Under the pieces are notes generated by a model, which was given only the letters and a program-made list of their open reading frames with translations, was not told the DNA's origin and did no database searches. The position numbers and the translations under genes were made by a program. Positions 1-64,000 of a stretch of 64,000 nt of DNA are shown here, piece by piece; position 1 is the stretch's first letter; each line of letters begins with the position of its first letter. The DNA comes from Terriglobia bacterium (GTDB taxonomy: Bacteria; Acidobacteriota; Terriglobia; Terriglobales; SCQP01). The stretch covers positions 1-64,000 of the forward strand of contig JAJPKR010000042.1 in assembly GCA_021323595.1 (NCBI GenBank), read 5' to 3'.

Positions 1-105
1 CTGGTGACAGTCCATTCGATCCTCTTCCTTGAAGCCTTCGGTTTGGTCACCATCAGCTTCTCCGATCCGGGTCGAGTGGACAACCTATTGAAACTTCACA
101 GCTAG
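1..105 (+). CDS. Possible 3' end of an unidentified gene (partial)
   Basis: Frame 1 is open from the first base to a TAG at 103-105, giving 34 residues that end LLKLHS. The stop overlaps the stop of the convergent gene at 102 inside a CTAG tetranucleotide, an arrangement also seen at 57163-57166 between two solid genes. No family is recognisable from so short a tail, and it could be chance open frame. Confidence 0.3.
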   Translation: MVTVHSILFLEAFGLVTISFSDPGRVDNLLKLHS

Positions 106-566
106 CGAGTGGAGACGGAAACGATCTGCGCTTCCGGCGGCGCTTGGTTCCACTGCGCGGAGACGTGGTCAAAGCCGAGCCGGAAGGAGCGCGTCACGCC
201 GGGCGGCAGCAGGCCGGACGACGCGCTGACCACCTGCGTTTGCTCTTGCTGCACGAGTTGGCCGTAGGGATCCTTAAACCGAAGGCGAACGCTCAGTGCG
301 GTGACCGGGCGCGAGCCCAGGTTCGCCACCGTCCCATCGACGTAGATGACGCTGCCCGCCATCATGGTATCGGCCTCGAGGACGCGGGTGGGCGTCACGC
401 GAACCTGCGACACATAGCCGGGATCGGGACGGCCCGCCTGGCGCGACGCCGTTTGCCGGTCGAAAACGATCACCAGCACGATGACGACGACGACCACGAC
501 GCCGACGACGCCGGGAATCCACGGAAACTGCCGCCGCTCCGCCGGAGTCTCACCCAAGAGCGCCAT
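102..566 (-). CDS. Membrane-anchored protein with a beta-sandwich (FxLYD/DUF2393-like) domain
   Basis: A 154-residue protein. Residues 1-16 are polar and cytoplasmic-looking, residues 17-36 form one very hydrophobic Val/Ile-rich transmembrane helix, and the rest is predicted extracytoplasmic. The outer part has the alternating pattern of a small beta-sandwich, with 'GSVIYVDGTVANLG' followed by 'VTALSVRLRFKDPYGQLV', which is the layout of FxLYD/DUF2393-type domains (strand, NxG turn, 'v.l.f.d..g'). No catalytic residues are visible. It ends convergently against whatever lies at the window start and is 45 bases from pmbA, the next gene upstream on the same strand. A structural or accessory envelope role is inference. 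Confidence 0.75.
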   Translation of the reverse strand: MALLGETPAERRQFPWIPGVVGVVVVVVIVLVIVFDRQTASRQAGRPDPGYVSQVRVTPTRVLEADTMMAGSVIYVDGTVANLGSRPVTALSVRLRFKDPYGQLVQQEQTQVVSASSGLLPPGVTRSFRLGFDHVSAQWNQAPPEAQIVSVSTR

Positions 567-611
567 TGACTTTAGATTATCGCCGAGAGCACGAAGCTTA
601 ATGGCGCCCGA

Positions 612-1967
612 TCAACGCCCGGCGACGGTGAGGCCTTCGACGAGGACGGTGGGAGCAGCGACGGCGCCGCGGAAAACCAGATCATTCCCGATAGCGGCGA
701 TATTCCGCAGCATGTCCTTCAAATTGCCGGCGACGGTGATTTCCTCCACCGGATAGGCGAGTTCGCCGTTTTCAATCCAAAGGCCGCAGGCGCCGCGCGA
801 GTAATCGCCGGTGACGAGATTGACGCCCATGCCGATGAATTCCGTGACCAACAGGCCCTGGGAGATGCCAGCGAGGATGCGTTCGGGCGACTGATCGCCG
901 GGCTCCAAGAACAAATTGCCGACGCCGACACCGGGGCTGGCGGCCAGGCCGCGGACCGCATTACCCGTGGTCCGCAGGCCGAGCTTGCGCGCGGTGTAGG
1001 AATTGAGCAAATAGCTTTCGAGCACGCCCTGGCGCAGCACCACGGTCTTGCGGCGGCGCACGCCTTCTCCATCGAAGGGAGTCGTGCCGAAGCCGCCCCA
1101 ACGCAGGCCATCGTCGACCACGGTCACGGCGGGATGAGCGACAAGCTCACCGAGGCGGTTTGCGAGAAAGCTCGTGCCGCGGTAGACGCTATCGCCATTC
1201 ACCGCTTGAAAGATGTGGTCGAGTAGAGACCCGGCCACCGGGGCATCGAAGACCACGGGCACGCGCGCCGTGGGGATCTTGCGAGCGCCGAGGCGGCGCA
1301 ACGCGCGCTGGGCTGCGATACGGCCGACTTCCTCGGGCGCATCCAGATCGGCGGGCGCATGAGCCCGGGAGAACCAGTAGTCGCGCTGCATCTCGCCATC
1401 GGCGGCGGCGATGGGCACGGCAGCAAGCGAGCAGGAGGAGCGGCGATATTCGCCGACGAAATCCAAAGAATTGGCGAAGAGCTTGCGGCTGGTCGCCGCC
1501 TCAAAGGTGCCGCCTTCGGAGTTGGTGAGGCGAGGATCGACGGCGAGGGCGGCGGCTTCGCAACGGCGGGCGACCTCCACGGCCTGCTCGGCGGTGACTG
1601 CCGCGACCTCCGGGCTGTAAATGCCCAAGTCGCCTTCGGCCTGGCCGAGTTCCGACGCATCCGGCAAGCCGGCGAAGGGATCCTCGGAAGCGACGCGAGC
1701 AATGGCCGAAGCCGAGTCGAGCATCCGCTCGACGGCCGGCCAACTGAAATCGGACGTGAAGGTACTGGCGGCGCGATGGCCGATAAAAACGCGGATGCCG
1801 AGACCGCGGCCGCCCGCCTCCTTCAGGTTCTCGATCTCGCCCAAACGAACGGTCGCGCTCAATTCCCGGCTCTCGCGGAGCACACATTCCGCGGCCGTGG
1901 CCCCGCGGGCACGCGCAGCCTGCAGGATGCGGCCGGCGAGGTCGGCCAAGCCATTGCCGGAGCTCAT
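612..1967 (-). CDS. pmbA: PmbA/TldE family metalloprotease subunit
   Basis: 451 residues. PmbA (TldE) is the catalytically inactive partner of TldD; the heterodimer is a Zn protease that degrades unfolded peptides and, in some bacteria, matures RiPP peptides. The family fold is visible: 'LGEIENLKEAGGRGLGIRVF' near the N-terminus, 'LLDHIFQAVNGDSVYRGTSFL' mid-protein and the C-terminal 'GVNLVTGDYSRGACGLWIENGE' plus 'EEITVAGNLKDML' signature. The HExxxH motif of TldD is absent, as expected. The ATG at 1967 was chosen over longer starts because it overlaps the tldD stop by ATGA, indicating translational coupling and 1:1 synthesis. Confidence 0.92.
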   Translation of the reverse strand: MSSGNGLADLAGRILQAARARGATAAECVLRESRELSATVRLGEIENLKEAGGRGLGIRVFIGHRAASTFTSDFSWPAVERMLDSASAIARVASEDPFAGLPDASELGQAEGDLGIYSPEVAAVTAEQAVEVARRCEAAALAVDPRLTNSEGGTFEAATSRKLFANSLDFVGEYRRSSCSLAAVPIAAADGEMQRDYWFSRAHAPADLDAPEEVGRIAAQRALRRLGARKIPTARVPVVFDAPVAGSLLDHIFQAVNGDSVYRGTSFLANRLGELVAHPAVTVVDDGLRWGGFGTTPFDGEGVRRRKTVVLRQGVLESYLLNSYTARKLGLRTTGNAVRGLAASPGVGVGNLFLEPGDQSPERILAGISQGLLVTEFIGMGVNLVTGDYSRGACGLWIENGELAYPVEEITVAGNLKDMLRNIAAIGNDLVFRGAVAAPTVLVEGLTVAGR

Positions 1968-3403
1968 TGAGCAGTGCCTCCGACGGTGAGGCGGTCGATC
2001 TTGATCGTGGGAATGCCGACGCCGACGGGCACCCACTGTCCTTCCTTGCCGCACGTGCCGATGCCTTGGTCCAAGCGCAGGTCGCTGCCCACCCTGGAGA
2101 CGCGGGTAAGGACATCGGGGCCGTTGCCGATCAGGGTGGCGCCCCGGACGGGAGCAGTGATCTTGCCGTCTTCGATCAAGTAGCTCTCGGAAGCGGAGAA
2201 GACGAACTTGCCGTTGGTGATGTCCACTTGGCCGCCTCCGAAGTTGGCGGCGTAAAGGCCGCGGGACACCGAGCGGACGATGTCTTGGGGATCGTCGGAT
2301 CCGGCCAACATATAAGTATTGGTCATGCGGGGCATGGGAAGGTGGGCGTAACTTTCGCGGCGACCGTTGCCGGTGCGGGCCGCGGCGGTAAGTTCGCTAC
2401 TCAGGCGATCCTCCATATAACCGCGCAGAATGCCCTTTTCGATGAGGACGGTGCATTGGGTGGGCGCGCCTTCATCATCCATATTCAGGGAGCCGCGGCG
2501 GCCGGGCAGGGTGCCGTCGTCCACCACCGTGCACAGGTCGCTGGCGACGCGCTGGCCGACGAGGCCGGAGAAGGCGGAGGTCTTCTTGCGGTTGAAATCC
2601 GCTTCGAGGCCGTGGCCGACCGCCTCATGCAGCAGCACTCCCGGCCAGCCGGGACCGAGAACGACGGGCATCTCGCCGGCGGGACATTCCCGCGCGTGAA
2701 GCTGCACGATGGCCTCGCGAGCGGCTTCGCGGCCGATAGTTTCCGGAGTGAGCGTCTGCTGGAAGAACTCGAGCGAGGCGCGGCCGCCGCCGCCGGAGGC
2801 GCCGCGCTGGCTGAGGGCGCCATCGCGCGCCAGGCAAAACACGGAGAGGCGAACCAACGGCTGGACGTCGGCGGCCAGCGCGCCATCGCTCGTAGCGATG
2901 AGCACACGGCGCACCTCGTCGGCGTAGCCGACGCGCACTTGCTGGATGCGGGCATCGAAGGCGCGAGCGGCGTGATCGGCGCGACGCAGCAGATCGAGCT
3001 TGGCGTTGATTTCCGCGTCGGTCGGCGCCAGGGCAACGGGATACAGGCTGGGGCGCGCCGATACGGAGGCATGGAGGCCCACAATGTGGGTGCGCGCGGG
3101 CCCGCTCGCGATCTGGGCAGCGGTGCGGGCGGCTTGGATGATTTTTTCTGGAGTCAGATCGTCGGTATAGGCGTATCCGCTGCGTTCCCCGGAAAGGACG
3201 CGAATGCCCACGCCGACCGAGATTCCTTGCTGGGCGGACTTGAGCAGCGATTCCTCGAGCAGCAACGAGGAGCTGGAACGATATTCGAAGTAGAGGTCGG
3301 CATAATCGCCGCCGCGCTCCATGGCAACGTTCAGAAAGTTCTGGAGGCCGGAGGGCGAAAGATTGTACCGATCGAAGAAAAAGCGCCGTGCGTCGTCCAC
3401 CAT
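1964..3403 (-). CDS. tldD: TldD zinc metalloprotease subunit
   Basis: 479 residues from the ATG at 3403. It is the catalytic subunit of the TldD/TldE protease. The Zn motif HEAVGH (residues 259-264) followed by EAD is intact, with the N-terminal 'GGDYADLYFEYR' and C-terminal 'GGGQVDITNGKFVFSASESYLIEDGKI' family blocks in place. A longer reading to 3508 is possible, but the extra residues are Arg/Pro-rich and unlike the family. It is first in a two-gene operon with pmbA. It is divergent from the DeoC-like gene at 3545, leaving about 140 bases for both promoters. Confidence 0.94.
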   Translation of the reverse strand: MVDDARRFFFDRYNLSPSGLQNFLNVAMERGGDYADLYFEYRSSSSLLLEESLLKSAQQGISVGVGIRVLSGERSGYAYTDDLTPEKIIQAARTAAQIASGPARTHIVGLHASVSARPSLYPVALAPTDAEINAKLDLLRRADHAARAFDARIQQVRVGYADEVRRVLIATSDGALAADVQPLVRLSVFCLARDGALSQRGASGGGGRASLEFFQQTLTPETIGREAAREAIVQLHARECPAGEMPVVLGPGWPGVLLHEAVGHGLEADFNRKKTSAFSGLVGQRVASDLCTVVDDGTLPGRRGSLNMDDEGAPTQCTVLIEKGILRGYMEDRLSSELTAAARTGNGRRESYAHLPMPRMTNTYMLAGSDDPQDIVRSVSRGLYAANFGGGQVDITNGKFVFSASESYLIEDGKITAPVRGATLIGNGPDVLTRVSRVGSDLRLDQGIGTCGKEGQWVPVGVGIPTIKIDRLTVGGTAQ

Positions 3404-3544
3404 GATCCCGTACAACCATAGTAGCGAATGCGGCGAAAGCGCCCGCCGCCGGCAACCCGATTCGAGCGCGCAACCCGGACTAGAAGCGGGCCGGAAGACC
3501 GGCCGCAAAACAGGATTTGCGGCGGCGGGTACACTGAGGGTTGC

Positions 3545-4156
3545 ATGGAAGCGGGCGCCAAAGAATTAATCGCCGATTGGACACGCGAACTGAGCGAGCG
3601 CCTCGCCGCAACCTTGGAAGGAGGGAGCGGCGCGGCGCAAGGAGAGCCTTGGCAGCAGCGCGAGGCCAAGCGCGTTTATTGGCCGTGGCCTAACGTGGAT
3701 TTGAGAACGGTCGCGAGCGCCATCACGGCGGTGCGGGCCGAGGCGGCCGACGAGTGGATCGAAGCGGCGTGCGCCGCCGCCACGGCGGGCGCCGCTGCCA
3801 TCGAGGTCGCCCCGCGCCACTTGGCGGCGGCGGTGGCGGCGCTGCGCATGACCCCGGTATGCGTCGCCGCTATCGTGGGCGACGAAGGTGAACTGACGAC
3901 CGTGAAGCTGCACGCCATGGAGGAGGCGCTCAAGCTCGGCGCCGATGAAATCGTGTGGATTCCGAGTCCGAAGACGGCGGAGTTGGAACTGAGGAGCGCC
4001 GCCCGGCTTGGCGCGGAAGCCGGGGCGCGCTTGATGGTGGGAGCCCGGACGGCGGGGAGGGCGGTGGATTTAAGGACGGCGGCGTTGCGTTGCGGCATCA
4101 CATGGGTTCGCGTGCATCCGGCGCAACGAGGCGCGGTTTGGGAGCTCGAAGCGTGA
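3545..4156 (+). CDS. Degenerate, shortened DeoC-like (deoxyribose-phosphate aldolase fold) protein
   Basis: 203 residues. The middle follows the DeoC TIM barrel strand by strand: 'AAAIEVAPRHL', 'PVCVAAIVG', 'VKLHAMEEALKLGADEI', 'GARLMVGART', then 'GITWVRVHP'. In true DeoC the last block reads like 'FVKTSTG' and carries the Schiff-base lysine; here an Arg-Val stands in its place, and the Asp of GADEIDMV is Val. The protein stops there, so the last strands of the barrel are missing. It is therefore unlikely to be an aldolase and may be a binding or regulatory relic. Its stop overlaps the GTG of the phosphatase gene (GTGA), so the two are probably co-translated. Confidence 0.72.
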   Translation: MEAGAKELIADWTRELSERLAATLEGGSGAAQGEPWQQREAKRVYWPWPNVDLRTVASAITAVRAEAADEWIEAACAAATAGAAAIEVAPRHLAAAVAALRMTPVCVAAIVGDEGELTTVKLHAMEEALKLGADEIVWIPSPKTAELELRSAARLGAEAGARLMVGARTAGRAVDLRTAALRCGITWVRVHPAQRGAVWELEA

Positions 4157-5898
4157 GTTCACCAACGACAGTCATCGGCGACGAACGGCGCACGACGGAG
4201 CTGATGCTCGAAATCGGCGAAGCCGTCACGTCCACGCTGGAGCTGGACGAGGTCTTGAGCCGCGTGGCGCAAAGCGTGCGGCGGCTGATGGATTACGAAA
4301 TCTTCGCCATTCTGCTCGTCAACGAACGCTCGCATGATATGCGCATCCGGTTCGCGGTCGGCCATCTGCCGGAGGTCGTGGAAGGAGTGCGGGTGAAGAT
4401 CGGAGCCGGCATTACCGGCGCGGCGGCGGCGACCCTCGAACCGCAGCTGATTCCCGACGTTTCCGCGGACCCCAGGTACATCCATGCCTTGGCGGGGGTG
4501 CGCTCGGAGCTGGCGGTGCCGATCATCTGGAAACGGCAGGCGATCGGGGTCATCGACTTGCAGTCGAAAGAGGCAAACGCATTCACGCCTTCGCATCGCG
4601 ACGCGCTGGTGCTGGTGGCGTCGCGGATCGCCAACGCGATCGAGAACGCGAAACTGTACCGCAACGCCGTCAGCCGCGAGCGGACCCTGACCCTGCTGAA
4701 CGACATCAGCCGGGAAATGACCTCCATCTTATCGCTGGACGAATTGCTCCTGCGCACGGGAGAAATGGTGCGGAGGATCATCGATTACCACCTCTTCAGC
4801 ATCCTGCTGCTGAACGAACGGGGGGACACGCTAGAGCACCGCGTTTCAGTGAAGCAAGGCGAGCACATTCAAATCAAGCAGGACGTGCCGCTCGGGCAGG
4901 GGATCGTGGGCGCGGCGGCGCAGTCACGGCAGCCGATCATCGTGCGCGACGTGGCGGAGGATGCACGCTACGTCGCCGTCAATCCGGACGTGAAATCGGA
5001 GCTGGCGGTGCCCTTGGTGCACCAGGACAAGGTGATCGGCGTCGTCGATCTCGAGCACGTGCGCAAGGGATATTTCAACGAGCGGCATGCGCGGACGATG
5101 AGCACGCTGGCGGCGCAAATGGCGATCGCCATCGCCAACGCCGGCCTGTACGAACGAGTCGCGCGCGCGGAACGCCGCATGGACCGGGATTTGCGCATCG
5201 CGCAACAGATGCAGCGCCATCTGCTGCCGAGCTGTTGTCCGCAAATGGCGCGGCTGGAAGTGGCGGCGCGCTCGGCTCCGGCACGGGAACTCGGCGGCGA
5301 CCTCTACGATTTCTTGAGTTATACCGGCCAGCGCTGGGGCCTGGCGGTCGGCGACGTCGCCGGCAAAGGGGCGGGGGCGGCGCTCTACGGCGCCGTCGTC
5401 AGCGGCATCCTGCGCACGCAAGCGGCCCGGCCGCGCGGACCCGGAGAAGTGCTCGCCGCAGTCAATCAAGCCTTGCTGCAGCGAAAGATCGAGGCGCAGT
5501 TCGTGACTCTACTCTTCGCGATCTGGCACGAACGCGCCCGCCGGATGGTGATCGCGAATTCAGGGCTGCCCTATCCGGTGCACGTATCGGCACAGGGCTG
5601 CCGGCAGATCAAGGTTGCGGGACTGCCTTTAGGCATGATGGAAGGCGGGGATTATGTGGAGAGCAGCGTACGGTTAATGCCGGGGGAACTGCTCGTCTTC
5701 GTCAGCGACGGCATCACCGAATTGGCCAACCGCCGGGGAGAGGAATATGGGCGGATCCGGCTGGAAGCGGTGCTGCGACATGCGAGCCAGTCCAGTTCGG
5801 AAGAAGTGGTTGAGGCGATTTTCGCGGACTTGGAGAAATTCGCCGAAGGCATGCCGCCAGCCGACGATCGCACCGTGGTCGTGGTCAGAGGACGATGA
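4153..5898 (+). CDS. GAF-GAF-SpoIIE serine phosphatase (RsbU-type signalling protein)
   Basis: 581 residues from a GTG start. Two tandem GAF sensor domains (about residues 15-165 and 180-330) share the repeated ends 'SELAVPIIWKRQAIGVIDLQS' and 'SELAVPLVHQDKVIGVVDLE'. A short coiled linker 'DLRIAQQMQRHLLP' leads to a PP2C-type SpoIIE domain (about 365-581) with 'GGDLYDF' (about 381-387), 'GDVAGKGAGAALYGA' and 'SDGITE' (about 518), which supply the metal-binding acidic residues. Such proteins dephosphorylate anti-sigma-factor antagonists in partner-switching pathways. No anti-sigma or STAS gene lies beside it here. No membrane segment is seen, so it should be cytoplasmic. It is coupled to the genes on both sides by GTGA and ATGA overlaps. 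Confidence 0.92.
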   Translation: MSSPTTVIGDERRTTELMLEIGEAVTSTLELDEVLSRVAQSVRRLMDYEIFAILLVNERSHDMRIRFAVGHLPEVVEGVRVKIGAGITGAAAATLEPQLIPDVSADPRYIHALAGVRSELAVPIIWKRQAIGVIDLQSKEANAFTPSHRDALVLVASRIANAIENAKLYRNAVSRERTLTLLNDISREMTSILSLDELLLRTGEMVRRIIDYHLFSILLLNERGDTLEHRVSVKQGEHIQIKQDVPLGQGIVGAAAQSRQPIIVRDVAEDARYVAVNPDVKSELAVPLVHQDKVIGVVDLEHVRKGYFNERHARTMSTLAAQMAIAIANAGLYERVARAERRMDRDLRIAQQMQRHLLPSCCPQMARLEVAARSAPARELGGDLYDFLSYTGQRWGLAVGDVAGKGAGAALYGAVVSGILRTQAARPRGPGEVLAAVNQALLQRKIEAQFVTLLFAIWHERARRMVIANSGLPYPVHVSAQGCRQIKVAGLPLGMMEGGDYVESSVRLMPGELLVFVSDGITELANRRGEEYGRIRLEAVLRHASQSSSEEVVEAIFADLEKFAEGMPPADDRTVVVVRGR

Positions 5899-7235
5899 GC
5901 GCGAGCCGACGGACGCGAAAAGCGCCGGTCGCGCCCCCGCGGCCATTTGCGTATCGAACCGGGAGCTTAAGCTGCGGCCGATTGCGCCTAGCCGGCGTGG
6001 CGCGGCGCTTCGGAACGCCATGTTACGTCTATAGCTTGGACGCCATCCTCGGCGCATTTCGCGAGTACGATGCAGCCTTCGGGGCCCGGGAACACCTGAT
6101 TTGCGCGTCCGTGAAGGCGAACGGAAACCTCGCGCTGTTGCGGGCATTGGCCGAAGATGGATCGGGCTTCGACATCGTATCCGGAGGCGAACTGAGGCGA
6201 GTGCTGGCCACCGGCGGAAGAGCCGATCGGGTGGTGTTTTCGGGCGTGGGCAAGACGGTCGAGGAAATCGACGCGGCCCTGGAGGCAGGGATTCTGCTTT
6301 TCAACGTGGAATCGGAGCCAGAGTTGAGCCTTCTGGCTGCACGGGCGCAACGCGCGGGCAAACGCGCTCGCTTCGGGCTGAGAGTGAATCCCGACGTTTC
6401 CGCGCCGACCCATCCGCATATCGCAACCGGTCTACACCGCCACAAGTTCGGAATCGAGCCGCGACAGGCGGCGACGCTGTACCGCCGATATGGAAAGCAT
6501 CGTGCACTCGAGGCCGCGGCGATCAGCTTTCATATCGGCTCACAAATTCTGACGCTCGAGCCGATCTTGGAGGCGACCCGCAAGGTGGTGGCGCTGGCGC
6601 GCCAATTGCGACGGGAGGGATTGCCCTTGCGCTATTTGGATGCGGGGGGCGGGCTCGGGATCGCGTACCGGCCGGAGCAGCGGTCGCCGTCAATTCAGGA
6701 CTACGTCGAGGGATTGGAACAAGCCGCCGGCGGCGGCCAGGAATTCACGATGCTACTGGAACCGGGGCGAAGCTTGTTTGCGGCAGCAGGTGCGCTTTTG
6801 ACCCGGGTGTTGTACGTGAAGCACAGCGGAAAGAAGCGCTTTGTGATCGTGGATGCGGCCAGCAACGATCTTATTCGACCGGCGCTGTACGGCGCTTACC
6901 ATGAGATCGCACCGTTACGCCGCGGCTCCAGCCGACTGGCGCCGGCGGATGTGGTCGGTCCCATTTGCGAAACGGCTGACCGATTCGCGGAAGATCGGCC
7001 GATGCCCAAGCTGCAGACAGGCGATATCTTGGCGATTTTGGATGCCGGCGCTTATGGGTTCTCGTTGGCCTCCAACTACAACAGCCGACCGCGAGCCGCG
7101 GAAGTGGCCATCCGTGGCGGACGGGCCATCCTGGTGCGACGGCGAGAGCAAATCGAGGACCTACTCGCCCCAGAATTGGAAATACCGGCTCAAGCCGCTG
7201 GACCGCCCAAGGCAAAGCTAGCACGCGGGGTGTAA
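5895..7235 (+). CDS. lysA: Diaminopimelate decarboxylase
   Basis: 446 residues; PLP-dependent fold-III enzyme that decarboxylates meso-diaminopimelate to lysine. The PLP lysine block is 'CASVKANGN' (Lys about 72), followed by 'HKFGI', 'ISFHIGSQI', the glycine-rich phosphate loop 'DAGGGLGIAY', 'EPGRSL', and 'GPICETAD' containing the active-site Cys of the partner subunit. The C-terminal 'AGAYGFSLASNYNSRPR' is typical. The ATG overlaps the preceding stop (ATGA), so a biosynthetic enzyme is coupled to a signalling phosphatase. The 3' end overlaps the convergent thpR gene by 46 bases. Confidence 0.96.
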   Translation: MSASRRTRKAPVAPPRPFAYRTGSLSCGRLRLAGVARRFGTPCYVYSLDAILGAFREYDAAFGAREHLICASVKANGNLALLRALAEDGSGFDIVSGGELRRVLATGGRADRVVFSGVGKTVEEIDAALEAGILLFNVESEPELSLLAARAQRAGKRARFGLRVNPDVSAPTHPHIATGLHRHKFGIEPRQAATLYRRYGKHRALEAAAISFHIGSQILTLEPILEATRKVVALARQLRREGLPLRYLDAGGGLGIAYRPEQRSPSIQDYVEGLEQAAGGGQEFTMLLEPGRSLFAAAGALLTRVLYVKHSGKKRFVIVDAASNDLIRPALYGAYHEIAPLRRGSSRLAPADVVGPICETADRFAEDRPMPKLQTGDILAILDAGAYGFSLASNYNSRPRAAEVAIRGGRAILVRRREQIEDLLAPELEIPAQAAGPPKAKLARGV

Positions 7236-7747
7236 ACCGGGCCCGAGGGGAGAGTACGGCTTTCGAAGAGATGAAAGGCTTGCACGACTTGGCTTCCCCA
7301 GGTAGGCCGGCCATCGGCGATTTCACTCTCGAGCGAGCGAAGATCCGGCGGAGCAACCGCGCGAGCGATGGTGAGATGAGGTGAAAACGGCTGCGCTTCG
7401 GCAGGAATGCCGACACTGATGCACGCCCGATCCACTAAATCGGCCAGCCAGGCCAGCGGTTGGGGATCGCGCACGCCCGCCCAAAGCAACCGCGGTCGGT
7501 TTGGCGCCGGGAAAAAGCCCAACCCTGCCAGGGTGATCGAGAATGCACGCGCATGCACTCGCTCGAGCGCGCCGATTAGTTCGGATTCGCGCGGCTCAGG
7601 CCAGGAGCCGATGAATTTCAGAGTGAAATGATAATTTGCGGGCGGCACCCAGCGCGCTCGCGGCGCTTTCGCTCGATAGGGCGCCAGGGCCGAATAAAGA
7701 AGCGCGGCCAAGCCGGATTCGAGGCTGACCGCGACGAACAGACGCAT
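7190..7747 (-). CDS. thpR: RNA 2',3'-cyclic phosphodiesterase (2H family)
   Basis: 185 residues from the ATG at 7747 (a second ATG two codons upstream at 7753 is possible). Both 2H motifs are present: 'YHFTLKFIG' (HxTx) and 'PHLTIARA' (HxTx), which supply the two catalytic histidines. The enzyme opens 2',3'-cyclic phosphates on RNA and was first described as a tRNA 2'-5' ligase. Length and motif spacing are normal for the family. It is convergent with lysA and overlaps its last 46 bases. Confidence 0.9.
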   Translation of the reverse strand: MRLFVAVSLESGLAALLYSALAPYRAKAPRARWVPPANYHFTLKFIGSWPEPRESELIGALERVHARAFSITLAGLGFFPAPNRPRLLWAGVRDPQPLAWLADLVDRACISVGIPAEAQPFSPHLTIARAVAPPDLRSLESEIADGRPTWGSQVVQAFHLFESRTLPSGPVYTPRASFALGGPAA

Positions 7748-7758
7748 GAACAAGAGAG

Positions 7759-7782
7759 CGGGCCGGCTGGGTATCCGGCCCG
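7759..7782. terminator. GC-rich hairpin between thpR and the small basic protein gene
   Basis: An 8-base perfect inverted repeat (CGGGCCGG at 7759-7766, CCGGCCCG at 7775-7782) with an 8-base loop. It lies downstream of the small minus-strand gene ending at 7849 and just upstream of thpR. There is no T-run on either side, so intrinsic termination is only a possibility. Confidence 0.35.
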
Positions 7783-7848
7783 AGGCACTTACGCCGCCCC
7801 GATTGAAAACTCCTCCCGAATCTCAAAGGAACGGCTGAGTGGGAATGG

Positions 7849-8082
7849 CTACGAGGCGGCGGCCTGCTTTTTGGATTGTTGCTGCGCCTTGGCTGCCCGC
7901 ACCTTGGCCCAGCGCCGTTTCTGAGCTTCCGCAATCCTTTTCCGCCCCTCGGCAGAAATATTGCGGACGCCGCTTGCCCCGGTCCTGCCCGCATGATCCA
8001 GGCCACGGAGAATTTTCAGCGCCGATTCGATGCGGCGCTTCTGCTCCTCAAGGTCCTGGATGGCTTTGCTAATTGTCGACAT
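7849..8082 (-). CDS. Small basic protein with a Lys/Arg-rich nucleic-acid-binding-like tail
   Basis: 77 residues. The N-terminal 25 residues form an amphipathic helix (ISKAIQDLEEQKRRIESAL). The centre has the recurring small-protein motif 'ISAEGRKRIAEAQKRRWAKVRA', and the end is Lys/Gln/Ala-rich like histone-H1 or AT-hook tails. The start at 8082 is supported by GGAG six bases upstream, and a good promoter is visible at 8149-8177; longer frames run into GC-rich shadow sequence. DNA or RNA binding is inferred from charge and motif only. It is a single-gene unit between a glycosyltransferase and thpR. Confidence 0.75.
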   Translation of the reverse strand: MSTISKAIQDLEEQKRRIESALKILRGLDHAGRTGASGVRNISAEGRKRIAEAQKRRWAKVRAAKAQQQSKKQAAAS

Positions 8083-8108
8083 TGCTCTCCTTCGATTTGT
8101 TTTTTTGA

Positions 8109-8125
8109 CCACGGCAAGACCGTGG
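8109..8125 (-). promoter_or_regulatory. Leader hairpin flanked by A/T runs in the 5' UTR of the small basic protein gene
   Basis: CCACGG/CCGTGG with a 5-base loop lies between the predicted start of transcription (about 8142) and the ribosome site at about 8090. Seven-T runs lie on both sides of it, at about 8100-8106 and 8131-8137. It could stabilise the message or act as a terminator for plus-strand read-through. Confidence 0.3.
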
Positions 8126-8148
8126 CTGACTTTTTTTACTCTGTGCGG

Positions 8149-8177
8149 GTTATAGCGATTATGGAAGCAAAAGTCAA
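8149..8177 (-). promoter_or_regulatory. Sigma-70-type promoter for the small basic protein gene
   Basis: On the minus strand, TTGACT (8177-8172) and TATAAC (8154-8149) are separated by exactly 17 bases, close to consensus and unusually AT-rich for this window. It overlaps the stop codon of the upstream glycosyltransferase gene and would give a leader of about 60 bases. Confidence 0.55.
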
Positions 8178-9202
8178 TGGCAGGAGGTGCTGGCCGACTC
8201 GCGCCGGGCGGCGGCCAATAAAGCGGTAATCGCATTCGTGACCTGGGGTACGGCGATGGAGTCCAGACCGGCACCCAAACTCGCCTGCAGGACGCGGCAT
8301 GGCGTTTGCCAGGGACGCCAAACCACTGCATCGGACGGGCCAAAGAGGACCACCACCGGCTTGGCTAAGGCAGCGGCAATGTGAATTGGGCCGCCATCGC
8401 TACCTAGAACGAGCGTCGATTCGGCTTCCAGGGCGATTAAGTCGCGCACGTCCGTCCCCACCAGCAAGGCGGCACGTCCCGGCGGCAAGGCGGCGACCAG
8501 GCGCTCTTCGACCCCTGGCGAACGAGAGGCACGGGCAAATACCGCTGCGAAGCCATGCTCCCGGCCGAGCCAAGATAAGGCTTCACGGTAGTATTCCGCG
8601 GGCCACTGCATGTCGGGAGACCGCGGTGTTGCGTTGATGTAAGCAAAGGGCGGACGAACGCCGCACGCTGCAAGCCGCCGAAGGATGGCCGCGCGCGACT
8701 CGGCGGACGGAAAGATCCGGAGAGGCCCCAAAGAGGCCGGGGGCAGACCGATGTGATGGAAGAGGGAGGCGACATGCTCGACCGTATGCCAGCGCGGCCG
8801 GCCCGGGGGCGGAGGGGTGGGAGGCACAGCAACACGATGCAAACGGGCATAGGGTTGCCCGGCGAAACCGACTCGCCAGCGGGCGCCAGAGGCCAGGGTC
8901 AAGAGAGTGGCCGTACTGCCTCCGTGGAGGTTGATCGCGAGTTCGGCGTCGAAGCGCCGCAACGCGGCCACGCCGCGCCACCTGCCGGTCAGCGAGGCAG
9001 GCAGCGGAATTATCGTGTCAATATCCGGATTGCCTTCCAGGACGGGCGCCCATTCGGATTCGACGACGAATCCAAGCCGGAGATCGCCGCGCCAGCGCTT
9101 GAGGGCGGCGAGAGCCGGCGTGGTGAGCAAGCTGTCGCCCAAGCTGCGCAGCCGGATCAAGGCGACGCGCGCCCCTGGCGGCAATGCGGCAAGGAGGTCC
9201 AT
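8174..9202 (-). CDS. Glycosyltransferase family 9 (lipopolysaccharide heptosyltransferase-like)
   Basis: 342 residues from the ATG at 9202 (an in-frame TTG at 9214 is the alternative). GT9 features are clear: N-terminal 'LIRLRSLGDSLLTTPAL', a first Rossmann half, then 'ELAINLHGG', and in the C-terminal half 'LVLGSDGGPIHIAAALAKPVVVLFGPSDA', the nucleotide-sugar-binding signature. It should add a heptose or similar sugar to the lipid A core at the inner face of the inner membrane; the actual sugar cannot be read from sequence. It follows the Trm112-like gene by 16 bases and is probably co-transcribed with it. Confidence 0.9.
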   Translation of the reverse strand: MDLLAALPPGARVALIRLRSLGDSLLTTPALAALKRWRGDLRLGFVVESEWAPVLEGNPDIDTIIPLPASLTGRWRGVAALRRFDAELAINLHGGSTATLLTLASGARWRVGFAGQPYARLHRVAVPPTPPPPGRPRWHTVEHVASLFHHIGLPPASLGPLRIFPSAESRAAILRRLAACGVRPPFAYINATPRSPDMQWPAEYYREALSWLGREHGFAAVFARASRSPGVEERLVAALPPGRAALLVGTDVRDLIALEAESTLVLGSDGGPIHIAAALAKPVVVLFGPSDAVVWRPWQTPCRVLQASLGAGLDSIAVPQVTNAITALLAAARRESASTSCH

Positions 9203-9218
9203 CCGTGGACTCAACCCG

Positions 9219-9389
9219 CTAAGGTTCGATCACCGCCTCTTCGACCAGCATGACGGGAATATCGTCGCGAATGGGATACACCCGGCGGCAAATCTGGCAT
9301 TTGAGCCCGCTGTGGTCCGGCTTCAAGGCGAGCGAACCCTTGTCTTCCGGGCAAACGAGGATTTCCAATAGATCGGGACTAATCGGCAT
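9219..9389 (-). CDS. Trm112/UPF0434-like zinc-ribbon protein
   Basis: A 56-residue gene, easily missed because of its size. It begins [20 protein letters not shown], has '[20 protein letters not shown]' and ends with an acidic tail, matching the UPF0434/Trm112 family end to end ([11 protein letters not shown] ... C ... YPIRDGIPVML). Cys13, Cys31 and Cys34 are present; the fourth Cys seen in some members is Asp16 here. Bacterial members are small zinc-ribbon-like proteins found beside envelope glycosyltransferases or kdsB, which fits the GT9 neighbour. The biochemical role in bacteria is uncertain. Confidence 0.86.
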
Positions 9390-9427
9390 GAGTCTAGCGT
9401 ACTAGGGCCAAGGGGAGAACGGCGCGC

Positions 9428-10297
9428 ATGAAGAGGGCGGATGTCATCGGAACAGGCAGATTGGGCAAAGCGCTGACCGCCTGGCTGGCCGGCGGCGGCT
9501 GGCAAGTGGACCGCATAGTCAGCCGGGATGCAGCCCGCGCGCGACGGCTTGCCAAACGCCTAGGGGCAAGGCGAGGGCAGGGGCTGGCCGAATACAGACA
9601 ACCTGCCGAACTGGTTTTCGTGGCCGTGCCCGACGACGCACTCGCTGGGTTGGCACGGCGTCTCGCACAACGCGCCGACGAGTGGAGCGGCAAAGTCGTG
9701 CTGCACGCCAGCGGCGCGCTGGATGCCTCGGTGCTGTCACCGCTGCGCGAGCTGGGAGCGAGCACAGGCAGCATGCATCCGCTCATGACCTTCGCCCGCC
9801 GTGGAAGGGCCCCCTTACCCAAAGAGGTCGTGTTTGCGATCGAAGGCGACCGCAAGGCGGAACAAGCGGCCTTCGAATTGGCGAACGCCTGGGGCGGCAA
9901 GCCGCTACAGTTGCGCCCCGAACAGAAGCCGGCATACCATCTCGCAGCGACTTTCGCTTCGCCGATGATCGTGGTGATGTTTGCGCTGGCGCGCGAACAG
10001 TTGCGGCGGTCGGGCCTGAACCGCGAAGCGCAAGGTCGCGCGGCCGCAGGATTACAGCGATTGTTGAAACAAACAGCGGCCAATCTGGGGAACGGCAGCG
10101 CCACCGCCGCGCAGTCGGCCTGGACGGGGGCCATCGCGCGAGGCGATCACGAGACGATCCGCCGGCATCGGGCCATCGCCGGGCCTTCCCGGCATGTTTA
10201 CGACGCCTTGGTGGCAAACGCCGAACGACTGTTGGGGACCGCGGGTGCGAAGCCGCAGTCTCGATCAAAGGATCGGGACTTGGGCAACGATGGATAG
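9428..10297 (+). CDS. Rossmann-like/DUF2520 NAD(P)-binding protein
   Basis: 289 residues. The N-terminal Rossmann fold starts 'VIGTGRLGKALTAWL' and ends with 'ELVFVAVPDDAL'; the C-terminal helical DUF2520 domain has 'GSMHPLMTF' and 'AYHLAATFASPMIVVMFALA'. The architecture resembles ketopantoate reductase and ProC-type oxidoreductases, and homologues often sit beside pantothenate genes, although none is present here. GGGGAG lies upstream of the ATG. The start is only 38 bases from the divergent Trm112-like start, so promoters must overlap. The 3' end overlaps ribBA by 33 bases. Confidence 0.85.
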   Translation: MKRADVIGTGRLGKALTAWLAGGGWQVDRIVSRDAARARRLAKRLGARRGQGLAEYRQPAELVFVAVPDDALAGLARRLAQRADEWSGKVVLHASGALDASVLSPLRELGASTGSMHPLMTFARRGRAPLPKEVVFAIEGDRKAEQAAFELANAWGGKPLQLRPEQKPAYHLAATFASPMIVVMFALAREQLRRSGLNREAQGRAAAGLQRLLKQTAANLGNGSATAAQSAWTGAIARGDHETIRRHRAIAGPSRHVYDALVANAERLLGTAGAKPQSRSKDRDLGNDG

Positions 10298-11419
10298 CGA
10301 ATAGCCTTCGAGACCCGCAATGAGGCGAGGATGGTTGGTCAGCAGCCGAATTTGCCGTACCTCAAGATCGGCGAGCATTTGCGCGCCGATACCGATCTGG
10401 CGCTGCACGATGCGCTCATTCTGGCGCTCAAGGGCCAGACCTGGCCGGCCGTGGAGGATCGCCCCTCCTTCGAGGTGGAACCCGGGCGAGTTTTGATGCA
10501 AATAGAGGACAACGCCAACGCCTTCCGCGTGAATCTGGCGGAGCGCCCCGGCGAGGTTGCGCTGACACTCACATTCGCGCGAAGCAAAGACGAGACCCGG
10601 CAAGCAGTGCGTTTGAACCCGCACCAAGGTCGGCCGTTCAGGATCCAGTTGGCCGAGAACCCAGGCGCTGTGAAATTCGCCCGCCAAGGCGTCGTGATAG
10701 GCGAGCAAGCGGCTGGGGCCATACGCGGTATCGAGCCGAGCCTCGCCAACGCGATTTACATAGCGCTCAGTCAACAGGCGATGGCGGACGATCTCGGCAA
10801 CGGTGATCATGCGCAATCCGTGCTGCCTACAGAAACGCGCGAGATCGGGCATGCGCGCCATGGAGCCGTCTTCGTTCATGATTTCGCAGATGACGCCGGC
10901 GGGATGCAATCCGGCCAGGCGCGCGAGATCCACGGCCGCCTCGGTTTGCCCGGCGCGCTCCAGGACGCCACCCCGCCTGGCCCGCAAGGGAAAGATATGG
11001 CCGGGGCGGGCGAGATCCTCAGGGCGCGACGCCTCGTCGACCAGCACGCGAATCGTTTGGGCGCGATCGGCGGCGCTGATGCCGGTGGTGACGCCGACCC
11101 GAGCATCCACGGATTCACAAAACGCGGTGCCGAAATTCGATGTGTTATCCGCCGTCATGAGCGGAATCCGCAACGCCTCGAGCCGCTCTTCGGTTAGAGC
11201 CACGCAGATCAAACCGCGGCCGAAGCGCGCCATGAAATTGATGGCTTCCGGCGTGATCGCATCAGCAGCGAGGGTTAGATCCCCCTCGTTTTCACGGTCG
11301 GCATCGTCCACCACGACGACCATGCGGCCGGCACGCAACTCAGCCGCGGCCTCCGCCACCGACGCAAGCGCCGGGGCAGGACTCGAGGACACAGCAGGCG
11401 CCGTCGGACCGGAACTCAT
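10265..11419 (-). CDS. ribBA: RibBA-type protein: intact DHBP synthase, degenerate GTP cyclohydrolase II half
   Basis: 384 residues. Residues 15-215 are 3,4-dihydroxy-2-butanone-4-phosphate synthase with 'DDADRENEGDL', 'RPGHIFPL' and 'THPAGVICEI'-like blocks (here 'LHPAGVICEIMNEDG'), so riboflavin precursor synthesis from ribulose 5-phosphate looks functional. The second half keeps the Zn cysteines C272, C283 and C285 (CLPGLVFASRECEC), but the catalytic YLRQEGRG motif reads YLHQNSPG (306-313) and the 'DTVEAN..LG' region is shortened. The C-terminal 'IRLLTNHP' is kept. GTP cyclohydrolase activity is therefore doubtful, and the half may be structural, as in RibBX-type proteins. It is convergent with the DUF2520 gene. 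Confidence 0.86.
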   Translation of the reverse strand: MSSGPTAPAVSSSPAPALASVAEAAAELRAGRMVVVVDDADRENEGDLTLAADAITPEAINFMARFGRGLICVALTEERLEALRIPLMTADNTSNFGTAFCESVDARVGVTTGISAADRAQTIRVLVDEASRPEDLARPGHIFPLRARRGGVLERAGQTEAAVDLARLAGLHPAGVICEIMNEDGSMARMPDLARFCRQHGLRMITVAEIVRHRLLTERYVNRVGEARLDTAYGPSRLLAYHDALAGEFHSAWVLGQLDPERPTLVRVQTHCLPGLVFASRECECQRNLAGALRQIHAEGVGVVLYLHQNSPGFHLEGGAILHGRPGLALERQNERIVQRQIGIGAQMLADLEVRQIRLLTNHPRLIAGLEGYSLSIVAQVPIL

Positions 11420-11609
11420 CCCTCAATTTTACCCGCGTGGCAAGCCCTCGACCTTGGCCTGCTCTGCCCGCCGTCCGGAGAATGCCCATGCCGCGCGCTC
11501 GCCGCGCGCGCGCAGGGGGGAGAGTGGCGGGACCGCGGGCTCTCACAATCCCAATCGAAGGCGCAGCGAATTCAGGCCGGAGTGCGCTCGCGGCCGCGTG
11601 CGGCTGGAA

Positions 11610-12041
11610 TCAGGCGGTCCGGTGGGTCCGGCGTCCACGCGAGGCGAGAGAACTCAACTGGTCGAGGAGGATCGTGCCTAAGCGACCGAGCTCTGCACTG
11701 TGAAGGGCGGAAAGCTGCTCGATCAAGGCTTCGCCCTTCGGAGTAAGCGAAACCTGGACGGTGCGGCGGTCGATGGTTCCCCGCTGACGCCTCACCAGCT
11801 TCAGGCGCTGTGCCCTGGTGATCAGCGCCACGGCAGCATGGTGGCTGACCTGGAGCCGCTCGGCGATTTCGGCAACGTTGGCCCAATCGCGACCGGTCAT
11901 CCCTTTAATGGTCAAGAGCAATTGGTGCTGCTGGGGGGAAACGCCGGCCTGACGCGCCGCTCGCTCGCTAAAACGCAAGAATTGCCGCAAGGCATAGCGG
12001 AACTGCGCCAAGTTTTCGATTTGCGCACGGCTGACTCGCAT
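11610..12041 (-). CDS. MarR family transcriptional regulator
   Basis: 143 residues with a complete MarR winged helix: 'GVSPQQHQLLLTIKGM', 'VAEIAERLQVSHHAAVALITRAQRLKLVRRQRGTIDRRTVQVSLTPKGEAL'. The recognition helix and the wing (RGTIDRRTVQVSLT) are both intact. Dimerisation helices flank it. It stands alone between ribBA and the LytTR gene, with about 190 bases on each side, and may autoregulate. No ligand can be predicted. Confidence 0.9.
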   Translation of the reverse strand: MRVSRAQIENLAQFRYALRQFLRFSERAARQAGVSPQQHQLLLTIKGMTGRDWANVAEIAERLQVSHHAAVALITRAQRLKLVRRQRGTIDRRTVQVSLTPKGEALIEQLSALHSAELGRLGTILLDQLSSLASRGRRTHRTA

Positions 12042-12232
12042 GCGTTATTTGTATATCACAGCATGAGCAGCGAAGGAAAGGGACCAGGGCGAAAAAAGAG
12101 TCATTGGCACGATATAAACGGCGGCAGGTCGGTCATAGCGGAGCCCGTGCGGAGACGCAGGCGGCCCCGCCTTGCACAGGTGAGGAACCCGAATTAGGGC
12201 TGACGGCGTTTGCGGGCGCTTGCGGCGGGAAT

Positions 12233-12970
12233 TCAGCCCAGCAATTCTCGGAGGCGGGCATGCCCGGCACGACTCACAGGAATCCGCCGACCCCCAGTGA
12301 GGACCGCCACATAACTGTCGCGGGAATACGGCTCCAAGCGGACGAGGGCGGAAAGGTTCACCAACCAGCCGCGATGGACGCGGGGAAATTGAGCAGGATC
12401 GAGGGCGGCTTCCAGGCTCGCCAGGGTTTGCTTTTTCAAGTAAGTCTTGCCGGCCGTATGGAGCGCAACATAGTCATCCTGGGCCTCGAGTGCGAGGATA
12501 TCCGCGACAGGCACGAGGCTGATCTTCGCACCGTCACGAACGACGAAACGCCGCAGGGGGTTCTCCCGCCCATGAGCGGCAAGGTTCAGGGAGGCGGCAG
12601 GGGGCTGCGCCCCATTGGCGCCAAGGCGCTGGCGCGCCCGCGAAACGGCCTGCCGAAAGCGCTCGAGCGTGAAGGGCTTGAGGAGGTAATCCACGGCATG
12701 GACCTCGAAGGCACGCAAGGCGAAATGGTCATAGGCGGTAGTGAAGATCACCGCCGGTCCAGATTCGAGAAGCTCCAGAACTTCAAAACCGTCCAACTTG
12801 GGCATTTGGACGTCGAGAAAAAGCAGATCCGGACGGAGATCCGCGCAGGCTTTGACTGCGGCGAAGCCATCGGCAAGTTCGCCCACGATCTCCAGATCGG
12901 GCTCGCTGGAGCAGTATTCGCGCAGGAGCTGGCGCGGCAATTCTTCATCGTCGATGATCAGGGTGCGCAT
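12233..12970 (-). CDS. LytTR-family response regulator
   Basis: 245 residues from ATG 12970. The N-terminal receiver domain has the acidic pair 'IIDDEE', phospho-acceptor Asp in 'LLFLDVQMP', and conserved Thr and Lys in 'FTTAYD' and 'DYLLKPF'. The C-terminal LytTR DNA-binding domain (about 140-245) shows 'ILALEAQDDYVALHT', 'FPRVHRGWLVNL' and 'RRIPVSRAGHARLRELL'. It lies 8 bases after the kinase gene and should be phosphorylated by it. LytTR domains bind paired direct repeats upstream of target genes; no clear pair was identified here. Confidence 0.93.
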   Translation of the reverse strand: MRTLIIDDEELPRQLLREYCSSEPDLEIVGELADGFAAVKACADLRPDLLFLDVQMPKLDGFEVLELLESGPAVIFTTAYDHFALRAFEVHAVDYLLKPFTLERFRQAVSRARQRLGANGAQPPAASLNLAAHGRENPLRRFVVRDGAKISLVPVADILALEAQDDYVALHTAGKTYLKKQTLASLEAALDPAQFPRVHRGWLVNLSALVRLEPYSRDSYVAVLTGGRRIPVSRAGHARLRELLG

Positions 12971-12978
12971 AGGAGTGA

Positions 12979-14097
12979 TTAGCCCTCCTGAAATGAAATC
13001 GCCGGCAACTGCATTCGAGCCACGAAGCGGGAACCGTCGGCGGCGCAATCGAGGCGCCCAGACGCCCCATAATGAGTCGCCAAACGCCGGCGGACCTGCG
13101 GCAGGCCCACGCCATTACGCTCGGGGGCGGGGGATTCCGGATCGAAATCATTCGTGATCTCGAGCTGAAGGACGCCGTCGGCAAGCTGGGCGGTCATGCG
13201 CAGGAGGCCGGAGCGAGTCAGGCCGGCGATCCCGTGCTTGATGGCGTTTTCGACCAAGGGCTGCAACAAAAGAGCAGGAATCGCGCAGGACAAGGTAGCG
13301 GGATCGATCGCTTCCTCGACGCAGAGGCGGGCGCCGAAACGAAATCGCTCTACCGCCAGGTAGGCACGCACGACCGCGATTTCGTCGGCGACGGCCACTA
13401 GTTCCCGCTGGCCGGTCTGCAATGTAAGTCGAAAGAGTTCGGCGAGGTGAATACACATCTCGCGAGCGCGGGCCGGATCGAGCGCGGTGAGCGCGCTGAT
13501 CGAATGGAGGCAATTGAAAAGAAAATGGGGATTGACTTGGGAACGCAGGGCGCGCAGCTCCGCTTCGCGCGCAGCCAAGCGCGCCTCACTCGCTTGACTT
13601 TGCGCTTCGGCGGCGCGACTGATCGCTTGGGCGGTATGGAAAGCCGCTGCGACAACGAGGTAGAACAGAACGCCCGCGATGAACAGCACCGCCGTCTCGC
13701 TCAGCAAGGGGGCCGCGAGGCCCAAGGGAGTGAGCACGAAGCGCAGACCATGCGCCAGGAGGACCCAAAAGAAGGCAAGCGCAATGGCGGCGTCGAACTG
13801 ATATAAGAGTGGGGCGAGGAAGCGGCCGGAGCGCAAGGGAAAGAGCCGGCTCAAGTATTCGGCACTTAAGCTCAGCAGCGCATAGATGCCCGTCATGGGC
13901 AAGCCCGCGGCGGCGATGGCCAACCAGGGACGCGGGCCGTTGGCGAGGGAAAGAGCGATCCAAACCACGAACATCCCCAGCCAGGCCCAGACAAGCAGAG
14001 CTCCCCGGCCCGGGCCGACACTGAGAAGCGGTTCTGCCGCCGACGGCAGCCGTAGCTGGCCCGAAGATTGAAGGTGCGAGTGCGCGCCGGCGGCCAT
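12979..14097 (-). CDS. LytS/YehU-type sensor histidine kinase
   Basis: 372 residues from ATG 14097; upstream in-frame sequence is a shadow of the LiaF-like gene. About four to six hydrophobic segments occupy residues 25-175 with no periplasmic loop of note. A coiled-coil linker (AQSQASEARLAAREAELRAL) leads to the His_kinase domain with the phospho-acceptor motif 'NPHFLFNCLHSI' and the ATP-binding N-box 'LQPLVENAIKHG', followed by 'GVGLPQVRRRL'. The pairing with the downstream LytTR gene (8-base gap) and the upstream LiaF-like gene (8-base gap) indicates one operon that senses membrane state. Confidence 0.91.
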   Translation of the reverse strand: MAAGAHSHLQSSGQLRLPSAAEPLLSVGPGRGALLVWAWLGMFVVWIALSLANGPRPWLAIAAAGLPMTGIYALLSLSAEYLSRLFPLRSGRFLAPLLYQFDAAIALAFFWVLLAHGLRFVLTPLGLAAPLLSETAVLFIAGVLFYLVVAAAFHTAQAISRAAEAQSQASEARLAAREAELRALRSQVNPHFLFNCLHSISALTALDPARAREMCIHLAELFRLTLQTGQRELVAVADEIAVVRAYLAVERFRFGARLCVEEAIDPATLSCAIPALLLQPLVENAIKHGIAGLTRSGLLRMTAQLADGVLQLEITNDFDPESPAPERNGVGLPQVRRRLATHYGASGRLDCAADGSRFVARMQLPAISFQEG

Positions 14098-14105
14098 TCG
14101 AGTGC

Positions 14106-15137
14106 CTAGTTCTTGACGACAATCCCGCCGAATACCGCCTCGCCGCGGACGATCAAACGGGTAGCAGCGTGGTTCGGAATTGCCAAAGGCCGGGTTTGGT
14201 CTTCGCAAGCGCCAAAAAGGCCGGTCGCCTGAACCGAAACAACCCAATTCGCTGGGATATAAACCTCCACGGCGCCAAAGACCGCGTGGGCTTCGATAAT
14301 GATCGTCGAGGCCGTAGGCACAAGCGCGCGAAGGTCCAAGTTGCAACCGCCGAAAAACGAATAGAGAGCGGCTCCTTGAAAACCGGGAAAATGGACGCGG
14401 CGATTGAGCCCGGCAAACACAGCCTTCATTTCAAACCACTGTTCGGGGGCTGAGTCCGGCGTGGCGGCATGGGAGGGATCGGCCGAGGCGGGTGCGGCGG
14501 CGGAAGCTGGCGGCGCCCACCAAGGGCGAGTTGGATCACTCGAGGGCGCCCACCAGGGCTGGGCGGTGCTCGACGTATAGGCCCGCCAGTGCGAACGCCA
14601 AGCGCGCCGTTGGGCGCGCCAGGCCCGCACCTCATTGCGCCAAGCATGAAGGTCGGAATGCCAAGAAGCCCAATCGGACCCAGGACCGGAGCGCACGGGG
14701 TGCACGGACCCGGCAACAAGCCAGGAAATGCCCAACGCAATTAGAAAAAGCGGCCAAAGACGCCAAACCGCGAAAGGCAAAACGCGAAGACAATCAAGGG
14801 TCAGGCCGGCGCCGAGCAGGATTAAAAGCGTTCCCACAAACCAGTCGTGAAATTTGTTCCGCGCAACTCTGTCGGTTCCGACACCAAAACGATTCAACAC
14901 TCCCCCGTCGTTCTGGCTGTGAAAATTGCCCCGCACGACTTTGACGATTCCGACCGCGACTAGGATCAACCCCCAAAAACAATCGGCCCGAAAATGCAGA
15001 ACGCCGAGGTTATCCAAGAGGAATCCGAGGCCGAGCACTACGATGACCAACCCGGGCAGGAGGCCAATCCAGTGCTGGCACCGCCGCGGCGGCGGTGGCG
15101 GGGAGGAGGCGGGCGGAAGCGGGGCGGGAGTACTCAT
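14106..15137 (-). CDS. LiaF-like envelope-stress membrane protein with a Trp/Arg-rich linker
   Basis: 343 residues. Four transmembrane helices at about 22-45, 50-68, 100-118 and 126-145 form the LiaI/LiaF-like module. A linker (about 160-215) follows in which AWR and PWWAP units recur (for example AWRNEVRAWRAQRRAWRSHWRAY). The C-terminal beta-helix-like domain has 'FFGGCNLDLRAL', 'AVFGAVEVYIPANWVV' and 'GEAVFGGIVVKN', as in LiaF/YvqF C-termini. LiaF inhibits or tunes a partner histidine kinase, and the kinase gene is 8 bases downstream. The ATG overlaps the stop of the preceding short gene. Confidence 0.82.
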   Translation of the reverse strand: MSTPAPLPPASSPPPPPRRCQHWIGLLPGLVIVVLGLGFLLDNLGVLHFRADCFWGLILVAVGIVKVVRGNFHSQNDGGVLNRFGVGTDRVARNKFHDWFVGTLLILLGAGLTLDCLRVLPFAVWRLWPLFLIALGISWLVAGSVHPVRSGPGSDWASWHSDLHAWRNEVRAWRAQRRAWRSHWRAYTSSTAQPWWAPSSDPTRPWWAPPASAAAPASADPSHAATPDSAPEQWFEMKAVFAGLNRRVHFPGFQGAALYSFFGGCNLDLRALVPTASTIIIEAHAVFGAVEVYIPANWVVSVQATGLFGACEDQTRPLAIPNHAATRLIVRGEAVFGGIVVKN

Positions 15138-15307
15138 GCGTGGCGGAAAACGGAGAGTACCGCATCCAGTATCCACAGGGAATCCCAGTGGCGCATCAAC
15201 CACGCCAGGTCATGGACGAGAAGCGGCACAGCGAGGGCCACGAGACAAGCACCCAGCCAAAGTTCGCTGGACGGCGACAATGACATCAGTGTACGTACGC
15301 GAGCCAT
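15134..15307 (-). CDS. Small single-pass membrane protein leading the LiaF/LytSR operon
   Basis: 57 residues if started at ATG 15307 (50 from ATG 15286). It has one clear hydrophobic helix (LWLGACLVALAVPLLVHDLAWL) with Arg on the N-terminal side. Its TGA overlaps the LiaF-like ATG (ATGA), which argues that it is translated. Neither start has a strong Shine-Dalgarno sequence. No family is recognised. Small membrane partners are common in LiaF/LiaI-type systems, so an accessory sensor role is inferred. Confidence 0.55.
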   Translation of the reverse strand: MARVRTLMSLSPSSELWLGACLVALAVPLLVHDLAWLMRHWDSLWILDAVLSVFRHA

Positions 15308-15639
15308 AGCCCGACAATGCAAGACGGGCAGCGGCGAAGCATGCCGAAATCGGCGAATGACGGATGCGGGTCGGTCAACGCCGGAGAAACTTCGGTGAAA
15401 CGAGCGGGAGGCGGAAGAGGCGGCCGACGTTCCTTCACCGCAGTTGCACAGAGCGACCGAGCCGGGTTAGGACGCCCCGGGTCCGCCCCTGGCTTCCCAA
15501 GGCTCAGAGCCGCACCCGCTGCCGGCGAGCGGAACCGGCGGCGCTGGCCTAGGGGGTGAATTGCACCGCAAGAATGGCCCAGGGGACAGTAGATTTCTCA
15601 GGCAAAGGACCGATTCAATGGGGATCGAGGAAAGAGTGT
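15308..15639. other. Divergent intergenic region without a recognised gene
   Basis: About 330 bases between the minus-strand LiaF/LytSR operon and the plus-strand metallo-beta-lactamase-fold gene. It is GC-rich and open in several frames by composition. It was checked for tRNA and riboswitch cores and nothing convincing folds. It must hold the promoters of both operons. Confidence 0.5.
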
Positions 15640-16725
15640 GTGAAAACGCGGCTTTCAGGAAAAATCCTCGCAGCGATTGCGATTGTGGCGATTGCGGCGG
15701 CCACAGGCGGCTGGCATGAGGCTTTGACAGGCGCTTGGCTGCGGCTGGCGGTGCGCCGCAAAGTGGATCATTACTCGAGCGCGCCGCTCTACGACGGAAA
15801 GATGCATTTGTTTTTTTGCGGCACGGGCAGCAGCGGCATGAATCCGGCGAGAGCGCAGGACTGCATCGCCATCATGGCGGGAGGATCGTTGGTAATCTTC
15901 AACGCCGGCGATGGCTCATCGGAAAAGGCGGAAATCGCGGGCCTGCCGCTCGGAGATCTGAACGGTATTTTTCTAACTGACTTGAGTTCCAATCACATCG
16001 GGGATTTGGGACAATTTGCGGAAACCAGTTGGCGCGATGGGCGGGTCACGCCTTTAACCGTTTACGGGCCGACCGGAACCAATCAGGTGGTCGCAGGATT
16101 CGACCAGGCTTACAGCCTCAGCGTAAAGTTTGGCGCTGCCCACGCGAACGAAGTGAATCTGCCCGCGGATAATGCGCTGCCCTCGGCCCACGAAATCAAG
16201 GTTGAGGGAGCGGCCTTGGAGCCGGTGTGGCAAGCAGGCGGCCTGCGCGTGGCGGCGTTCCTTGAGGACCATTTGCCGGTCAAGCCGGCGCTGGGGTACC
16301 GGGTAACGTATCGGAATCAGGTTGTCGTCATCGCCGGAGAAACTCGTCCCAACCAAAACCTGGAACGAAATGCGCATGACGCGAACGTGCTGATCGTTTC
16401 GGTGTACCAAGCGGCGGCGGCAAACCGTCTGGCGCGCGCCTATGATCAAGAGTTCGGGGCCGATGCCAGACCGGGCAGCCGGGATCTCAGCAGGAACTTG
16501 CGGTCATTGCAGGATTTCGAAAGCAGCATGGCCGAAGCTGGACAAGAGGCTACCGACGCCGGCGCACACCTGCTTATCGTCACGTGTCCCACGCCGGATC
16601 CCGGAAGCGGGTTCGCGAGTTGGCTTCTGGGTGGATGGTATTTGCATCCCGCCAAACGGACGTTCGCGGGCCCGGTAAGACTCGCCGAAGACGGAATGCG
16701 GTTGACCTTAACGCCGAACCACTGA
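15640..16725 (+). CDS. Secreted or membrane-anchored metallo-beta-lactamase-fold protein with a degenerate metal site
   Basis: 361 residues from a GTG at 15640 with GAGG nine bases upstream; the longer frame lacks a ribosome site. A hydrophobic N-terminus (about 8-25) is a signal or anchor. The body follows RNase Z/arylsulfatase-type MBL proteins: 'LFFCGTGSS', 'AIMAGGSLVIFNAGDGSS', 'GIFLTDLSSNHIGDL', 'EDHLPVKPALGYRV', 'VVVIAGET'. The canonical THxHxDH is TDLSSNH (113-119), so three of the four metal ligands in that motif are changed and the later SGDT is AGET. A hydrolase role is doubtful. It stands alone as a unit. Confidence 0.75.
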   Translation: MKTRLSGKILAAIAIVAIAAATGGWHEALTGAWLRLAVRRKVDHYSSAPLYDGKMHLFFCGTGSSGMNPARAQDCIAIMAGGSLVIFNAGDGSSEKAEIAGLPLGDLNGIFLTDLSSNHIGDLGQFAETSWRDGRVTPLTVYGPTGTNQVVAGFDQAYSLSVKFGAAHANEVNLPADNALPSAHEIKVEGAALEPVWQAGGLRVAAFLEDHLPVKPALGYRVTYRNQVVVIAGETRPNQNLERNAHDANVLIVSVYQAAAANRLARAYDQEFGADARPGSRDLSRNLRSLQDFESSMAEAGQEATDAGAHLLIVTCPTPDPGSGFASWLLGGWYLHPAKRTFAGPVRLAEDGMRLTLTPNH

Positions 16726-16854
16726 GGACGAGCAGGGCCGCCTTGGCGTGGCCGCCGGCCGGCGCGTATTCGGCTCGACTCCGGCACCGGCCGCGGGCCT
16801 CCGGCTCACGCGACTTTCTCCTTAACTAGGCAGCAGTACTCGAGCGCGATCGAA

Positions 16855-16883
16855 TTGACCGGCCGGGTCGTATTGTGTACAGT
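16855..16883 (+). promoter_or_regulatory. Probable promoter of mscL
   Basis: TTGACC (16855-16860) and TACAGT (16878-16883) with a 17-base spacer, about 24 bases before the mscL ATG. The match is good but not perfect to the sigma-70 consensus. Confidence 0.45.
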
Positions 16884-16906
16884 CAAACGCCACGGAGGAG
16901 TCCAGC

Positions 16907-17323
16907 ATGAAGGGATTCAAGCAGTTTGTGCTGCGGGGCAACGTGGTCGATCTGGCGGTTGCCGTGGTGATTGGCGCGGCCTTCGGAACGGTAGTTTCGG
17001 CGTTGGTCAAGGATTTGCTGACACCCCTAATCGCAGCAATCGGCGGCCGACCAGACTTTTCCGCATATTCGTTCACCGTTAACCATTCGGTATTCGCGTA
17101 TGGAGATTTCGTCAACGCCGTCATTGCGTTCGTGCTGATCGCGGCGGCGGTTTATTACTTTTTCGTGGTGCCCGTCAATCGCCTCATATCGCTGTCGCGA
17201 CGGCAGCCGCCAGCGGATCCGACCACGAAGAAGTGCCCCGAGTGCCTGAGCGAGATCCCCATCGACGCACGCCGGTGCGCGTTCTGTACCTCCGCATTGG
17301 CAGCGAGCCCAACCCAAGGGTGA
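16907..17323 (+). CDS. mscL: Large-conductance mechanosensitive channel MscL with a C-terminal zinc ribbon
   Basis: 138 residues. The pore helix begins 'FVLRGNVVDLAVAVVIGAAFGTVVSALVKDLLTPLI', the MscL signature, with the periplasmic loop at about 45-65 and a second helix 'DFVNAVIAFVLIAAAVYYFFVVPVN'. In place of the usual acidic C-terminal bundle it ends with a two-CxxC ribbon, 'CPECLSEIPIDARRCAFC'. The channel opens under membrane tension and releases solutes on osmotic downshock. GGAGGAG precedes the ATG. The ribbon variant is known in scattered MscL proteins and may stabilise the cytoplasmic end. Confidence 0.96.
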   Translation: MKGFKQFVLRGNVVDLAVAVVIGAAFGTVVSALVKDLLTPLIAAIGGRPDFSAYSFTVNHSVFAYGDFVNAVIAFVLIAAAVYYFFVVPVNRLISLSRRQPPADPTTKKCPECLSEIPIDARRCAFCTSALAASPTQG

Positions 17324-17347
17324 GACGCCTGGAGAGATTGCCGAAGG

Positions 17348-18133
17348 GTGCTGAAACAAACGTTTTTGCACGTGCCCGGCGTCGGATCTCGAACCGAGCA
17401 GCGTCTTTGGAATTGCGGCATCAGGAACTGGGAAGACGCGCTAGAGATGCCGCGCAACGCGCCGATTGCGCCACGAACGCGAGCGAAGCTTGAGACCGAG
17501 CTGCCGCGATCGGCGGCGTTCTTGGCGGCCGGAGACGCGGCCTATTTTGCCGGCCTGAGCCGGTATGGGGAGGCGTGGCGCCTATATGGCGAATTCGCGT
17601 CCTCTTGCTTGTACCTCGATATCGAAACCAACGGCGGGTGGGGCGATGAGGAGCGGCTGACGGTGGTGGGTGTGCGCGACGGGGAAGGCTATACAGCTTA
17701 TATCGCGGACGAGAATCTTGAAGAGTTGCCAGACCGAGTAGCCCAAGCAAAGATCCTGGTCACATTCAATGGCGCCCAATTCGACGTGCCGGTGCTCCGG
17801 CGGCTATTCCGGCGCTGCCGAATGCCGCGCGCCCACATCGATTTGCGCTTTGCGGGGCAAAAAGCGGGCTTGCGCGGCGGGCTCAAGAGGATCGAGGAGG
17901 AGCTGGGACTCGAGCGGCTGAAAGCCATTCGCGGCCTCGACGGCTGGGACGCGGTGCGCCTTTGGAACGAATATCAGCGGGGAAGCCAGGACGCACTGCA
18001 ACAGTTAATCGCCTACAACCGCGCGGATGTCGAGAATTTGCAGCCGCTGATGGAGTGGACGTACCAGACGCTGCGGCGCGCGCGCGGACATGGGAGCAGC
18101 ACAGCCGGCCGCGCCCGCCACGCTGCGGTTTAA
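17348..18133 (+). CDS. RNase H-like DEDD exonuclease (YprB-type)
   Basis: 261 residues from a GTG. The N-terminal 50 residues look like a helix-hairpin-helix element ('FLHVPGVGSRTEQRLWNCGIRNWEDAL'). The exonuclease motifs follow: Exo I 'LYLDIET', Exo II 'LVTFNGAQFDVPVL', Exo III 'YNRADVENL', so the DEDD carboxylates are intact. It should cut RNA or DNA from the 3' end in a metal-dependent way. It follows mscL by 24 bases and may be co-transcribed. Confidence 0.82.
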   Translation: MLKQTFLHVPGVGSRTEQRLWNCGIRNWEDALEMPRNAPIAPRTRAKLETELPRSAAFLAAGDAAYFAGLSRYGEAWRLYGEFASSCLYLDIETNGGWGDEERLTVVGVRDGEGYTAYIADENLEELPDRVAQAKILVTFNGAQFDVPVLRRLFRRCRMPRAHIDLRFAGQKAGLRGGLKRIEEELGLERLKAIRGLDGWDAVRLWNEYQRGSQDALQQLIAYNRADVENLQPLMEWTYQTLRRARGHGSSTAGRARHAAV

Positions 18134-18301
18134 CTAATCTTGCCCCCAAACGCCGGCTCAGCGGTCGTCGCTCAGCAAGCGCTCGACGCGCGCACCGGCC
18201 CTTGCCTGCGGAGCCGAGCGGCGGGCCGAGTTCACACGGCGACGCCAACCAGCGGAGAACAGGGCGGGAGTAAGATTTAGCCGTGGGCCCGGGAGGAAGC
18301 C

Positions 18302-18754
18302 ATGCAGCTTGATATCAATGGCCGCAGCTATACAGTTGCCGCGGCGCCGGAGACCGCGCTGCTCTGGGTGCTACGCAACGAGCTAAACCTGACGGGAACG
18401 AAATACGGGTGCGGCGAGGGCGAGTGCGGCGCATGCACGGTGCTGCTCGACGGCGTCGCGCGGCATGCCTGCCTGACGCCAGCCGCGGAGGCGAAGGGGA
18501 AAAAGATCACCACCATCGAGGGACTCGCGCAAGGCGAAAAACTGCACCCGCTGCAGCAAGCGTTCTTGCAGGAAGGCGCATGGCAGTGCGGCTACTGCAC
18601 ACCCGGCATGATCCTGCGCGCAGCCGCATTGCTCCGGAACACGCCGCACCCGAGCGAGGAAGAGATCGTCGCGGCGATGAACGGGAATATTTGCCGTTGT
18701 GGGACATATCCGCGCATCGTGGCAGCAATCCAGCGCGCTGCCCGGGAGGCATGA
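18302..18754 (+). CDS. (2Fe-2S) subunit of a molybdenum hydroxylase (isoquinoline 1-oxidoreductase alpha-like)
   Basis: 150 residues. The N-terminal ferredoxin domain has the plant-type cluster motif 'CGEGECGACTVLLDG', and the C-terminal helical domain has the second cluster 'CGYCTPGMIL' and 'GNICRCGTY'. It carries electrons from the molybdenum site to a membrane or soluble acceptor. GGAGG stands upstream of the ATG. The gene is followed at once by the large subunit, with no FAD subunit gene, as in two-subunit isoquinoline oxidoreductase-type enzymes. Confidence 0.93.
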   Translation: MQLDINGRSYTVAAAPETALLWVLRNELNLTGTKYGCGEGECGACTVLLDGVARHACLTPAAEAKGKKITTIEGLAQGEKLHPLQQAFLQEGAWQCGYCTPGMILRAAALLRNTPHPSEEEIVAAMNGNICRCGTYPRIVAAIQRAAREA

Positions 18755-18755
18755 G

Positions 18756-20888
18756 ATGCCCGACGAGGGACTACGTCCTCGGGTCGAAGCCGAGCGGTAT
18801 GAGATGAGCAGCAAGACCCAGCGGTTCGAATTGGGCAGACGGGACTTCTTTCAATGGCTGGCGGCCGGCATCGTCGTCGCCGGAGTAATGCCGCATGTGC
18901 CAACGGACGCGTGGGCACAACGGCGGGAAGGCGAGCCTTTGCCCGACAATATCGGGGCTTGGCTGCACATCGGCGAAGACGGAGCCATCACCGTTTATAC
19001 CGGCAAGGTCGAAGTGGGCCAGGGGGTTCGGACCTCGCTGGCGCAACAGGTAGCCGAAGAACTACGCGTCGATCTCTCGCAGATCACCATGATCATGGGC
19101 GACACGCGGTTGACTCCCTTCGACATGGGGACCTTCGGAAGCATGACAACCCCGGTGATGGGCCAGCGTTTGCGGCGGGTCGCCGCAGGCGCGCACGATC
19201 TGCTTCTGAAAGTGGCAGCGGAGCGGTGGGGCGTTCCGCAGTCGCGACTGCGGGCTGAAGCCGGACAGATCCTCGATCCAGGGTCGCGGCGCAAGATCAG
19301 CTACGGAGAATTGGCGCGGGGTCAACGCCTGGCGCAGGCGGTGGCGATGGATGATCCGCTGCGGCCAGCAACGGAATGGACCATTGCCGGGACTTCGGCG
19401 GCGAAAACGGGCGGCCGCGCGATCGTGACGGGGGAGCACCGGTACCCTTACGACTGGACGCGCCCGGGAATGCTGTGGGGAAAGGTAGCGCGCCCGCCGG
19501 CCTATGGAGCGCAATTGCTGAGCGCAGATTTGGAGGCAGCCCGGCGCCTGCCGGGGGTTACGGTCGTCCGCGACGCGGATTTATTGGGCGTAGCCGCGCC
19601 CACGGCGGAGGCGGCTGCGGAGGCGCTGGCAGCGCTCAAGCCACGTTGGAGCCCAGCACCCTCGCAGACCTCGAGCAGCGCGTTATACGAATTCCTGCTG
19701 AATCATCCGGCGGCGGACGCTTCAAACACCCAAGGCGATGAGGAATTGAATGCAGCGCTTGCGGCGGCCTCGCACCGGCTCGATTCGGTGTATCAAGTGG
19801 CGTACATCCAACATGTACCGCTGGAGCCGAGGGCAGCGGTGGCGGAGTGGCAAGGAAATGAGTTGACCGTCTGGACGGGAACGCAACGCCCATTCGGGGT
19901 ACGCGACCAATTGATGGAAGCCTTTCATTTACGCGCCGATCAAGCGCATGTGCTGATGCCGGACATGGGCGGCGCGTATGGAGGGAAGCACACCGGAGAA
20001 GCCGCACTCGAGGCAGCCAGATTGGCGCGGGCCGCCGGCAAGCCCGTGAAAGTCATCTGGTCGCGAGAAGAGGAGTTCACATGGGCCTACTTCCGGCCAG
20101 CGGGCGTGATCAAGGTGCGGGCGGGCATCGATAACCGCGGAAAGCTGACGGCATGGCAGTTCGACAACTACAACTCCGGCGAGGCGGGAATCGAGACGCC
20201 GTATCAGGTTGCGCACAAGCAGATCCGATTTCATCGGACGGAGATGCCGTTACGGCAAGGTTCGTACCGCTGTTTGGCGGCAACCGCGAATCATTTCGCG
20301 CGGGAATCGGCCATGGATGAATTGGCGCATGCCGCGGCCCTGGATCCGCTGGAGTTCCGGCTGCGCAACCTGCGCGATGAACGGCTGGCCACGGTGTTCC
20401 GCACCGGGGCGCGGGCGTTTGGGTGGCCGCGCCGGAAGCAGCGCCCGGGACAAGGGTTTGGATTCGGCGGCGGGGTCGAGAAAGGCGGCCGCATCGCCAC
20501 CTTCGCCGAGATTCGCATTGAGGGCGGAAACGTCAAACTGGAGCACGTGGTGAGCGCCTTCGAGTGCGGCGCCATCGTGAACCCAGACAATTTGAAGAAC
20601 CAGATCGAGGGCGCGGCGATCATGGGCATCGGCGGCGCATTGTTCGAGGCGATCGAATTCGCCGACGGCAAAATCGAATCGAACCGCTTATCACGCTACC
20701 GGGTACCGAGATTTCGGGACGTGCCCAGGATCGAAGTGGTTCTCGTGGACCGCAAAGACCTGAACCCCTCGGGTGCCGGCGAAGCGCCGATCATGGGATT
20801 GGCGCCGGCGGTGGCCAACGCCATCTTCGACGCCACGGGACGCCGGCTGCGACACATGCCGTTGGCGCCGAACGGCCTGGAGGCCTAG
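18756..20888 (+). CDS. Molybdopterin-binding large subunit, xanthine dehydrogenase family (IorB-like), Tat-exported
   Basis: 710 residues from ATG 18756, which has GGGAGG just upstream; an in-frame ATG at 18804 is an alternative. A twin-arginine signal (GRRDFFQWLAAGIVVAGVMP) ends near AWA, so the enzyme should be folded with its cofactor and exported. Two aldehyde-oxidase-type MoCo-binding halves are visible, with 'VEVGQGVRTSLAQQVAEEL', 'DMGGAYGGKHTGEAALEAARLA' and the catalytic Glu in 'SGAGEAPIMGLAPAVANAI'. The substrate is unknown; family members oxidise N-heterocycles or aldehydes. The VOC gene follows by 6 bases. Confidence 0.93.
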   Translation: MPDEGLRPRVEAERYEMSSKTQRFELGRRDFFQWLAAGIVVAGVMPHVPTDAWAQRREGEPLPDNIGAWLHIGEDGAITVYTGKVEVGQGVRTSLAQQVAEELRVDLSQITMIMGDTRLTPFDMGTFGSMTTPVMGQRLRRVAAGAHDLLLKVAAERWGVPQSRLRAEAGQILDPGSRRKISYGELARGQRLAQAVAMDDPLRPATEWTIAGTSAAKTGGRAIVTGEHRYPYDWTRPGMLWGKVARPPAYGAQLLSADLEAARRLPGVTVVRDADLLGVAAPTAEAAAEALAALKPRWSPAPSQTSSSALYEFLLNHPAADASNTQGDEELNAALAAASHRLDSVYQVAYIQHVPLEPRAAVAEWQGNELTVWTGTQRPFGVRDQLMEAFHLRADQAHVLMPDMGGAYGGKHTGEAALEAARLARAAGKPVKVIWSREEEFTWAYFRPAGVIKVRAGIDNRGKLTAWQFDNYNSGEAGIETPYQVAHKQIRFHRTEMPLRQGSYRCLAATANHFARESAMDELAHAAALDPLEFRLRNLRDERLATVFRTGARAFGWPRRKQRPGQGFGFGGGVEKGGRIATFAEIRIEGGNVKLEHVVSAFECGAIVNPDNLKNQIEGAAIMGIGGALFEAIEFADGKIESNRLSRYRVPRFRDVPRIEVVLVDRKDLNPSGAGEAPIMGLAPAVANAIFDATGRRLRHMPLAPNGLEA

Positions 20889-20894
20889 ACACCG

Positions 20895-21809
20895 GTGCTG
20901 GCGATCGTTCTCGCGTTCTTTGCAGGAGCTGGCGCCGTTCCCCGGCGACCACCGATCCTGGGCGTGGCGCATATCGAATTTCGCAGCGCGAATCCGGGCC
21001 AGGAGCGCAGGTTCTATGAGGACCTTCTGGGATTCCCCAGGGTCCAGCACGGCGCCACGGCGCAGTTCCTGATCAATCCGAAGCAGTCGGTGGAAATCGT
21101 CAGCGAACCGACGCCAAAAGGCGCGGACCGACTGGTGAATGTTGCGTTCGAGACGACGGATGCGCGCGCATTAAGGGACTATCTGGCAGCACGCGGAATC
21201 GCCGTACCGGGGCAAATCAGCGAGGAACCCGACGGCAGCTTGGGCTTCGCGGTACGCGATCCGGAGAACCACACGGTCGAATTCGTGCAGCTCCTCAATC
21301 CTAGGGAACGGGCGCACGCAGATTGGAACCGTCGAATTTCATGCCACCTTCTGCATGTAGGGATCCTTGTGCAAAATCGGGCTGCGGAGGACCGCTTTTA
21401 TCGGGGCATACTCGGGTTTCGCGAAATATGGCACGGCGGGATGAAACCGGGGGAGACCGATTGGGTGGACATGGAAGTGCCCGACGGTTCCGATTGGGTG
21501 GAATACATGCTGCACGTGAAGCGCCCTGATGCGCAGACGCTGGGAGTCATGCATCACTTCGCGCTGGCGGAACGTAATGTGCGCGCCAGCAATGCCGAAT
21601 TGGTGAAGCGGGGACTCAGCGTAGCCCCCCGAGCATTGCCGCGGACGGGCGCACCGCAGATCGGGCGCGACGGTAAATGGCAAGCCAACGCCTACGACGC
21701 GGACGGGACTCGCGTGGAGCTGATGAATCCAGTCCCGAGCCGAACGCCCTGTTGCGCTCCTTTCACCGGGCGATCCGCGCGTCATCCGCCGCTCTGCCCG
21801 GGGCAATGA
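20895..21809 (+). CDS. Secreted double-VOC (glyoxalase/dioxygenase-fold) protein
   Basis: 304 residues from GTG 20895. A short signal peptide (LAIVLAFFAGAGAVP) is followed by two VOC modules: about 20-135 ('LGVAHIEFRSANPGQERRFYEDLLGF' to 'DPENHTVEFVQL') and about 150-285 ('LLHVGILVQNRAAEDRFYRGILGF' to 'DADGTRVELMNP'). The His and Glu metal ligands at the module ends are present (HIEF, HVGI, VEFV, VELM). It is tightly linked to the molybdenum hydroxylase, and both look exported, so they may act on the same compound. The reaction is not predictable. Confidence 0.82.
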   Translation: MLAIVLAFFAGAGAVPRRPPILGVAHIEFRSANPGQERRFYEDLLGFPRVQHGATAQFLINPKQSVEIVSEPTPKGADRLVNVAFETTDARALRDYLAARGIAVPGQISEEPDGSLGFAVRDPENHTVEFVQLLNPRERAHADWNRRISCHLLHVGILVQNRAAEDRFYRGILGFREIWHGGMKPGETDWVDMEVPDGSDWVEYMLHVKRPDAQTLGVMHHFALAERNVRASNAELVKRGLSVAPRALPRTGAPQIGRDGKWQANAYDADGTRVELMNPVPSRTPCCAPFTGRSARHPPLCPGQ

Positions 21810-21877
21810 CCACCGGCGCTTGCCGAAGGCGCGGGCATCGCCTCGGCATTCACCTCTCGCCCACAATAGTTTGGCCT

Positions 21878-23554
21878 CTATGGGACGAGCGCCAGGCGAG
21901 GCTGCGCGAGCGTGCCGGTAATGCGCAAGCGCAAATTCAAGAAACGCCGCAACAATTGAGATTTGAGGCTCGCGGCGGAACTTTTTCCGCTCAGCGCGCC
22001 CGAGAGCGCGCCCAATAAGCCGGAAGACGTCTGGGGCGCGGGCGGGGCGGCGGAGGCAGCCGGAGAGGCGCCAAAGTGCACCGTACCGGTGTACTCCAAG
22101 CTTTGATCGAAGCCGAGGCTGCCTGTAAGGTCGATCGTGCCCAGCACAGTTTGCGCTTGGATGAGCTTGCTGGCAACGCGACTATGGGCGATTTCGAGGT
22201 CGCCACGCAAGCTGCCGACGGCGAGATCCCCGGATGCGGCGGCGCCGACATTCGCGCCCAAGATTTTCTCCGTCATGGCCAACTGCGCCAACTGCCGAAT
22301 CACGGGTGAATTTTTCAATTCAAGGTTCGCAAACTGGAACTGGCCGGCGCCGACCAGTCCGGGAAGCAAAGCGTCACCGCTCGGGCCATTGGCGGTCAAC
22401 TGCAACGCTCCGCGGCCGGAAAGCCGCCGCGCCAAGTCCGGGTCCGCCGGGAAGAGGCCGGCGATGCCGATGTTGGCAGCCTTCAGAGTGATCGCCAGGC
22501 GCTGGGTTTGCACAAACGCCGCGTTAAGAGTGCCGCCGGCAAAGTTGAGCTGCGCCGGGGACAGCTCGAGGCCGTCGCTGTAAATGCGCAGCGAGGCTTT
22601 GGCGGCGGAGGCTTGATAGGGCGCCCAAGAGAGCCGATCGGCAATCAGCGTCCCGTTCGCGAGCAGCGTGTGCGACGGCACAACCGAGGAACCGACGGAA
22701 GCTTGCGTTGGCGACGAAGGGGCGGGAGCGGCCGCGAGGAGCCGATCCAGGCGAAGAGCGGAGGAGTACAGCCCAAATTGAACCGGCGGCCGCTCGATGT
22801 CGGCCGAATGAAATTGCAAGCGCGCCTGGCCCGCCGGACCGAGGTCGGCAAGACATTGTCCCTGGAGTTCGCCCGCGCGGAGGGCGAACGCACCACTTTT
22901 GAACGTAATCGGCGCAGCGAGCGCACTGACCGACAGGCGAACTCCAGCGAGGTTGGCGTCGGCTAAGACATGCTGGAGCACGGACCCGCCGAGGCGCAGA
23001 TCCCGGAGGTGGAGCGTCAGTCCGGAAAGTTGAAAGACAGGCGCAGAGATCTTGCCATTCGGCAGCGCCTGCGCGCTCTCGACCCGCAGGTCGCGGAGGT
23101 CCATGCGATCAATCGCGGCACGAAGCGAAGACGAGGATGCCGCCGACGGCGATGATTGCGAGGCGGGAAATTGATCATTGCCGGCGCCGCTGGCATTGGT
23201 CAGAAGCGAGATTGCAGGGTGGTCGAGCAGCAGCGAGGTGACTTGGATCCGACCCCTGAGCAATGGCCAAAACGCCAGGCCGCCCTCGATCGAGCGCACT
23301 TGAACAAACGCGCCGCGGGGAAATCCGGCGGGGTTGCCGATCGAAAGGCCATTCACACGAAAGCCGATGGAAGGCAAGACATGGGCTTGGATGGCTCCCA
23401 AGGTCACCGGCCTGCCCGTGGCTTGACTGAGCTGCTGGGCGATGGCGGGACGGAAGCGGTCCAAAGCCAGGAATCGCGGCACCGCCAACGCGAGCACCAC
23501 AAGTACGATGATGACAATGATTACGACCCGCAGCCAAACTGGAACGCGATTCAT
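21878..23554 (-). CDS. AsmA-family inner-membrane-anchored protein
   Basis: 558 residues from ATG 23554. An N-terminal anchor helix (WLRVVIIVIIVLVVLALAVPRF) is followed by the AsmA N-terminal repeat 'LDRFRPAIAQQLSQATGRPVTLGAI' and a long beta-rich periplasmic part with Ser/Ala-rich loops. The C-terminal AsmA_2-like block 'FQFANLELKNSPVIRQLAQLAM' and 'DLEIAHSRVASKLIQAQTVLGTIDLTGSLGFD' is clear. AsmA-like proteins form lipid-transfer bridges or affect outer-membrane assembly. It is a single gene, possibly sharing a message with the amidase gene upstream. Confidence 0.86.
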   Translation of the reverse strand: MNRVPVWLRVVIIVIIVLVVLALAVPRFLALDRFRPAIAQQLSQATGRPVTLGAIQAHVLPSIGFRVNGLSIGNPAGFPRGAFVQVRSIEGGLAFWPLLRGRIQVTSLLLDHPAISLLTNASGAGNDQFPASQSSPSAASSSSLRAAIDRMDLRDLRVESAQALPNGKISAPVFQLSGLTLHLRDLRLGGSVLQHVLADANLAGVRLSVSALAAPITFKSGAFALRAGELQGQCLADLGPAGQARLQFHSADIERPPVQFGLYSSALRLDRLLAAAPAPSSPTQASVGSSVVPSHTLLANGTLIADRLSWAPYQASAAKASLRIYSDGLELSPAQLNFAGGTLNAAFVQTQRLAITLKAANIGIAGLFPADPDLARRLSGRGALQLTANGPSGDALLPGLVGAGQFQFANLELKNSPVIRQLAQLAMTEKILGANVGAAASGDLAVGSLRGDLEIAHSRVASKLIQAQTVLGTIDLTGSLGFDQSLEYTGTVHFGASPAASAAPPAPQTSSGLLGALSGALSGKSSAASLKSQLLRRFLNLRLRITGTLAQPRLALVP

Positions 23555-23691
23555 GGGGCCGGCTCTGGTGATCGATTCAAGTATGGCTGAAGCGGGGCAA
23601 CGATGCCGGCGTCGGCAGGGTTCCCAGCCGGCGCGGCCGCCTCGAGGAGCAACAGCGCACGGGGCGGAACCGCTAAGCGCTAGCGCCCGCT

Positions 23692-24750
23692 TCACCTGCC
23701 GCCGGGGGTGCGGCCAGCGCGAGCGGTGGCGGCGAAGATGCGCTTGGGCAGGAGCATCTCCACGCCGACATTTTGATCCACTAGCTCCGTAATGTGCAGG
23801 TTGCCTGCGACGCTACAGAGCATGTAGGCGTCATCACGACTGAGGTGGCGGCGGGCGACGAGGAACGAGATCATCTGCTCGATAGCCATGGTGGTCGCCT
23901 TCTTCAAATCGCGATCGAAACCGAGGCTGATATATGCGGACGGGGTTTCGGCACGGGGCCATTGCTGACCGGTGCGCTTGATGACGGTCAGGCGAATGGT
24001 GCCCCGCAAGGAAGTCTCGAGGGCCGTGATGTCGACTTCGCCATCGCCCTGCCCGGCATGACCGTCTCCGATCTCGAAGAGCGCACCGGGGACGAAAACC
24101 GGCAGGTAGAGCGTACTTCCGGCCACGAGATCCTTATCATCCATGTTCCCGCCCATCAAGTTGGGGGGCACGGAGCTGTAGCGGCCCATGGCAGGAGGCG
24201 GAGCGACCCCCATGCTGCCGAAGAACGGATGGAGAGGAATCGCGATGCCCGGGGCGAAGCGCGCCACTCCGCGGCGCCAATCGAGAGGAATGATGCGGAT
24301 GCGGCGATAGGGGAAATCTTGGGGGAGAAAGCCCTCGTGCGGCGCGAAGGCGTTATAGGCATAGTCGATGCGGGGCGCGATCTTGAGGATTTGAATCGCC
24401 AGCGTATCGCCCGGCTCGGCTCCCTCCACGTAGATCGGTCCGGTCAGGATGTGCCCGCCCGGGCCCCGATCCTTGACCTGCGCATAGACCGCTCGCAAGG
24501 CAGGCTCGACGCGATCGGCGGCGAGACCGGCACGTTCGAGCCCGGTCGGGCTGTTGGTCAGGAGGGTATCAACGACGACGATATCCCCAGAGCGGACGCG
24601 AAGGACCGGCTTGGCCTGCGCCCAGTAGTAACCCCAGGCGACGGTCGCCGGACTGGCCGGCAAGCGATATACCCGAGGGCGTGGCGCGGCGAACAGCCCG
24701 ACCGGCACGAGTGCAAGCAGGCAGCGAGCAGTGAGCGAGGATACAGGCAT
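23692..24750 (-). CDS. Acetamidase/formamidase family protein, secreted
   Basis: 352 residues. A signal peptide (LTARCLLALVPVGLFAAPRP) precedes the FmdA/AmdA beta-sandwich with 'GPIYVEGAEPGDTLAIQIL', 'IPLHPFFGSMGVAP', 'LMGGNMDDKDLVAGSTLYLPVFVPGALFEIGDGHAGQGDGEV' and 'YMLCSVAGNLHITELVDQNVGVEMLLPK'. These are the normal family blocks, so hydrolysis of a short amide is likely, outside the cytoplasm. The ATG at 24750 is clear. It follows DinB by 36 bases on the same strand. Confidence 0.87.
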   Translation of the reverse strand: MPVSSLTARCLLALVPVGLFAAPRPRVYRLPASPATVAWGYYWAQAKPVLRVRSGDIVVVDTLLTNSPTGLERAGLAADRVEPALRAVYAQVKDRGPGGHILTGPIYVEGAEPGDTLAIQILKIAPRIDYAYNAFAPHEGFLPQDFPYRRIRIIPLDWRRGVARFAPGIAIPLHPFFGSMGVAPPPAMGRYSSVPPNLMGGNMDDKDLVAGSTLYLPVFVPGALFEIGDGHAGQGDGEVDITALETSLRGTIRLTVIKRTGQQWPRAETPSAYISLGFDRDLKKATTMAIEQMISFLVARRHLSRDDAYMLCSVAGNLHITELVDQNVGVEMLLPKRIFAATARAGRTPGGR

Positions 24751-24786
24751 GACCAGGTTCCGGCACGGCGCGCGCCGTGCGAGGCC

Positions 24787-25362
24787 CTATACGATAGCAC
24801 CGCTGGCGACGAGCTTGGCCGTCACGATCGCTTGTCCGAGATGACGCTGACTGTGCTCGGCGATGTGAACGAGCAGGCCGCCAAGGGTGGTCGGCAGATG
24901 CAGGCGACCCACGGACCGAGCTTGATCGAGCGGGATCGCCGCGAGCCGGCGCACGCGGGCTTCGGCATCGGCAAGCGATCGGCTGAGGCGGCTCATCAAT
25001 TCGGCCAACGTGAATTCCGGCTCGAGTTCCCGACGCGCGGCCGCAAGCTGAGCCGCATTCAGTTCCGCACCTTCGGCGTAGGTCAAGAGGCGATCCGCCG
25101 CCCCCGGGATGTGCTTGAGATGAAAGCCAAGCGGAGGGATACGAGGCGCAGGCCAGCGCCAAACGGCGGAGTCGGAGATGCCCGAAGTCCAGCGGCTTAG
25201 ATCTTCTTGCACGTGCTGAAACGTATACAGGACCTGGGCGGCGACGGGATTCAGATCGGTGATCGTACCGCGCAGCCACGGCTCTGGCAGAGCCGCGCTG
25301 CCCTGCGGTTGTCGTTCCCCTGCATGCACTGGCTGATCGGCCGCCTCGCGATTCCCCGCCAT
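24787..25362 (-). CDS. DinB-family metal-binding protein
   Basis: 191 residues from ATG 25362. A four-helix DinB fold is suggested by 'HLKHIPGAADRLLTYAEG' in the second helix and 'GGLLVHIAEHSQRHLGQAI' near the end, which place three histidines as a possible metal triad. DinB/YfiT proteins include thiol S-transferases for bacillithiol or mycothiol and many of unknown role. It is likely first in a unit with the formamidase-like gene. Confidence 0.82.
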   Translation of the reverse strand: MAGNREAADQPVHAGERQPQGSAALPEPWLRGTITDLNPVAAQVLYTFQHVQEDLSRWTSGISDSAVWRWPAPRIPPLGFHLKHIPGAADRLLTYAEGAELNAAQLAAARRELEPEFTLAELMSRLSRSLADAEARVRRLAAIPLDQARSVGRLHLPTTLGGLLVHIAEHSQRHLGQAIVTAKLVASGAIV

Positions 25363-25454
25363 GCCGCCAGTATAGCTATGCCGCGCTTGCGGGCCGCAGG
25401 TATCGGGCTTGAAGCTACGTCGGCTCAGGGACGCGAAGGCGGGGAGGAATCTAG

Positions 25455-25564
25455 ATGAAGATCGGTACGCAGACGGCGCCAGCGCCGAGAGTGATGATCG
25501 CCTCGATGGGTTGAAGCACCTCGGGATCGAAGAGATCCTCAAGGAGCTCGCCCGCCCGATGAGG
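25455..25564 (+). pseudogene. Possible remnant of a TIM-barrel sugar isomerase/mannonate dehydratase-like gene
   Basis: A strong GGGGAGG site precedes ATG 25455, which starts MKIGTQT, a typical opening of this superfamily. The frame ends after 19 codons, but the next frame continues with 'SDDRLDGLKHLGIEEI', which is what should follow. After about 25565 the resemblance is lost. I read this as a frameshifted, truncated fragment. The rest of the 390-base gap between DinB and the peroxiredoxin (25363-25751) shows nothing further I can identify. Confidence 0.28.
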
Positions 25565-25751
25565 ACGATCGGGCGCATGGCCACGAAACCTCGTTTTGCT
25601 GCGTTGGCACCGCGGCGCGGTGGCGAGATGTTCGCCGGCGAAATCGCAAGAATACGTATCGCGACACACCCCCACTTATAGCGCGGGTGGACTACAATGC
25701 AGCGTGACCGGGTCCGGGTTCCAGGCGGGAAGGCGAAAGAGGAGCGGGAAT

Positions 25752-26321
25752 ATGCGATTGAAATCGATGGGGGGCATCACGCTTGCGGCAGTTTTGTTGG
25801 TGGGATTAGCCGCGGCGCAGCAGCCCGTGCAAATCGCGCGCACGCATCTCAAGGTGGGGCAGATGGCGCCGGATTTCACGTTGCCGAGCGACCATTTCCA
25901 GCCGGTGCGACTGAGCGATTTTCGCGGGAAGAAAACGGTGATCCTGGCGTTCTACATTCTGGCGTTCACTCCGGGTTGAACGCAGGAACTCAAGGCCTAT
26001 CAGGCTGATTTGGCCAAAATCGAAGCAAGCGATTCAGTGGTTTTGGGGGTGAGCATGGATAGCCCGGCGGCAAACGGGGTATTCGCCAAGCAGATCGGCG
26101 TCACCTTCCCGCTGCTCAGCGACATGCGCGGCATCGTCGAGGAAAAATACGGCATTCTGCAGCCCGTTCGCGAGGTGGCCGGCTACCCCATGCAGTTCGC
26201 GCAACGAACCACGTTCGTTATCGACAAACAGGGCATCATTCGCAAGATTCAGTTCGGAACGGAGGCGATCAATCCCTCGACGGCGGTGTCGATGTGTCTT
26301 AATTTACATCGCGGCAAATAG
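25752..26321 (+). CDS. Secreted selenocysteine-containing peroxiredoxin (AhpC/TSA family), UGA at the peroxidatic position
   Basis: 189 residues if the in-frame TGA at 25977-25979 is read as selenocysteine. A signal peptide (SMGGITLAAVLLVGLAAAQ) is followed by 'VGQMAPDFTLPSDHFQPVRLSDFRGKKTVILAFYILAFTPG', then UGA as residue 76, then 'TQELKAYQADLAKI', 'VVLGVSMDSPAANGVFAKQIGVTFPLLSD' and 'RTTFVIDKQGIIRKIQFG'. In homologues the residue after FTPG is the peroxidatic Cys (FTPGCTQEL), so the stop falls exactly on the catalytic position. The only Cys left is near the C-terminus. A hairpin suited to a bacterial SECIS element follows. GAGGAG precedes the ATG. The alternative is a nonsense pseudogene. 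Confidence 0.85.
25994..26015 (+). promoter_or_regulatory. Candidate bacterial SECIS hairpin
   Basis: Beginning 15 bases after the UGA, GGCC (25994-25997) pairs with GGCC (26012-26015), and ATCA (25999-26002) pairs with TGAT (26006-26009) around a GGC loop, leaving unpaired U residues at the internal junction. Bacterial SECIS elements are short stem-loops just 3' of the UGA with a guanine in the apical loop and a bulged U, which this resembles. The fold was made by eye. Confidence 0.5.
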
Positions 26322-26378
26322 GCGACTGGCGCCGCGCCGAAGGTCTGATAGACTTATGAGTTTTCTTTAGGTCACGCC

Positions 26379-28265
26379 ATGAGAGATTTTTCCGTTCGCG
26401 CTAGCGCTACAGCCGTTCTCTGTCTCGCCGCCCTCGCCACCTTGGCGGCCCAGGCACCTGTCACGATTCAACTTACGGTGGACGCGCGGCAGGCGCCGAT
26501 GAAGATCCTGCACTCGGAAATGGTCATTCCGGTCAGGCCCGGACCGCTGACTATCTATTACCCGAAATGGATACCGGGCGAACACGAGCCCGACGGGCCG
26601 ATCGCGAATGTGGGCGGATTGAAATTCACCGCCAACGGCCGAACGATTCCATGGCGGCGCGACCTGTTGGATGTCTTCACGTTTCATTTGGACGTGCCGC
26701 CGGGAGTCGATCGATTGACGGCGGCCCTGGACTACATCGAGCCGTCGTTCGGCATTTATACGGCAGGGGCGTCGGCGACGGACAAACTCCTGGTTGTGAG
26801 CTGGAATCAGAACTTGCTGTATTTGGCCGGGGTTCCCGCGCAACAACAAACTTTCGAGGCCAAGCTGCTGCTGCCCGAGGGCTGGAAGTTCGCTACCGCA
26901 TTGCCGGTGGCCAGCCGAAGCGGCGATGAAATCACGTTCCAACCGGTCTCGCTGAACCGGCTGGTGGATTCCCCGGTACAAGCGGGCGAATACTTGGACG
27001 TTTACAACATCACTCCGCCCAACGAACCGATTCACCACGAATTGGACATTGCCGCGGATTCGGCGGATGCGGCGCGGCTGGCGCCGGAATGGCAGGAGAA
27101 GATGACGAATCTGGTCGCGGAAGCCGGGGCGTTATTTGGCGCGCGGCATTACCGCGATTACCACTTCCTGTTTACGCTCAGCGATCATGTCGCCCATTTC
27201 GGACTCGAGCACCACGAGAGCGACGACAGCCGCCTGGGCGAGCGAGTGCTGGAAATGCCGGATCCGGGACGCGCCATGGGCGGGCTCTTACCGCATGAAT
27301 TTGTCCATTCCTGGAACGGCAAGTTTCGCCGCCCGGCGGATCTCACGCCACCCTACTACGAAGAGCCGATGAAAACGGATCTCTTGTGGGTTTACGAAGG
27401 CCTGACCGATTATCTCGGCAATGTCCTCGCAACGCGGAGCGGACTCTGGACCCAGGATCAATACCACCAATATTTGGCGAACATCGCGGCGACGCTGGGT
27501 CCCGGCAGACCGGGGCGGACGTGGCGTCCCCTGCTGGATACGGCGGTGGCGGTGCCCGGAATTGGGTTCACGCCGGGCTGGACGAATTGGCTGCGGAGCA
27601 CGGACTACTATCCCGAGGGAGATCTGATCTGGCTTGAGGTCGATACCACGATCCACCGTGTGACCCACGGTCAGAAGACCATCGCCGATTTCCTGCGATC
27701 CTTCTACGGCGGGCCGAACCTGGGACCCCAACTTAAGACCTACACGTTCGATCAGCTCGTGGCAGCGCTGAACGCAGTCGCACCATATGACTGGGCTGAT
27801 TTCTTCCACGAGCGGCTGGATTCGACCTCGCCGGAGGCACCGCTAGGAGGCGTGGAGGCGAGTGGATGGCGGGTGGTTTACAACAGCGAGCGTCCGATCC
27901 CGGCGAACGGGAGCAATCGGGCGGCGGCCGTGGACGCAACGTATTCCATCGGACTCCAGGTCGCCCGCGACGGACGGGTCATCGACTCCATAGTGGGAAG
28001 CCCGGCCTACAAGGCCGGCATCAGCTCGGGGATGCGCGTCGTCGGCGTGGAGGGCCGGCCGTTCAGCCCTGAATTGCTGGACGATGCAATCCGCAACAGC
28101 CCCACGGCCTCCGGCCCGATCGAATTGCTCGTCGAAAACGACGATTATTACCGCCATGCCGAGATTGACTACCACGGCGGCGCCCGTTACCCGCATCTCG
28201 AGCGCGAAGCGGGACAACCGGACTACTTGGACGACGTGGTCCTGAAGCCGATCAGCCACCGCTGA
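26379..28265 (+). CDS. M61 family peptidase (glycyl aminopeptidase-like) with C-terminal PDZ domain
   Basis: 628 residues with a signal peptide (SATAVLCLAALATLAAQ). The N-terminal beta domain has 'YYPKWIPGEHEPDGPIANVGGLKF', and the thermolysin-like catalytic domain has HEFVHSWNGKFRRP (HExxH at 306-310) with the third ligand Glu in 'WVYEGLTDYLGNVLA'. Residues about 525-600 form a PDZ domain ('VGSPAYKAGISSGMRVVGVEGRPF'). M61 enzymes remove N-terminal Gly or Ala residues. The layout and length are normal. It starts 57 bases after the peroxiredoxin and could share its transcript. Confidence 0.92.
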   Translation: MRDFSVRASATAVLCLAALATLAAQAPVTIQLTVDARQAPMKILHSEMVIPVRPGPLTIYYPKWIPGEHEPDGPIANVGGLKFTANGRTIPWRRDLLDVFTFHLDVPPGVDRLTAALDYIEPSFGIYTAGASATDKLLVVSWNQNLLYLAGVPAQQQTFEAKLLLPEGWKFATALPVASRSGDEITFQPVSLNRLVDSPVQAGEYLDVYNITPPNEPIHHELDIAADSADAARLAPEWQEKMTNLVAEAGALFGARHYRDYHFLFTLSDHVAHFGLEHHESDDSRLGERVLEMPDPGRAMGGLLPHEFVHSWNGKFRRPADLTPPYYEEPMKTDLLWVYEGLTDYLGNVLATRSGLWTQDQYHQYLANIAATLGPGRPGRTWRPLLDTAVAVPGIGFTPGWTNWLRSTDYYPEGDLIWLEVDTTIHRVTHGQKTIADFLRSFYGGPNLGPQLKTYTFDQLVAALNAVAPYDWADFFHERLDSTSPEAPLGGVEASGWRVVYNSERPIPANGSNRAAAVDATYSIGLQVARDGRVIDSIVGSPAYKAGISSGMRVVGVEGRPFSPELLDDAIRNSPTASGPIELLVENDDYYRHAEIDYHGGARYPHLEREAGQPDYLDDVVLKPISHR

Positions 28266-28271
28266 CCAGCC

Positions 28272-28899
28272 TCAGCTCGCCTGCCGCCCCCTGAAGGCGC
28301 GGCCCGATGCGGCGTGCCCGCGCTCGTGACACGACGCCTTGCCGATATCGGCAAAAAAACTTCGCGTTCGCGTTGCCGCGCCTCGCGCTCGGGGATGCGC
28401 AAGATTGCGGCGGGATAAACCGTCGCGATCACGGAAGTGCTCCTGGTGGAGGGCTGAGCCTCGCCACGCAACTGGGTCAGGCGAAATTCCCGGCCGAGCA
28501 GAGCCTGGGCCGCAGTGGCGTCCAAAGCGACAATCATGCGCGGCGCGACGACGGCGACTTCGCCCTCCAGCCACTGATGACACGCAGCGATCTCCCGCGC
28601 ATTGGGCTTGTTATGAATCCGGCGCCGGCTCGCGGTTCCCACTTGAAGTGCTTGACCGCGTTGGTGATATACACATCCGCGCACGGCACTTGCGCCGCTG
28701 CCAAAGCCTGGTCCAACAAGAGCCCGGCTGGGCCGACAAAGGGGCGACCGTCGCGGTCCTCACGATCTTCCGGGATTTCTCCGACCAGCATGAGGACCGC
28801 GTGCGGCGGCCCCCCGCTGAAGATAGTCTAGGTGGCGCGCTCCCATCGCGGGCAGGCATGACATTCGGCGGCGGCTCGCCGCAATTGATCCAGTTTCAC
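28272..28899 (-). pseudogene. udgX: UdgX-type uracil-DNA glycosylase, broken by a stop and two frameshifts
   Basis: Pieced together, the reading is: GTG 28899, 'VKLDQLRRAAAECHACPRWERAT', a TAG at 28830-28828 where homologues have Gln, then 'TIFSGGPPHAVLMLVGEIPEDREDRDGRPFVGPAG' and 'VYITNAVKHFKWEPR'. A one-base loss near 28631-28634 shifts to 'SRRRIHNKPNAREIAACHQWL' (the UdgX KRRIH cross-linking loop) and 'LDATAAQALLG', and a slip in a 7-T run near 28355 shifts to 'FFADIGK'. The family identity is certain, as the motif order and Cys cluster of the Fe-S site are recognisable. Three independent lesions argue for real decay, not one base-call error. Confidence 0.87.
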
Positions 28900-28997
28900 G
28901 GTCTCCGGTCCTAATTTGGGAATCGGGCGCCGAAATTCCCTGCTTGGGGGGAAGCGAACCACAGCGCAAAGGGCTAGGTTAGCTCCTCGCGGTAGCC

Positions 28998-31900
28998 ATG
29001 CAGCAACGGCGATTCCCGATTTGGGTTTTGGCGGCGATCAGCTTGGCGACGGTATGGGCGTCGGCACAGACGGGATCCGTGTCGACCGTGGGCGCCAGCT
29101 GGATCTTCGAGGGACCGGCGCCGGTGAACGATCCAACGTACGGCCCCGTGGGAGGCACGGTCACGGCCTTACTAGCGTCAGGAAGCGGCGTCTTGGCTGG
29201 CACTGCGGGCGGAGGGATTTGGGCGTGGCAAGGCGGCGTGTGGAAGGCGCTCACGGATTCCGCCCCGTCTTTGACGATCAGCGCGCTAGCGGCGGGACCG
29301 AATGGAACGATCTATGCCGGCACAGGGGATTGGAGCCTCAGCGATGGCGGAGCCTCGGCGCAGGGTTTGCTGGTCTCGAATGACGGAGGTGCAAGCTGGC
29401 AGGCGGCCGCCGGATCTTCAGCGCTGGCCGGCTTGACAATCACGGGGATCTGGGCCGATCCCAATAATTCAGCGCATTGGATCGTCGCCACGATCGCGCC
29501 GCCAGGCGGAACGGGAGGAGTCTTCGAAACGATCACCGGAGGGAGCAGTTGGAGCCGGGTGATCGCAGGGCAAGCGTGGGGCCTGGCGTGGGATGCGCCC
29601 TTTCTGCTGATCGGCACCAGCAGCGGCGTCGAGGAGTGGCAGTCCGGCGGCAGCGTCGCCGCCGTCACACAGCCAATGCCAGCGGCCCAATTGTTTGTCG
29701 CCTCGGGGGGTGGAAAGGCGGCGGTGTTGGGGCTCGATCCCAATGGAGCCTGCGTTGGGATCGAGCAAACGGGAGATCTGCAGACATGGGCGCAAATCGG
29801 CTGCCCGAGCATGCTCGCTCCGCCGTTGGCGCCGCCGCTCGCACTCACCTTCGACGGCTCGGGCACGCTTTGGCTCGGTGGAAGCAACGTTTGGAAGTAC
29901 ACCGTGAACGGCTGGCAAATCGCCGGCGGCTCGCTGGCAGCGCCTGGATTGGTGCATGCGCTCATGTTCGAGAGCACGAACATCTGGGCGGGAGCCGCGG
30001 GCGGGGTCTGGGAATTGATGTCCAACGCGACGGCCTGGACCAATCTCAACGGCACCGCGGGCTCCGAAGCGCTCGGCGCCATTCGGCTGGGATCCGTGGG
30101 CGCCGGCAGCGCTGGGTTGATCGCCGCCACGGAAGCCAATGAAATTTTGGCGAACGGCTCGGGTTTAGCGTGGAACGCCGTGGCGAAAGGGACCGGCGCC
30201 GTCTTGGCAACAGCGCCGAGCGATCCCAACACGGTTTACGCGGCCTTGTCTGGCGCGTCCGGATTGCTGATCAGCACGAACGGCGGCGCCACGTATCAAC
30301 CCGTCAGTTGGACTGCTGGAACCAGTCCGAGCTATGGCGACACCGCCCTGGCAGGCCGGGCGGTGATTGCCGTTGACCCGAGTGCTCCAGCGCACTTGTT
30401 TTGGGCAACGGACCGGCTTTGGCAGAGCACCGATGGCGGACAGAGCTGGAGGAGCGTGACATCGATGCCGGCATTGAGCGGCAGCACGTTCACGGCAATC
30501 GCGATTGCACCGCAGAACCCCTCGATCTTGTATTTGGGGACCTCTCAAGGACAATTTTTCAACAATGCCGGGCTGACGCATGCCTCGGGCCTGCCGGCGG
30601 GCGCGCCGATTACGGCGCTGGCAATCGATCCAGACATGAGCGCGGCGGCGGCGGCGACCGCGCCACAAACGATCGTCGCGGGATTCGGCGGAGCGAGCGG
30701 CGGCGTATATCTCACCACGAACGGCGGCGGCAATTGGCAGAACATTTCGGGTTCGCTTCCGCAGGCGCCGGTCGCAAGCCTCGTGATCGACCCGATCGAT
30801 CCCAGCGTTGTCTATGTGGCCGAATCGCACGGCGTCTTCGCGACCCGGACGATGGCGCGAGCTGGTATCGGCTAGGGTTCGGCCTGCCCAACGCCACCAT
30901 CACCGACCTGCGTTTAGTTCAGGCGGGTTCGGCGCGCTCATTGGTGATCGCAACGGATGGCCGAGGCGCGTGGACCTTGCCGCTGGCGGCGTCAGATACG
31001 GTACTCACGGCGACGCAGGGCAATGGACAATCGGGCACCGTGGGATTTCCGCTGGCCAATCCGCTGGTGGTGACGGCTCAAAACACCTTCGGGCTGCCGC
31101 TCGCGAACGCCACCGTCAACTGGACGGATGCGGGTGCGGGCGGCAGTTTTGCGCCAACACAAACGATAACCGCCGCCGATGGCACGGCCTCGGTCAGCTA
31201 CACACTCCCTTCTACAGCAGGGGCGATTTCGATCGCGGCGGCCACCGGCGGCGGCGCGACCGCCAACTTCACTGAAACCGCCGCAGCAGCCACCGCCGCT
31301 TCGGTGCTTGCCGCGGCCGGCGGCGGCCAGTCGGGCGTGATCGAAACGGTGCTGGCCCAGCCGATCGTGGCGAAAGTCGCGGATCAATTCGCCAATCCCG
31401 TCGCGGGCGCCACCGTCTCGTTTTCCGACGGCGGAGCCGGCGGCAGCTTCAATCCGGCGGCTGCGATCACGGACGCGCAGGGCCAGGCCGGCACGGAATA
31501 TACGTTGCCGGCCGCGGTGGGCACGGTGACGGTCACCGCCACTGTGGCCGGATTGCCGCCGGCGACCTATACAGAATCGGCGCTGGCGGCGCCGGATTTT
31601 TCGATCGCGCTCAACCCGGCGACCGAAAACGCCGATGTGGCCGGCCTCGCCACGTTCCAGCTCACCACCAGCACTCCGGCCGGAGACACGCGCGTCATTA
31701 ACCTGGCTTGCATCTCGCCGGCGACGGGGTGCAGCGTGACGCCGGGCTCGGTCTCCCCAGGAGGCACCGCAAGCGTGTCGGTCAGCTTTTCCAATGTCGG
31801 CAGCAACACCTTCACCGTGCAGGCGAGCGACGGAGAGCACACGCACCAAGTCACCGGGACGGTGAACGTCTTGGCCCCCGATTTTGCGCTCAGTATCAGC

Positions 31901-32668
31901 ACCCCGGCAACGACGTTGGACCAAATCGCAACCAATACGTTTTCGATTGCGACCACCGCGATCAACGGTGATTTTCACTTGATCTCGCTTGCCTGCGTCG
32001 CCCCGAGCAGCGGCTGCAGCTTCACGCCGGCGCAGATCTCCCCCGGACAAAGCGCCACGCTGGCAATTGCGGCGGATACACTCGCAGCGGGAGGGCAAAC
32101 GATCACCATCCAAGGCAGCGATGGGACCAACCAGCATACCGCCGCACTCGCGTTGACTGTCGTTCCTCCCGGCTTAACCGTGGCGACGCAACCGGCCGCG
32201 GCGACGGTGGCTGCGGGCCAAGCCGCGACGATCACCGTGACCGTCACCCCGTCCGGAGGACTGACCGGCCCGGTCGCCTTTCGCTGCAGCGGATTGCCCC
32301 AGGCAGCGAACTGCGCCTTCCAACCTGCAACCTGGACCAGCCAGGGCTCCGGCTCTGGCGTCGTCATACTCACGCTTGCGACGACGGGCAACGCCATGGC
32401 GCCACCTTCCGGCCAGCGCTGGTTTTGGCTGTTGCCGTTGCTCATGCTTCCAGCGATTCTGCCGGGCGGCTTGCCCCGTCGAAGCCGCATGGCAGCGATT
32501 GCAGCTCTGGCGCTTGCGAGCGCAGCCTGCGGAGGAATGGGCGCGCCGGCGGCGACTTCCGCCGCGCCGGCGCAAGCCGGTACGCCAACTGGCACATATC
32601 AAGTGACGGTCGTGGCGCAATCGGGGAATGTCACAAACCAGAGCCAATTGCAGTTGACGGTCAATTAA
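28998..32668 (+). pseudogene. Secreted beta-propeller (BNR-like) and Ig-repeat surface protein, one frameshift
   Basis: One gene of about 1,223 codons split by a single-base loss near 30849-30851: frame 1 ends 'GVFATRT' and the second frame continues 'DDGASWYRLGFGLPNATITDL'. Order of parts: signal peptide (IWVLAAISLATVWASAQ), BNR/sortilin-like propeller repeats with recurring 'STNGGATY', 'STDGGQSWRSV', 'TTNGGGNWQNI' (about 40-620), two invasin-like Ig domains ('NTFGLPLANATVNW', 'DQFANPVAGATVSF'), further Ig repeats with paired Cys, a hydrophobic segment 'WFWLLPLLMLPAILPGGLPRRSR', a second hydrophobic 'AALALASAACGG' and a final short beta unit. This C-terminal layout is typical of Acidobacteriota surface proteins. 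A sequencing error could also explain the shift. Confidence 0.78.
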
Positions 32669-32684
32669 GGCGTATTCTCGGCTT

Positions 32685-33374
32685 ATGTGCGGCCGCTTCA
32701 CCCTCGGCAAAGGACGCCAGGCCATCCTGCAGCACTTCGAGCTCGAGGAGGGACCGGAGCTTGCGCCGCGCTTCAACATTGCGCCGACGCAGCCGGTCGC
32801 GGCGGTCCGCCTCGATCCGGCGCGGCAGGCGCGCGAATTGGTCCTCTTGCGGTGGGGACTGATCCCGGCCTGGGCGAAAGAAGCCGATATCGGCGCTCGC
32901 ACCATCAACGCCCGCTCCGAATCCCTGGCGCTCAAACCGGCCTTCCGGGAATCGTTCCGGCGCCGGCGCTGCATTATTCCGGCGGATGGCTTTTACGAAT
33001 GGAAGCAGGAGAACGGCGGCAAGCAGCCCTATTATGTGCACCGGCCCGATGGCGGACTGCTGGGATTCGCCGGATTATGGGATCGCTGGCGCGCGCAGAC
33101 GGGAGAGGCCGTCGAGTCGTGCACGATCGTGACCGTGCCGGCAAGCGCGCAGCTGGCGCGCATTCACGATCGCATGCCGGCAATTCTGGCGCGGGAAGAC
33201 TACGACGCCTGGCTCGATCCAGCGACCGCGCCCAGCCGCTTGGCCGCGCTGACCTCGTCTGCGGGAGCCAACGACCTCGAAGCGTATCCGGTTTCGCGCC
33301 GGGTCAATCGGGCGGAAAACGAAGGTCCGGAATGCCGAGCGCGGCTGCAGCTTGACCCTTTGACGCCAGCCTGA
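32685..33374 (+). CDS. yedK: SRAP/HMCES-type abasic-site shield protein
   Basis: 229 residues. It begins MCGRF, so Cys2 becomes the catalytic N-terminal residue that forms a thiazolidine link with abasic DNA. The family blocks 'RFNIAPTQPVAAVR', 'LLRWGLIPAWA', 'TINARSES', 'CIIPADGFYEW' (Glu) and 'IHDRMPAIL' (His) are all intact. The protein protects abasic sites in single-stranded DNA. Its intact state contrasts with the dead UdgX repair gene 4 kb upstream. It lies 17 bases after the propeller gene. Confidence 0.94.
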   Translation: MCGRFTLGKGRQAILQHFELEEGPELAPRFNIAPTQPVAAVRLDPARQARELVLLRWGLIPAWAKEADIGARTINARSESLALKPAFRESFRRRRCIIPADGFYEWKQENGGKQPYYVHRPDGGLLGFAGLWDRWRAQTGEAVESCTIVTVPASAQLARIHDRMPAILAREDYDAWLDPATAPSRLAALTSSAGANDLEAYPVSRRVNRAENEGPECRARLQLDPLTPA

Positions 33375-33380
33375 CGAGAG

Positions 33381-34016
33381 CTAGCGAATTCCGCCCATCA
33401 GCGCGCACGCGCTCCTGGCGACGCCACCGAGCGAGCGCGCGGAGCCGGCGCCGATCACGCCGCCGTCGCGGGCGACGAGCACCCATTTGTCGCGCTTCCA
33501 GAGGAAGCCTTTGTTGGGCTCACGCTCGAGATCGAGATGAAACTCGGCGTCCTCCGCACGGGTCATAACGGCGACGCCGCGGCATTTTTCGAGCAACGTC
33601 TTGATCAGTTCGTTGCGCTGCGGATCGACGCCGCTGGCGCCAGCCGCGGCAGCGCCGCTGCTGCCGGCGAGAGCAAACCAGCGGCCCGACTCGGTCGGCG
33701 ACGCCGTGACGAAAACGCGCGCCGCGGCGATCCGGGAGCTGGCAGGGGCGACGGGATCGCAGCGGGCCTGTACCATCGCCAAGATTACAGGCGCAGCGAC
33801 GCCGTCGCTCTTCAGGCGCTCCAGCGCGGCAGGCGAAGTGACGAAGGCACACGGCGTGGAGCGAATTTTCGCCATGATCACGCCGGGCGCAATGCCGGCC
33901 CGGGTGAGCGCGATCACGTCGGCGTTGCGCATCACCGGTGCGCCCGGCCCCTGCGGCAATGCCGGAGCGAGCAAGGTCCAGAGCAGGATAGGCATGAGCG
34001 GGCAGCCACCGGTCAT
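33381..34016 (-). CDS. Secreted protein with an 'NADVIALTRAGI' helical domain, function unknown
   Basis: 211 residues from ATG 34016 (alternatives 34049 and 33995). A hydrophobic start (MPILLWTLLAPALPQG) looks like a signal. Residues about 30-85 ('MRNADVIALTRAGIAPGVIMAKIRSTPCAFVTSPAALERLKSDGV') match a short helical domain that I know as recurrent in acidobacterial secreted proteins. The C-terminal part has no recognisable family; 'FHLDLEREPNKGFLWKRDKWVLVARDG' looks like a beta-hairpin. It is convergent with yedK, with 6 bases between stops. Confidence 0.68.
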   Translation of the reverse strand: MTGGCPLMPILLWTLLAPALPQGPGAPVMRNADVIALTRAGIAPGVIMAKIRSTPCAFVTSPAALERLKSDGVAAPVILAMVQARCDPVAPASSRIAAARVFVTASPTESGRWFALAGSSGAAAAGASGVDPQRNELIKTLLEKCRGVAVMTRAEDAEFHLDLEREPNKGFLWKRDKWVLVARDGGVIGAGSARSLGGVARSACALMGGIR

Positions 34017-34131
34017 GAGCTTGCGCGGTTGAGAACCGCGCCCCATCATGCCTCGCGCTCTCGTTCCCGGCCTAGTGGCCGAAAGAGGAACTCTGCCGAC
34101 GCCGGGGGCATTCTAGAGGACAATGAGGACG

Positions 34132-34208
34132 GGGCGATTAGCTCAGCTGGTCAGAGCGTCTGCCTTACAAGCAGAAGGTCGCTGGTTCGAGCCCAGCATC
34201 GCCCACCA
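34132..34208 (+). tRNA. tRNA-Val (anticodon TAC)
   Basis: A complete cloverleaf of 77 bases with encoded CCA (34206-34208). The acceptor GGGCGAT pairs with ATCGCCC; the D arm is GCTCAGCTGGTCAGAGC; the anticodon stem TCTGC/GCAGA encloses CTTACAA with anticodon TAC at 34166-34168; the T arm has GGTTCGAGC. No second copy of its 3' end was found at the far edge of the phage-like block. Confidence 0.98.
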
Positions 34209-34217
34209 GCCCGCCGC

Positions 34218-34994
34218 CTACAGATGCAAGCCCGGTAATTCACCGGCCGCCACGGGCGCGAGCGGCCGCAGCAAGTCCATGAGCAAGACGATGAACAGCG
34301 CGGCCACAGGCACGATCAGCGCGCACGCGTGTGCGACCAGAAATCCCGCTGCCCCTAAATACGCTCCGGCGAGAAAGGCCAGCCACAGGCCCAAGGTTAG
34401 CAGCAGGTGGTGCAGCGCATCTTGCCGGCTTTCGGCGGCCGGCGGCCCATCGCCTCGCCGCCGGGCGCGGGCGCGATCACCGATCCCAAACGCATACTGC
34501 ACGATGGCCTCGGCAAACTTGGCCAGATTGCCGGTCATGTAGGTGGTATAGAAGCGCAGCTTGCGCGCGCGCGTCACGGTCACGGTCTGCATGCCCATGG
34601 CCAGCGCGGGCAGGGCGACGAGACCGAAGCGGCCGGCGGCCGAGCCCTGGGCCGGCGCGAGCGTCCAAAGCGCGAACAACAAGACGATCTCGACCGCCAG
34701 CACGAGCGACAACCGCGACTGCCAGGCGCGGCGGCGCCCCCATTCGGTGAGCGCGGCACCGGCGAACAGCCCCGCCAGGAAGCCGGCGACGGGCCAGGCG
34801 CGCGCCAGCGCCGCGTGCAGGTCGTGCAGCGCCGCATACAGGCCCATGCCGCTCAGGTTGCCAGTCATGTGCGACGTGAACAGCCGCACCAGAAACAAGA
34901 ATCCAAAGGCATCGACAAACCCAGCGGCGCCGGCCAACAGCAGCGCGGCGACAATCTTGACGGGCGGCGAGGCGGGTTGGGGCGGCGAGGGCAA
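34218..34994 (-). CDS. DUF1275 (YoaK-like) membrane protein
   Basis: 258 residues with about six transmembrane helices. DUF1275 signatures are 'GAAGFVDAFGFLFLVRLFTSHMTGNLSGMG' and 'GMQTVTVTRARKLRFYTTYMTGNLAKFAEA', two internal repeats each with a TGNL motif. The start appears to be TTG 34994, as no ATG in frame fits. The function is unknown; a transporter role has been suggested for the family. It ends 9 bases beyond the tRNA-Val on the opposite strand. Confidence 0.88.
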   Translation of the reverse strand: MPSPPQPASPPVKIVAALLLAGAAGFVDAFGFLFLVRLFTSHMTGNLSGMGLYAALHDLHAALARAWPVAGFLAGLFAGAALTEWGRRRAWQSRLSLVLAVEIVLLFALWTLAPAQGSAAGRFGLVALPALAMGMQTVTVTRARKLRFYTTYMTGNLAKFAEAIVQYAFGIGDRARARRRGDGPPAAESRQDALHHLLLTLGLWLAFLAGAYLGAAGFLVAHACALIVPVAALFIVLLMDLLRPLAPVAAGELPGLHL

Positions 34995-35297
34995 GAGCGC
35001 ATTGTACCGCCGCGAGATCGGGTGGACGAAGCCGGCACCCGCGAATCTAGGAAGGACTCACCAGTCCTATCCCCAAAAATAGAACTGACTACCCGACCAG
35101 AATTAGCGATGAGATCCACTGACTGACTCATCCTTTCGTACAACCTTTTTCTTCGCGATCACATCTAGGCTTATTAGAACCCAAACACCATGAGCCGGTC
35201 CCCTGCGGACCGGCCCCGTGCGGCCCGGCGGATATCGAGGGTGCGCAACGTCGCCTGGGTGGGTATAAGTGCATCCGGGCGCGGCAATAACAAGCTC
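34995..35297. other. AT-richer junction before the phage-like block
   Basis: About 300 bases with no gene I can support. Bases 35040-35190 are clearly lower in GC than the flanks and include an imperfect GATGAG/CTCATC repeat. A strong hairpin follows at 35194-35214. This is the natural left edge of the phage-like block and may hold its promoter, but no attachment core was recognised. Confidence 0.45.
35194..35214 (+). terminator. Strong hairpin at the left edge of the phage-like block
   Basis: GCCGGTCC (35194-35201) and GGACCGGC (35207-35214) form a perfect 8-base stem with a 5-base loop. No T-run follows, so it may be a leader or boundary structure and not a classical terminator. Confidence 0.35.
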
Positions 35298-35543
35298 ATG
35301 AAGATTCGTGTCGCAGGCAGCGACGAATATGTTTCCCTCTCCCGGGCCCGGTGGCTGGTAACCGCTCGCCGGGCCCGTTTTTTTGGAACCGGAGAGCTCC
35401 AGATTTTTGCGCGCGCGGCCCGCCGCGACGAGACGGTGCGGTGGACCGCTTACTCCAATGTCGGGCTTCCGAACCCGGCACGGGCGAAATGTTTGCGGGG
35501 CGTGCTGATGAATGGCGCGGCGATGAGGACCGATGAAGCGTAA
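35298..35543 (+). CDS. Doubtful small phage-block protein
   Basis: 81 residues starting MKIRVAGSDEYVSLSRARWLVTARRARFF. Short phage proteins that turn a cluster of basic residues into a similar 'YVSLKRA..LV..GRA' pattern exist, which supports it. Against it: no Shine-Dalgarno, TTT-TTT codons foreign to this GC-rich style, and a near-perfect intrinsic terminator (35343-35384) inside the frame. It overlaps the next gene by 11 bases. Confidence 0.35.
   Translation: MKIRVAGSDEYVSLSRARWLVTARRARFFGTGELQIFARAARRDETVRWTAYSNVGLPNPARAKCLRGVLMNGAAMRTDEA
35343..35384 (+). terminator. Intrinsic terminator in the leader of the phage-like block
   Basis: CGGGCCCGG (35343-35351) pairs with CCGGGCCCG (35369-35377) and is followed directly by seven T residues (35378-35384). 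It is the best intrinsic-terminator pattern I saw in the window. It lies about 150 bases before the first solid phage gene, so it may end an upstream short RNA or act as an attenuator. Confidence 0.55.
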
Positions 35544-36972
35544 GGCCGGAGCAGAAAGCAAGGCGCCGCTACTGCATTTCAGCGGCGGGCGGCCGGTGAT
35601 TGACAGTTGGCGGGGATGCCGGCCGCAGCCGCATCGGGCCGGCCGCTGCGCGATTTGCGGGAAGAGTTCCGCCCGCAAGAACGGCGAGCCGTGCATGCGC
35701 TGCGCCGAAGCGCTACAGCGGGCGGAAGTCCTCGGCATCTTCGCCGGGCGGCTGGAACGACGCCGCCTGGGCCTGATCCAGGAGGCGCAGCCGCGCCGGG
35801 GCGCCCCACCGCTGCTGGCCCTGGCAGTGATGCTGGCCCTCTCGGCGACGCGCGGTTGGGCGGGCACGCTGCAAGGGCGCTTCGTGCTGCCGACGACGGG
35901 CAGCGGCATCCGCAACGGCACGTTGACGCTGGCACTCAGCCAGGCGGCCGCGGTCCCCGGATCCTTTGCGATCGTGCCGGCAACCGTCGCCTGCTACACC
36001 TCCGTCGACGGCTCGGTGGTGGGGCTGCCCAATCCGGCTTCGCCCCCCACGCTGCACGCCATTCCCGGCACCGGCAGCCTGCCGGCGGGAACCTATTTCG
36101 TCGCATTCACCTATCTCGGCGCCGGCGGGGAAACCCTGGCCAGCCCGGAAGCCACGGTGAATCTCACCGTGACCGGCGAGATCGAGGTCGATCCGCCCGC
36201 CCTGCAACCGAACGGCGCGACCGGGATCAACGTTTATATCGGCGCCGCCTCGGGCGCGGAGCTCAAGCAGGGCACCGACGCTTTCACGGAGTACGTGCAG
36301 GCCGCCGCGCTCACGGCGGGGGCCGCGCCGCCGGCCACCAATAGTTCGTCCTGCACGCTTATTTTCAACGACGCCACCGTGCCGGCGCCGACCTATTATG
36401 TCGCCACGCTCAAGGATGCCAACGGCAATACCATCGCCGGCTTCCCGCAGAGCTGGTACTTGAGCGGGGCCGCCGACGACGTTTCCCAATTGGTCCCCCT
36501 CACCAGCAATCCGGCTGTTCGCTTTCCCGAGCCGTTGCTGAGCAATCCCGCCACCAGCGCGGCGCAAAGCGTGGGCTCGGCCCTCAATCTCAACGGCTTC
36601 GCGATTTCCAATACCAGCAACCTGGGGCCGGGAATCATCAGCGGATTTTGGAGCGGTGCGCTGCCCCCGCCCACGGCGACGCTCGATCAGTGGACGCCGA
36701 ACGCGGCGCTGGTCGTGCGCAGGATCAGTCTCTACGCGCAAACCGCCGGCAACGGCGGCAGCAGCGGAACCTCGCTGACGATCGGCAATAGTCAAGGTTC
36801 TTGCACGTTTTCCGCCTTGCTGCCCGCGGCAACGGCCGCCAGCAGCAACGGCGCTCCGGCGGGCGCCTGCGCCTTCGCCGCGGGACTGCCGCTCACTTTG
36901 TCGATCACGAGCGACGACCACACGACTCGGCCCGCCAACGTCGAGTGGAAGATCGAGGCGACGGCGCAGTGA
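35533..36972 (+). CDS. Zinc-ribbon head joined in frame to an exported tail-fibre-like protein
   Basis: 479 residues. Residues 29-57 carry a four-Cys ribbon (C39, C42, C54, C57). Residues 91-110 are hydrophobic and end like a signal peptide (LSATRGWAG), and from 112 on the protein is beta-rich. A module at about 178-275 ('GTGSLPAGTYFVAFTYLGAGGETLASPEATVNL', 'GINVYIGAASGAELKQG') is clearly related to one in the tailspike at 38438. An internal ATG at 35830 could start a separate exported protein, making this two genes without a stop between. GAGGA lies before the ATG. The next gene overlaps by GTGA. Confidence 0.75.
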   Translation: MKRKAGAESKAPLLHFSGGRPVIDSWRGCRPQPHRAGRCAICGKSSARKNGEPCMRCAEALQRAEVLGIFAGRLERRRLGLIQEAQPRRGAPPLLALAVMLALSATRGWAGTLQGRFVLPTTGSGIRNGTLTLALSQAAAVPGSFAIVPATVACYTSVDGSVVGLPNPASPPTLHAIPGTGSLPAGTYFVAFTYLGAGGETLASPEATVNLTVTGEIEVDPPALQPNGATGINVYIGAASGAELKQGTDAFTEYVQAAALTAGAAPPATNSSSCTLIFNDATVPAPTYYVATLKDANGNTIAGFPQSWYLSGAADDVSQLVPLTSNPAVRFPEPLLSNPATSAAQSVGSALNLNGFAISNTSNLGPGIISGFWSGALPPPTATLDQWTPNAALVVRRISLYAQTAGNGGSSGTSLTIGNSQGSCTFSALLPAATAASSNGAPAGACAFAAGLPLTLSITSDDHTTRPANVEWKIEATAQ

Positions 36973-37187
36973 TCGCGGGGGAGGCGGGGACGCCATGGCT
37001 GGAGATTGTCATTTCCGGCGCGCTCGAATTGGCCATCAACGTGGCGGTCCTGGCGTTCTTTCTCGGACGCCTTTCGGAACGAGTCGAGGTGCTATGGCTC
37101 GCGGTCTTCAATCATTTGGGCCTGGATCCGGAATCGACCCGGAAAGAGTGGCGCCGGAAGCATAGGCCGGAAAAAGGCGACTTATGA
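36969..37187 (+). CDS. Small single-pass membrane protein beside the lysin (holin- or spanin-like by context)
   Basis: 72 residues from GTG 36969. One hydrophobic helix (LEIVISGALELAINVAVLAFFLG) is followed by a charged, basic C-terminal tail ending EKGDL. It overlaps the upstream gene by GTGA and the transglycosylase by ATGA. A lysis role is suggested only by its place next to the lysin. No family is recognised. Confidence 0.7.
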   Translation: MIAGEAGTPWLEIVISGALELAINVAVLAFFLGRLSERVEVLWLAVFNHLGLDPESTRKEWRRKHRPEKGDL

Positions 37188-37768
37188 GTAATACCATGAC
37201 ACCGCCGCCGGCCGGTGCGATTGCCGTGCCGGCTCAGCTGGGCGCTTATCTGCCGGTGTTGTTGGATGCCGCGACGGCCACGCAGCTGCCGTTCTGGCTG
37301 CTGGCGGCGGTGATCGAGCAGGAGAGCGGCTACGACCCGCGCGCCAAGAGCGACGCGGGGGCGATCGGCCTCATGCAGATCATGCCAGAAACGGCGCGGG
37401 ATTGCGGGGTCTCGGTCGCCGAGCTCTGGGTCCCCGAAAAGAACATCCGCTTGGGGGCCCGGATCTTGGCGGATCGCTACGACTGTTTTCGTCACGAGAG
37501 CGGGGACGAGCGGCTCAAGTTCGCGCTGGCGGCCTATAACGGCGGGCTGGCGCCAGTGCTCAACGCGCAGGCGCTCGCCTTTCGGCGCGGCCTCGATCCG
37601 ACGCAATGGGCTTCCCTGGCGGCGGTCTTGCCCGACACGCAAGTCTTCTTGCACGGGCAATGGCTGCGTCCCGATTACGACCAAATCATCGACTACGTCG
37701 CCGCGATTTGGCGGCGGTTCGACGCCTGGCGGGCCCTACCGCTGCCAGGCGCAGAGGCGAGTTCCTAA
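37184..37768 (+). CDS. Lytic transglycosylase (SLT domain), phage endolysin-like
   Basis: 194 residues. The SLT fold is complete: 'FWLLAAVIEQESGYDPRAKS' (catalytic Glu about 47), 'GAIGLMQIMPETA', 'NIRLGARILADRY' and 'ALAAYNGG'. It cleaves peptidoglycan between MurNAc and GlcNAc to form 1,6-anhydro ends. No signal peptide is present, which suits release through a holin or packaging in a virion. It is tightly coupled to the small membrane gene upstream. Confidence 0.93.
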   Translation: MSNTMTPPPAGAIAVPAQLGAYLPVLLDAATATQLPFWLLAAVIEQESGYDPRAKSDAGAIGLMQIMPETARDCGVSVAELWVPEKNIRLGARILADRYDCFRHESGDERLKFALAAYNGGLAPVLNAQALAFRRGLDPTQWASLAAVLPDTQVFLHGQWLRPDYDQIIDYVAAIWRRFDAWRALPLPGAEASS

Positions 37769-37783
37769 GCCGGAGACAAGACC

Positions 37784-38104
37784 ATGCCCAAGACCAGGTT
37801 GGTCAGCCTTAATGCCAATACGGGCGCATGGACGCCCATTGCAGCGAGCATCGCCGCGCATGGCGTCGAGATCAGCGAAGACGGCTCGGTCACGTCGCAA
37901 GGGATCGAAGCACAATTCGCGACCGATAACTTCGCCATCACCGATACCTACCCGCCCGGCGCCGCGCTCCAGATCACCGGCCACGGCAACGATGGCGCGG
38001 CCGGGCTGCCGCCGCAGCCGTACCGCAGCGGCGACGTTTATTGCCAGTTGCGCTCCGCTACCGCCACGGGCACCGTCGTGCGCGTGGTGGAAAGCGAAAC
38101 GTAA
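37784..38104 (+). CDS. Small beta-rich phage structural protein, unknown
   Basis: 106 residues starting MPKTRLVSLNANTGAWTPIA, with alternating polar and hydrophobic strands ending 'GDVYCQLRSATATGTVVRVVESET'. It resembles small phage head- or tail-decoration proteins in style, but no named family is recognised. It follows the lysin by 15 bases in the same direction. Confidence 0.75.
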   Translation: MPKTRLVSLNANTGAWTPIAASIAAHGVEISEDGSVTSQGIEAQFATDNFAITDTYPPGAALQITGHGNDGAAGLPPQPYRSGDVYCQLRSATATGTVVRVVESET

Positions 38105-38150
38105 CCGTTCTTCGTAGGTTCGTTCTCACACTTCGTTCAGGAGGATCGTC

Positions 38151-38435
38151 ATGAATTTCTTGAAATCGATCGTTGGAATTCTGCCTTTCGTCGGCGGCAT
38201 CGTCCAAGCCGTCGAAAGCCTCTTCGGTCATGGCAACGGCGCCAGCAAGAAGCAAGCGGCCATGTCCGGCGTGCAATCCATTCTCGACGCCTTCGGCAGC
38301 GTCACCGGCGCTAACGTCAGCGGCAGCACTTTGGCCGCCGACTTAGGCAAGCTCATCGATGCCACGGTCGCAGTTTACAACGACCTGGGAATCTTCACCC
38401 ACGGCGCTGCCGCTCCCGCGACAAGCACGAAATAA
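38151..38435 (+). CDS. Small phage-block protein with an amphipathic N-terminus, unknown
   Basis: 94 residues: 'MNFLKSIVGILPFVGGIVQAVESLFG', then a Lys-containing turn and a helix 'GVQSILDAFGSVTG', then a hydrophobic stretch ending in a polar tail. Similar short proteins near tail and lysis genes exist in podoviruses. AGGAGG precedes the ATG. It ends 2 bases before the tailspike gene. Confidence 0.75.
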   Translation: MNFLKSIVGILPFVGGIVQAVESLFGHGNGASKKQAAMSGVQSILDAFGSVTGANVSGSTLAADLGKLIDATVAVYNDLGIFTHGAAAPATSTK

Positions 38436-38437
38436 TC

Positions 38438-41047
38438 ATGAATCACGGCCGAATCTTAGCGGCGGTCGTCGCGATCTCGCTGGCGGCGTTAGGCCAAACC
38501 GTAGGGGGCGGCGGGGGCTCGGGCAACGCCACCAGCATTCAGGGCAAGGCGGTGGCGGCGACGGCGCCGGCCACCAACCAGGTGCTCACCTGGAATGGCA
38601 GCGCCTGGGCGCCGGCCTCGGTCTCGACCGGCTCGACGACCTGGAGCTCGATCTTGAACCCCACCGCCTCGCTGGCCGTGGCGATGGCGAACTACGGGAC
38701 CTCGTTCACCTGGGGCTCGGCCACCGGCGCCGGGGCGGACATGCTCAAGCTGACCGATTCCGCCGCGAATACCGGCACCGGCGCAATCCTGCACGTAACC
38801 ACGGCGGCGGGCTCGGCGGCGATCCCGGTCGAGCTCGACGCCAACGGCCTGGGCGTCGAGCTCACCACCGGCGGCGTGCTCAAGCCCCTCGGCGGCGGCC
38901 ACATCTCCGCCGACCAGCTCCAGGGCAACGCCGTCGCCGCGACCACGCCCGCGACGAACCAGGTGCTCACCTGGAACGGCTCGGCGTGGGCGCCGGCGAA
39001 CGCTGCCGGCGGCGCGACCAGCTTCTCCGCCCTGACCGGCGGCACCAATTCGTCCGCGGCGATGCTCGTGGGGTCGGGCGCTTCGCTCGGCCCCACCGGC
39101 ACCGGCACGGTCAACGCGAACCAGCTCCAGGGCGTCGGCGTCGCCGCGACCAGCCCCGCCTCCAACCAGGTGCTCACCTACAACGGCAGCCAGTGGGCGC
39201 CGGCGACGCCCTCGGGCGGCGGCTCCTCGGCGTTCTCGGCGCTGACGAGCGGCACCAACACCAGCGCCGCGATGCTGGTCGGCAGCGGCGCTTCGCTCGG
39301 CCCCACCGGCAGCGGGGCGATCACCAGCTCCGCCAGCCAGGGCTGCGTCAATCCGATGAGCTACGGCGCGGTGGGCAACGACACGACCGACGACACCGCG
39401 GCCTTCCAGGCGGCGATCAGCGCGCTCGACACGCAGGGCGGCGGCTGCCTGTGGGTGCCCCCGAACCACACGTTCCTGATTGACGGCGCGCTCATCCTCC
39501 CCACCCACGGCGGCACGCCGGGCACCTCGATCGGCAACCAGCACGCCGTCGAGCTCCTCGGCGGCGGCTGGTCGCGGCAGTCGAACTTCGCAAACTCCGC
39601 CGCCGTGGACGGCGGCTCCGTGCTCGACCTGCGCTTCTCGCAGATGGCGGCGCCGGCCGCGCCCACGGTCACCCCCACCACCGGCACCGGCTCGCTCGCG
39701 GGCGGCAACTACTACGTCAAGGTCACCTACACCGACCCCGCCGGCGAGACCACCGGCTCGGCCGAGACCGGCCCGATCAACCTGTCGGCCACCGGCGAGC
39801 TCACCGTCACCGCGCCCGCCTTCGCCCCCGACGACGAGACCGGCTACAACGTGTATATCGGCACCACGTCGGGCGGGGAGACCAAGCAGAACGCCTCGCC
39901 GGTCGGCGTCGGCACGAACTACGTGCAGAGCGCCGCGCTCGGCGCCGGCAGCGCCGTGCCCGGCGCCAACACCACCAAGCCGCCGAAGATCATCGCGCTC
40001 GGCTACGGCGAGCTCACCATCGAGAACCTCGCCCTGGCCGACCTGGGAACCGACTGCGCGCCGTTCGTGATGGTCACCTCGACGCGCCTGTACGCCTACA
40101 ACGACCTGGTGCGCGGCACCACCGCCTCGAACCCCGGCGGCTCGATCTTCTCCTGCAACGACGGCTTCATCCTGGGCGGCACGAGCACCAGCGCGCTAGG
40201 GACGGCGCAGGACGCCTTCCAGGGCTACGGCGCGGTGATCCGCGATAACTACTTCGACAACATCCGCCAGGGCGTGCTGGCGCAGACCTACGCGAACTCG
40301 ATCGCCATCGTCAGCAACACCTGGACGCCCGAGTCGGGCTCGAGCTCGGCCTCCGCGGGCGCGATCTCCCTCGTCGGCCTCAGCTCCGCCTCGCCCGATT
40401 CCGGCAACTACATCGCCGGCAACCTGATCGAGGCCTTCGCCTACCCCACCTCGATTTACCTGGAGAACGCCTCCAACAACGACCTGATCTCGAACGCGTT
40501 CTGGGATAACGGCGCGACCACCAAGCAGTTCGTTTGGTGCGATTCGACCGACGGCCACATGAACGTGATCGACGGCTCCGCGAATCTCTCCGGCGGCGTC
40601 ACGTTCTACCAGAGCGGCTCGGGCTGCGGGCTCACCACCAGCCGCCAGGCGCAGTCGGACGTCTCGACGCTGCCCAACGGGCTGACCGTCGGCAACACCA
40701 CCTTCACCGGCTCGGCGATCTTCAACGGCTTCCCGGTCAGCTTCGCCTCCGGCTGGAATCTGCGCACGCTCGTCGAGACCGGCAGCTACACGCTCAGCGT
40801 CATCGACCAGATCATCATCGCGAACCCCACGGCGGCGGCGACCATGACGCTGCCGGCGGCCACCGCGGGCAACGGCGTCGGGGCGACCCATTGCGTCGTG
40901 AACATCTCGACGCAGACGGTCACCTTCGCGCCCGCGAGCGGCGACACCGTCAACGGCTCGAGCAGCGGCATCAGCCTCGCCACGCAGTACAGCCACGCCT
41001 GCGTCGTCAGCGACGGCTCGCATGAGTGGTACACGGTGAGCCAGTAA
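38438..41047 (+). CDS. Tailspike/tail-fibre protein with a pectate-lyase-like beta-helix
   Basis: 869 residues with a signal-like start (ILAAVVAISLAALGQT). Residues about 37-245 hold three copies of 'VAAT.PATNQVLTWNGSAWAPA' and two copies of 'GTN.SAAMLVGSGASLGPTG'. From about 300 the pectate-lyase superfamily entry motif 'MSYGAVGNDTTDDTAAFQAAISAL' starts the beta-helix. A module at about 410-510 is shared with the gene at 35533. The C-terminal part is a short beta cap. The function is host-surface recognition or glycan cleavage. Codon use is strongly GC3-biased compared with neighbours, leaving long open antisense frames, which suggests separate acquisition. Confidence 0.9.
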   Translation: MNHGRILAAVVAISLAALGQTVGGGGGSGNATSIQGKAVAATAPATNQVLTWNGSAWAPASVSTGSTTWSSILNPTASLAVAMANYGTSFTWGSATGAGADMLKLTDSAANTGTGAILHVTTAAGSAAIPVELDANGLGVELTTGGVLKPLGGGHISADQLQGNAVAATTPATNQVLTWNGSAWAPANAAGGATSFSALTGGTNSSAAMLVGSGASLGPTGTGTVNANQLQGVGVAATSPASNQVLTYNGSQWAPATPSGGGSSAFSALTSGTNTSAAMLVGSGASLGPTGSGAITSSASQGCVNPMSYGAVGNDTTDDTAAFQAAISALDTQGGGCLWVPPNHTFLIDGALILPTHGGTPGTSIGNQHAVELLGGGWSRQSNFANSAAVDGGSVLDLRFSQMAAPAAPTVTPTTGTGSLAGGNYYVKVTYTDPAGETTGSAETGPINLSATGELTVTAPAFAPDDETGYNVYIGTTSGGETKQNASPVGVGTNYVQSAALGAGSAVPGANTTKPPKIIALGYGELTIENLALADLGTDCAPFVMVTSTRLYAYNDLVRGTTASNPGGSIFSCNDGFILGGTSTSALGTAQDAFQGYGAVIRDNYFDNIRQGVLAQTYANSIAIVSNTWTPESGSSSASAGAISLVGLSSASPDSGNYIAGNLIEAFAYPTSIYLENASNNDLISNAFWDNGATTKQFVWCDSTDGHMNVIDGSANLSGGVTFYQSGSGCGLTTSRQAQSDVSTLPNGLTVGNTTFTGSAIFNGFPVSFASGWNLRTLVETGSYTLSVIDQIIIANPTAAATMTLPAATAGNGVGATHCVVNISTQTVTFAPASGDTVNGSSSGISLATQYSHACVVSDGSHEWYTVSQ

Positions 41048-41056
41048 ACGAGTCTT

Positions 41057-41464
41057 ATGAAACTCTTGCATCCCTTTCAAAGCGGGAACGAGGCGCGGAT
41101 GCGCTTGATCGCGCGGGAAGCCGAACTGGCCGCGCGCCTGGCCAACGCCGAGACGGATTTGGCGATGGCTCGCGCCGAAGTTGCCGAACTGCGGCAAAAA
41201 ATGGAACGCCTGCTCGACAACACTCTGTTTGCCTCCGGCCTTGGCCCGATCTTCGCGCCCGAGGATGCGCGATTTCGGCCCCGGCCCATGGATGAGCAGG
41301 TGGGTTTGACGCGGCTGCGGCAGCCGGTATCGGCGCCCCAGTGGCGTCAGCGAGCCGAGCGGGAAGCGCTCGAACTCGCTCGCGAAGAGGAGCGAAAACA
41401 ATGGCAACAAGATCTCGAACGGATCACACGGCAAGCCGAGCAGACGCGCGCGCCGCTGGCGTAG
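41057..41464 (+). CDS. Coiled-coil phage-block protein, unknown
   Basis: 135 residues. Residues 12-55 form a heptad-rich helix ('EARMRLIAREAELAARLANAETDLAMARAEVAELRQKMERLL'), with a second charged helix at about 95-130 ('REALELAREEERKQWQQDLERI'). The middle is Pro/Arg-rich. It could be a tail-assembly or scaffolding accessory; no family is recognised. It overlaps the next gene by 64 bases in another frame. Confidence 0.75.
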   Translation: MKLLHPFQSGNEARMRLIAREAELAARLANAETDLAMARAEVAELRQKMERLLDNTLFASGLGPIFAPEDARFRPRPMDEQVGLTRLRQPVSAPQWRQRAEREALELAREEERKQWQQDLERITRQAEQTRAPLA

Positions 41465-41763
41465 CCGAAGATCAGCCGCTCGCGGCCGCCGGGCCGCACG
41501 GCACCGGCACTGCCGCCTCCGGTTATCTGCCCGCCCAAGACGGGCCGTTTCGCTGCGGCCATTGCCGGCACTTTCATCCCGCCGGCGACCCGGAGGAAAA
41601 CGACTCGCGCGGTCTCTGCGATCACCCGCGCGTGATCAACGATCCGCTGGTGCGCGGCCGGGTCGAAGCCGGTGCCTGCTGCAGCTTTTTCACACCACTT
41701 ACGACCAACGGGAGCGACTCAAGTGACTTTGACGACGCAGCAACGGAAACATCTGCCCAATAG
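41401..41763 (+). CDS. Cysteine-rich, probably zinc-binding phage-block protein
   Basis: 120 residues from ATG 41401. The core 'PFRCGHCRHFHPAGDP', then a single Cys in 'LCDHP', then 'GACCSFF', provides a likely zinc site of CxxC plus later Cys/His residues. The rest is low-complexity and acidic at the C-terminus. It lies in a run of overlapping genes just before the portal gene. The function is unknown. Confidence 0.75.
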   Translation: MATRSRTDHTASRADARAAGVAEDQPLAAAGPHGTGTAASGYLPAQDGPFRCGHCRHFHPAGDPEENDSRGLCDHPRVINDPLVRGRVEAGACCSFFTPLTTNGSDSSDFDDAATETSAQ

Positions 41764-41935
41764 CCTATTTGGCCTGCCGCAGCGCCGCGCCTATCCCATC
41801 GATACTCTGAGCCGGGCGCGCAGCGCCCTGGCGCGCGCGGCGCAGTTCGCCAGCCCGCGCGAGCAAGCGGAAATCCGGCGCCGGGTGCACCGGCTCTACC
41901 CCGAGATGGAACTGAGCGGTTTGAAACGGCGCTGA
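41723..41935 (+). CDS. Small DUF6582-like phage protein
   Basis: 70 residues from GTG 41723 with GGGAG upstream. The sequence 'LPNSLFGLPQRRAYPIDTLSRARSALARAAQFASPREQAEIRRRVHRLYPEM' follows the small phage domain '.FALP..R.YPI.D..HARNALARV.Q..S..EK..V...V...YP'. This domain is often found near head-maturation genes or fused to phage proteases. No protease is seen here. Confidence 0.76.
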   Translation: MTLTTQQRKHLPNSLFGLPQRRAYPIDTLSRARSALARAAQFASPREQAEIRRRVHRLYPEMELSGLKRR

Positions 41936-41951
41936 ACGGCAAGGGAAAAGC

Positions 41952-44276
41952 ATGACGGCAATGGAAGCGGAAGCAAACCAACCCGCGGCGGACGAGGCCG
42001 CTGTCGCGGATTCGCTGGCGGCCGGCGGCCAACCGGACGCCTCCGAACAGGCCAATAGCGAGGCGCCCCATCTTGGGCAAGATCCGCCGCCCGAAGTCCA
42101 GGAGGCGCTGCGCGCGCTCGTGCGCGGCTATGAGCTCGAATCCGACGCCGTCCGCCGCCACAAGGTCCGCATTTGGCGACAAGCCGAGGAGTTCTGGAAG
42201 GGCAACCAAAACATTTGGTGGAACGCCGGCGCCAGCCAATGGCAAACGCCCTTCGAAAGGCCGCTCGGCGATCCCGAGGACGCTCCACGCTGCGACTACG
42301 CGATCAATCTCTATCGCGCTTGGGGGCTCTCCATCATCGCCGCGCTCACGATGAGCAAGCCGACGATTCAGTTCCGCCCCTCCAGCGCCGCCAACGAGGC
42401 CGACATCGCCACCGCCGGCGCCGCCGCCAAGATCCAGGCGCTCGTCGCCCACAACAATTCCCTCGATACCCTGCGCACCAAGAAGGCCTATTACTTGTGG
42501 ACGCAAGGCATTTACGCCGCCTACATCCGTTACGTGGTGGATGGCGGCCTGTTCGGCTACGCCGAAGTCCCGCAATTCGAGGAGCGCGCGATCGAAGTCG
42601 CGCCCGCGCGCTGGGAATGCGCGGATTGCGGCCGCTGCTGCCCCGCCGCGGCGGGCGCGGCACCGCCCTCCCGCTGCGACTGCGGCGCGCCCCTCGGCGC
42701 CGAGTCCTTTCGCCCCGCCGAGCAGATGATCGCGCCCGCGGCCAGCGGCGCGCGCCGCGTCCCGCAAGGCGCGGAAAAGATCGATGTTTACGGCCCGCTG
42801 TTCTTCAAAGTCCCGCCGCAGGCCGAGGATCAGCGGCACTGCTACTACTTGATCCTGGTAGAGGAGCAGCACAAGGCCACGCTGCGCGCGGCGTATCCCG
42901 CCAAGGCGGACCTGATCGATGACGTCGGAAGCGGCGCCGAAGACACCTACGAGCGCATCACCCGCCTCAGCTTGGCCGATGCCCAGGGCAGTTGGAACTC
43001 GCTGCCCATGTCGAGTCTGGTCACCTACAAGCGCGCCTGGCTGCGGCCGGAGGCGTTCTGGGCGCACGCCGATCCCGCCATGCGCCGGCAACTGCTCGCC
43101 CTCTATCCGGAAGGATGCATCGTCGAATTCGCCGGCGACGTCTTCTTGACCGCCCGCGCCGAGCGCATGGACGACTACTGGGTCATCTGCACCGGCCTGC
43201 CTGGGATCGGCCTCTACCGCGACGGCCTCGGCTATGACGCCTTGAGCATTCAGCGCCAAATCAACGACACCGCCAACATCTTGGCCGAACACCGGGAAAT
43301 GAGCAGTTCGCCCCCGGTCCTGTACGATGCCCGCTATATCAATGGCGAGTCGCTCACCAAAAAGCGCATGCAGCCGGCCAGCTACACGCCGGTGGTGATC
43401 GAAAACGCCGGATTGCAGAAGCAACTCTCCGAGCTCGTTTTCCAGCCGCGCGTGGGCGTGGATCCGGCGTTGTGGCAAGACGGGGAGCGCCTGGCGGAAG
43501 TCGGCCAGGCCATCTGCGGCGCCCTGCCGAGCATCTTCGGCGGCGGCTCGCCCAACCTCAAGACCGCTTCCGCCTATGCGCAGGCGCGGGATCAGGCCAT
43601 GGGCCGGCTCACCCTCACGCTGCGGCAAATGTGGGAGGCGGAGGCGCGCGAGATGTCGCTGGCGGTCGAGTGCTTCAAGCGCAATCGCGACACCGACACG
43701 GAATTGGTCATCACCGGCGTCAGCGGCGGCTATCGCAGCGAGTACATCCGTCTCGGCGAATTGCGCGGCAGCGCCGTCGCCTATGCCGCCGCCGCGGAAG
43801 ACTTCCCGCAGACCTGGGCGCAGGTGCGCGACTCGCTGCAACAACTGCTGCAATCGAAAGACCCGGTGCTGCTCGATATTTTGGGGGCGCCGGTGAATCG
43901 GCCCATTCTCAAGCGCTATCTCGGTCTGCCCGAGCTGATCGATCCCGCCGAAGACAACCGCTCCAAGCAGTATCGCGAGACCGAAGCGCTGCTCGACTCG
44001 GAGCCGGTGGTCGGCGCCGGCGGCAAGCTGCGGCCGAGCGTCCCTCCCGATCCGCTGGTGGACGATCACTCGATTCACATCGACGCGATCAAGGAATGGG
44101 CCGTCTCCGACCTGGGCATCGCCGCCAAGGCGGCGCGGCCGCTCGGGTACGCGAACGTGATCGCCCACCTGTTGGCGCACATGGACGCCGAAGAACAAGC
44201 CGCGGCCGATCAAGCGCGCCGGTCCAGCGCGGTTGCGGCCGCGGCCCAGAAAGGAAACGTGCAGGAAAATGTCTGA
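41952..44276 (+). CDS. Portal protein
   Basis: 774 residues, a normal length for podovirus-type portals. The N-terminal 60 residues are acidic and low-complexity. Then 'IWRQAEEFWKGNQNIWWN' and 'AINLYRAWGLSIIAALTMSKPTIQF' mark the start of the portal fold, and 'SIQRQINDTANILAEHREM', 'PRVGVDPALWQDGERLAEVGQAI' and 'SAYAQARDQAMGRLTLTLRQMWEAEA' the long-helix stem region. A zinc-ribbon-like insertion sits at about 219-242 ('WECADCGRCCP' and 'SRCDCGAP'). It should form the 12-fold DNA entry channel. Scaffold and capsid genes follow, supporting the call. Confidence 0.86.
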   Translation: MTAMEAEANQPAADEAAVADSLAAGGQPDASEQANSEAPHLGQDPPPEVQEALRALVRGYELESDAVRRHKVRIWRQAEEFWKGNQNIWWNAGASQWQTPFERPLGDPEDAPRCDYAINLYRAWGLSIIAALTMSKPTIQFRPSSAANEADIATAGAAAKIQALVAHNNSLDTLRTKKAYYLWTQGIYAAYIRYVVDGGLFGYAEVPQFEERAIEVAPARWECADCGRCCPAAAGAAPPSRCDCGAPLGAESFRPAEQMIAPAASGARRVPQGAEKIDVYGPLFFKVPPQAEDQRHCYYLILVEEQHKATLRAAYPAKADLIDDVGSGAEDTYERITRLSLADAQGSWNSLPMSSLVTYKRAWLRPEAFWAHADPAMRRQLLALYPEGCIVEFAGDVFLTARAERMDDYWVICTGLPGIGLYRDGLGYDALSIQRQINDTANILAEHREMSSSPPVLYDARYINGESLTKKRMQPASYTPVVIENAGLQKQLSELVFQPRVGVDPALWQDGERLAEVGQAICGALPSIFGGGSPNLKTASAYAQARDQAMGRLTLTLRQMWEAEAREMSLAVECFKRNRDTDTELVITGVSGGYRSEYIRLGELRGSAVAYAAAAEDFPQTWAQVRDSLQQLLQSKDPVLLDILGAPVNRPILKRYLGLPELIDPAEDNRSKQYRETEALLDSEPVVGAGGKLRPSVPPDPLVDDHSIHIDAIKEWAVSDLGIAAKAARPLGYANVIAHLLAHMDAEEQAAADQARRSSAVAAAAQKGNVQENV

Positions 44277-45600
44277 CCTCGAACTCTTGGAACAAGACGC
44301 TCCGGCGCCCGCCGTTGAGCCCGCCACGCCCCCGGCCTCCAGCGAGACGGCGGTCGCGCCGCCGGAGGAGAACGGCGCCCCGGCGGCCGGCTCCGCCGAT
44401 CCTGGTTCCGCTCCGGCATCCCCGGCCGCGGCGCAGGCGCTGGAGATTCAATATCCGGACGAGGTCGAGCCCGCCGAGGAGCCGAACGCCGCCGCCGACG
44501 CCAAACCCGCCGATCCGTCAGCCGCCGGCGACGATGCCGGCGATGCGGCCGCGGGCCGCCACGGGCCGCGCGAGCTGACGAAACTGATCAGCGAAAACGA
44601 GCCCCTCAAGGCCTTTCTCGATACCAACCCGCGCGTCAAGAGCCACCTGTATCAACTCGCGCGCCGCTCGGGCGAACTCAACGACTATCAGCAGCTCTTC
44701 CCCACCCTGACCCGGGCCAAGGACGCCGTCGCCTCGCAGCGGCAACTGCAAGAGTTGGACCGGGCGTATCTGCAAGGGCAACCACAAGAGTTTTTGTCGC
44801 GCCTCTGGGAGGCGCAGGCGACCACCGATCCGCTCACCGGCCAGCAGGTCTCGAGCGGGGTCTACGAACGGCACGTGCAGTTCTTGCACTCGCTCATGCT
44901 CGAGGCCCTCGCGCAACAGGCGGAGGAAAATCGCGACAGCAAGCTTCAAGGCGCAGTGGAAACGATCCGGGAGGCTTTAGGAACGACGCGGCCCTCCCCC
45001 GCGCAAGGCGATTCCCTGCGCACTTTACCGCCCTCCATCCGGAAGCGGCTGGCCGACGCCGAGCGCGCGGCCGCCGAACTTGATGATCTCCGGCTCCGGC
45101 GGAGCGAGGAGTTGGCGGCGCAGCAAGACCACTTCAGGCAAGAGATCGTCCGCGATACGGCGGAAAAGTTGGATGAGTTCGTGCGCGGCTTGTTGGCGAA
45201 TACCGGCTTGAACGAGTACACGCAACGAGCCGTGGCCCGCGACTTCATCGAGCGAGCCGCCGAGCTGGCGGACCGGGATCCCGTGCACGCGGCAGCCATG
45301 GAAGAGCTCTTCTTCCAGGATGCCGGCCCGGCGACGCGCGAACGCCTCGTGGCGAAAGCGCTGGCCTGGGCGCGCGGCCATGCGCGGGAGATCCTGGAGC
45401 CCATCGTGCGCGGGGCGACGGAAGCGGCGCGGCGCGAGCAGGTCGAGCGGGAATCGGCGCGCGCCGCGCGGCATCGTCCCGAGCCATCGAGTGTCGGCAC
45501 TCCGGCGCCCCCGGAACGCCCTTCGGTGCGCGATCTGATCGCACGTCGCGAGGGCAACCTCAAGCGCCGCCTCTCCGATCGCGAAATTCTCGATCTCTAG
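44269..45600 (+). CDS. Scaffolding-like protein
   Basis: 443 residues from ATG 44269, overlapping the portal by 8 bases. The first 105 residues are disordered and Ala/Pro/Glu-rich; the rest is almost all charged helix with 'RKRLADAERAAAELDDLRLRRSEELAAQQDHFRQEIV' and similar coiled coils, and a basic C-terminal end (IARREGNLKRRLSDREILDL), as in scaffolds that bind coat protein with a basic tail. The position between portal and major capsid is the usual one. The assignment is by order and composition. Confidence 0.78.
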   Translation: MSDLELLEQDAPAPAVEPATPPASSETAVAPPEENGAPAAGSADPGSAPASPAAAQALEIQYPDEVEPAEEPNAAADAKPADPSAAGDDAGDAAAGRHGPRELTKLISENEPLKAFLDTNPRVKSHLYQLARRSGELNDYQQLFPTLTRAKDAVASQRQLQELDRAYLQGQPQEFLSRLWEAQATTDPLTGQQVSSGVYERHVQFLHSLMLEALAQQAEENRDSKLQGAVETIREALGTTRPSPAQGDSLRTLPPSIRKRLADAERAAAELDDLRLRRSEELAAQQDHFRQEIVRDTAEKLDEFVRGLLANTGLNEYTQRAVARDFIERAAELADRDPVHAAAMEELFFQDAGPATRERLVAKALAWARGHAREILEPIVRGATEAARREQVERESARAARHRPEPSSVGTPAPPERPSVRDLIARREGNLKRRLSDREILDL

Positions 45601-45637
45601 CCGAAACCTTCAGCCTTCCCGCGAAAGCGAGATACCC

Positions 45638-46885
45638 ATGGCTTTGACCAATGCACAAGTCGTGGCGTTGCAGCTCGAAAAGGTGCGGCGCAAGCTGCCC
45701 ATCCTGTACGAGCGCGACGACACGTTTTTCAGCCTGATTCAAAAGCGCGACGTGGAGCGGGTTTCCACTCGCACTGCGCGCATTCCCTTGCAAGTGAGCC
45801 CCGGCGGCAACTTCGGCTACGCCAGCTTCGACGGCGGCGACCTGGGCCGCGGCTCCGGCACCACCTACGACTTCGCGCAAATCACGCCGGTCGGTTTGCG
45901 CTTCGCCGTGGAAATCACCAAGCTCGTCGAGTATGCGACCAATGCGACCGATAAGGCGGTCGAGGATGCCGCCAAGCGCAACGTCGCCGATGCCATGAAG
46001 CAGTTCCGGCATGACATCGACGCCTCGCTCCAGACCGCCGGCAACGGCGTCCTGGCGACGGTGGCGACGGTCAACACCGGCACCAACACGCTGACGTTGA
46101 ACGATGCGCCGTTCGGGGCGCGCCTCATTCGCACCAATCAAAACCTGCAAGTGTACGATCCGACGTTGACCACCAATCGGGGCGAGTTCACTGCCCAGGC
46201 GGTGACCAACTCGCTCGGCGCAACGCCGACCGTGGTGGCCGGCGGCGCGCTGCCGGCCGGAACCTCGGCCGGCGACGTGCTCGTCGTGGATGGAGTGAGC
46301 GGCGCCAACCCGACCTTCATCTACGGCATTCCGTACCACCACAACTCCTCCACCAGCGGCTCCTGGATGGGCATCAGCCGCTCGCAGCCGTATGCGGTGG
46401 CCAACGGCGTGAACGCGAATAGCGCCGCCTTGACGCTGCCGGTGCTGCGCTTGGCGTTCAATCAGGTGCGCCAGGCGATCGGCGTCGATAGCTTGGGCAA
46501 CCTTGTCTGGCACGGGCATCCGACCCAGGTTGCCGCCTACGAGGAACTCGGTTTCGTGATCAGCGAAATCGAGAAGGGGGGCGCCAACCAGGATTTGGAC
46601 TTGCTCTTCCGCAACAAGACCATCGGCGGCGTCCGCATCAAGGAAAACATCCATGCCGACGTCAGCCGCCTGGATCTGGTCAACCTGGAGACGTGGGGCC
46701 GGGTGGAATGGCTGCCGATCGATTATTACGAGATCGGCGGGCAGACCGTCTTTCCCGTCTATGGCGTTTCCGGAGGCATTGCCGCCAGTTATCTGTTTTA
46801 TCTGGTCACTGGCGTGCAGTTCTTTGTCGATAATCCCCGGGCGATCAGCTCGGTGACTTCGCTGGCGGTTCCCGCCGGTTATTAG
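45638..46885 (+). CDS. Major capsid protein
   Basis: 415 residues. It starts 'MALTNAQVVALQLEKVRRKLPILYERDDTFFSLIQKR' and has an extended arm, a central 'KRNVADAMKQFRHDIDASLQTAGNG' long helix, a beta-rich insertion (about 150-250), and 'LVWHGHPTQVAAYEELG' and 'PVYGVSGGIAASYLFYLVTGVQFFVDNP' near the end, in keeping with an HK97-type fold of a podovirus coat. No protease gene or N-terminal propeptide is obvious. A strong hairpin follows, as expected for a highly expressed gene. The exact coat family is not certain. Confidence 0.85.
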   Translation: MALTNAQVVALQLEKVRRKLPILYERDDTFFSLIQKRDVERVSTRTARIPLQVSPGGNFGYASFDGGDLGRGSGTTYDFAQITPVGLRFAVEITKLVEYATNATDKAVEDAAKRNVADAMKQFRHDIDASLQTAGNGVLATVATVNTGTNTLTLNDAPFGARLIRTNQNLQVYDPTLTTNRGEFTAQAVTNSLGATPTVVAGGALPAGTSAGDVLVVDGVSGANPTFIYGIPYHHNSSTSGSWMGISRSQPYAVANGVNANSAALTLPVLRLAFNQVRQAIGVDSLGNLVWHGHPTQVAAYEELGFVISEIEKGGANQDLDLLFRNKTIGGVRIKENIHADVSRLDLVNLETWGRVEWLPIDYYEIGGQTVFPVYGVSGGIAASYLFYLVTGVQFFVDNPRAISSVTSLAVPAGY

Positions 46886-46930
46886 TCGCGCTAGGCCGTT
46901 GGCGAACCGCCTTCGGCACGCGGCTTAGGG

Positions 46931-46969
46931 GGGCGGGCGAGCAGCCCCGCGAGGCTGATCGCCCCGCCC
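46931..46969 (+). terminator. Extended GC hairpin after the major capsid gene
   Basis: GGGCGGGCGA (46931-46940) pairs with TCGCCCCGCCC (46959-46969) with one bulge, and an inner CAGCC/GGCTG stem closes a 6-base loop. It has no T-run. It lies 45 bases after the capsid stop and could stabilise that message or reduce read-through to the next gene. Confidence 0.5.
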
Positions 46970-46987
46970 TTAACTTCGAATTCGGCG

Positions 46988-47677
46988 ATGCGCGACGACA
47001 TTTCTTTTCGCCACGCCCCGCGGCATTTGGCGGCGCTGCTCCGCCGCCGCTACGGATGCACGGACTGGGGCGAGCCACTGTACCGGCTGGTCTGGGCGCC
47101 GGCGCGGCTGGAGCGCTCCGGCGGCCTCTGGAACGACTGGCGCGGCGGCACGCAAGCGCGCGGCCAAGGCGTCCTGCGCCGGGTCGTGGAGCTGCGCTGG
47201 GTGCCGAAGTATCCCGGCGAAGTCTGCTGGCTCCTCGAACAATGGACGCCGCCGCTCGCCTATGGCACGCCCGCCGGCTGGTGGCGGCCCGTGGCGGAAG
47301 GCGGCACGATTTTGCCGACCGCTTGGGGCCCGGTCCCCACGCTCGGACCGTATCCCGAACGCGGCGACTACGAAGATTTGGGGGCGCGGCTGTATTGGTA
47401 TCCGAGCGAACGCCAGTTGACGCTGGCGATCGACGTGACGAGGCGCCGCCGCGATCGAGTTGCGGCGTCAGCCCGGCAGCGGTTGCGGGGCGCGGTGGCC
47501 AGCGCACGCCAGCGCGAGGCGCAGCGCGATGCCGATTTCGAGAGCTTTTGCCGTGATGTTCTGGACGATGCGGCGCCGGCGTTTGCCGGCGCGCCCATGG
47601 CGGGCTATGGGCCGAGGCGCCGTCCCAGCCTGGTGAGCGCGGCCGAATCCATCGGCATCCGCTCGCATCCGTATTGA
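46988..47677 (+). CDS. Phage-block protein downstream of capsid, unknown
   Basis: 229 residues. The first 130 are rich in Trp, Arg and Pro ('WGEPLYRLVWAP', 'LLEQWTPPLAYGTPAGWWRP'), and a basic helical tail has 'RQRLRGAVASARQREAQRDADFESFCRDVL'. The position between capsid and connector-type genes suggests head completion, but no family is recognised. Confidence 0.75.
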   Translation: MRDDISFRHAPRHLAALLRRRYGCTDWGEPLYRLVWAPARLERSGGLWNDWRGGTQARGQGVLRRVVELRWVPKYPGEVCWLLEQWTPPLAYGTPAGWWRPVAEGGTILPTAWGPVPTLGPYPERGDYEDLGARLYWYPSERQLTLAIDVTRRRRDRVAASARQRLRGAVASARQREAQRDADFESFCRDVLDDAAPAFAGAPMAGYGPRRRPSLVSAAESIGIRSHPY

Positions 47678-47799
47678 GGTTCAGTGGCCGCGTGAGGCCA
47701 AGGTGAGGATCGTTCCGAGAATCGCCGGCTGCCACGGCCCGGCCATTGACGCGACTGCCGTAACGGTTCCAGGGCGGAGCCCTCTCGTTCGCGCCGCCC

Positions 47800-47830
47800 A
47801 TCGTCCACCGTCCGCGGTGAACCGTCAACC
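47800..47830 (+). repeat. Heptamer-periodic tract 1
   Basis: Degenerate 7-base units in constant phase: ATCGTCC, ACCGTCC, GCGGTGA, ACCGTCA, ACC. It ends 16 bases before the ATG of the gene at 47847. Confidence 0.7.
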
Positions 47831-47846
47831 TTTTTTGGAGGCATGA

Positions 47847-48581
47847 ATGTCCACGCAAATCCGCGAGTCCGCCAATCCCGGCGCCCTCTATCCCACGGTC
47901 TTCGAATCTCCGGCCGGCCTTGCCAGCGGCGGCGCGCCCTCCAAGGGCGGCATCGCCGACCGGCTGCGCGATCGCTTGGTGCGCGAAGAGTGGACGCGCC
48001 TGCACAAGCGCGGCTGGGATCACGTCGAAATCGAGAATTACCATCCCTGGCCGGTGCGCGTTGACTTGGGCGAACTCGGCATCGTCGCCATACCCGCCGC
48101 TCATGGCGAGGAGCCGGGCCGCGTTCGCCTCGATACGCCGCGTATCTCCATGCGCGACCTGGGCGATGGCAACTTCGTGCCCGTCAGCGTGCTCCCCAGC
48201 GAGATGGCGCAAGAGGTCGAGCGGGAATACCAAAAGGCCGGCGGTATCGTCTGCCATTCCGCCGGCGCCGCGCCCGATCCGGCGGCGGTGGCGGCGGCGC
48301 TCGCGCGGCAGCGGGCTTGGTACCGGGAGGAATACCGCAAGGCCGTCCAGTCTTGGTCGCGCTACCGCCAGCACCAGTTCATCACCGACCGCCAGCGCGA
48401 CGCCGCCAGGGCGCTGGCCGAGGCCGGCGAGATCGCGGCCTTGCCCGAGTGGGTCAGCCTGACGCGCGACTCCAGCGAGCGCCGCTTGTGTCCGGAATGT
48501 GGCGAGGAGGTCAAGCCCTTGGCGCGCATCTGTCGCTTCTGCCGGTCCAGCCTTCCCCAGGACGCCGCCGATACGCCCTAG
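47847..48581 (+). CDS. Phage-block protein with a C-terminal zinc ribbon
   Basis: 244 residues. The middle has 'LVREEWTRLHKRGWDHVEIENYHPWPVRVDLGELG' and a charged helical stretch. The end is a two-CxxC ribbon, 'LCPECGEEVKPLARICRFCRSSL', like the rubredoxin-style knuckle in MscL at 17.2 kb. The ribbon suggests nucleic-acid or protein contact. TTTGGAGG precedes the ATG. No family is recognised for the body. Confidence 0.77.
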   Translation: MSTQIRESANPGALYPTVFESPAGLASGGAPSKGGIADRLRDRLVREEWTRLHKRGWDHVEIENYHPWPVRVDLGELGIVAIPAAHGEEPGRVRLDTPRISMRDLGDGNFVPVSVLPSEMAQEVEREYQKAGGIVCHSAGAAPDPAAVAAALARQRAWYREEYRKAVQSWSRYRQHQFITDRQRDAARALAEAGEIAALPEWVSLTRDSSERRLCPECGEEVKPLARICRFCRSSLPQDAADTP

Positions 48582-48613
48582 GGATCACAGCGTCGCCGCG
48601 CCGTTGCGCGGAC

Positions 48614-48655
48614 TGCCATTTGCCATCTGCCATCTGCGAACTGCCACGGTCCAAC
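48614..48655 (+). repeat. Heptamer-periodic tract 2
   Basis: Six 7-base units: TGCCATT, TGCCATC, TGCCATC, TGCGAAC, TGCCACG, GTCCAAC. It ends 3 bases before the ATG at 48659. Confidence 0.75.
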
Positions 48656-48658
48656 CCT

Positions 48659-49345
48659 ATGGATACCGCCGCTGACGCGCTCGCCATCGCCCGCGCTTTG
48701 CTCGACCCGACCGGGCAAGGGCTCTTTCCCGACGCCGCCCTCATGCCCTATCTGAATGCCGCCTATCGCGCCATCGGCGACGAAGTGGTCACGATTCGCG
48801 AGTGGACGGCCAACGAAGCCGTCGCCGCCCTGCCCGCGCTGCCCGCTTACACCGCGACGCTGGCCGCGTTTCAAGCGCCGGGCCAGCCGCTCGCCGCCAT
48901 GGAGCAGCCGATTGCGATCCGCGAGAAGCCCGCGGGCGCGCCGCCCGAGGACTACCAAGAAGTCCGCTTAGTGGATGAGTTGCCGGCGCGCTCGCCCGCC
49001 GCTTTCTTGCTCGAATACGAATGGCGCGGCGCCAGCGCCGTCTTCATCGGCGCCTCGCAAGTTCTCGATCTCGAGGTGCGTTTCGTCGCCCGCTGGGGCG
49101 CGCTGAGCGCCCCCGCCGATCCCTTGGCCGTCAATGGCCTGGCCAACACCCTTGGCTGGTGGACCGCCGGCCTGATGTGCTCGGCGCTGCGCGAAGACGT
49201 CAAGAGCCAGCAATATCTCGCCGGCGCCCGTCACTTCCTCTTCCAGCGCATCAATGACTATGTCAAAACTTCGCAGATGACCCTGCGGCGCCCGCGCCCC
49301 TATCGCAGCGGCTGGCTCTGGAACGGCGCGGAGAAGTGGTTATAG
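48659..49345 (+). CDS. Connector-like (head-tail joining) phage protein
   Basis: 228 residues from ATG 48659. It starts with an N-terminal helix pair ('ALAIARALLDPTGQGLFPDAALMPYLNAAYRAIGDEV') that resembles adaptor proteins sitting under the portal, followed by beta strands and a helix 'NTLGWWTAGLMCSALREDV'. The place between capsid and tail genes supports a connector role, inferred from order and fold impression. The start coincides with the end of heptamer tract 2, leaving no normal ribosome site. Confidence 0.74.
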   Translation: MDTAADALAIARALLDPTGQGLFPDAALMPYLNAAYRAIGDEVVTIREWTANEAVAALPALPAYTATLAAFQAPGQPLAAMEQPIAIREKPAGAPPEDYQEVRLVDELPARSPAAFLLEYEWRGASAVFIGASQVLDLEVRFVARWGALSAPADPLAVNGLANTLGWWTAGLMCSALREDVKSQQYLAGARHFLFQRINDYVKTSQMTLRRPRPYRSGWLWNGAEKWL

Positions 49346-49355
49346 AGGTCAGGAA

Positions 49356-49976
49356 ATGACTCAACCGATCCCCAACCGTCAAGGCGTGGCCGGCGCCGCC
49401 TTGCCGCGCGCCGATTCCTCGCTGGCCAACCGTCAGCTGCTCTTGATCGAGCATGGGCAAACCCGCTTCGACCGCCGCCATCGCGTCCACGGATTCCTGG
49501 ACCCGCCGCTCAATCCCGAGGGCCGGCGGCAAGCCGCGCGCTTGGGCCTCCGGCTCGCCGGCCTGGCTCATCCGCCCTCTCGCATCTTCACGAGCGATCG
49601 GCGGCGCGCCGCCGAGACCGCGCGCATAGCCGGCGCAATCGCCGGCATCCCGGTGACGGCGACGCCGGCGCTGCGGCCGCTCAATGTCGGCCGCTTCTCG
49701 GGACAAGACCAACGCGCCGTGGCGCGCCGCCTCCAACCCTATTTTGCGGAGCCCGAGCGCCGCATTCCCGGCGGCGAAAGCGTCGGCACGTGGCGCCGCC
49801 GCCATCTCGCCTTCGTTCGCGGCCTCGCCGCCGCGGCGCGCGGCGCGGCCGAGCGCCCCGCGCTCCTGACTCATTCCAACGTGATCGAATCCCTGGGCGG
49901 CGGCGCGCATCCGCGCAGCGCCCAAATGCTTCGCGTCAGCTTCCCGAGTCCTGGTTTTCAGAATTCAAGCTCGTGA
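49356..49976 (+). CDS. Histidine-phosphatase (phosphoglycerate mutase-like) family protein in the phage block
   Basis: 206 residues. The catalytic motif 'LLIEHGQT' holds His33, but the preceding Arg of the normal RHG triad is Glu32. Later motifs are intact: 'FTSDRRRAAETA', 'GGES' and 'LLTHSNVI' with the second His. 'FLDPPLNPEGRRQA' is normal for the family. It may hydrolyse phosphomonoesters with altered substrate choice, or be a binding protein. A metabolic-type enzyme between head and tail genes is unusual. It lies 10 bases after the connector-like gene, so it is part of the operon. Confidence 0.86.
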   Translation: MTQPIPNRQGVAGAALPRADSSLANRQLLLIEHGQTRFDRRHRVHGFLDPPLNPEGRRQAARLGLRLAGLAHPPSRIFTSDRRRAAETARIAGAIAGIPVTATPALRPLNVGRFSGQDQRAVARRLQPYFAEPERRIPGGESVGTWRRRHLAFVRGLAAAARGAAERPALLTHSNVIESLGGGAHPRSAQMLRVSFPSPGFQNSSS

Positions 49977-50010
49977 CCGTCCACCGTAAACCGTAAACCG
50001 ATCGCGATTG
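49976..50010 (+). repeat. Heptamer-periodic tract 3
   Basis: Units ACCGTCC, ACCGTAA, ACCGTAA, ACCGATC, GCGATTG. The first base is also the last base of the preceding stop codon. The next gene starts 76 bases downstream. Confidence 0.72.
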
Positions 50011-50085
50011 GAATCGCGCGAGCAGCGCCCACCCGCGCTGCTCCCCGCCCCCGATCCTCGATCCCTCTTTTTCATAGGAGACCTT

Positions 50086-50469
50086 ATGCCTTGGACCTTC
50101 AATCTCAGTTCCCTGACTGAAGGCGAGAGAGACCTCGCCGTCTTCGGCCAACTCAGCTTCTCCGGCAGCTACGCCACCGGCGGCGATTCCGGCTCGTTCG
50201 TGATTGGCGGAAACACCATCGGCTGGCCCGATTGGCGTCCCGGCGCCAGCGCCCTGCACGCCGCGTTGCCGCCGATCGCGGCTCAGGTCGCGCTCGATGG
50301 CGGCTATACCGCGACGGTCGCACCGGCCGCTTCGGGCAGCGCGAGCTTCAAGATCAAGATCGTCGATCCCGCGACCCACTCCGAACTCGCCGCCGCCGCT
50401 TATCCGGCCGCGCTCACCGGCGCCGGCGCCTTGCACACCTTGGCGCTGCGTTACCGCAAGAACCTTTAA
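50086..50469 (+). CDS. Small phage structural protein, unknown
   Basis: 127 residues from ATG 50086 with GGAG upstream. A Gly/Ser/Ala-rich beta pattern ('FGQLSFSGSYATGGDSGSFVIGGNTIGWPDW', 'GSASFKIKIVD') fits a small decoration or tail protein. No family is recognised. Confidence 0.76.
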   Translation: MPWTFNLSSLTEGERDLAVFGQLSFSGSYATGGDSGSFVIGGNTIGWPDWRPGASALHAALPPIAAQVALDGGYTATVAPAASGSASFKIKIVDPATHSELAAAAYPAALTGAGALHTLALRYRKNL

Positions 50470-50507
50470 ACCTGGCGGCGTGGCCGGTCGTCGGACGCCG
50501 GCGCCGC

Positions 50508-50558
50508 GCGCCTGGCTTCGGCGTCCGGTGCCAGGCGCTCAGCGGCCGGGCGCCTGGC
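50508..50558 (+). promoter_or_regulatory. Three-arm region with two mutually exclusive hairpins
   Basis: GCGCCTGGC (50508-50516), GCCAGGCGC (50530-50538) and GCGCCTGGC (50550-50558) are evenly spaced. The middle arm can pair perfectly with either outer arm, with loops of 13 and 11 bases. It lies between two phage genes, 38 bases before heptamer tract 4. A regulatory role is speculative. Confidence 0.45.
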
Positions 50559-50596
50559 GTCCGTAACTGCTTTCCAGGGCTTTAGCGTCGCCGCGA

Positions 50597-50624
50597 ACCG
50601 TTAACTGTCCAACGGTCACCATCC
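50597..50624 (+). repeat. Heptamer-periodic tract 4
   Basis: Units ACCGTTA, ACTGTCC, AACGGTC, ACCATCC in constant phase, ending 4 bases before the ATG at 50629. Confidence 0.68.
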
Positions 50625-50628
50625 CTTC

Positions 50629-52605
50629 ATGATCCAAGGCTACGTCTCGGTCCCCATCGAACGCTTCGGCGGCCTCGTGACCAGTTGGCCGGAAGCGATG
50701 CTGGACGTTTCGCTCGCCTCGCGCGCAGAAAACGTTCGCTTCACCCAGAGCGAAGTCGGCAGCCGCGAAGGCCTCACGCGCATCGCCGCGCTAGGCGCGC
50801 CGGTGCAAGGCCTGGGCGAATTCGTGCCCGCCGGCGGCAGTACCACCCCGGTCGCCTTCGATGCCAACGGCAAGCTCTGGCTGGAGCAGCCCGCCGGCTC
50901 CGGCGTCTTTGTCGCCGCCGTCAACGGCCTGGTGACGCCGCCCGCGGGCGCGCGCATGCGGGCCGCGGCCGCCTACGGCCGCCTCTACGCCGCCTTCGGC
51001 GACGGCCGCCAGGGCGTCGGCGCCCCGGCTGCGTTCGACGGCACGAACCTTGATCCCGTCACCACCGCAGCCCCCGCTACGCCGCCGCAGCCGCAGGACT
51101 CCATCAACGCCGGCAACGTCGCCGCCGGACAGCGCTACGTCGTCGTCCTGTTCAAGACCCGCGCCGGCTCGCTCACCGCGCCCAGCCCGCCCTCCAGTTG
51201 GACCGCCGCCGGCGGCAAGCAAGCCCTGATCGGCAACTTGCCCATCGGCCCCAGCAATGTCGTCGCCCGCATCGTGGCCTTCACCGTAGCCGGCGGGTCC
51301 AGCGATGGTCCGTACTTCTATATCGGCGAATCGCAGAGCGTTAACGGCGTTTCCGAAACCGCCACCGTGATCGACGACAATTCCACCACCTCCGCCACCT
51401 TCAACTTCGACGACGCCTTCCTGAGTTCCTCGATCGATGTCACCGATCAGTTCCGCGCTATCCCGCTGCCCGAGGAATCCGGCGTCTTCTACTCGGCGCT
51501 GACGCAGCGCATGGTGTGGTGGGGCGAGCCCGGTCAGCCGAGCCTGGTTCGCTTCAGCCAGCCGCAGGACGCCGGCACGTATTACGGCGACACCGGATTC
51601 CTGCTCGTCTCCGATGGCGATGGCCAGGCGGTGACCGCGGTCTTCGAGCTGCGCGATCAGCTCTTCGTCGCGAAGCAAGATTCCCTCTACGTGGTCACGC
51701 CCAATGACGGCGACCCGGCCGCCTGGGACGTGCTGCCGGTCACCAACAAAATCGGCATCGCCGGCGCCGATGCTTTGGATCTCGGCAACGGCTTCGCCGT
51801 CTTCGCGCATCCCAGCGGTGCTTACTACTTCGACGGCAGCCAGCCGCAATGGATCTCCGACGAACTCGCCGGCGCGTCCGCCGATCACCCCGGCTTCTGG
51901 CAGCGCATCAACTGGGCCGCCGCCGGCCCCTGGGTCGCGATCGACGTTAACGCCAAGGAGGCGCGCTTCGGCGTCGCCCTCGACCAAGCCGGCGCGCCCA
52001 GCCACATTCTCAAGCTCAATTACATGGATGGCTGGGACCGCTCGTTCCGCTTCTCCGCCTTCACCGGCCGCTATCACTACTTCCCCGGCCGCCGCTGGTC
52101 GCTCGACACCATCGCCGCCCAGGTTGCGCGCCTCCTCGATCGTCCGGGGGCGAGCTTGCCGCTTACCGCCGACCGCACCCTCGCCGCCCGCCAGCTCGTG
52201 CTCGGCTCCGGCGCCGCCGAGGGTGATCTTGTCTTCGTGGATCCCAACGCGACCAGCGATATGGCCGCCCCGATCGCCAGCGTGCTCGAACTGGGTGCGG
52301 TCTCGAGCGCCGAGCAGACACGCATGCAGCGGCAAGGCGTGGAATTGCTGGGCCTGATTCAGATTCGCGCGCGCGGCGCCGGTTCCCTGCAAGTCGAAGC
52401 CGGCGCCGGCGGCGCCGGTTGGCGCCCGCTCGCCGCCGTGCCGCTCCAAGACGAAGCTTCGCGCGACGCTCAAGCCTTCGGCGGCGTCGCCGGCGAGGCC
52501 GTGCGCCTGCGCTTGCGCTCGGCGGGCGGCGCCTGGCGCTTGCTCGCCGCCTATGCTTTCATGCGGCCTCTTTGGCCGCTGCGTCCCCTCGCGCCCGGCG
52601 CCTGA
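50629..52605 (+). CDS. Large tail-hub/stabilisation-type phage protein
   Basis: 658 residues. The beginning 'SVPIERFGGLVTSWPEAMLDVSLASRAENVRFTQSEVGSREGLTRI' is characteristic of phage proteins that read like a propeller (repeated 'GLGEFVP..', 'VAFDANGKLWLEQ'). The central part has 'FRAIPLPEESGVFYSALTQRMVWWGEPGQPSLVRFSQPQDAGTYYG' and 'ELRDQLFVAKQDSLYVVT', recalling tail-stabilisation or tail-hub proteins of podoviruses. The C-terminal part is Ala/Arg-rich. No signal peptide is present. The functional name is an inference from fold style and order. Confidence 0.77.
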   Translation: MIQGYVSVPIERFGGLVTSWPEAMLDVSLASRAENVRFTQSEVGSREGLTRIAALGAPVQGLGEFVPAGGSTTPVAFDANGKLWLEQPAGSGVFVAAVNGLVTPPAGARMRAAAAYGRLYAAFGDGRQGVGAPAAFDGTNLDPVTTAAPATPPQPQDSINAGNVAAGQRYVVVLFKTRAGSLTAPSPPSSWTAAGGKQALIGNLPIGPSNVVARIVAFTVAGGSSDGPYFYIGESQSVNGVSETATVIDDNSTTSATFNFDDAFLSSSIDVTDQFRAIPLPEESGVFYSALTQRMVWWGEPGQPSLVRFSQPQDAGTYYGDTGFLLVSDGDGQAVTAVFELRDQLFVAKQDSLYVVTPNDGDPAAWDVLPVTNKIGIAGADALDLGNGFAVFAHPSGAYYFDGSQPQWISDELAGASADHPGFWQRINWAAAGPWVAIDVNAKEARFGVALDQAGAPSHILKLNYMDGWDRSFRFSAFTGRYHYFPGRRWSLDTIAAQVARLLDRPGASLPLTADRTLAARQLVLGSGAAEGDLVFVDPNATSDMAAPIASVLELGAVSSAEQTRMQRQGVELLGLIQIRARGAGSLQVEAGAGGAGWRPLAAVPLQDEASRDAQAFGGVAGEAVRLRLRSAGGAWRLLAAYAFMRPLWPLRPLAPGA

Positions 52606-52617
52606 GGCCTAATCCCG

Positions 52618-53088
52618 ATGCCCGTTTCTCGCGGCTGGATCAACCAGCTCCTTCAGCCCAACCCCGTCGCCTGGCGCGCCACGACCGACTTGGCGAACCA
52701 CGCCGATGCCATGGAGAAATCCCTGGGCTTGGCTATCGTCAGCGGCCAGCAAACCAATGGCGCCGTTCTGCCGCCGCCGCCCGCGCCGGATAGCTGGACC
52801 ATCCTCGCCGCCAACGGGCATTTTGTCGCGACCATCGCGCCGCCCAGCGGCGTTTGGGTGCAATACGAATTGCAAAGTGCCACGGATCGGAATTTCGATG
52901 CCAATTCCAACGTCTCAACTTACACTTTGGGCCTCGGCGCCGCGTCGCTCGACGTCGTGGATCCCGGTGTCACCAAATTCTGGAGGGCGCGTTGGCGCAG
53001 CTTAGGCTCTTCCTGGAGCGGTTGGCGCGACTATGCCACCGCTTCCGGCGTCAGCGCGCTGTCGAGCGGCGCGCTCAAGACGAGCTAG
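52618..53088 (+). CDS. Phage tail protein with an FN3-like half
   Basis: 156 residues. The N-terminal 55 residues are helical ('VAWRATTDLANHADAMEKSLGLAI'); the second half (about 60-150) resembles an FN3 domain ('SWTILAANGHFVATIAPPSGVWVQYELQSATDRNF' and 'VTKFWRARWRSLGSSWSGWRDY'). It probably extends the tail or fibre. It lies 12 bases after the tail-hub gene. Confidence 0.76.
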   Translation: MPVSRGWINQLLQPNPVAWRATTDLANHADAMEKSLGLAIVSGQQTNGAVLPPPPAPDSWTILAANGHFVATIAPPSGVWVQYELQSATDRNFDANSNVSTYTLGLGAASLDVVDPGVTKFWRARWRSLGSSWSGWRDYATASGVSALSSGALKTS

Positions 53089-53156
53089 CGCCGCCTTCGA
53101 CGCCCGCCCCGCGCATCGGCGCGCCGCGCCGCCCGCAGCCCGCCGAGATCACCGCC

Positions 53157-53498
53157 TTGCGGGCCACGCACCGTCGGCAATGCGCCGCCTTGGGCTGCAG
53201 CTACGACTTTCCCGACTTCGCGGGCGACCCGTCCTATCGCGTGCTCATGCTCGGCGATGGCGCGGCCCTGGTGGTCAAGGCGACCCATGAAGCCTTCGTG
53301 ATCGCCGCTTCGCCGCCGCCGTTTCTCGCGCTGCTGGCCGCGCGCGACGCCGTCGCCGCGCGCCTCAAGCAGGCGGGCGTGGATGAGCTGCATGCATGGA
53401 CGCCGCCGGGGCTGGAGGGCCGCATGCGCCGTCTGATGCGCGCGCTGGGATTTCGCGATTGCAGCCCCGGCTGGCACGCCTGGTACCGCGAACTTTGA
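53157..53498 (+). CDS. GNAT-like phage protein (start uncertain)
   Basis: About 113 residues if TTG 53157 is used; no ATG or GTG is well placed after the previous stop at 53088, so the true start may be non-canonical and further upstream. The core 'YRVLMLGDGAALVVKATHEAFVIA' and 'AARLKQAGVDELHAWTPPGLEGRMRRLMRALGFRD' resembles the short acetyltransferase-like proteins that sit among head and tail genes of many podoviruses. It ends just before a 6-base hairpin (CAAGCC/GGCTTG, 53500-53520). Confidence 0.62.
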   Translation: MRATHRRQCAALGCSYDFPDFAGDPSYRVLMLGDGAALVVKATHEAFVIAASPPPFLALLAARDAVAARLKQAGVDELHAWTPPGLEGRMRRLMRALGFRDCSPGWHAWYREL

Positions 53499-53567
53499 CC
53501 AAGCCCGCGTCATCGGCTTGCCCTCGGCGCCCTGCCGCCGGCGCAAACGATGACCCGAGAGCCGGAA

Positions 53568-53598
53568 ACCGTCAACGGTCAACCTACAACCGTTAACC
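53568..53598 (+). repeat. Heptamer-periodic tract 5
   Basis: Units ACCGTCA, ACGGTCA, ACCTACA, ACCGTTA, ACC. It runs straight into the AAGGAG ribosome site of the gene at 53611. Confidence 0.75.
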
Positions 53599-53610
53599 AA
53601 GGAGCTCGAA

Positions 53611-54186
53611 ATGGCACGAGGAGATAAAAACATCTATCAACAGCAACAGCAAGCCGCTTACAAGCAGGCGCAAAGCCTGGCGCAGCAGGCGGCCCAAAAC
53701 CAGCAAAACTTGCTCGGTGCGGTCGCGCCCATGTATGAGCAGGAATATCAGCAGCCCGGCTACTCGCCGCAGGAACAGCAAGCGATGCGCCAGGCCGCCG
53801 GCGGTGCATTGGCCGGCGCCATGGGCGCCGCCCGCAGCCGCTTGCTCGCTCAAGCCGCGCGAACCGGCAACGCCGCCGGCGTGATTCCCGCCGAAGAGCA
53901 GTTGGCGCGCGAGCAAGGCGAAATGAACAGCCAGGCCCTGGGCAACCTCGAGCAAGCCTTCGGCAATGCCCGCATCGCCGGCCAGCAGGCCGCCATGCGC
54001 GGCTTGAGCGGCCTCTATTCCGCCTCCAGCCAGCCACTCGGCATCGGCATGGGCGCCGAATCCAGCCTCATCGGCGACCAAGCCCGCCTGGCCGCGCAGC
54101 CCTCGTTCTGGAGTCAAGTCGCCGGCCGCGCGCTGGGCGGTCTCACCGGCCTGCTGAACTTCGGCCGTGGCGGAGGCGCCCGATGA
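53611..54186 (+). CDS. Gln/Ala-rich helical phage protein (ejection- or tail-type)
   Basis: 191 residues. The first 60 are Gln-rich ('IYQQQQQAAYKQAQSLAQQAAQNQQNLL'). The middle has Ala/Gly-rich helices ('GGALAGAMGAARSRLLAQAARTGNAAGVIPAEEQLAREQGEMN'). The end is Gly/Leu-rich and possibly membrane-active ('ALGGLTGLLNFGRGGG'). Such proteins are typical internal-virion or ejection components, by composition. AAGGAG precedes the ATG. It overlaps the next gene by ATGA. Confidence 0.78.
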   Translation: MARGDKNIYQQQQQAAYKQAQSLAQQAAQNQQNLLGAVAPMYEQEYQQPGYSPQEQQAMRQAAGGALAGAMGAARSRLLAQAARTGNAAGVIPAEEQLAREQGEMNSQALGNLEQAFGNARIAGQQAAMRGLSGLYSASSQPLGIGMGAESSLIGDQARLAAQPSFWSQVAGRALGGLTGLLNFGRGGGAR

Positions 54187-54524
54187 GCCTCCTCGACGCC
54201 ATCGCCTTGCGGTCCTTGATCCCGCGCCTTGCCGGCCTTGGCGACGACCGGTTTCCCCGGCTCCGCGCATCGTCGGGCGGATGTCCACCCCTCGAGCAAG
54301 CGCTCTTGCTGCGCCTCGCGGCCGCATTCCGCACGCCGAGCGACTGGCCGCAGCCGCCGGAACTCGCCGGCGTCGATGCCTCGGTCCAGGTTCCCAACGC
54401 CTTGCAGCCGATGTCCGGCGAATTCGCCGCCGGCCGCGAAGTCGCTGACGGCCAGCCTAGCTTCTTCGGATTCCGTTTGGCCGGCCTCCCGCCGCGAGCT
54501 CAGTCGCGCGGCAGGTATTTCTGA
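54183..54524 (+). CDS. Phage-block protein, unknown, last gene with clear coupling
   Basis: 113 residues starting MSLLDAIALRSLIPRL, with 'LEQALLLRLAAAFRTPSDWPQPPELAGVD' and a C-terminal 'FFGFRLAGLPPRAQSRGRYF'. No family is recognised. Its last codons and stop lie inside a 15-base direct repeat, so the C-terminus may have been altered by a duplication or rearrangement. Confidence 0.7.
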   Translation: MSLLDAIALRSLIPRLAGLGDDRFPRLRASSGGCPPLEQALLLRLAAAFRTPSDWPQPPELAGVDASVQVPNALQPMSGEFAAGREVADGQPSFFGFRLAGLPPRAQSRGRYF

Positions 54525-54537
54525 GCTCAGTCGCGCG
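54496..54537 (+). repeat. 15-base direct repeat at the right edge of the phage-like block
   Basis: GAGCTCAGTCGCGCG occurs at 54496-54510 and again at 54523-54537. The TGA of the preceding gene overlaps the second copy. It may mark a duplication or junction. Confidence 0.8.
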
Positions 54538-54557
54538 TGCCGGCCCCTATTCTGTGC

Positions 54558-54576
54558 GGTCTGATCGACTCAGACC
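54558..54576 (+). terminator. Hairpin closing the phage-like block
   Basis: GGTCTGA (54558-54564) and TCAGACC (54570-54576), a perfect 7-base stem with a 5-base loop, in an AT-richer stretch (54540-54720) like the one at the left edge. No T-run follows. Confidence 0.45.
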
Positions 54577-54718
54577 AGAACACCCAGTCAGTACTCCAAA
54601 GAGGCTCTACCGTTCCGCCCCGCAATAGACATACCTACTTCGGCCAACTTTTCCACTCTCGCCGGCATCTCAGTCTTTAGGGGCCCCACTAAAGGCCCGT
54701 CGCAGACCCGGAAGGCCT

Positions 54719-54943
54719 ATGACTCCATCCGCGCTTCGTCTTTCGCTCCACGGCCTGGCCGCCGCCGCCCTCGGCGGCGCCGCCACCGCCCTCGGGCAAA
54801 TTTTGCTCGCTCCCGGCGATTTCCACTGGGACGCCGCCAGCCTTCATCGTTATGCCGCCGCGGCGGCGGGCGGAGCGGTGATCGCCGTGCTCGCCTATTT
54901 CCGCCAGAGCCCGCTCCCGCCCGCCGCGGCCGAAAAACCCTGA
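54719..54943 (+). CDS. Two-helix membrane protein (holin-like by size)
   Basis: 74 residues with two hydrophobic helices ('LHGLAAAALGGAATALGQILLA' and 'YAAAAAGGAVIAVLAYF') and a short Pro-rich polar tail. Size and topology suit a class II holin. It is 194 bases from the last coupled phage gene and far from the lysin at 37.2 kb, so it may belong to either the phage block or the chromosome. Confidence 0.66.
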   Translation: MTPSALRLSLHGLAAAALGGAATALGQILLAPGDFHWDAASLHRYAAAAAGGAVIAVLAYFRQSPLPPAAAEKP

Positions 54944-55003
54944 CGCCGCTAACTTTCGGGCCCGCGGCGGTGTCTATAAAATGGGTGGTAGGCGAGGCGG
55001 CGC

Positions 55004-55486
55004 ATGCCGGTGGGCTGGCGTCGCGCGGGAGGTGCTCGATTGCGCTTTTGGGCGTTGCTGGCTCTGAAGCTGGCCGCAATTGCTGCGGTAACCGCCGGCG
55101 TCTGGCTGGCCATTGAGACCGTCCTGCCGCCGCATCCGGGCGGCCTGCTCTCCGGCTCCCCCCGCTTGGGCGTGGACCTAACCTACACCCTGGCCGTCTT
55201 TTGTCTCGGCCTCGCCGCCGCAGCTTTGCTTGGCCTCTGTGCCTGGGATCAGCGCTATCGCTGCCGCACCTGCGCGCGGCGTCTGCGCATGCCCGTGGCA
55301 GAGGGCGTTTTGAGTTCCGTGATGCTCGGCGGCGTCCCTCATACCGAGTACATCTGCACCTTCGGCCACGGCAAGCTCTATGTCCCCGATGTCCATACCA
55401 CCTACCGCCCCGCCAAGTGGACGCGTTACCCCACGCTCTGGGACGACCTGATGCGAGCGGAAGCACTCGCCCACCAGCGCCATTGA
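55004..55486 (+). CDS. Membrane protein with a CxxC motif, unknown
   Basis: 160 residues. Two transmembrane helices ('FWALLALKLAAIAAVTAGVWLAIE' and 'LTYTLAVFCLGLAAAALLGLCAW') precede a soluble domain with 'RCRTCARRLRMP' and a later 'CTFGHGKLYVPD', which may bind zinc through Cys and His. No family is recognised. It is probably the first chromosomal gene after the phage-like block. Confidence 0.74.
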   Translation: MPVGWRRAGGARLRFWALLALKLAAIAAVTAGVWLAIETVLPPHPGGLLSGSPRLGVDLTYTLAVFCLGLAAAALLGLCAWDQRYRCRTCARRLRMPVAEGVLSSVMLGGVPHTEYICTFGHGKLYVPDVHTTYRPAKWTRYPTLWDDLMRAEALAHQRH

Positions 55487-55664
55487 CGATGACGCGCCGT
55501 TCCTTTGGCCCTGCCGTGAGGTCCGAGCCCGAGTCCTCCGCTCAATGCCATCGGTAAGCCGTCCAACCGCCGGCGCCAACCGTTGGCGGCATCAGCTTGC
55601 CAGCCCGTTATCCCCCGGGGTATAAAGGCTTTGAGTCCTCTGCGAGTCGTTCATCAAGGAAACC

Positions 55665-56027
55665 ATGCAAAGATCTGTCCGTCTTCTCGGCGTCGTGCTT
55701 TTGATCGCCCTGGCCGCCAGCCTGGCCTTCGCCGCCAAGTCCAATGCCGATTGCAAAGCCGCGCAAGACACTTTCCAAGACAAGTGCTCGATGTGCCATG
55801 CTCCCGACGGCAAGGGCTACGCCGCTATCCATACGCCCGACTTCACCGACCCGAAATGGCAGGCCGCGCACAAGGACGCCGAGCTGGAGGAGGCCATCGC
55901 CAACGGCAAGCGCGACGAGGGCGAAATGCCCGCCTTTAAGGACCAGCTCACGAAGGCGCAGATCGACTCGCTCGTGACCTGCGTCGTGCGCGGCTTCGGC
56001 AAGTCCAAGCCACGCGCTCGCAAATGA
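55665..56027 (+). CDS. Class I cytochrome c, periplasmic
   Basis: 120 residues. A signal peptide (LLGVVLLIALAASLAFA) is followed by the haem motif CSMCH (Cys41, Cys44, His45), with axial Met88 in 'EGEMPAF'. The mature domain of about 95 residues is normal for small single-haem cytochromes that carry electrons in the periplasm. Its stop overlaps the next start (ATGA), an odd pairing with a cytoplasmic oxidoreductase. Confidence 0.9.
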   Translation: MQRSVRLLGVVLLIALAASLAFAAKSNADCKAAQDTFQDKCSMCHAPDGKGYAAIHTPDFTDPKWQAAHKDAELEEAIANGKRDEGEMPAFKDQLTKAQIDSLVTCVVRGFGKSKPRARK

Positions 56028-57166
56028 GCCGCGGCGCGCCCGCGCCCTCGCGGACCGTGGGCATCGGCATCGTGGGCTCGCGCTTTATCGCGCGCGCCCA
56101 TGCCGAGTCGCTCCGCCGCTTCGTGCCCGCCGCCCGCCTCGTCGCCGTCGCCTCCCCCACCCAGGCACACCGCGACGAGTTCGCGCGCGAGTTCGCCGTT
56201 CCCCATGCCTGCGCCGACTATCGCGAATTGCTCGCCGATCGCGACGTTGACGCGGTGATCATCGGAGCACCCAACATCTGGCACGCGCGCATGGCGCTGG
56301 ATGCGGCCGCCGCCGGCAAGCACGTCATCATCGAGAAGCCGCTAGCCGTCACCCTCGACGAGGCTGATCGCATGATCGCCGCCTGCGCCGAGGCCGGCGT
56401 GAAGCTGATGTACGCGGAGAATCTCGTCTTCGCGCCCAAATACGAGCGGGCGCGCCGGTTGATCGAAGAGGGCGCGCTCGGCCGTCTCTATCTCGTCAAG
56501 CAGCTCGAGAAGCACTCCGGCCCCCACGCCGCTTGGTTCTGGGATGTGGACCAGGCCGGCGGCGGCGTCCTCATGGACATGGGCTGCCACGGCATCGAGT
56601 TCGCGCGCTGGCTGTACGGCAAGCCGCCGCTCGCCGCCGTCACCGCCCACTGCGCCACCGTGCGCCACGCCGAGCGCACTCGCGGCGACGACAACTGCAT
56701 CGTCCTGCTCGAGTTCGAGGACGGCGGCCTGGCGCTGATCGACGACAGTTGGGCCTTCTTCGGCGGCATGGATGATCGCGCCGAGCTCTATGGCACCGAG
56801 GGCTCGGTGCAGTGCGACGTCGTCCACGGCATCGCCATGAAGACCTACAGCAACGTCGGCTACGGCTATGCCATGGAAAAGGCCGCCAGCACCAAGGGCT
56901 ACACCTTCACCATCTTCGAGGAAGGCTGGAACTACGGCTTCCCCCAGGAACTGGCCCATTTCGTGGACTGCATCCGCTTCGATCGCGCGCCGCGCGAATC
57001 CGGCGAAGACGGCCGCGAAGTGCTGCGCATCATGTTCGCCGCCTACGAGTCCGCCGCGACCGGCCGCCGCATCGAGATGAAGGGCTATAAGCCGCGCTTC
57101 CCTTCCCGGCCCGTCGAAAGCTGGCTCCGGCGCCCGAACGCGTCCGGCGCGGCGTTGTCGTCCTAG
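56024..57166 (+). CDS. Gfo/Idh/MocA family oxidoreductase
   Basis: 380 residues. The N-terminal Rossmann fold has 'GIGIVGSRFIARAHAESLRR' and 'HVIIEKPLAVTLDEADRMI' (the EKP motif with its Lys). The C-terminal alpha/beta domain has 'GGGVLMDMGCHGIEFARWLYG', where Asp and His form the active site. It is an NAD(P)-dependent sugar or inositol-type dehydrogenase with unknown substrate. Its stop and that of the convergent ligase gene share a CTAG. Confidence 0.92.
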   Translation: MSRGAPAPSRTVGIGIVGSRFIARAHAESLRRFVPAARLVAVASPTQAHRDEFAREFAVPHACADYRELLADRDVDAVIIGAPNIWHARMALDAAAAGKHVIIEKPLAVTLDEADRMIAACAEAGVKLMYAENLVFAPKYERARRLIEEGALGRLYLVKQLEKHSGPHAAWFWDVDQAGGGVLMDMGCHGIEFARWLYGKPPLAAVTAHCATVRHAERTRGDDNCIVLLEFEDGGLALIDDSWAFFGGMDDRAELYGTEGSVQCDVVHGIAMKTYSNVGYGYAMEKAASTKGYTFTIFEEGWNYGFPQELAHFVDCIRFDRAPRESGEDGREVLRIMFAAYESAATGRRIEMKGYKPRFPSRPVESWLRRPNASGAALSS

Positions 57167-59766
57167 CTGACCGGCTGCGCCAGCGGCGCCGCGGTCTGCG
57201 CCGGCAGGCGCTCTTCAAACCATTGCTGCGCTCGCGCCGTGATCTCGGCGGGCTGCTCGCCCTCGAACGTCAGCGGCGTGCCGATCGTCACCTCGGCCGT
57301 GCCGCGCCGCGGCCATCGGGCCCCGATCGGCAAAATCTCGAACAAGCCGCGGATCACGATCGGCACCACCGGCAGACCCAGCTCATGCACGAAGACGCCG
57401 ATGCCCGGCCGGAAAGGATGCAGGTTTCCGTCCGGTGTCTCCTGCCCTTCGGGAAAGATCAGCGGGCAGTAGCCCTGATCCGCGAGCTGCCCCGTATAGC
57501 GCAGCGCATTGCGAATGCCGCCCTCCTGCGCCAGCAGATAGCCGTTGAAAAACGCCTGCGTCAGCACGTACTTCATGTACGCGCGGCGGCGGTGCCGAAA
57601 GCGCGTCCCCTCCGGCCGCAGAAACTCGCGAAAATCGCGCGCTCCCATCGCCGGCGCCAGCCAGCCGCGCCAGTCGGCAGGCAGCGCGCGCAAGACGCTG
57701 GGCACGTCGAACAAGCTCTGGTGATTGGCGATGAACAGCACCGGCCGCCGGCACGCCGCCAGATTTTCGCGGCCGCTCACGCGCAGCCGCACCTGCGTGC
57801 GCAGAATCGGAAACACGATCGTGTAAAGGCCCGCTTCTCGCAAATGGCGCGTGAGCGGTGCCGTGGGCCAGCGCGGATACCGGAACAGCGGCGCCGGCCG
57901 CTGCGGCTCCGTCTCCACCGCCACCGCCCGCGCCGCCGCCTCCGGCCCTCGCGCCGCCGCGATCAAGGCCTCCAAGTCGCCGATCGTGCGCGCTTGCGTC
58001 AGGTCCTGTTCGTCGAGCGAAATCCGCAGCTGCGTCTCCAGCCAGGCCAGCAAATCGACGCGGTCGAGCGACGACAGCCCGGCCTCGTCCAAGCTGGCGC
58101 TGGGCGCAAGGCTTTCCGCCGGCAAGTTCATCTTCGCGGCCAGGAACTCGCGCCAATCCAGCTTTTGGTCTCGCCTCGCTCCTGGCCGCTCCGCCTCGCG
58201 ATTCACCCATTGTCCGATCGCGACCCGCTGAATTTTGTGCGTCGATGCCGTTCGCGGCAGCTCCGGCTCGGGCCAAAGCGAGTAGCTGCGCACGCGCTGA
58301 TGCGGCTCCAGCGCGGCGTTGGCCGCGCGCACCGCGCTGTCGAGGCCGTCGGCGCCGGCTGGCGCGGGCACCAGCACCGCATGCACCTGCGTCTGCCCGC
58401 CGGCGTTCTTCGCCACCACCGCGCTGTCCCGAATCGCCGGCTGCCGGTTCAAGACCGTCTCCACGTCTTGCGGATAGACATTGAGCCCCTCGCTCGTGAC
58501 AATGACCTCTTTCTTTCGCCCCAGAAAGATCAGGTTGCCTTCTTCGTCCATGCGCCCGAGGTCGCCGGTGTGCAGCCAGCCGTCGTGCATCAGCGCCGTC
58601 GTCGCTTCCGCATTGCGGTAGTAGCCGGGCGAAACCAGCGGGCCGCGCACCAGGATCTCCCCATCCGGCGCGATGCGAATCTCCGCCTCCGCCAGCCGCC
58701 GGCCCACCGCCCCGCGCCGCACTTTGAAGGGATGAGTCGCGGTGATAGCGGGCGCCGTTTCGGTCAGCCCGTAGCCTTGCACCACCGAATAGCCCAGCGC
58801 CGTCCACGTGTCTTCAAGCTGCTGCGGCAAGGTCGCGCCCCCGACCATGAACGCCCACATGCGCCGGCCCAGCAGCCGCCGCGCCTTGCGCCAGCGCCAC
58901 CAGCGCCAGAACAGGCGGTGCCCGGCGCTGGCCGCGATCACCTGCGCCGCGTCCCAGCGCTGCCCTCCCAGCTTGGTCAGGAACCAATCGGCCATCATTT
59001 GCAGCTGCTGCGGCACACACACCAGCGCCGAGGCGCGCTGCTCGCGCAGCGCCTCGGCCAGCGCCCCAGGCGCCAGCGACTCGGGAAAGATCACGCGCCC
59101 CTCTACCAGCGGCGGCACCAGCAGGCCCATCATCTGCCCGAATAGATGGCTCAACGGAATGACGTGGACAAAGCCGATGCGCAGCAGCGGTTTCAGCCAG
59201 CGCCGCACCTTACATACCTCGCTCTCGATGGAACGGATGTTGGCGAGCACGTTCCCGTGCGTGATCATCACGCCCTTGGGCTCCGCCGTCGTGCCCGACG
59301 TGTAGACGATCTCAAGCAGGGCGTCGGCCGCGATCGCCGCCGCCGCCCGCGCCGCCAGCCCCGGCAGGGCTTCGATCTCCTCGAAGGCGAGCACCGCCCC
59401 GCCCGCCGCCTCCGCCGCCTTCGCCCGCGCCCCCTCCGTGCAAATCAGCTTCGCTTCCGTGTGCGCTTGCGTGCGGCGCAGGTATTCGGCCGAAAAAGCC
59501 GCATCCACCGGCACCACCACCACGCCCCGCAGCAGGCAGCCGTAAAACACGATCGCCCAGGCCGCGCTGGCCCTGCCCCAAACGATCACGCGCTCGCCCG
59601 GCGCAATCCCACGCCGCTCCAGCTCGTCTGCGAAGGCCCACGCCTTGCCGATCAGCGTGCGATAGGTGTAGGTGCGAGTACGATACAACTCCTGCTCGAG
59701 AATTGCAGGGCGCTCCCCCAGGGCCGCCAGACTGGCCACATATGTCGAAAGCGAATCGAGCCGCAT
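57163..59766 (-). CDS. AMP-ligase/acyl-carrier/PlsC acyltransferase fusion
   Basis: 867 residues in three parts. About 1-510 is an ANL-family adenylating enzyme ('YTSGTTAEPKGVMITHG', 'GYGLTET', 'LHTGDLGRMDEEGNLIFLGRKKEVI'). About 545-615 is a carrier-like domain with the phosphopantetheine Ser in 'GLSSLDRVDLLAW'. About 630-867 is a PlsC acyltransferase with 'NHQSLFD' (NHx4D) and 'FPEGQ'. It probably activates a fatty acid, loads it and transfers it to a lysophospholipid or other acceptor at the membrane, comparable to Aas but with its own carrier. It is divergent from the TIM-barrel gene, with 230 bases between starts. Confidence 0.92.
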   Translation of the reverse strand: MRLDSLSTYVASLAALGERPAILEQELYRTRTYTYRTLIGKAWAFADELERRGIAPGERVIVWGRASAAWAIVFYGCLLRGVVVVPVDAAFSAEYLRRTQAHTEAKLICTEGARAKAAEAAGGAVLAFEEIEALPGLAARAAAAIAADALLEIVYTSGTTAEPKGVMITHGNVLANIRSIESEVCKVRRWLKPLLRIGFVHVIPLSHLFGQMMGLLVPPLVEGRVIFPESLAPGALAEALREQRASALVCVPQQLQMMADWFLTKLGGQRWDAAQVIAASAGHRLFWRWWRWRKARRLLGRRMWAFMVGGATLPQQLEDTWTALGYSVVQGYGLTETAPAITATHPFKVRRGAVGRRLAEAEIRIAPDGEILVRGPLVSPGYYRNAEATTALMHDGWLHTGDLGRMDEEGNLIFLGRKKEVIVTSEGLNVYPQDVETVLNRQPAIRDSAVVAKNAGGQTQVHAVLVPAPAGADGLDSAVRAANAALEPHQRVRSYSLWPEPELPRTASTHKIQRVAIGQWVNREAERPGARRDQKLDWREFLAAKMNLPAESLAPSASLDEAGLSSLDRVDLLAWLETQLRISLDEQDLTQARTIGDLEALIAAARGPEAAARAVAVETEPQRPAPLFRYPRWPTAPLTRHLREAGLYTIVFPILRTQVRLRVSGRENLAACRRPVLFIANHQSLFDVPSVLRALPADWRGWLAPAMGARDFREFLRPEGTRFRHRRRAYMKYVLTQAFFNGYLLAQEGGIRNALRYTGQLADQGYCPLIFPEGQETPDGNLHPFRPGIGVFVHELGLPVVPIVIRGLFEILPIGARWPRRGTAEVTIGTPLTFEGEQPAEITARAQQWFEERLPAQTAAPLAQPVS

Positions 59767-59996
59767 CGCTTCTATCCCCGCGTCGATCTTAATAGAATAA
59801 TGCCCGCTCGCGGGTCAAAAGCGCTCGAACGCCAGCCGGTTGCGCCAGGCGCGCGGCGGCGCGCCACGCGGGAAGCGCACGCCTCCGGCCCGGGAAAAGC
59901 CCCGGCGGCGCCGGCCCGGCTGCGGTCCGCCGCTGTCTTGAATTTCCTCGATGCTCTTGCCAAGCCTGGGGTAAACGCGTCACAATCCCAACTCGC

Positions 59997-60962
59997 ATGC
60001 GTATCGGCCTCTTCACCGCTCTCTTCAACCAACTGTCGCTGGATGATGTGATCAAGCGCGTGCGCGCGCTGGGTCTGACCACGGTCGAGCTCGGCACCGG
60101 CAACTATCCCGGCGATCCGCACTGCCCGCTGGCGATGCTGGGCAACGCCGCCCAGCTCAAGACCTTTCGCGCCAAGCTCGAGGACGCCGGCCTGACCATC
60201 AGCGCCTTGAGTTGTCACGGCAATCCGCTGCATCCCGACGCCGCCCTGCGCAAGGCTTTCCTCGAAACCAGCCGCAAGACGATTCGCCTTGCCGCCAAAC
60301 TTGGCGTCAAGACTGTGATTGACTTCTCCGGCTGCCCCGGCGAAAACGATCGCTCCAATCGCCCCAACTGGGTGACTTGCCCATGGCCGCCCGAGTATCT
60401 CGACGTCCTCAAGTGGCAATGGGAAAAGAAGGTCCTGCCGTTCTGGCGCGAGCACGCCCGCTTCGCCGCCGATCATGGCGTCCGTATCGCCATCGAGATG
60501 CACCCCGGCTTTGTCGTGTATTCGCCGGAAACCCTGCTGCGGCTGCGCGCCGAAGCCGGCAAGGCGGTGGGCTGCAACTTCGATCCCAGTCACCTGTTTT
60601 GGCAGAACATCGATCCCGTCGCCGCGGTTCGCATTCTCGGCGCCGAAGGCGCAATCTTCCACGTCCACGCCAAGGACACCCAGATCTTCGCCGCCAACTG
60701 CAACCGCACCGGCGTTCTCGATACCAAGCCGTACGTTCACGAGTTGCAGCGCGGCTGGATCTTCCGCACCGTCGGCTACGGCCACGGCGCCGCCTGGTGG
60801 GCGGAGTTCATCTCCGAACTGCGCTTGATCGGGTACGACGATGTGCTCAGCATCGAGCACGAAGACAGCTTGATGTCGGTCGAGGAGGGCTTGGGCAAGG
60901 CCGTCGCCTTCCTCCAGTCGCTGGTCATCCGCGAGCCGCGCCCGAAGGTGTGGTGGGCATAA
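59997..60962 (+). CDS. Sugar phosphate isomerase/epimerase-type TIM barrel
   Basis: 321 residues of the AP-endonuclease-2/xylose-isomerase-like superfamily: 'MRIGLFTALFNQLSLDDVIKRVRALGLTTVELG', 'LTISALSCHGNPLHPD', 'IAIEMHPGFVVYSPETLLRL', 'VGCNFDPSHLFWQ', 'FHVHAKDTQ' and 'LSIEHED'. The Glu, Asp, His and Glu metal ligands are in place. It lies 10 bases before a Gfo/Idh/MocA gene, a pairing typical of inositol or rare-sugar catabolism. Confidence 0.92.
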   Translation: MRIGLFTALFNQLSLDDVIKRVRALGLTTVELGTGNYPGDPHCPLAMLGNAAQLKTFRAKLEDAGLTISALSCHGNPLHPDAALRKAFLETSRKTIRLAAKLGVKTVIDFSGCPGENDRSNRPNWVTCPWPPEYLDVLKWQWEKKVLPFWREHARFAADHGVRIAIEMHPGFVVYSPETLLRLRAEAGKAVGCNFDPSHLFWQNIDPVAAVRILGAEGAIFHVHAKDTQIFAANCNRTGVLDTKPYVHELQRGWIFRTVGYGHGAAWWAEFISELRLIGYDDVLSIEHEDSLMSVEEGLGKAVAFLQSLVIREPRPKVWWA

Positions 60963-60972
60963 CGGGTTGAAT

Positions 60973-62118
60973 ATGGCGGAAATCAACGTTGGCATGGTCG
61001 GCTACGCCTTCATGGGGAAGGCGCACAGCAACGCCTGGCGCCAGGCGCCGCACTTCTTTCCCGGCATTCCCCGCCCCCGCCTGAAGGCCATCTGCGGCCG
61101 CACGCGCATCGCGGTCGAGCACGCCGCTACCGAGCTGGGCTGGGAGTCGACGGAAACCGACTGGCGCCGGCTCGTCGAGCGCAAGGACATCGACGTCGTG
61201 GATATCGTCACGCCCGGCGACTCCCACGCCGAGATCGCCATCGCCGCCGCCCAGGCCGGCAAGCACGTCATCTGCGAAAAGCCGCTGGCCAATTCCCTGG
61301 CCGAAGCGCGCGCCATGGTCGCGGCCGCGGAAACGGCCGGCGTGCGCAACATGGTGATGTTCAACTACCGGCGCGTGCCGGCGATCGCTCTCGCCCAGCG
61401 CCTCATCGCCGAAGGCCGCCTTGGGCGCATTTTTCATTACCGCGCACAGTACCTGCAAGATTGGATCGTGGATCCCAAATTCCCGCGCGTGTGGCGCCTG
61501 GATAAGACCGTCGCGGGTTCGGGCGCCCTCGGCGATTTGGGCGCCCATATCGCCGATCTCGCCCTCTACCTCGTCGGCCCGGTGCAGCGCGTCTTCGCCG
61601 TGACGGCCACCATGATCGAAGAGCGGCCCCTTCCCGACAAACGGGACACTCTGGCGCCGGTAACGGTGGATGACTGCGCCGCCTTCATCGGAACGATCGG
61701 CCAGGCCACGGCCGCGTTCGAAGTGACGCGCCTCGCGCCCGGCCGCAAAAACTATCTCGCCTTCGAAGTCAACGGCAGCCGCGGCTCCCTGCGCTTCAAC
61801 CTGGAACGGCTCAACGAGCTCGAGTTCTACGACCGCACGCTCCCCGAGCCGGCGCAAGGCTGGAATAACATCATGGTCACCGACGGCGGCCATCCCTATA
61901 TTTCGCACTGGTGGCCGGCGGGCCATGTGCTCGGCTACGAGCACACCTTCATCAACGCTGTCGCCGATTTTCTGGCGGCGGTGGCGGCGAAAGGCGAAGT
62001 CCATCCCAGCTTCGCCGAGGGCGCCATGACCAATGCCGTCTTGGATGCCGTCGAGCGCTCCGCGCAATCCGGAACCTGGGAAAGCGTCGCCGCCGAGCGC
62101 CGCCGTTCGGCGAGTTAG
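60973..62118 (+). CDS. Gfo/Idh/MocA family oxidoreductase
   Basis: 381 residues from ATG 60973. 'VGMVGYAFMGKAHSNAWRQ' is the dinucleotide-binding start, 'HVICEKPLANSLAEARAM' the EKP motif, and 'GSGALGDLGAHIADLALYLVG' the active-site Asp/His block. 'NYRRVPAIALAQRLIAEGRLG' is normal for the family. It is probably co-transcribed with the isomerase gene and acts in the same sugar route. It ends 3 bases before the PP-loop gene. Confidence 0.93.
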   Translation: MAEINVGMVGYAFMGKAHSNAWRQAPHFFPGIPRPRLKAICGRTRIAVEHAATELGWESTETDWRRLVERKDIDVVDIVTPGDSHAEIAIAAAQAGKHVICEKPLANSLAEARAMVAAAETAGVRNMVMFNYRRVPAIALAQRLIAEGRLGRIFHYRAQYLQDWIVDPKFPRVWRLDKTVAGSGALGDLGAHIADLALYLVGPVQRVFAVTATMIEERPLPDKRDTLAPVTVDDCAAFIGTIGQATAAFEVTRLAPGRKNYLAFEVNGSRGSLRFNLERLNELEFYDRTLPEPAQGWNNIMVTDGGHPYISHWWPAGHVLGYEHTFINAVADFLAAVAAKGEVHPSFAEGAMTNAVLDAVERSAQSGTWESVAAERRRSAS

Positions 62119-62121
62119 GCG

Positions 62122-62853
62122 ATGCCCAAGCGCATCATGCTTTCGTGGAGCGGCGGGAAGGACTGCGCCTGGGCCCTGCGCGTGCTCCGCCAGGATCCGG
62201 AATTGGAGCTGGCCGGCCTGCTCACCACGTTCAACGAGGCCTTTGACCGCGTCGCCATGCACGCCGTGCGCCGCGAACTCGTCGCCGCGCAGGCTGCGGC
62301 CGCCGGCTTGCCCCTTTGGCCCGTGCCCTTGCCTTGGCCCTGCGACAATGCCGCCTATGAAGAGCGCATGCGCGGCGCTTGCCGGCGTGCGCGCGAGGCG
62401 CAGATCGAGGGCATCGCCTTTGGTGATCTCTTCCTCGCCGATGTTCGGGAATATCGTGAGCGGCAGCTGCAAGGCACCGGGCTGGCGCCGCTCTTCCCCC
62501 TCTGGGGCCGGCCGACCGGAGAATTGGCGCGCGCGATGATTCGCTCCGGCCTGCGCGCTCGCCTAACCTGCATCGACCCTCGCAAACTCTCGCCGGCCTT
62601 CGCCGGGCGAGAATTCGACGCGAGCCTGTTGGCCGATCTGCCGCCGGAAGTTGACCCATGCGGCGAGCGCGGCGAATTCCATAGCTTCGTGTACGACGGC
62701 CCGATGTTTTCCGCGCCGATCCCCATCGCGGCCGGCGAAGTCGTCGAACGCGATGGCTTCGTCTTCGCCGACCTGTTGCCGGCCCCCGGCGGCAATCCCG
62801 GCGCCGCCCCGCCCGGCGCCGACGCGCCGCGGCGCGTGCCGGCTCTGTCGTAA
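62122..62853 (+). CDS. PP-loop ATPase, diphthine-ammonia ligase family
   Basis: 243 residues. The PP-loop 'SWSGGKDC' (8-15) binds ATP, and 'GIAFGDLFLADVREYRE' and 'PLWGRPTGELARAMIRSGLRARLTCIDP' are family blocks. 'CGERGEFHSFVYDGPMF' is the C-terminal signature. Bacteria lack diphthamide, so members here probably amidate or thiolate another substrate. The last 25 residues are Pro/Ala-rich. It is likely the last gene of the isomerase-oxidoreductase operon. Confidence 0.9.
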   Translation: MPKRIMLSWSGGKDCAWALRVLRQDPELELAGLLTTFNEAFDRVAMHAVRRELVAAQAAAAGLPLWPVPLPWPCDNAAYEERMRGACRRAREAQIEGIAFGDLFLADVREYRERQLQGTGLAPLFPLWGRPTGELARAMIRSGLRARLTCIDPRKLSPAFAGREFDASLLADLPPEVDPCGERGEFHSFVYDGPMFSAPIPIAAGEVVERDGFVFADLLPAPGGNPGAAPPGADAPRRVPALS

Positions 62854-62985
62854 GCGCCCGGTGCGCGCGGGGTTACCGCGAGTGTAACCAGCCCATCGCG
62901 CCGCGGACCTCCCGGGCTCCTCGGCCCCGAATTGCCGCGATATATTCAGCTCGCCCGGCTCGTAATAACCAGCGAGGCTTAACCG

Positions 62986-64000
62986 ATGACGCTCGCCGGC
63001 TTCGCCGCCAAGAACGCCTTCCGCAACAAGCGGCGCACCACGCTTACCGTGCTGAGCATCGCCGTCTCCTTGCTGCTGTTGACGCTGCTGATGGTCGTCT
63101 GGCGAGCCTTTTACATTGATCAGGGCACGCCCAGCGATGCCCGCCGGCTGGTCACGCGCAATCGCGTCTCGCTCACGTTCTTGCTGCCCGCCTTCTACGA
63201 GCAGAAAATCCGCGCCCTGCCCGGCGTCGTGGCGGTCGCGCCTTCCAACTGGTTCGGCGGGATTTACAAAGACAACAAGCCGGAAAATTTCTTCGGCCAG
63301 TTCGGCACCAACCCCGCCGATCTGCTGAAGGTCTATCCGGACTTCAAGATCCCGCCCGAGCAAGCGGCGGCTTGGGTCAAGGATCGCGCCGGCTGCATCG
63401 TGGATTCGCGGCTCGCGGCCGCCCACCACTGGAACGTCGGCGATCACTTGTTCATCAAAGGCAGCATTTTTCCAGTCACGCTCGATCTGACGGTGGATGG
63501 CATCTTCGTTTCGCCGGTCGCGTTCCAGTCCATTTACTTCAATCAGGAATACGTCAATCAGGCGCTGCCCTTCATGGCCAACCTCGACGACACCTTTATC
63601 GTCTTGACCGCCTCGCCGCGGGACGCGACGCGAGTGGCCGACGCCATTGACGCCATGTTCCGGGATTCGCCGCAGCCCACGCGCACAGAGACCGCCAAAA
63701 GCTTCACCCTCGATTTCATCAACATGCTCGGCAACATCAAGGCTTTCATGCTGGCGATCGCTTCCGCCGTGGTGTTCGCGATATTGCTGGTCTCAGCCAA
63801 CACCATGGCGATGTCGGTGCGCGAGCGGATCCGCGAGATCGCGGTCTTGAAGACGCTGGGGTTCCCGAAGAACTCGATTCTCGCGCTGCTGATCGGCGAA
63901 GCGGTCACCGTGACCCTCCTGGGCGGGCTGATCGGAGTCTTTCTGGCCTCGTTGTTGCTTTTCGGAGCCGCGCACGGCCCCGCCGGCCAGATGCTCGGCA
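62986..64000 (+). CDS. FtsX/MacB-type ABC transporter permease (partial, cut by window end)
   Basis: 338 residues visible. An N-terminal membrane helix ('TLTVLSIAVSLLLLTLLMVVW') is followed by a large periplasmic MacB-like domain (about 45-230). Then helices at about 250-275 and 305-325 enclose the cytoplasmic 'SVRERIREIAVLKTLGFPKNSILALLIGEAV', the FtsX-domain signature with the coupling helix. The frame is open at 64000, and a further helix should follow. No ATPase gene is in view; it may lie downstream. The system should export a lipoprotein, peptide or macrolide-like compound. Confidence 0.9.
   Translation, partial: MTLAGFAAKNAFRNKRRTTLTVLSIAVSLLLLTLLMVVWRAFYIDQGTPSDARRLVTRNRVSLTFLLPAFYEQKIRALPGVVAVAPSNWFGGIYKDNKPENFFGQFGTNPADLLKVYPDFKIPPEQAAAWVKDRAGCIVDSRLAAAHHWNVGDHLFIKGSIFPVTLDLTVDGIFVSPVAFQSIYFNQEYVNQALPFMANLDDTFIVLTASPRDATRVADAIDAMFRDSPQPTRTETAKSFTLDFINMLGNIKAFMLAIASAVVFAILLVSANTMAMSVRERIREIAVLKTLGFPKNSILALLIGEAVTVTLLGGLIGVFLASLLLFGAAHGPAGQMLG

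Follow-up and report, generated by a model that had tools for sequence, protein, structure and literature searches.

A putative exported selenocysteine peroxiredoxin with a C-terminal cysteine in Acidobacteriota

Background

Selenocysteine (Sec) peroxiredoxins (Prx, PF00578, TxxU; E. acidaminophilum type) are listed in the available text of PMC13188914, which gives the peroxiredoxin motif as PxxxTxxC/U and includes the Sec peroxiredoxin of E. acidaminophilum in its reference list, so this kind of protein is already known. The same text covers two further Sec-bearing proteins, Prx-SUH (NF045827) and a VPGUxxT thioredoxin-like protein (NF041383). Residues P40, T44, C47 and R120 are used by E. 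coli AhpC, according to the available part of PMC5124861. For the Acidobacteria, 3 families and 4 selenoproteins are reported in the accessible portion of PMC1794560; their names are not given there, and a member of the clade described here may therefore be among them.

We examined an acidobacterial gene that resembles the E. acidaminophilum type of Sec peroxiredoxin in its AhpC/TSA fold, in a peroxidatic Sec after Thr-x-x, and in an in-frame SECIS-like hairpin after the UGA. Unlike the known Sec peroxiredoxins, its clade has a signal-like N-terminus and a C-terminal Cys, mostly lacks the proline seven residues before Sec (Sec-7), and has yielded no Cys members. Two Cys-based groups are also close. 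AhpE of Mycobacterium tuberculosis (Rv2238c) is similar in fold and sequence (TMt 0.77-0.89, 38-42% identity, 8.8e-23), but it has Cys where this clade has Sec and its matched part stops before the C-terminal Cys of the clade. The PrxQ/BCP proteins (Sulfolobus Bcp4, 3hjp; PrxQ, 4g2e/2ywn) provide the best sequence match and the first two Foldseek matches, whereas the protein reaches only 78.6 bits against a cut-off of 140 for NF006960 and the clade has no Cys near Sec+5.

The protein scores 61.2 bits against NCBIfam PrxU (NF040737, cut-off 270) and 44.4 bits against the thiol peroxidase Prx-SUH model (cut-off 298), NF041383 is absent from its matches at E <= 0.001, and for four clade members tested none of the NCBIfam models reaches its cut-off. 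Because routine gene callers stop at UGA and none of these models is passed, annotations of many genomes probably lack the enzyme or carry it in pieces. Sec peroxiredoxins as such are known; this clade is a variant without a description in the literature searched, including the available portions of PMC1794560, PMC13188914, PMC12013277, PMC5029168, PMC5302317 and PMC5124861.

The gene and its surroundings

The window, meaning the whole 64,000-nucleotide stretch of DNA that was analysed (G000:C62:1-64000), belongs to a genome of 3.55 Mb in 65 contigs that is 97.58% complete. The following features were assigned to the locus.

25739 to 25744, + strand: GAGGAG, a likely ribosome-binding site 7 nt before the ATG (sequence)
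25752 to 26321, + strand: predicted selenoprotein gene, 189 residues, Sec at residue 76, stop codon TAG (frame reading, Pfam, homologues)
25752 to 25820, + strand: hydrophobic, signal-peptide-like N-terminal segment MRLKSMGGITLAAVLLVGLAAAQ (hydropathy count)
25977 to 25979, + strand: UGA, predicted Sec codon at the position of the peroxidatic residue, FTPGU (frame and homologues)
25994 to 26015, + strand: putative SECIS hairpin GGCC U AUCA - GGC - UGAU UU GGCC (fold, covariation, published constraints)
26003 to 26005, + strand: apical loop GGC of that hairpin (fold)
26205 to 26207, + strand: Arg152 codon, candidate catalytic Arg (invariant in alignment A3, 32 rows)
26295 to 26297, + strand: Cys182 codon, the sole Cys after Sec and proposed resolving Cys (in 65/65 clade loci)

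The frame starts at the ATG at 25752, meets TGA at codon 76, and ends with TAG at 26319-26321, with no other stop; its translation (+ strand) runs from MRLKSMGG through FTPG-UGA-TQEL to MCLNLHRGK-stop. The initial annotation had described just such a frame continuing past the TGA, and this description holds, except that the 114 codons counted after the TGA are 113 sense codons and the stop. The TGA lies inside both Pfam matches, AhpC-TSA (4.6e-35, residues 35-165) and Redoxin (3.8e-21, residues 34-172).

Genomic context provides no functional hint. Three other genes of the window, encoding an M61 peptidase, a DinB-like protein and an acetamidase/formamidase, gave 0 matches beside the family loci (E <= 1e-5, mostly 1.5 kb on each side), and no conserved operon was thus found. 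A gene of the uracil-DNA glycosylase superfamily at 28223-28791 on the reverse strand is divided between two reading frames, one ORF matching profile positions 11-67 and the other 60-132, and is therefore probably frameshifted; broken genes in this part of the window had been noted before.

A clade with selenocysteine in all loci read

Searches were made in two genome samples. In a sample of 120 related genomes, the source genome included, the best place was taken for each genome; the gene is present in 33 of these, with E values from 5e-121 to 7e-31 and, in all 33, exactly one stop, always a TGA, within the matched frame. The first stop-free match, among the matches listed, stands at 4.9e-29. 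In a sample of 396 Acidobacteriota genomes, 64 matches outrank the first stop-free one (1.0e-41), and each has one TGA. Three of these (L152, L154, L155) fall by tree into another Sec subfamily, and the remaining 61, which come from 60 genomes under 17 family labels, were assigned to the clade, 36 of them read individually (L112-L141, L153, L157-L161) and 25 by rank only. One match, in genome G322, was listed with a TAA besides the TGA; the frame as read in L161 has no TAA. More TGA-bearing places rank under the first Cys match of the phylum sample, outside the clade count. A contig scan with this single protein returned 16 distant relatives and three close ones, the latter all carrying acidobacterial titles; among viral contigs, 95 stretches matched a pattern and none encodes a relative.

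The clade set comprises 65 distinct loci that were read (L021-L052, L109-L111, L118-L141, L153, L157-L161), leaving out L053, whose protein is identical to that of L022, and L112-L117, which are places of earlier loci. Over the best segment, identity with this protein ranges from 38.6% (L153) to 67% (L051). U occupies the same position in all 65, which form a single branch with support 99/96 (65 Sec, 0 Cys) in a tree of 130 rows, from which the short matches L067 and L068 were excluded and in which the long branches L054, L056, L057, L065, L066 and L069 are unsure in placement. Over the whole tree the Sec label requires 6 changes. The earlier placement of the TGA after FTPG at the peroxidatic position therefore stands, and the suggestion that homologues have Cys there has to be revised, as the closest ones have U and Cys forms occur only in more distant paralogues. 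The proposed check of residue 76 in close homologues accordingly returned U throughout the clade.

Protein features and proposed function

By hydropathy count with the chosen starts, a hydrophobic N-terminal segment is found in 61/65 clade loci, the four without it being L033, L045, L109 and L138. The same count gives 0/11 and 1/10 in two other Sec subfamilies and 19/19 in a Cys PrxQ group, and signal-bearing Cys PrxQ proteins occur elsewhere in the 130-row tree. On this hydropathy basis the protein is likely to be exported.

Ile69 stands in place of the proline of PxxxTxxC/U, so the active site departs slightly from the usual peroxiredoxin pattern. The Sec-7 proline is missing in 59/65 clade loci and kept in six (L035, L050, L153, L157, L158, L159); by pattern match it is present in all 21 rows of two other Sec groups and in 18 of 19 Cys PrxQ rows. 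The AhpC/TSA fold named initially stands, with this proline as a correction to the active site. At the other motif positions, Sec-3 is Thr in 64 loci, including Thr73 here, and Ser in one; Gly at Sec-1 and the Ala-Phe pair at Sec-5/-4 do not vary. Arg152, invariant in the 32 rows of alignment A3, would be the counterpart of R120 in E. coli AhpC. The clade also lets Sec chemistry be compared, in a natural setting, between active sites that have the peroxiredoxin proline and those that lack it.

An AlphaFold2 model built on alignment A3 (pLDDT 88.9, pTM 0.82) places Cys182 within the last helix, residues 176-187. Foldseek ranks BCP/PrxQ and AhpE peroxiredoxins first (top two 9a4d_B and 3hjp_A), the nearest solved sequences are 2ywn/4g2e at 1.2e-24 followed by the AhpE entries, and AhpE and PrxQ/BCP entries are intermixed in the top ranks by sequence and by fold. 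A single Cys lies downstream of Sec, 97-106 residues on, in every clade locus; in the corresponding region, 90-112 residues past the site, all 40 paralogues lack a Cys. A parallel to Cys182 would be found in some Prx5-type enzymes, whose resolving Cys follows the peroxidatic one at a distance of about 100 residues.

We infer that the best reading is an AhpE/PrxQ-like exported selenoperoxiredoxin in which the C-terminal Cys resolves the selenenic acid. The gene quite likely encodes an exported Sec peroxiredoxin; for its individual parts, the relationships and conserved residues suggest that the protein is probably a peroxidase and that Cys182 may well be the resolving residue. The N-terminal segment would carry the protein across the inner membrane, where Sec76, held by Thr73 and Arg152, would attack peroxide and become a selenenic acid. 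Then Cys182, which lies in the C-terminal helix, would resolve this acid as a selenenylsulfide, and an extracytoplasmic thioredoxin-like reductase would regenerate the enzyme.

Two other functions have to be weighed against this mechanism. The first is a one-Sec peroxiredoxin like 1-Cys AhpE, in which an outside thiol resolves the selenenic acid and Cys182 has no resolving role; AhpE, titled 1-Cys peroxiredoxin in PDB entries 1xvw and 1xxu, is indeed among the sequence and fold neighbours, but the presence of Cys182 as the sole Cys after Sec in 65/65 loci makes this somewhat unlikely. The second takes the protein as a real selenoprotein that is no peroxidase and acts instead as a thiol/selenol oxidoreductase or on some other extracytoplasmic substrate. 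The loss of the Sec-7 proline in most of the clade, a partner Cys that is distant in sequence, and a context without hint (the three neighbours tested are not beside the relatives) would suit such a role; we consider it unlikely, since Thr or Ser is kept at Sec-3 in all 65 loci, Arg152 is invariant in alignment A3, and the closest proteins by both sequence and fold are AhpE and PrxQ/BCP peroxiredoxins.

Sec-decoding machinery

The genome encodes the Sec-decoding proteins: SelA (contig C26, 431 bits), SelB (contig C14, 346 bits) and SelD (contig C5, 351.5 bits, with a single in-frame TGA) are all above cut-off. A tRNA-Sec on contig C64 scores 69.7 bits with the Rfam model and is also called by ARAGORN as tRNA-SeC with anticodon tca. 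Of these two calls, that of ARAGORN carries more weight, as the Rfam model is lax, being passed by Caulobacter, Thermus and Thermotoga controls without SelB above cut-off; a second above-cut-off Rfam match in this genome is a tRNA-Ser. The search for host sel genes that had been recommended at the outset thus recovered every component. The SelD gene (L018, G000:C5:39148-40068) has its in-frame TGA close to the start (KAAGU), so SelD is probably a selenoprotein too.

Scored at E <= 1e-70, SelB is present in 46/120 related genomes, namely 32 of the 33 gene carriers and 14 of the 87 non-carriers. The sole carrier without SelB above cut-off, G117, has a tRNA-Sec and SelB-like matches under the cut-off, including a fragment of 78 positions that shares a contig with the tRNA-Sec; its SelB may have been cut by the assembly. 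As 32 of the 46 SelB-bearing relatives carry the gene, it is a candidate reason to keep the Sec machinery. Tentatively, a widespread acidobacterial peroxiredoxin clade might be Sec-only and exported, with a Sec/C-terminal-Cys pair and without the usual proline, and many Acidobacteriota might keep Sec machinery to a good extent for this extracytoplasmic selenoenzyme.

SECIS-like hairpin

The hairpin at 25994-26015 has a 3-nt loop, GGC, with G first, and a stem of 4+4 bp interrupted by an internal loop; 23 nt separate the UGA from the apical loop. The bSECIS rules in the available text of PMC13188914 are a loop of 3-9 nt, a stem of 4-16 bp, a distance of 16-37 nt from the UGA, and a G within the first two loop positions, and the hairpin agrees with these, the energy limit of that model being left aside. 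Rfam models run over 25700-26330 gave no SECIS family, the lone match at E <= 1 being an unrelated sRNA under its gathering score. The check for a SECIS after the UGA that had been suggested initially gave a bSECIS-type hairpin with compensatory changes, and no Rfam match.

Conservation of the hairpin was evaluated in alignment A4, which holds 32 of the 65 clade rows (30 distinct) chosen by eye for showing the short hairpin. In these, 88.9% of cells are paired, and four pairs and 19 cells are changed on both sides. The covariation score of A4 was reached by 0/500 shuffles and by no slid version, a result that both the row selection and the relatedness of the rows favour, as related rows can beat shuffles without structure. 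Among the nine nearest rows, 84.7% of hairpin cells are paired and four rows pair the outer stem in another register. Compared with L021, the shifted pairing in L022 and L025-L027 is accompanied by codon and residue changes; in these close relatives the RNA structure may perhaps steer the protein sequence. A longer stem replaces the short hairpin in the 26 rows bearing family label f2 (alignment A2), with 90.9% of cells paired, two pairs and four cells changed on both sides, and a 13-nt loop that exceeds the printed 3-9 nt. Seven loci (L119, L120, L125, L140, L153, L158, L159) are in neither hairpin alignment.

Folding stability depends on the stretch considered. In this gene, the stretch of 17 codons behind the UGA shows no excess of stability over synonymous shuffles (z 0.33), and the mean over nine rows, -0.51, is similar to that of control stretches (-0.73 to 0.45); the mean of the 26 f2 rows is -1.74. 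For an 8-codon stretch around the hairpin, picked once the fold was seen and compared with shuffles alone, 0/100 shuffles of this gene are as stable and the nine-row mean is -2.04, with -0.23 in the f2 rows. Plain shuffles gave a mean z of -0.47 over 36 rows.

Reading of the UGA codon

The presence of the Sec machinery, together with a UGA, a bSECIS-like hairpin and a frame beyond that are conserved together, indicates that the UGA is read as Sec, and on these sequence grounds the codon at 25977-25979 almost certainly encodes it. The recurrence of the Sec version of the gene in many relatives marks it as genuine rather than broken. After the UGA, dN is below dS in 10/10 pairs, two of which include this gene (dN 0.30, dS 2.16 versus L051; dN 0.32, dS 2.02 versus L052, the dS near 2 being close to saturation in both); as judged from these ten pairs, the codons beyond the UGA are under purifying selection.

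A general reassignment of the stop codon, with UGA read as another amino acid such as Trp, would leave the frame equally open, as any sense reading does. It was rejected as very improbable: in L025, L026 and L027, which share the family label, the next stop past the conserved end is itself a TGA, the UCA-anticodon tRNA that was found is tRNA-Sec, paralogues have Cys at the UGA position, and a SECIS-like hairpin follows the codon. A pseudogene or sequencing error, that is, a nonsense change in an ordinary Cys peroxiredoxin, might be suggested by the broken uracil-DNA glycosylase gene nearby at 28223-28791, but this too was rejected, as scarcely credible, because the same UGA is found in 65/65 clade loci, selection acts past it, sel genes are in the genome, and no second inactivating change was seen in this copy. 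The initial annotation had proposed a probable selenoprotein and held a random nonsense change at exactly this codon to be unlikely; the sel genes, the selection and the hairpin support the former, and the single TGA in 33/33 genomes, at one position across the clade, agrees with the latter.

Other Sec-bearing groups

Two further Sec groups were observed in the tree. A TPVU-type subfamily of 11 rows forms one branch (L092-L094, L096, L099, L102, L108, L152, L154-L156), without a signal-like segment and without a Cys at 90-112 after Sec; its member L092 is under the cut-off of every NCBIfam model listed. The other group, PrxQ/BCP-like with TPGU or TSGU, has 10 rows (L095, L097, L098, L100, L101, L103-L107); the Cys row L089 is nested among its TPGU members, and L103 passes NF006960 with 161.5 bits against the cut-off of 140. 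Distant AhpC/TSA-type frames, L066 and L069, have an in-frame TGA in the active-site region, with RGRWUPYC in a Gemmatimonadetes MAG and GSITUPPC in a SAR202 Chloroflexi MAG. Two genomes, G096 and G109, each encode all three Sec types.

Follow-up and report, generated by a model that had tools for sequence, protein, structure and literature searches.

A candidate gene-transfer-agent-like element shared across a family of Acidobacteriota

Why should a bacterial chromosome carry an orderly run of podovirus-like morphogenesis and lysis genes in which no terminase, integrase or replication gene is apparent? The question is raised by a Terriglobia draft genome (G000, family f1; 3.55 Mb, 65 contigs, 97.6% complete), in the first 64,000 bases of its 203-kb contig C62, a stretch (bases 1-64000) that we call the window. 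A preliminary description had rejected simple decay and left three options: a domesticated particle, a gene-transfer-agent (GTA)-like system, or a prophage split from its early genes. From the comparisons assembled here, the block is probably a resident, domesticated GTA-like DNA-packaging particle, and not a decaying or freshly integrated prophage. The domesticated or GTA-like option of the earlier interpretation and its rejection of decay are upheld, whereas the terminase-less particle and the split prophage are not. The f1 genomes are draft assemblies, and those with public titles are all metagenome bins; we call a genome good when its completeness reaches 90% and its contamination does not exceed 5%. 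Genes were called with a simple in-house codon-based caller.

The caller places 22 genes in the block, all on the plus strand, between 35695 and 54943, in agreement with the roughly 22 plus-strand genes over 20 kb first described. Frames are intact, as had been stated, but the genes cannot be called mostly translationally coupled, since only four of the 21 junctions overlap and several gaps span 100-258 bp. The lysin, tailspike, portal, capsid and tail assignments are backed by Pfam and PHROG family matches and by a structure model of the portal. Scanned against Pfam and PHROGs, the block proteins include no terminase, integrase, repressor or polymerase, which bears out the preliminary description for the proteins scanned; several small proteins are placed by homology alone.

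The first gene (35695..36972) is conserved in f1, with homologues at the same block end in G001-G006 and G013, and part of its product (95 aa of a 479-aa frame) resembles the PHROG family 'head closure Hc3' (phrog_8040, 4.2e-9), a putative assignment. It is followed by a small conserved protein (36969..37187; homologues in G001, G002, G004 and G006), a lysin of the SLT transglycosylase type (37184..37768; PF01464, 6.8e-24; PHROG endolysin, 5e-25) and a further small conserved protein (37784..38104) with homologues in f1 blocks. The slot at 38438-41047 is the most variable between genera, the others having another large gene at or near that place. In the window it holds a tail spike or fibre gene (38438..41047; PHROG tail fiber/tail spike, 2e-7 to 9e-6), which, like the small protein adjoining it (38151..38435), has a homologue in G002 only. 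Two small proteins (41099..41464, with homologues in G013 and the phage contig G329; 41723..41935, conserved in G001, G004, G005 and G006) lead up to the portal gene (41961..44276). The portal was assigned from an AlphaFold (AF2) model with a mean pLDDT of 73, whose best PDB matches in Foldseek are the portals of Pa223, SU10, N4, P22 and T7 (best E 6.9e-15). Family members also match phrog_332 and phrog_156, and a portal fold with short-tailed phages as its best PDB matches is supported by the model.

Between portal and capsid lies a putative scaffold-like protein (44269..45600), so assigned from its position and composition and 25-44% identical to its f1 homologues. The major capsid protein (45638..46885) was recognised through its family, 13 of whose 17 members match PHROG 14242 'major head protein' (best 1.3e-8); the window's own copy, searched alone, gave no PHROG match. 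The structure model of the capsid (pLDDT 49) was too poor for use, and profiles of the capsid and of the terminase found no matches among PDB sequences. The head and tail region continues with conserved structural proteins at 46988..47677 (homologues in f1, f7 and f2 blocks) and 47847..48581 (with a zinc-ribbon-like C-terminal end), and a conserved connector or tail protein at 48659..49345 (homologues in f1, f7, f12 and f2). Within this structural block sits a gene for a histidine phosphatase-fold protein (49356..49976; PF00300, 5.5e-29), which recurs in the blocks of G005 and G009 and on G329. After a small conserved protein (50086..50469; f1, f7 and f12) comes a large virion structural or tail protein (50629..52605; phrog_3287, 1.4e-8), present as a single copy in all six good f1 genomes tested. 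Three tail-region proteins (52618..53088 and 53190..53498, both with homologues in f1, f7 and f2; 53611..54186, in f1 and f7) and a short protein of which only part resembles its relatives by alignment (54183..54524) precede the slot in which relatives carry a terminase gene. Here that slot is 194 bp without a gene (54525..54718), and the block closes with a small membrane protein, holin-like by sequence (54719..54943), whose homologue lies 3' of the terminase in G001, G004 and G006.

The preliminary description had suggested looking for a terminase elsewhere in the genome, and one was found, so that the idea of a particle without a terminase does not hold. A whole-genome profile search returned a single Terminase_6N match in G000, on the 3,560-bp contig C35, where an intact gene on the minus strand (L023:1973-3451) encodes a 492-aa terminase large subunit (family matches at 1e-49). 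By alignment, the protein keeps its Walker A motif (GGAAGSLKSET), its Walker B motif and the acidic nuclease positions. In seven relatives (G001, G002, G003, G005, G006, G007 and G013) the homologue is found at the block's 3' end or adjacent to it, before the holin-like gene or the host flank, as the last or second-to-last gene; a G004 contig begins with the terminase, followed by the holin-like gene. Since seven relatives carry the gene at the block end, it would have been displaced in the lineage of the window if the assembly is right, and displacement is the simplest reading of the 3.6-kb contig. C35 very likely belongs to G000, because the repeat at its end (GGGGACAGCCTGATCT) occurs in 15 copies across that genome, often near contig ends. 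Genes for HipA- and HipB-like proteins adjoin the terminase on this contig (L023:1-3560).

The displacement could instead be an artefact of assembly or binning, the gene really lying in the block as it does in relatives. The small size of C35 and its dispersed terminal repeat speak for an artefact. Yet the window runs unbroken through the slot, with the holin-like gene still in place along with c30 and c31 of the host, an arrangement also seen in G002, and the neighbours of the terminase on C35 (HipA and a HipB-like regulator) are different ones. We regard an artefact as unlikely, though a serious contender, and it would be compatible with a resident particle.

The case for residence comes from the family as a whole. 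The terminase large subunit is found in 12 of 14 f1 genomes, including all seven good ones and all six genera, usually as one strong match each; the two genomes without it are 82-86% complete, and the gene is intact in every good f1 genome except one in which contig ends cut it. Capsid copies in six f1 relatives are 78-83% identical to that of the window, RpoB between the same genera being 83-90% identical, G003 aside. The threonine operon is a neighbour of the block in four genera: G001, G003, G005 and G006 share the same convergent junction between the block end and the homoserine dehydrogenase gene, threonine-operon genes adjoin the terminase on contig fragments from G012 and G013, and in G002 the operon flanks the opposite block end. 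Genera g1 and g5 have the block at other places; FtsW/MurD/MraY genes adjoin its terminase end in G004, and the same genes are found some 16 kb away from the block in G000. Wherever the contig extends past the block, its flanks are ordinary host genes, and its G+C content tracks that of its own host (0.611/0.609 in G003, 0.635/0.635 in G005).

Between two species of one genus (G001 and G006), synonymous divergence (dS) is 0.47-1.1 for most block genes and 0.63-1.4 for flanking host genes, while dN/dS is 0.07-0.31 for most block genes (0.45 for one gene of 74 codons); capsid and terminase rank with the best-conserved genes of the block. Decay is rejected because frames are intact and dN/dS is low. 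Family-wide presence, a common chromosomal site, host-like synonymous divergence and purifying selection together sustain both the earlier statement that this is not simple decay and the option of a domesticated or GTA-like system. Of five genomes checked, four (G000, G001, G003 and G005) showed no integrase near the block; the fifth, G002, has one some 6 kb past the end of the block. Phage_integrase (PF00589) has no match anywhere on the 203-kb contig C62, and integrase and replication or recombination genes, the hallmarks of a temperate prophage, were not seen among the scanned block and flank proteins. Integration at the tRNA-Val gene (34132-34208) through an attachment repeat was considered and rejected, the search for such a repeat having returned only chance-sized matches.

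We propose that the structural part of a podovirus-type prophage was captured and domesticated before the f1 genera split. The block would encode a capsid with its portal, a short tail and lysis proteins, and the terminase large subunit, in G000 supplied from another locus, would load DNA into the capsid. Since capsid, portal and terminase are all conserved, selection appears to keep a DNA-filled particle; and since no integrase or replication gene was found, the likely cargo is chromosomal DNA, which the particle would package and lysis release, as in a GTA. That particles form, carry host DNA and bring it to other cells is what we infer from the genes. Among the features listed for GTAs (PMC9662315), structural proteins derived from Caudoviricetes are seen in the portal fold, the capsid PHROG and the terminase, and full endogenisation, often at several loci, in the host flanks and, subject to assembly, in the terminase on C35. 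With two of the six features present and one mixed, the block is filed as a candidate GTA-like element in Acidobacteriota and not as a confirmed member.

Relatives of the block extend beyond f1. The capsid is found in 43 of 89 genomes of f7, a second family of the same class (29 of its 50 good genomes); f9 and f12 contribute a single genome apiece, and two f2 genomes encode more distant versions. In f7 blocks the terminase mostly precedes the portal instead of lying at the other end. The block of one f7 genome, G045, is interrupted by a minus-strand gene (L072:7901-10225) for a 774-aa protein with a PHROG kinase-family match, which might be a regulator. Related capsids occur on at least 85 IMG/VR contigs; among the 80 matches listed, identity is 40-65% in every case but one. 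The exception is G329 (IMG/VR contig 3300036651_001467), a related temperate phage contig whose capsid and portal are 78% and 56% identical to those of the window. The terminase frame of G329 (L137:11940-15215) is 1091 aa long, and the foreign sequence begins inside Walker A (GGAAGSLK-ALDVETPIPTP), in what looks like an intein. Isolate phages gave no nucleotide match to the block and no capsid or portal protein matches.

Such relatives give substance to an alternative in which G329-like temperate phages infected f1 repeatedly, early genes were lost or overlooked, and the blocks are remnants in varied states of decay. G329 has genes for an integrase, RusA, an AAA ATPase, a PDDEXK-like protein and a methylase together with the structural module and the close capsid; the patchy presence in f7 also counts against strict residence. 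The trees point the same way in part. RpoB places G000 with G002 and G007 (support 97/93; G000 RpoB partial, 888 aa), whereas the portal and the large virion protein group it with g6 and G329, the alternative being strongly rejected (portal p-AU 1e-112). The portal and tail genes of f1 do not form one clade and the G329 copies fall inside the resident clade, which implies gene exchange between phages and residents. G117, of f12, joins f1 in the portal and capsid trees and f7 in RpoB. Mostly vertical inheritance, with co-diversification of block and host, is the mixed feature among those listed for GTAs: for it speak the dS values, the common site and a distance correlation with RpoB of 0.81-0.89 over f1, f7 and G117, against it the conflict of the portal and the large virion protein with RpoB and the discordance of G117. 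A separate oddity concerns G003, filed in f1, whose RpoB (L097) is 86-87% identical to f2 and only 78-82% to f1, through either transfer or a binning error.

Against recurrent infection stand the host-like dS and purifying selection between G001 and G006, the junction common to three genera and the terminases left intact in good genomes. Moreover, a search for the recombination ATPase of G329 in 15 bacterial genomes from f1, f7 and f2 came back empty, and four of the five blocks checked are integrase-free. As the only early gene sought, this ATPase also leaves the suggested prophage split from its early genes unsupported, the absence of early genes elsewhere in G000 being judged from this one marker and the positions of integrases. 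The g6 blocks keep the threonine-operon junction seen in g2 and g4, so that the conflict probably arose as parts of a resident block were replaced and not through fresh insertion. We consider a lineage of prophages an unlikely source of the pattern, if one that deserves weight.

It is rather improbable that the domesticated particle serves another purpose than gene transfer, for example as a satellite capsid or a phage-interference particle. The same comparative evidence would apply, as any DNA-filled particle needs a conserved capsid, portal and terminase, and the variable spike slot would suit the targeting of other cells. The tailocin form of this idea is rejected as unlikely, since capsid, portal and terminase are all present and conserved, the first and the last especially so. 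Returning to a resident GTA-like particle, we put forward a fuller version more tentatively: an independent podovirus-type GTA of Acidobacteriota, family-wide, perhaps of common origin with the blocks of the second family, with its motor gene relocated in one genus and its tail parts refreshed from phages.

Several known systems invite comparison. Among the nearest isolate terminases are those of HMO-2011-like podoviruses (about 31-34% identity), whose terminase-portal-coat order broadly resembles that of f7 blocks; profile comparison of the HMO-2011 portal and coat with the portal and capsid of the block detected no similarity. Provirus groups from tundra soil (Terriglobia/Bryobacterales; PMC11924767), likened here by description, are typical of acidobacterial families and were reported as proviruses; they might include the f7 blocks. 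G329 has the same module as the block, but also the integrase, RusA and other early genes that the residents lack. The Bartonella GTA (BaGTA), too, has its capsid, portal and terminase genes in a conserved cluster, which is under purifying selection and shows substitution rates like those of flanking core genes (PMC3610622), much as in G001 and G006. The likeness is one of description: BaGTA belongs to another phylum and has a phage-derived run-off replication region and experimental support, whereas no replication region was found here. A genetic basis is established for few GTA groups (three, in PMC9662315), and we found no description of a GTA in Acidobacteriota in the literature searched. 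Acidobacteriota abound in soils, and most of them have yet to be cultured. With a candidate of defined gene content across a whole family, the GTA question becomes testable in the phylum. RcGTA and other GTA viriforms (PMC9662315) likewise have endogenised structural genes, sometimes at several loci and largely vertically inherited; the block differs in being known from its genes alone and in swapping genes with a phage lineage that retains its early genes, an exchange that illustrates how free phages and a captured particle can go on trading parts.
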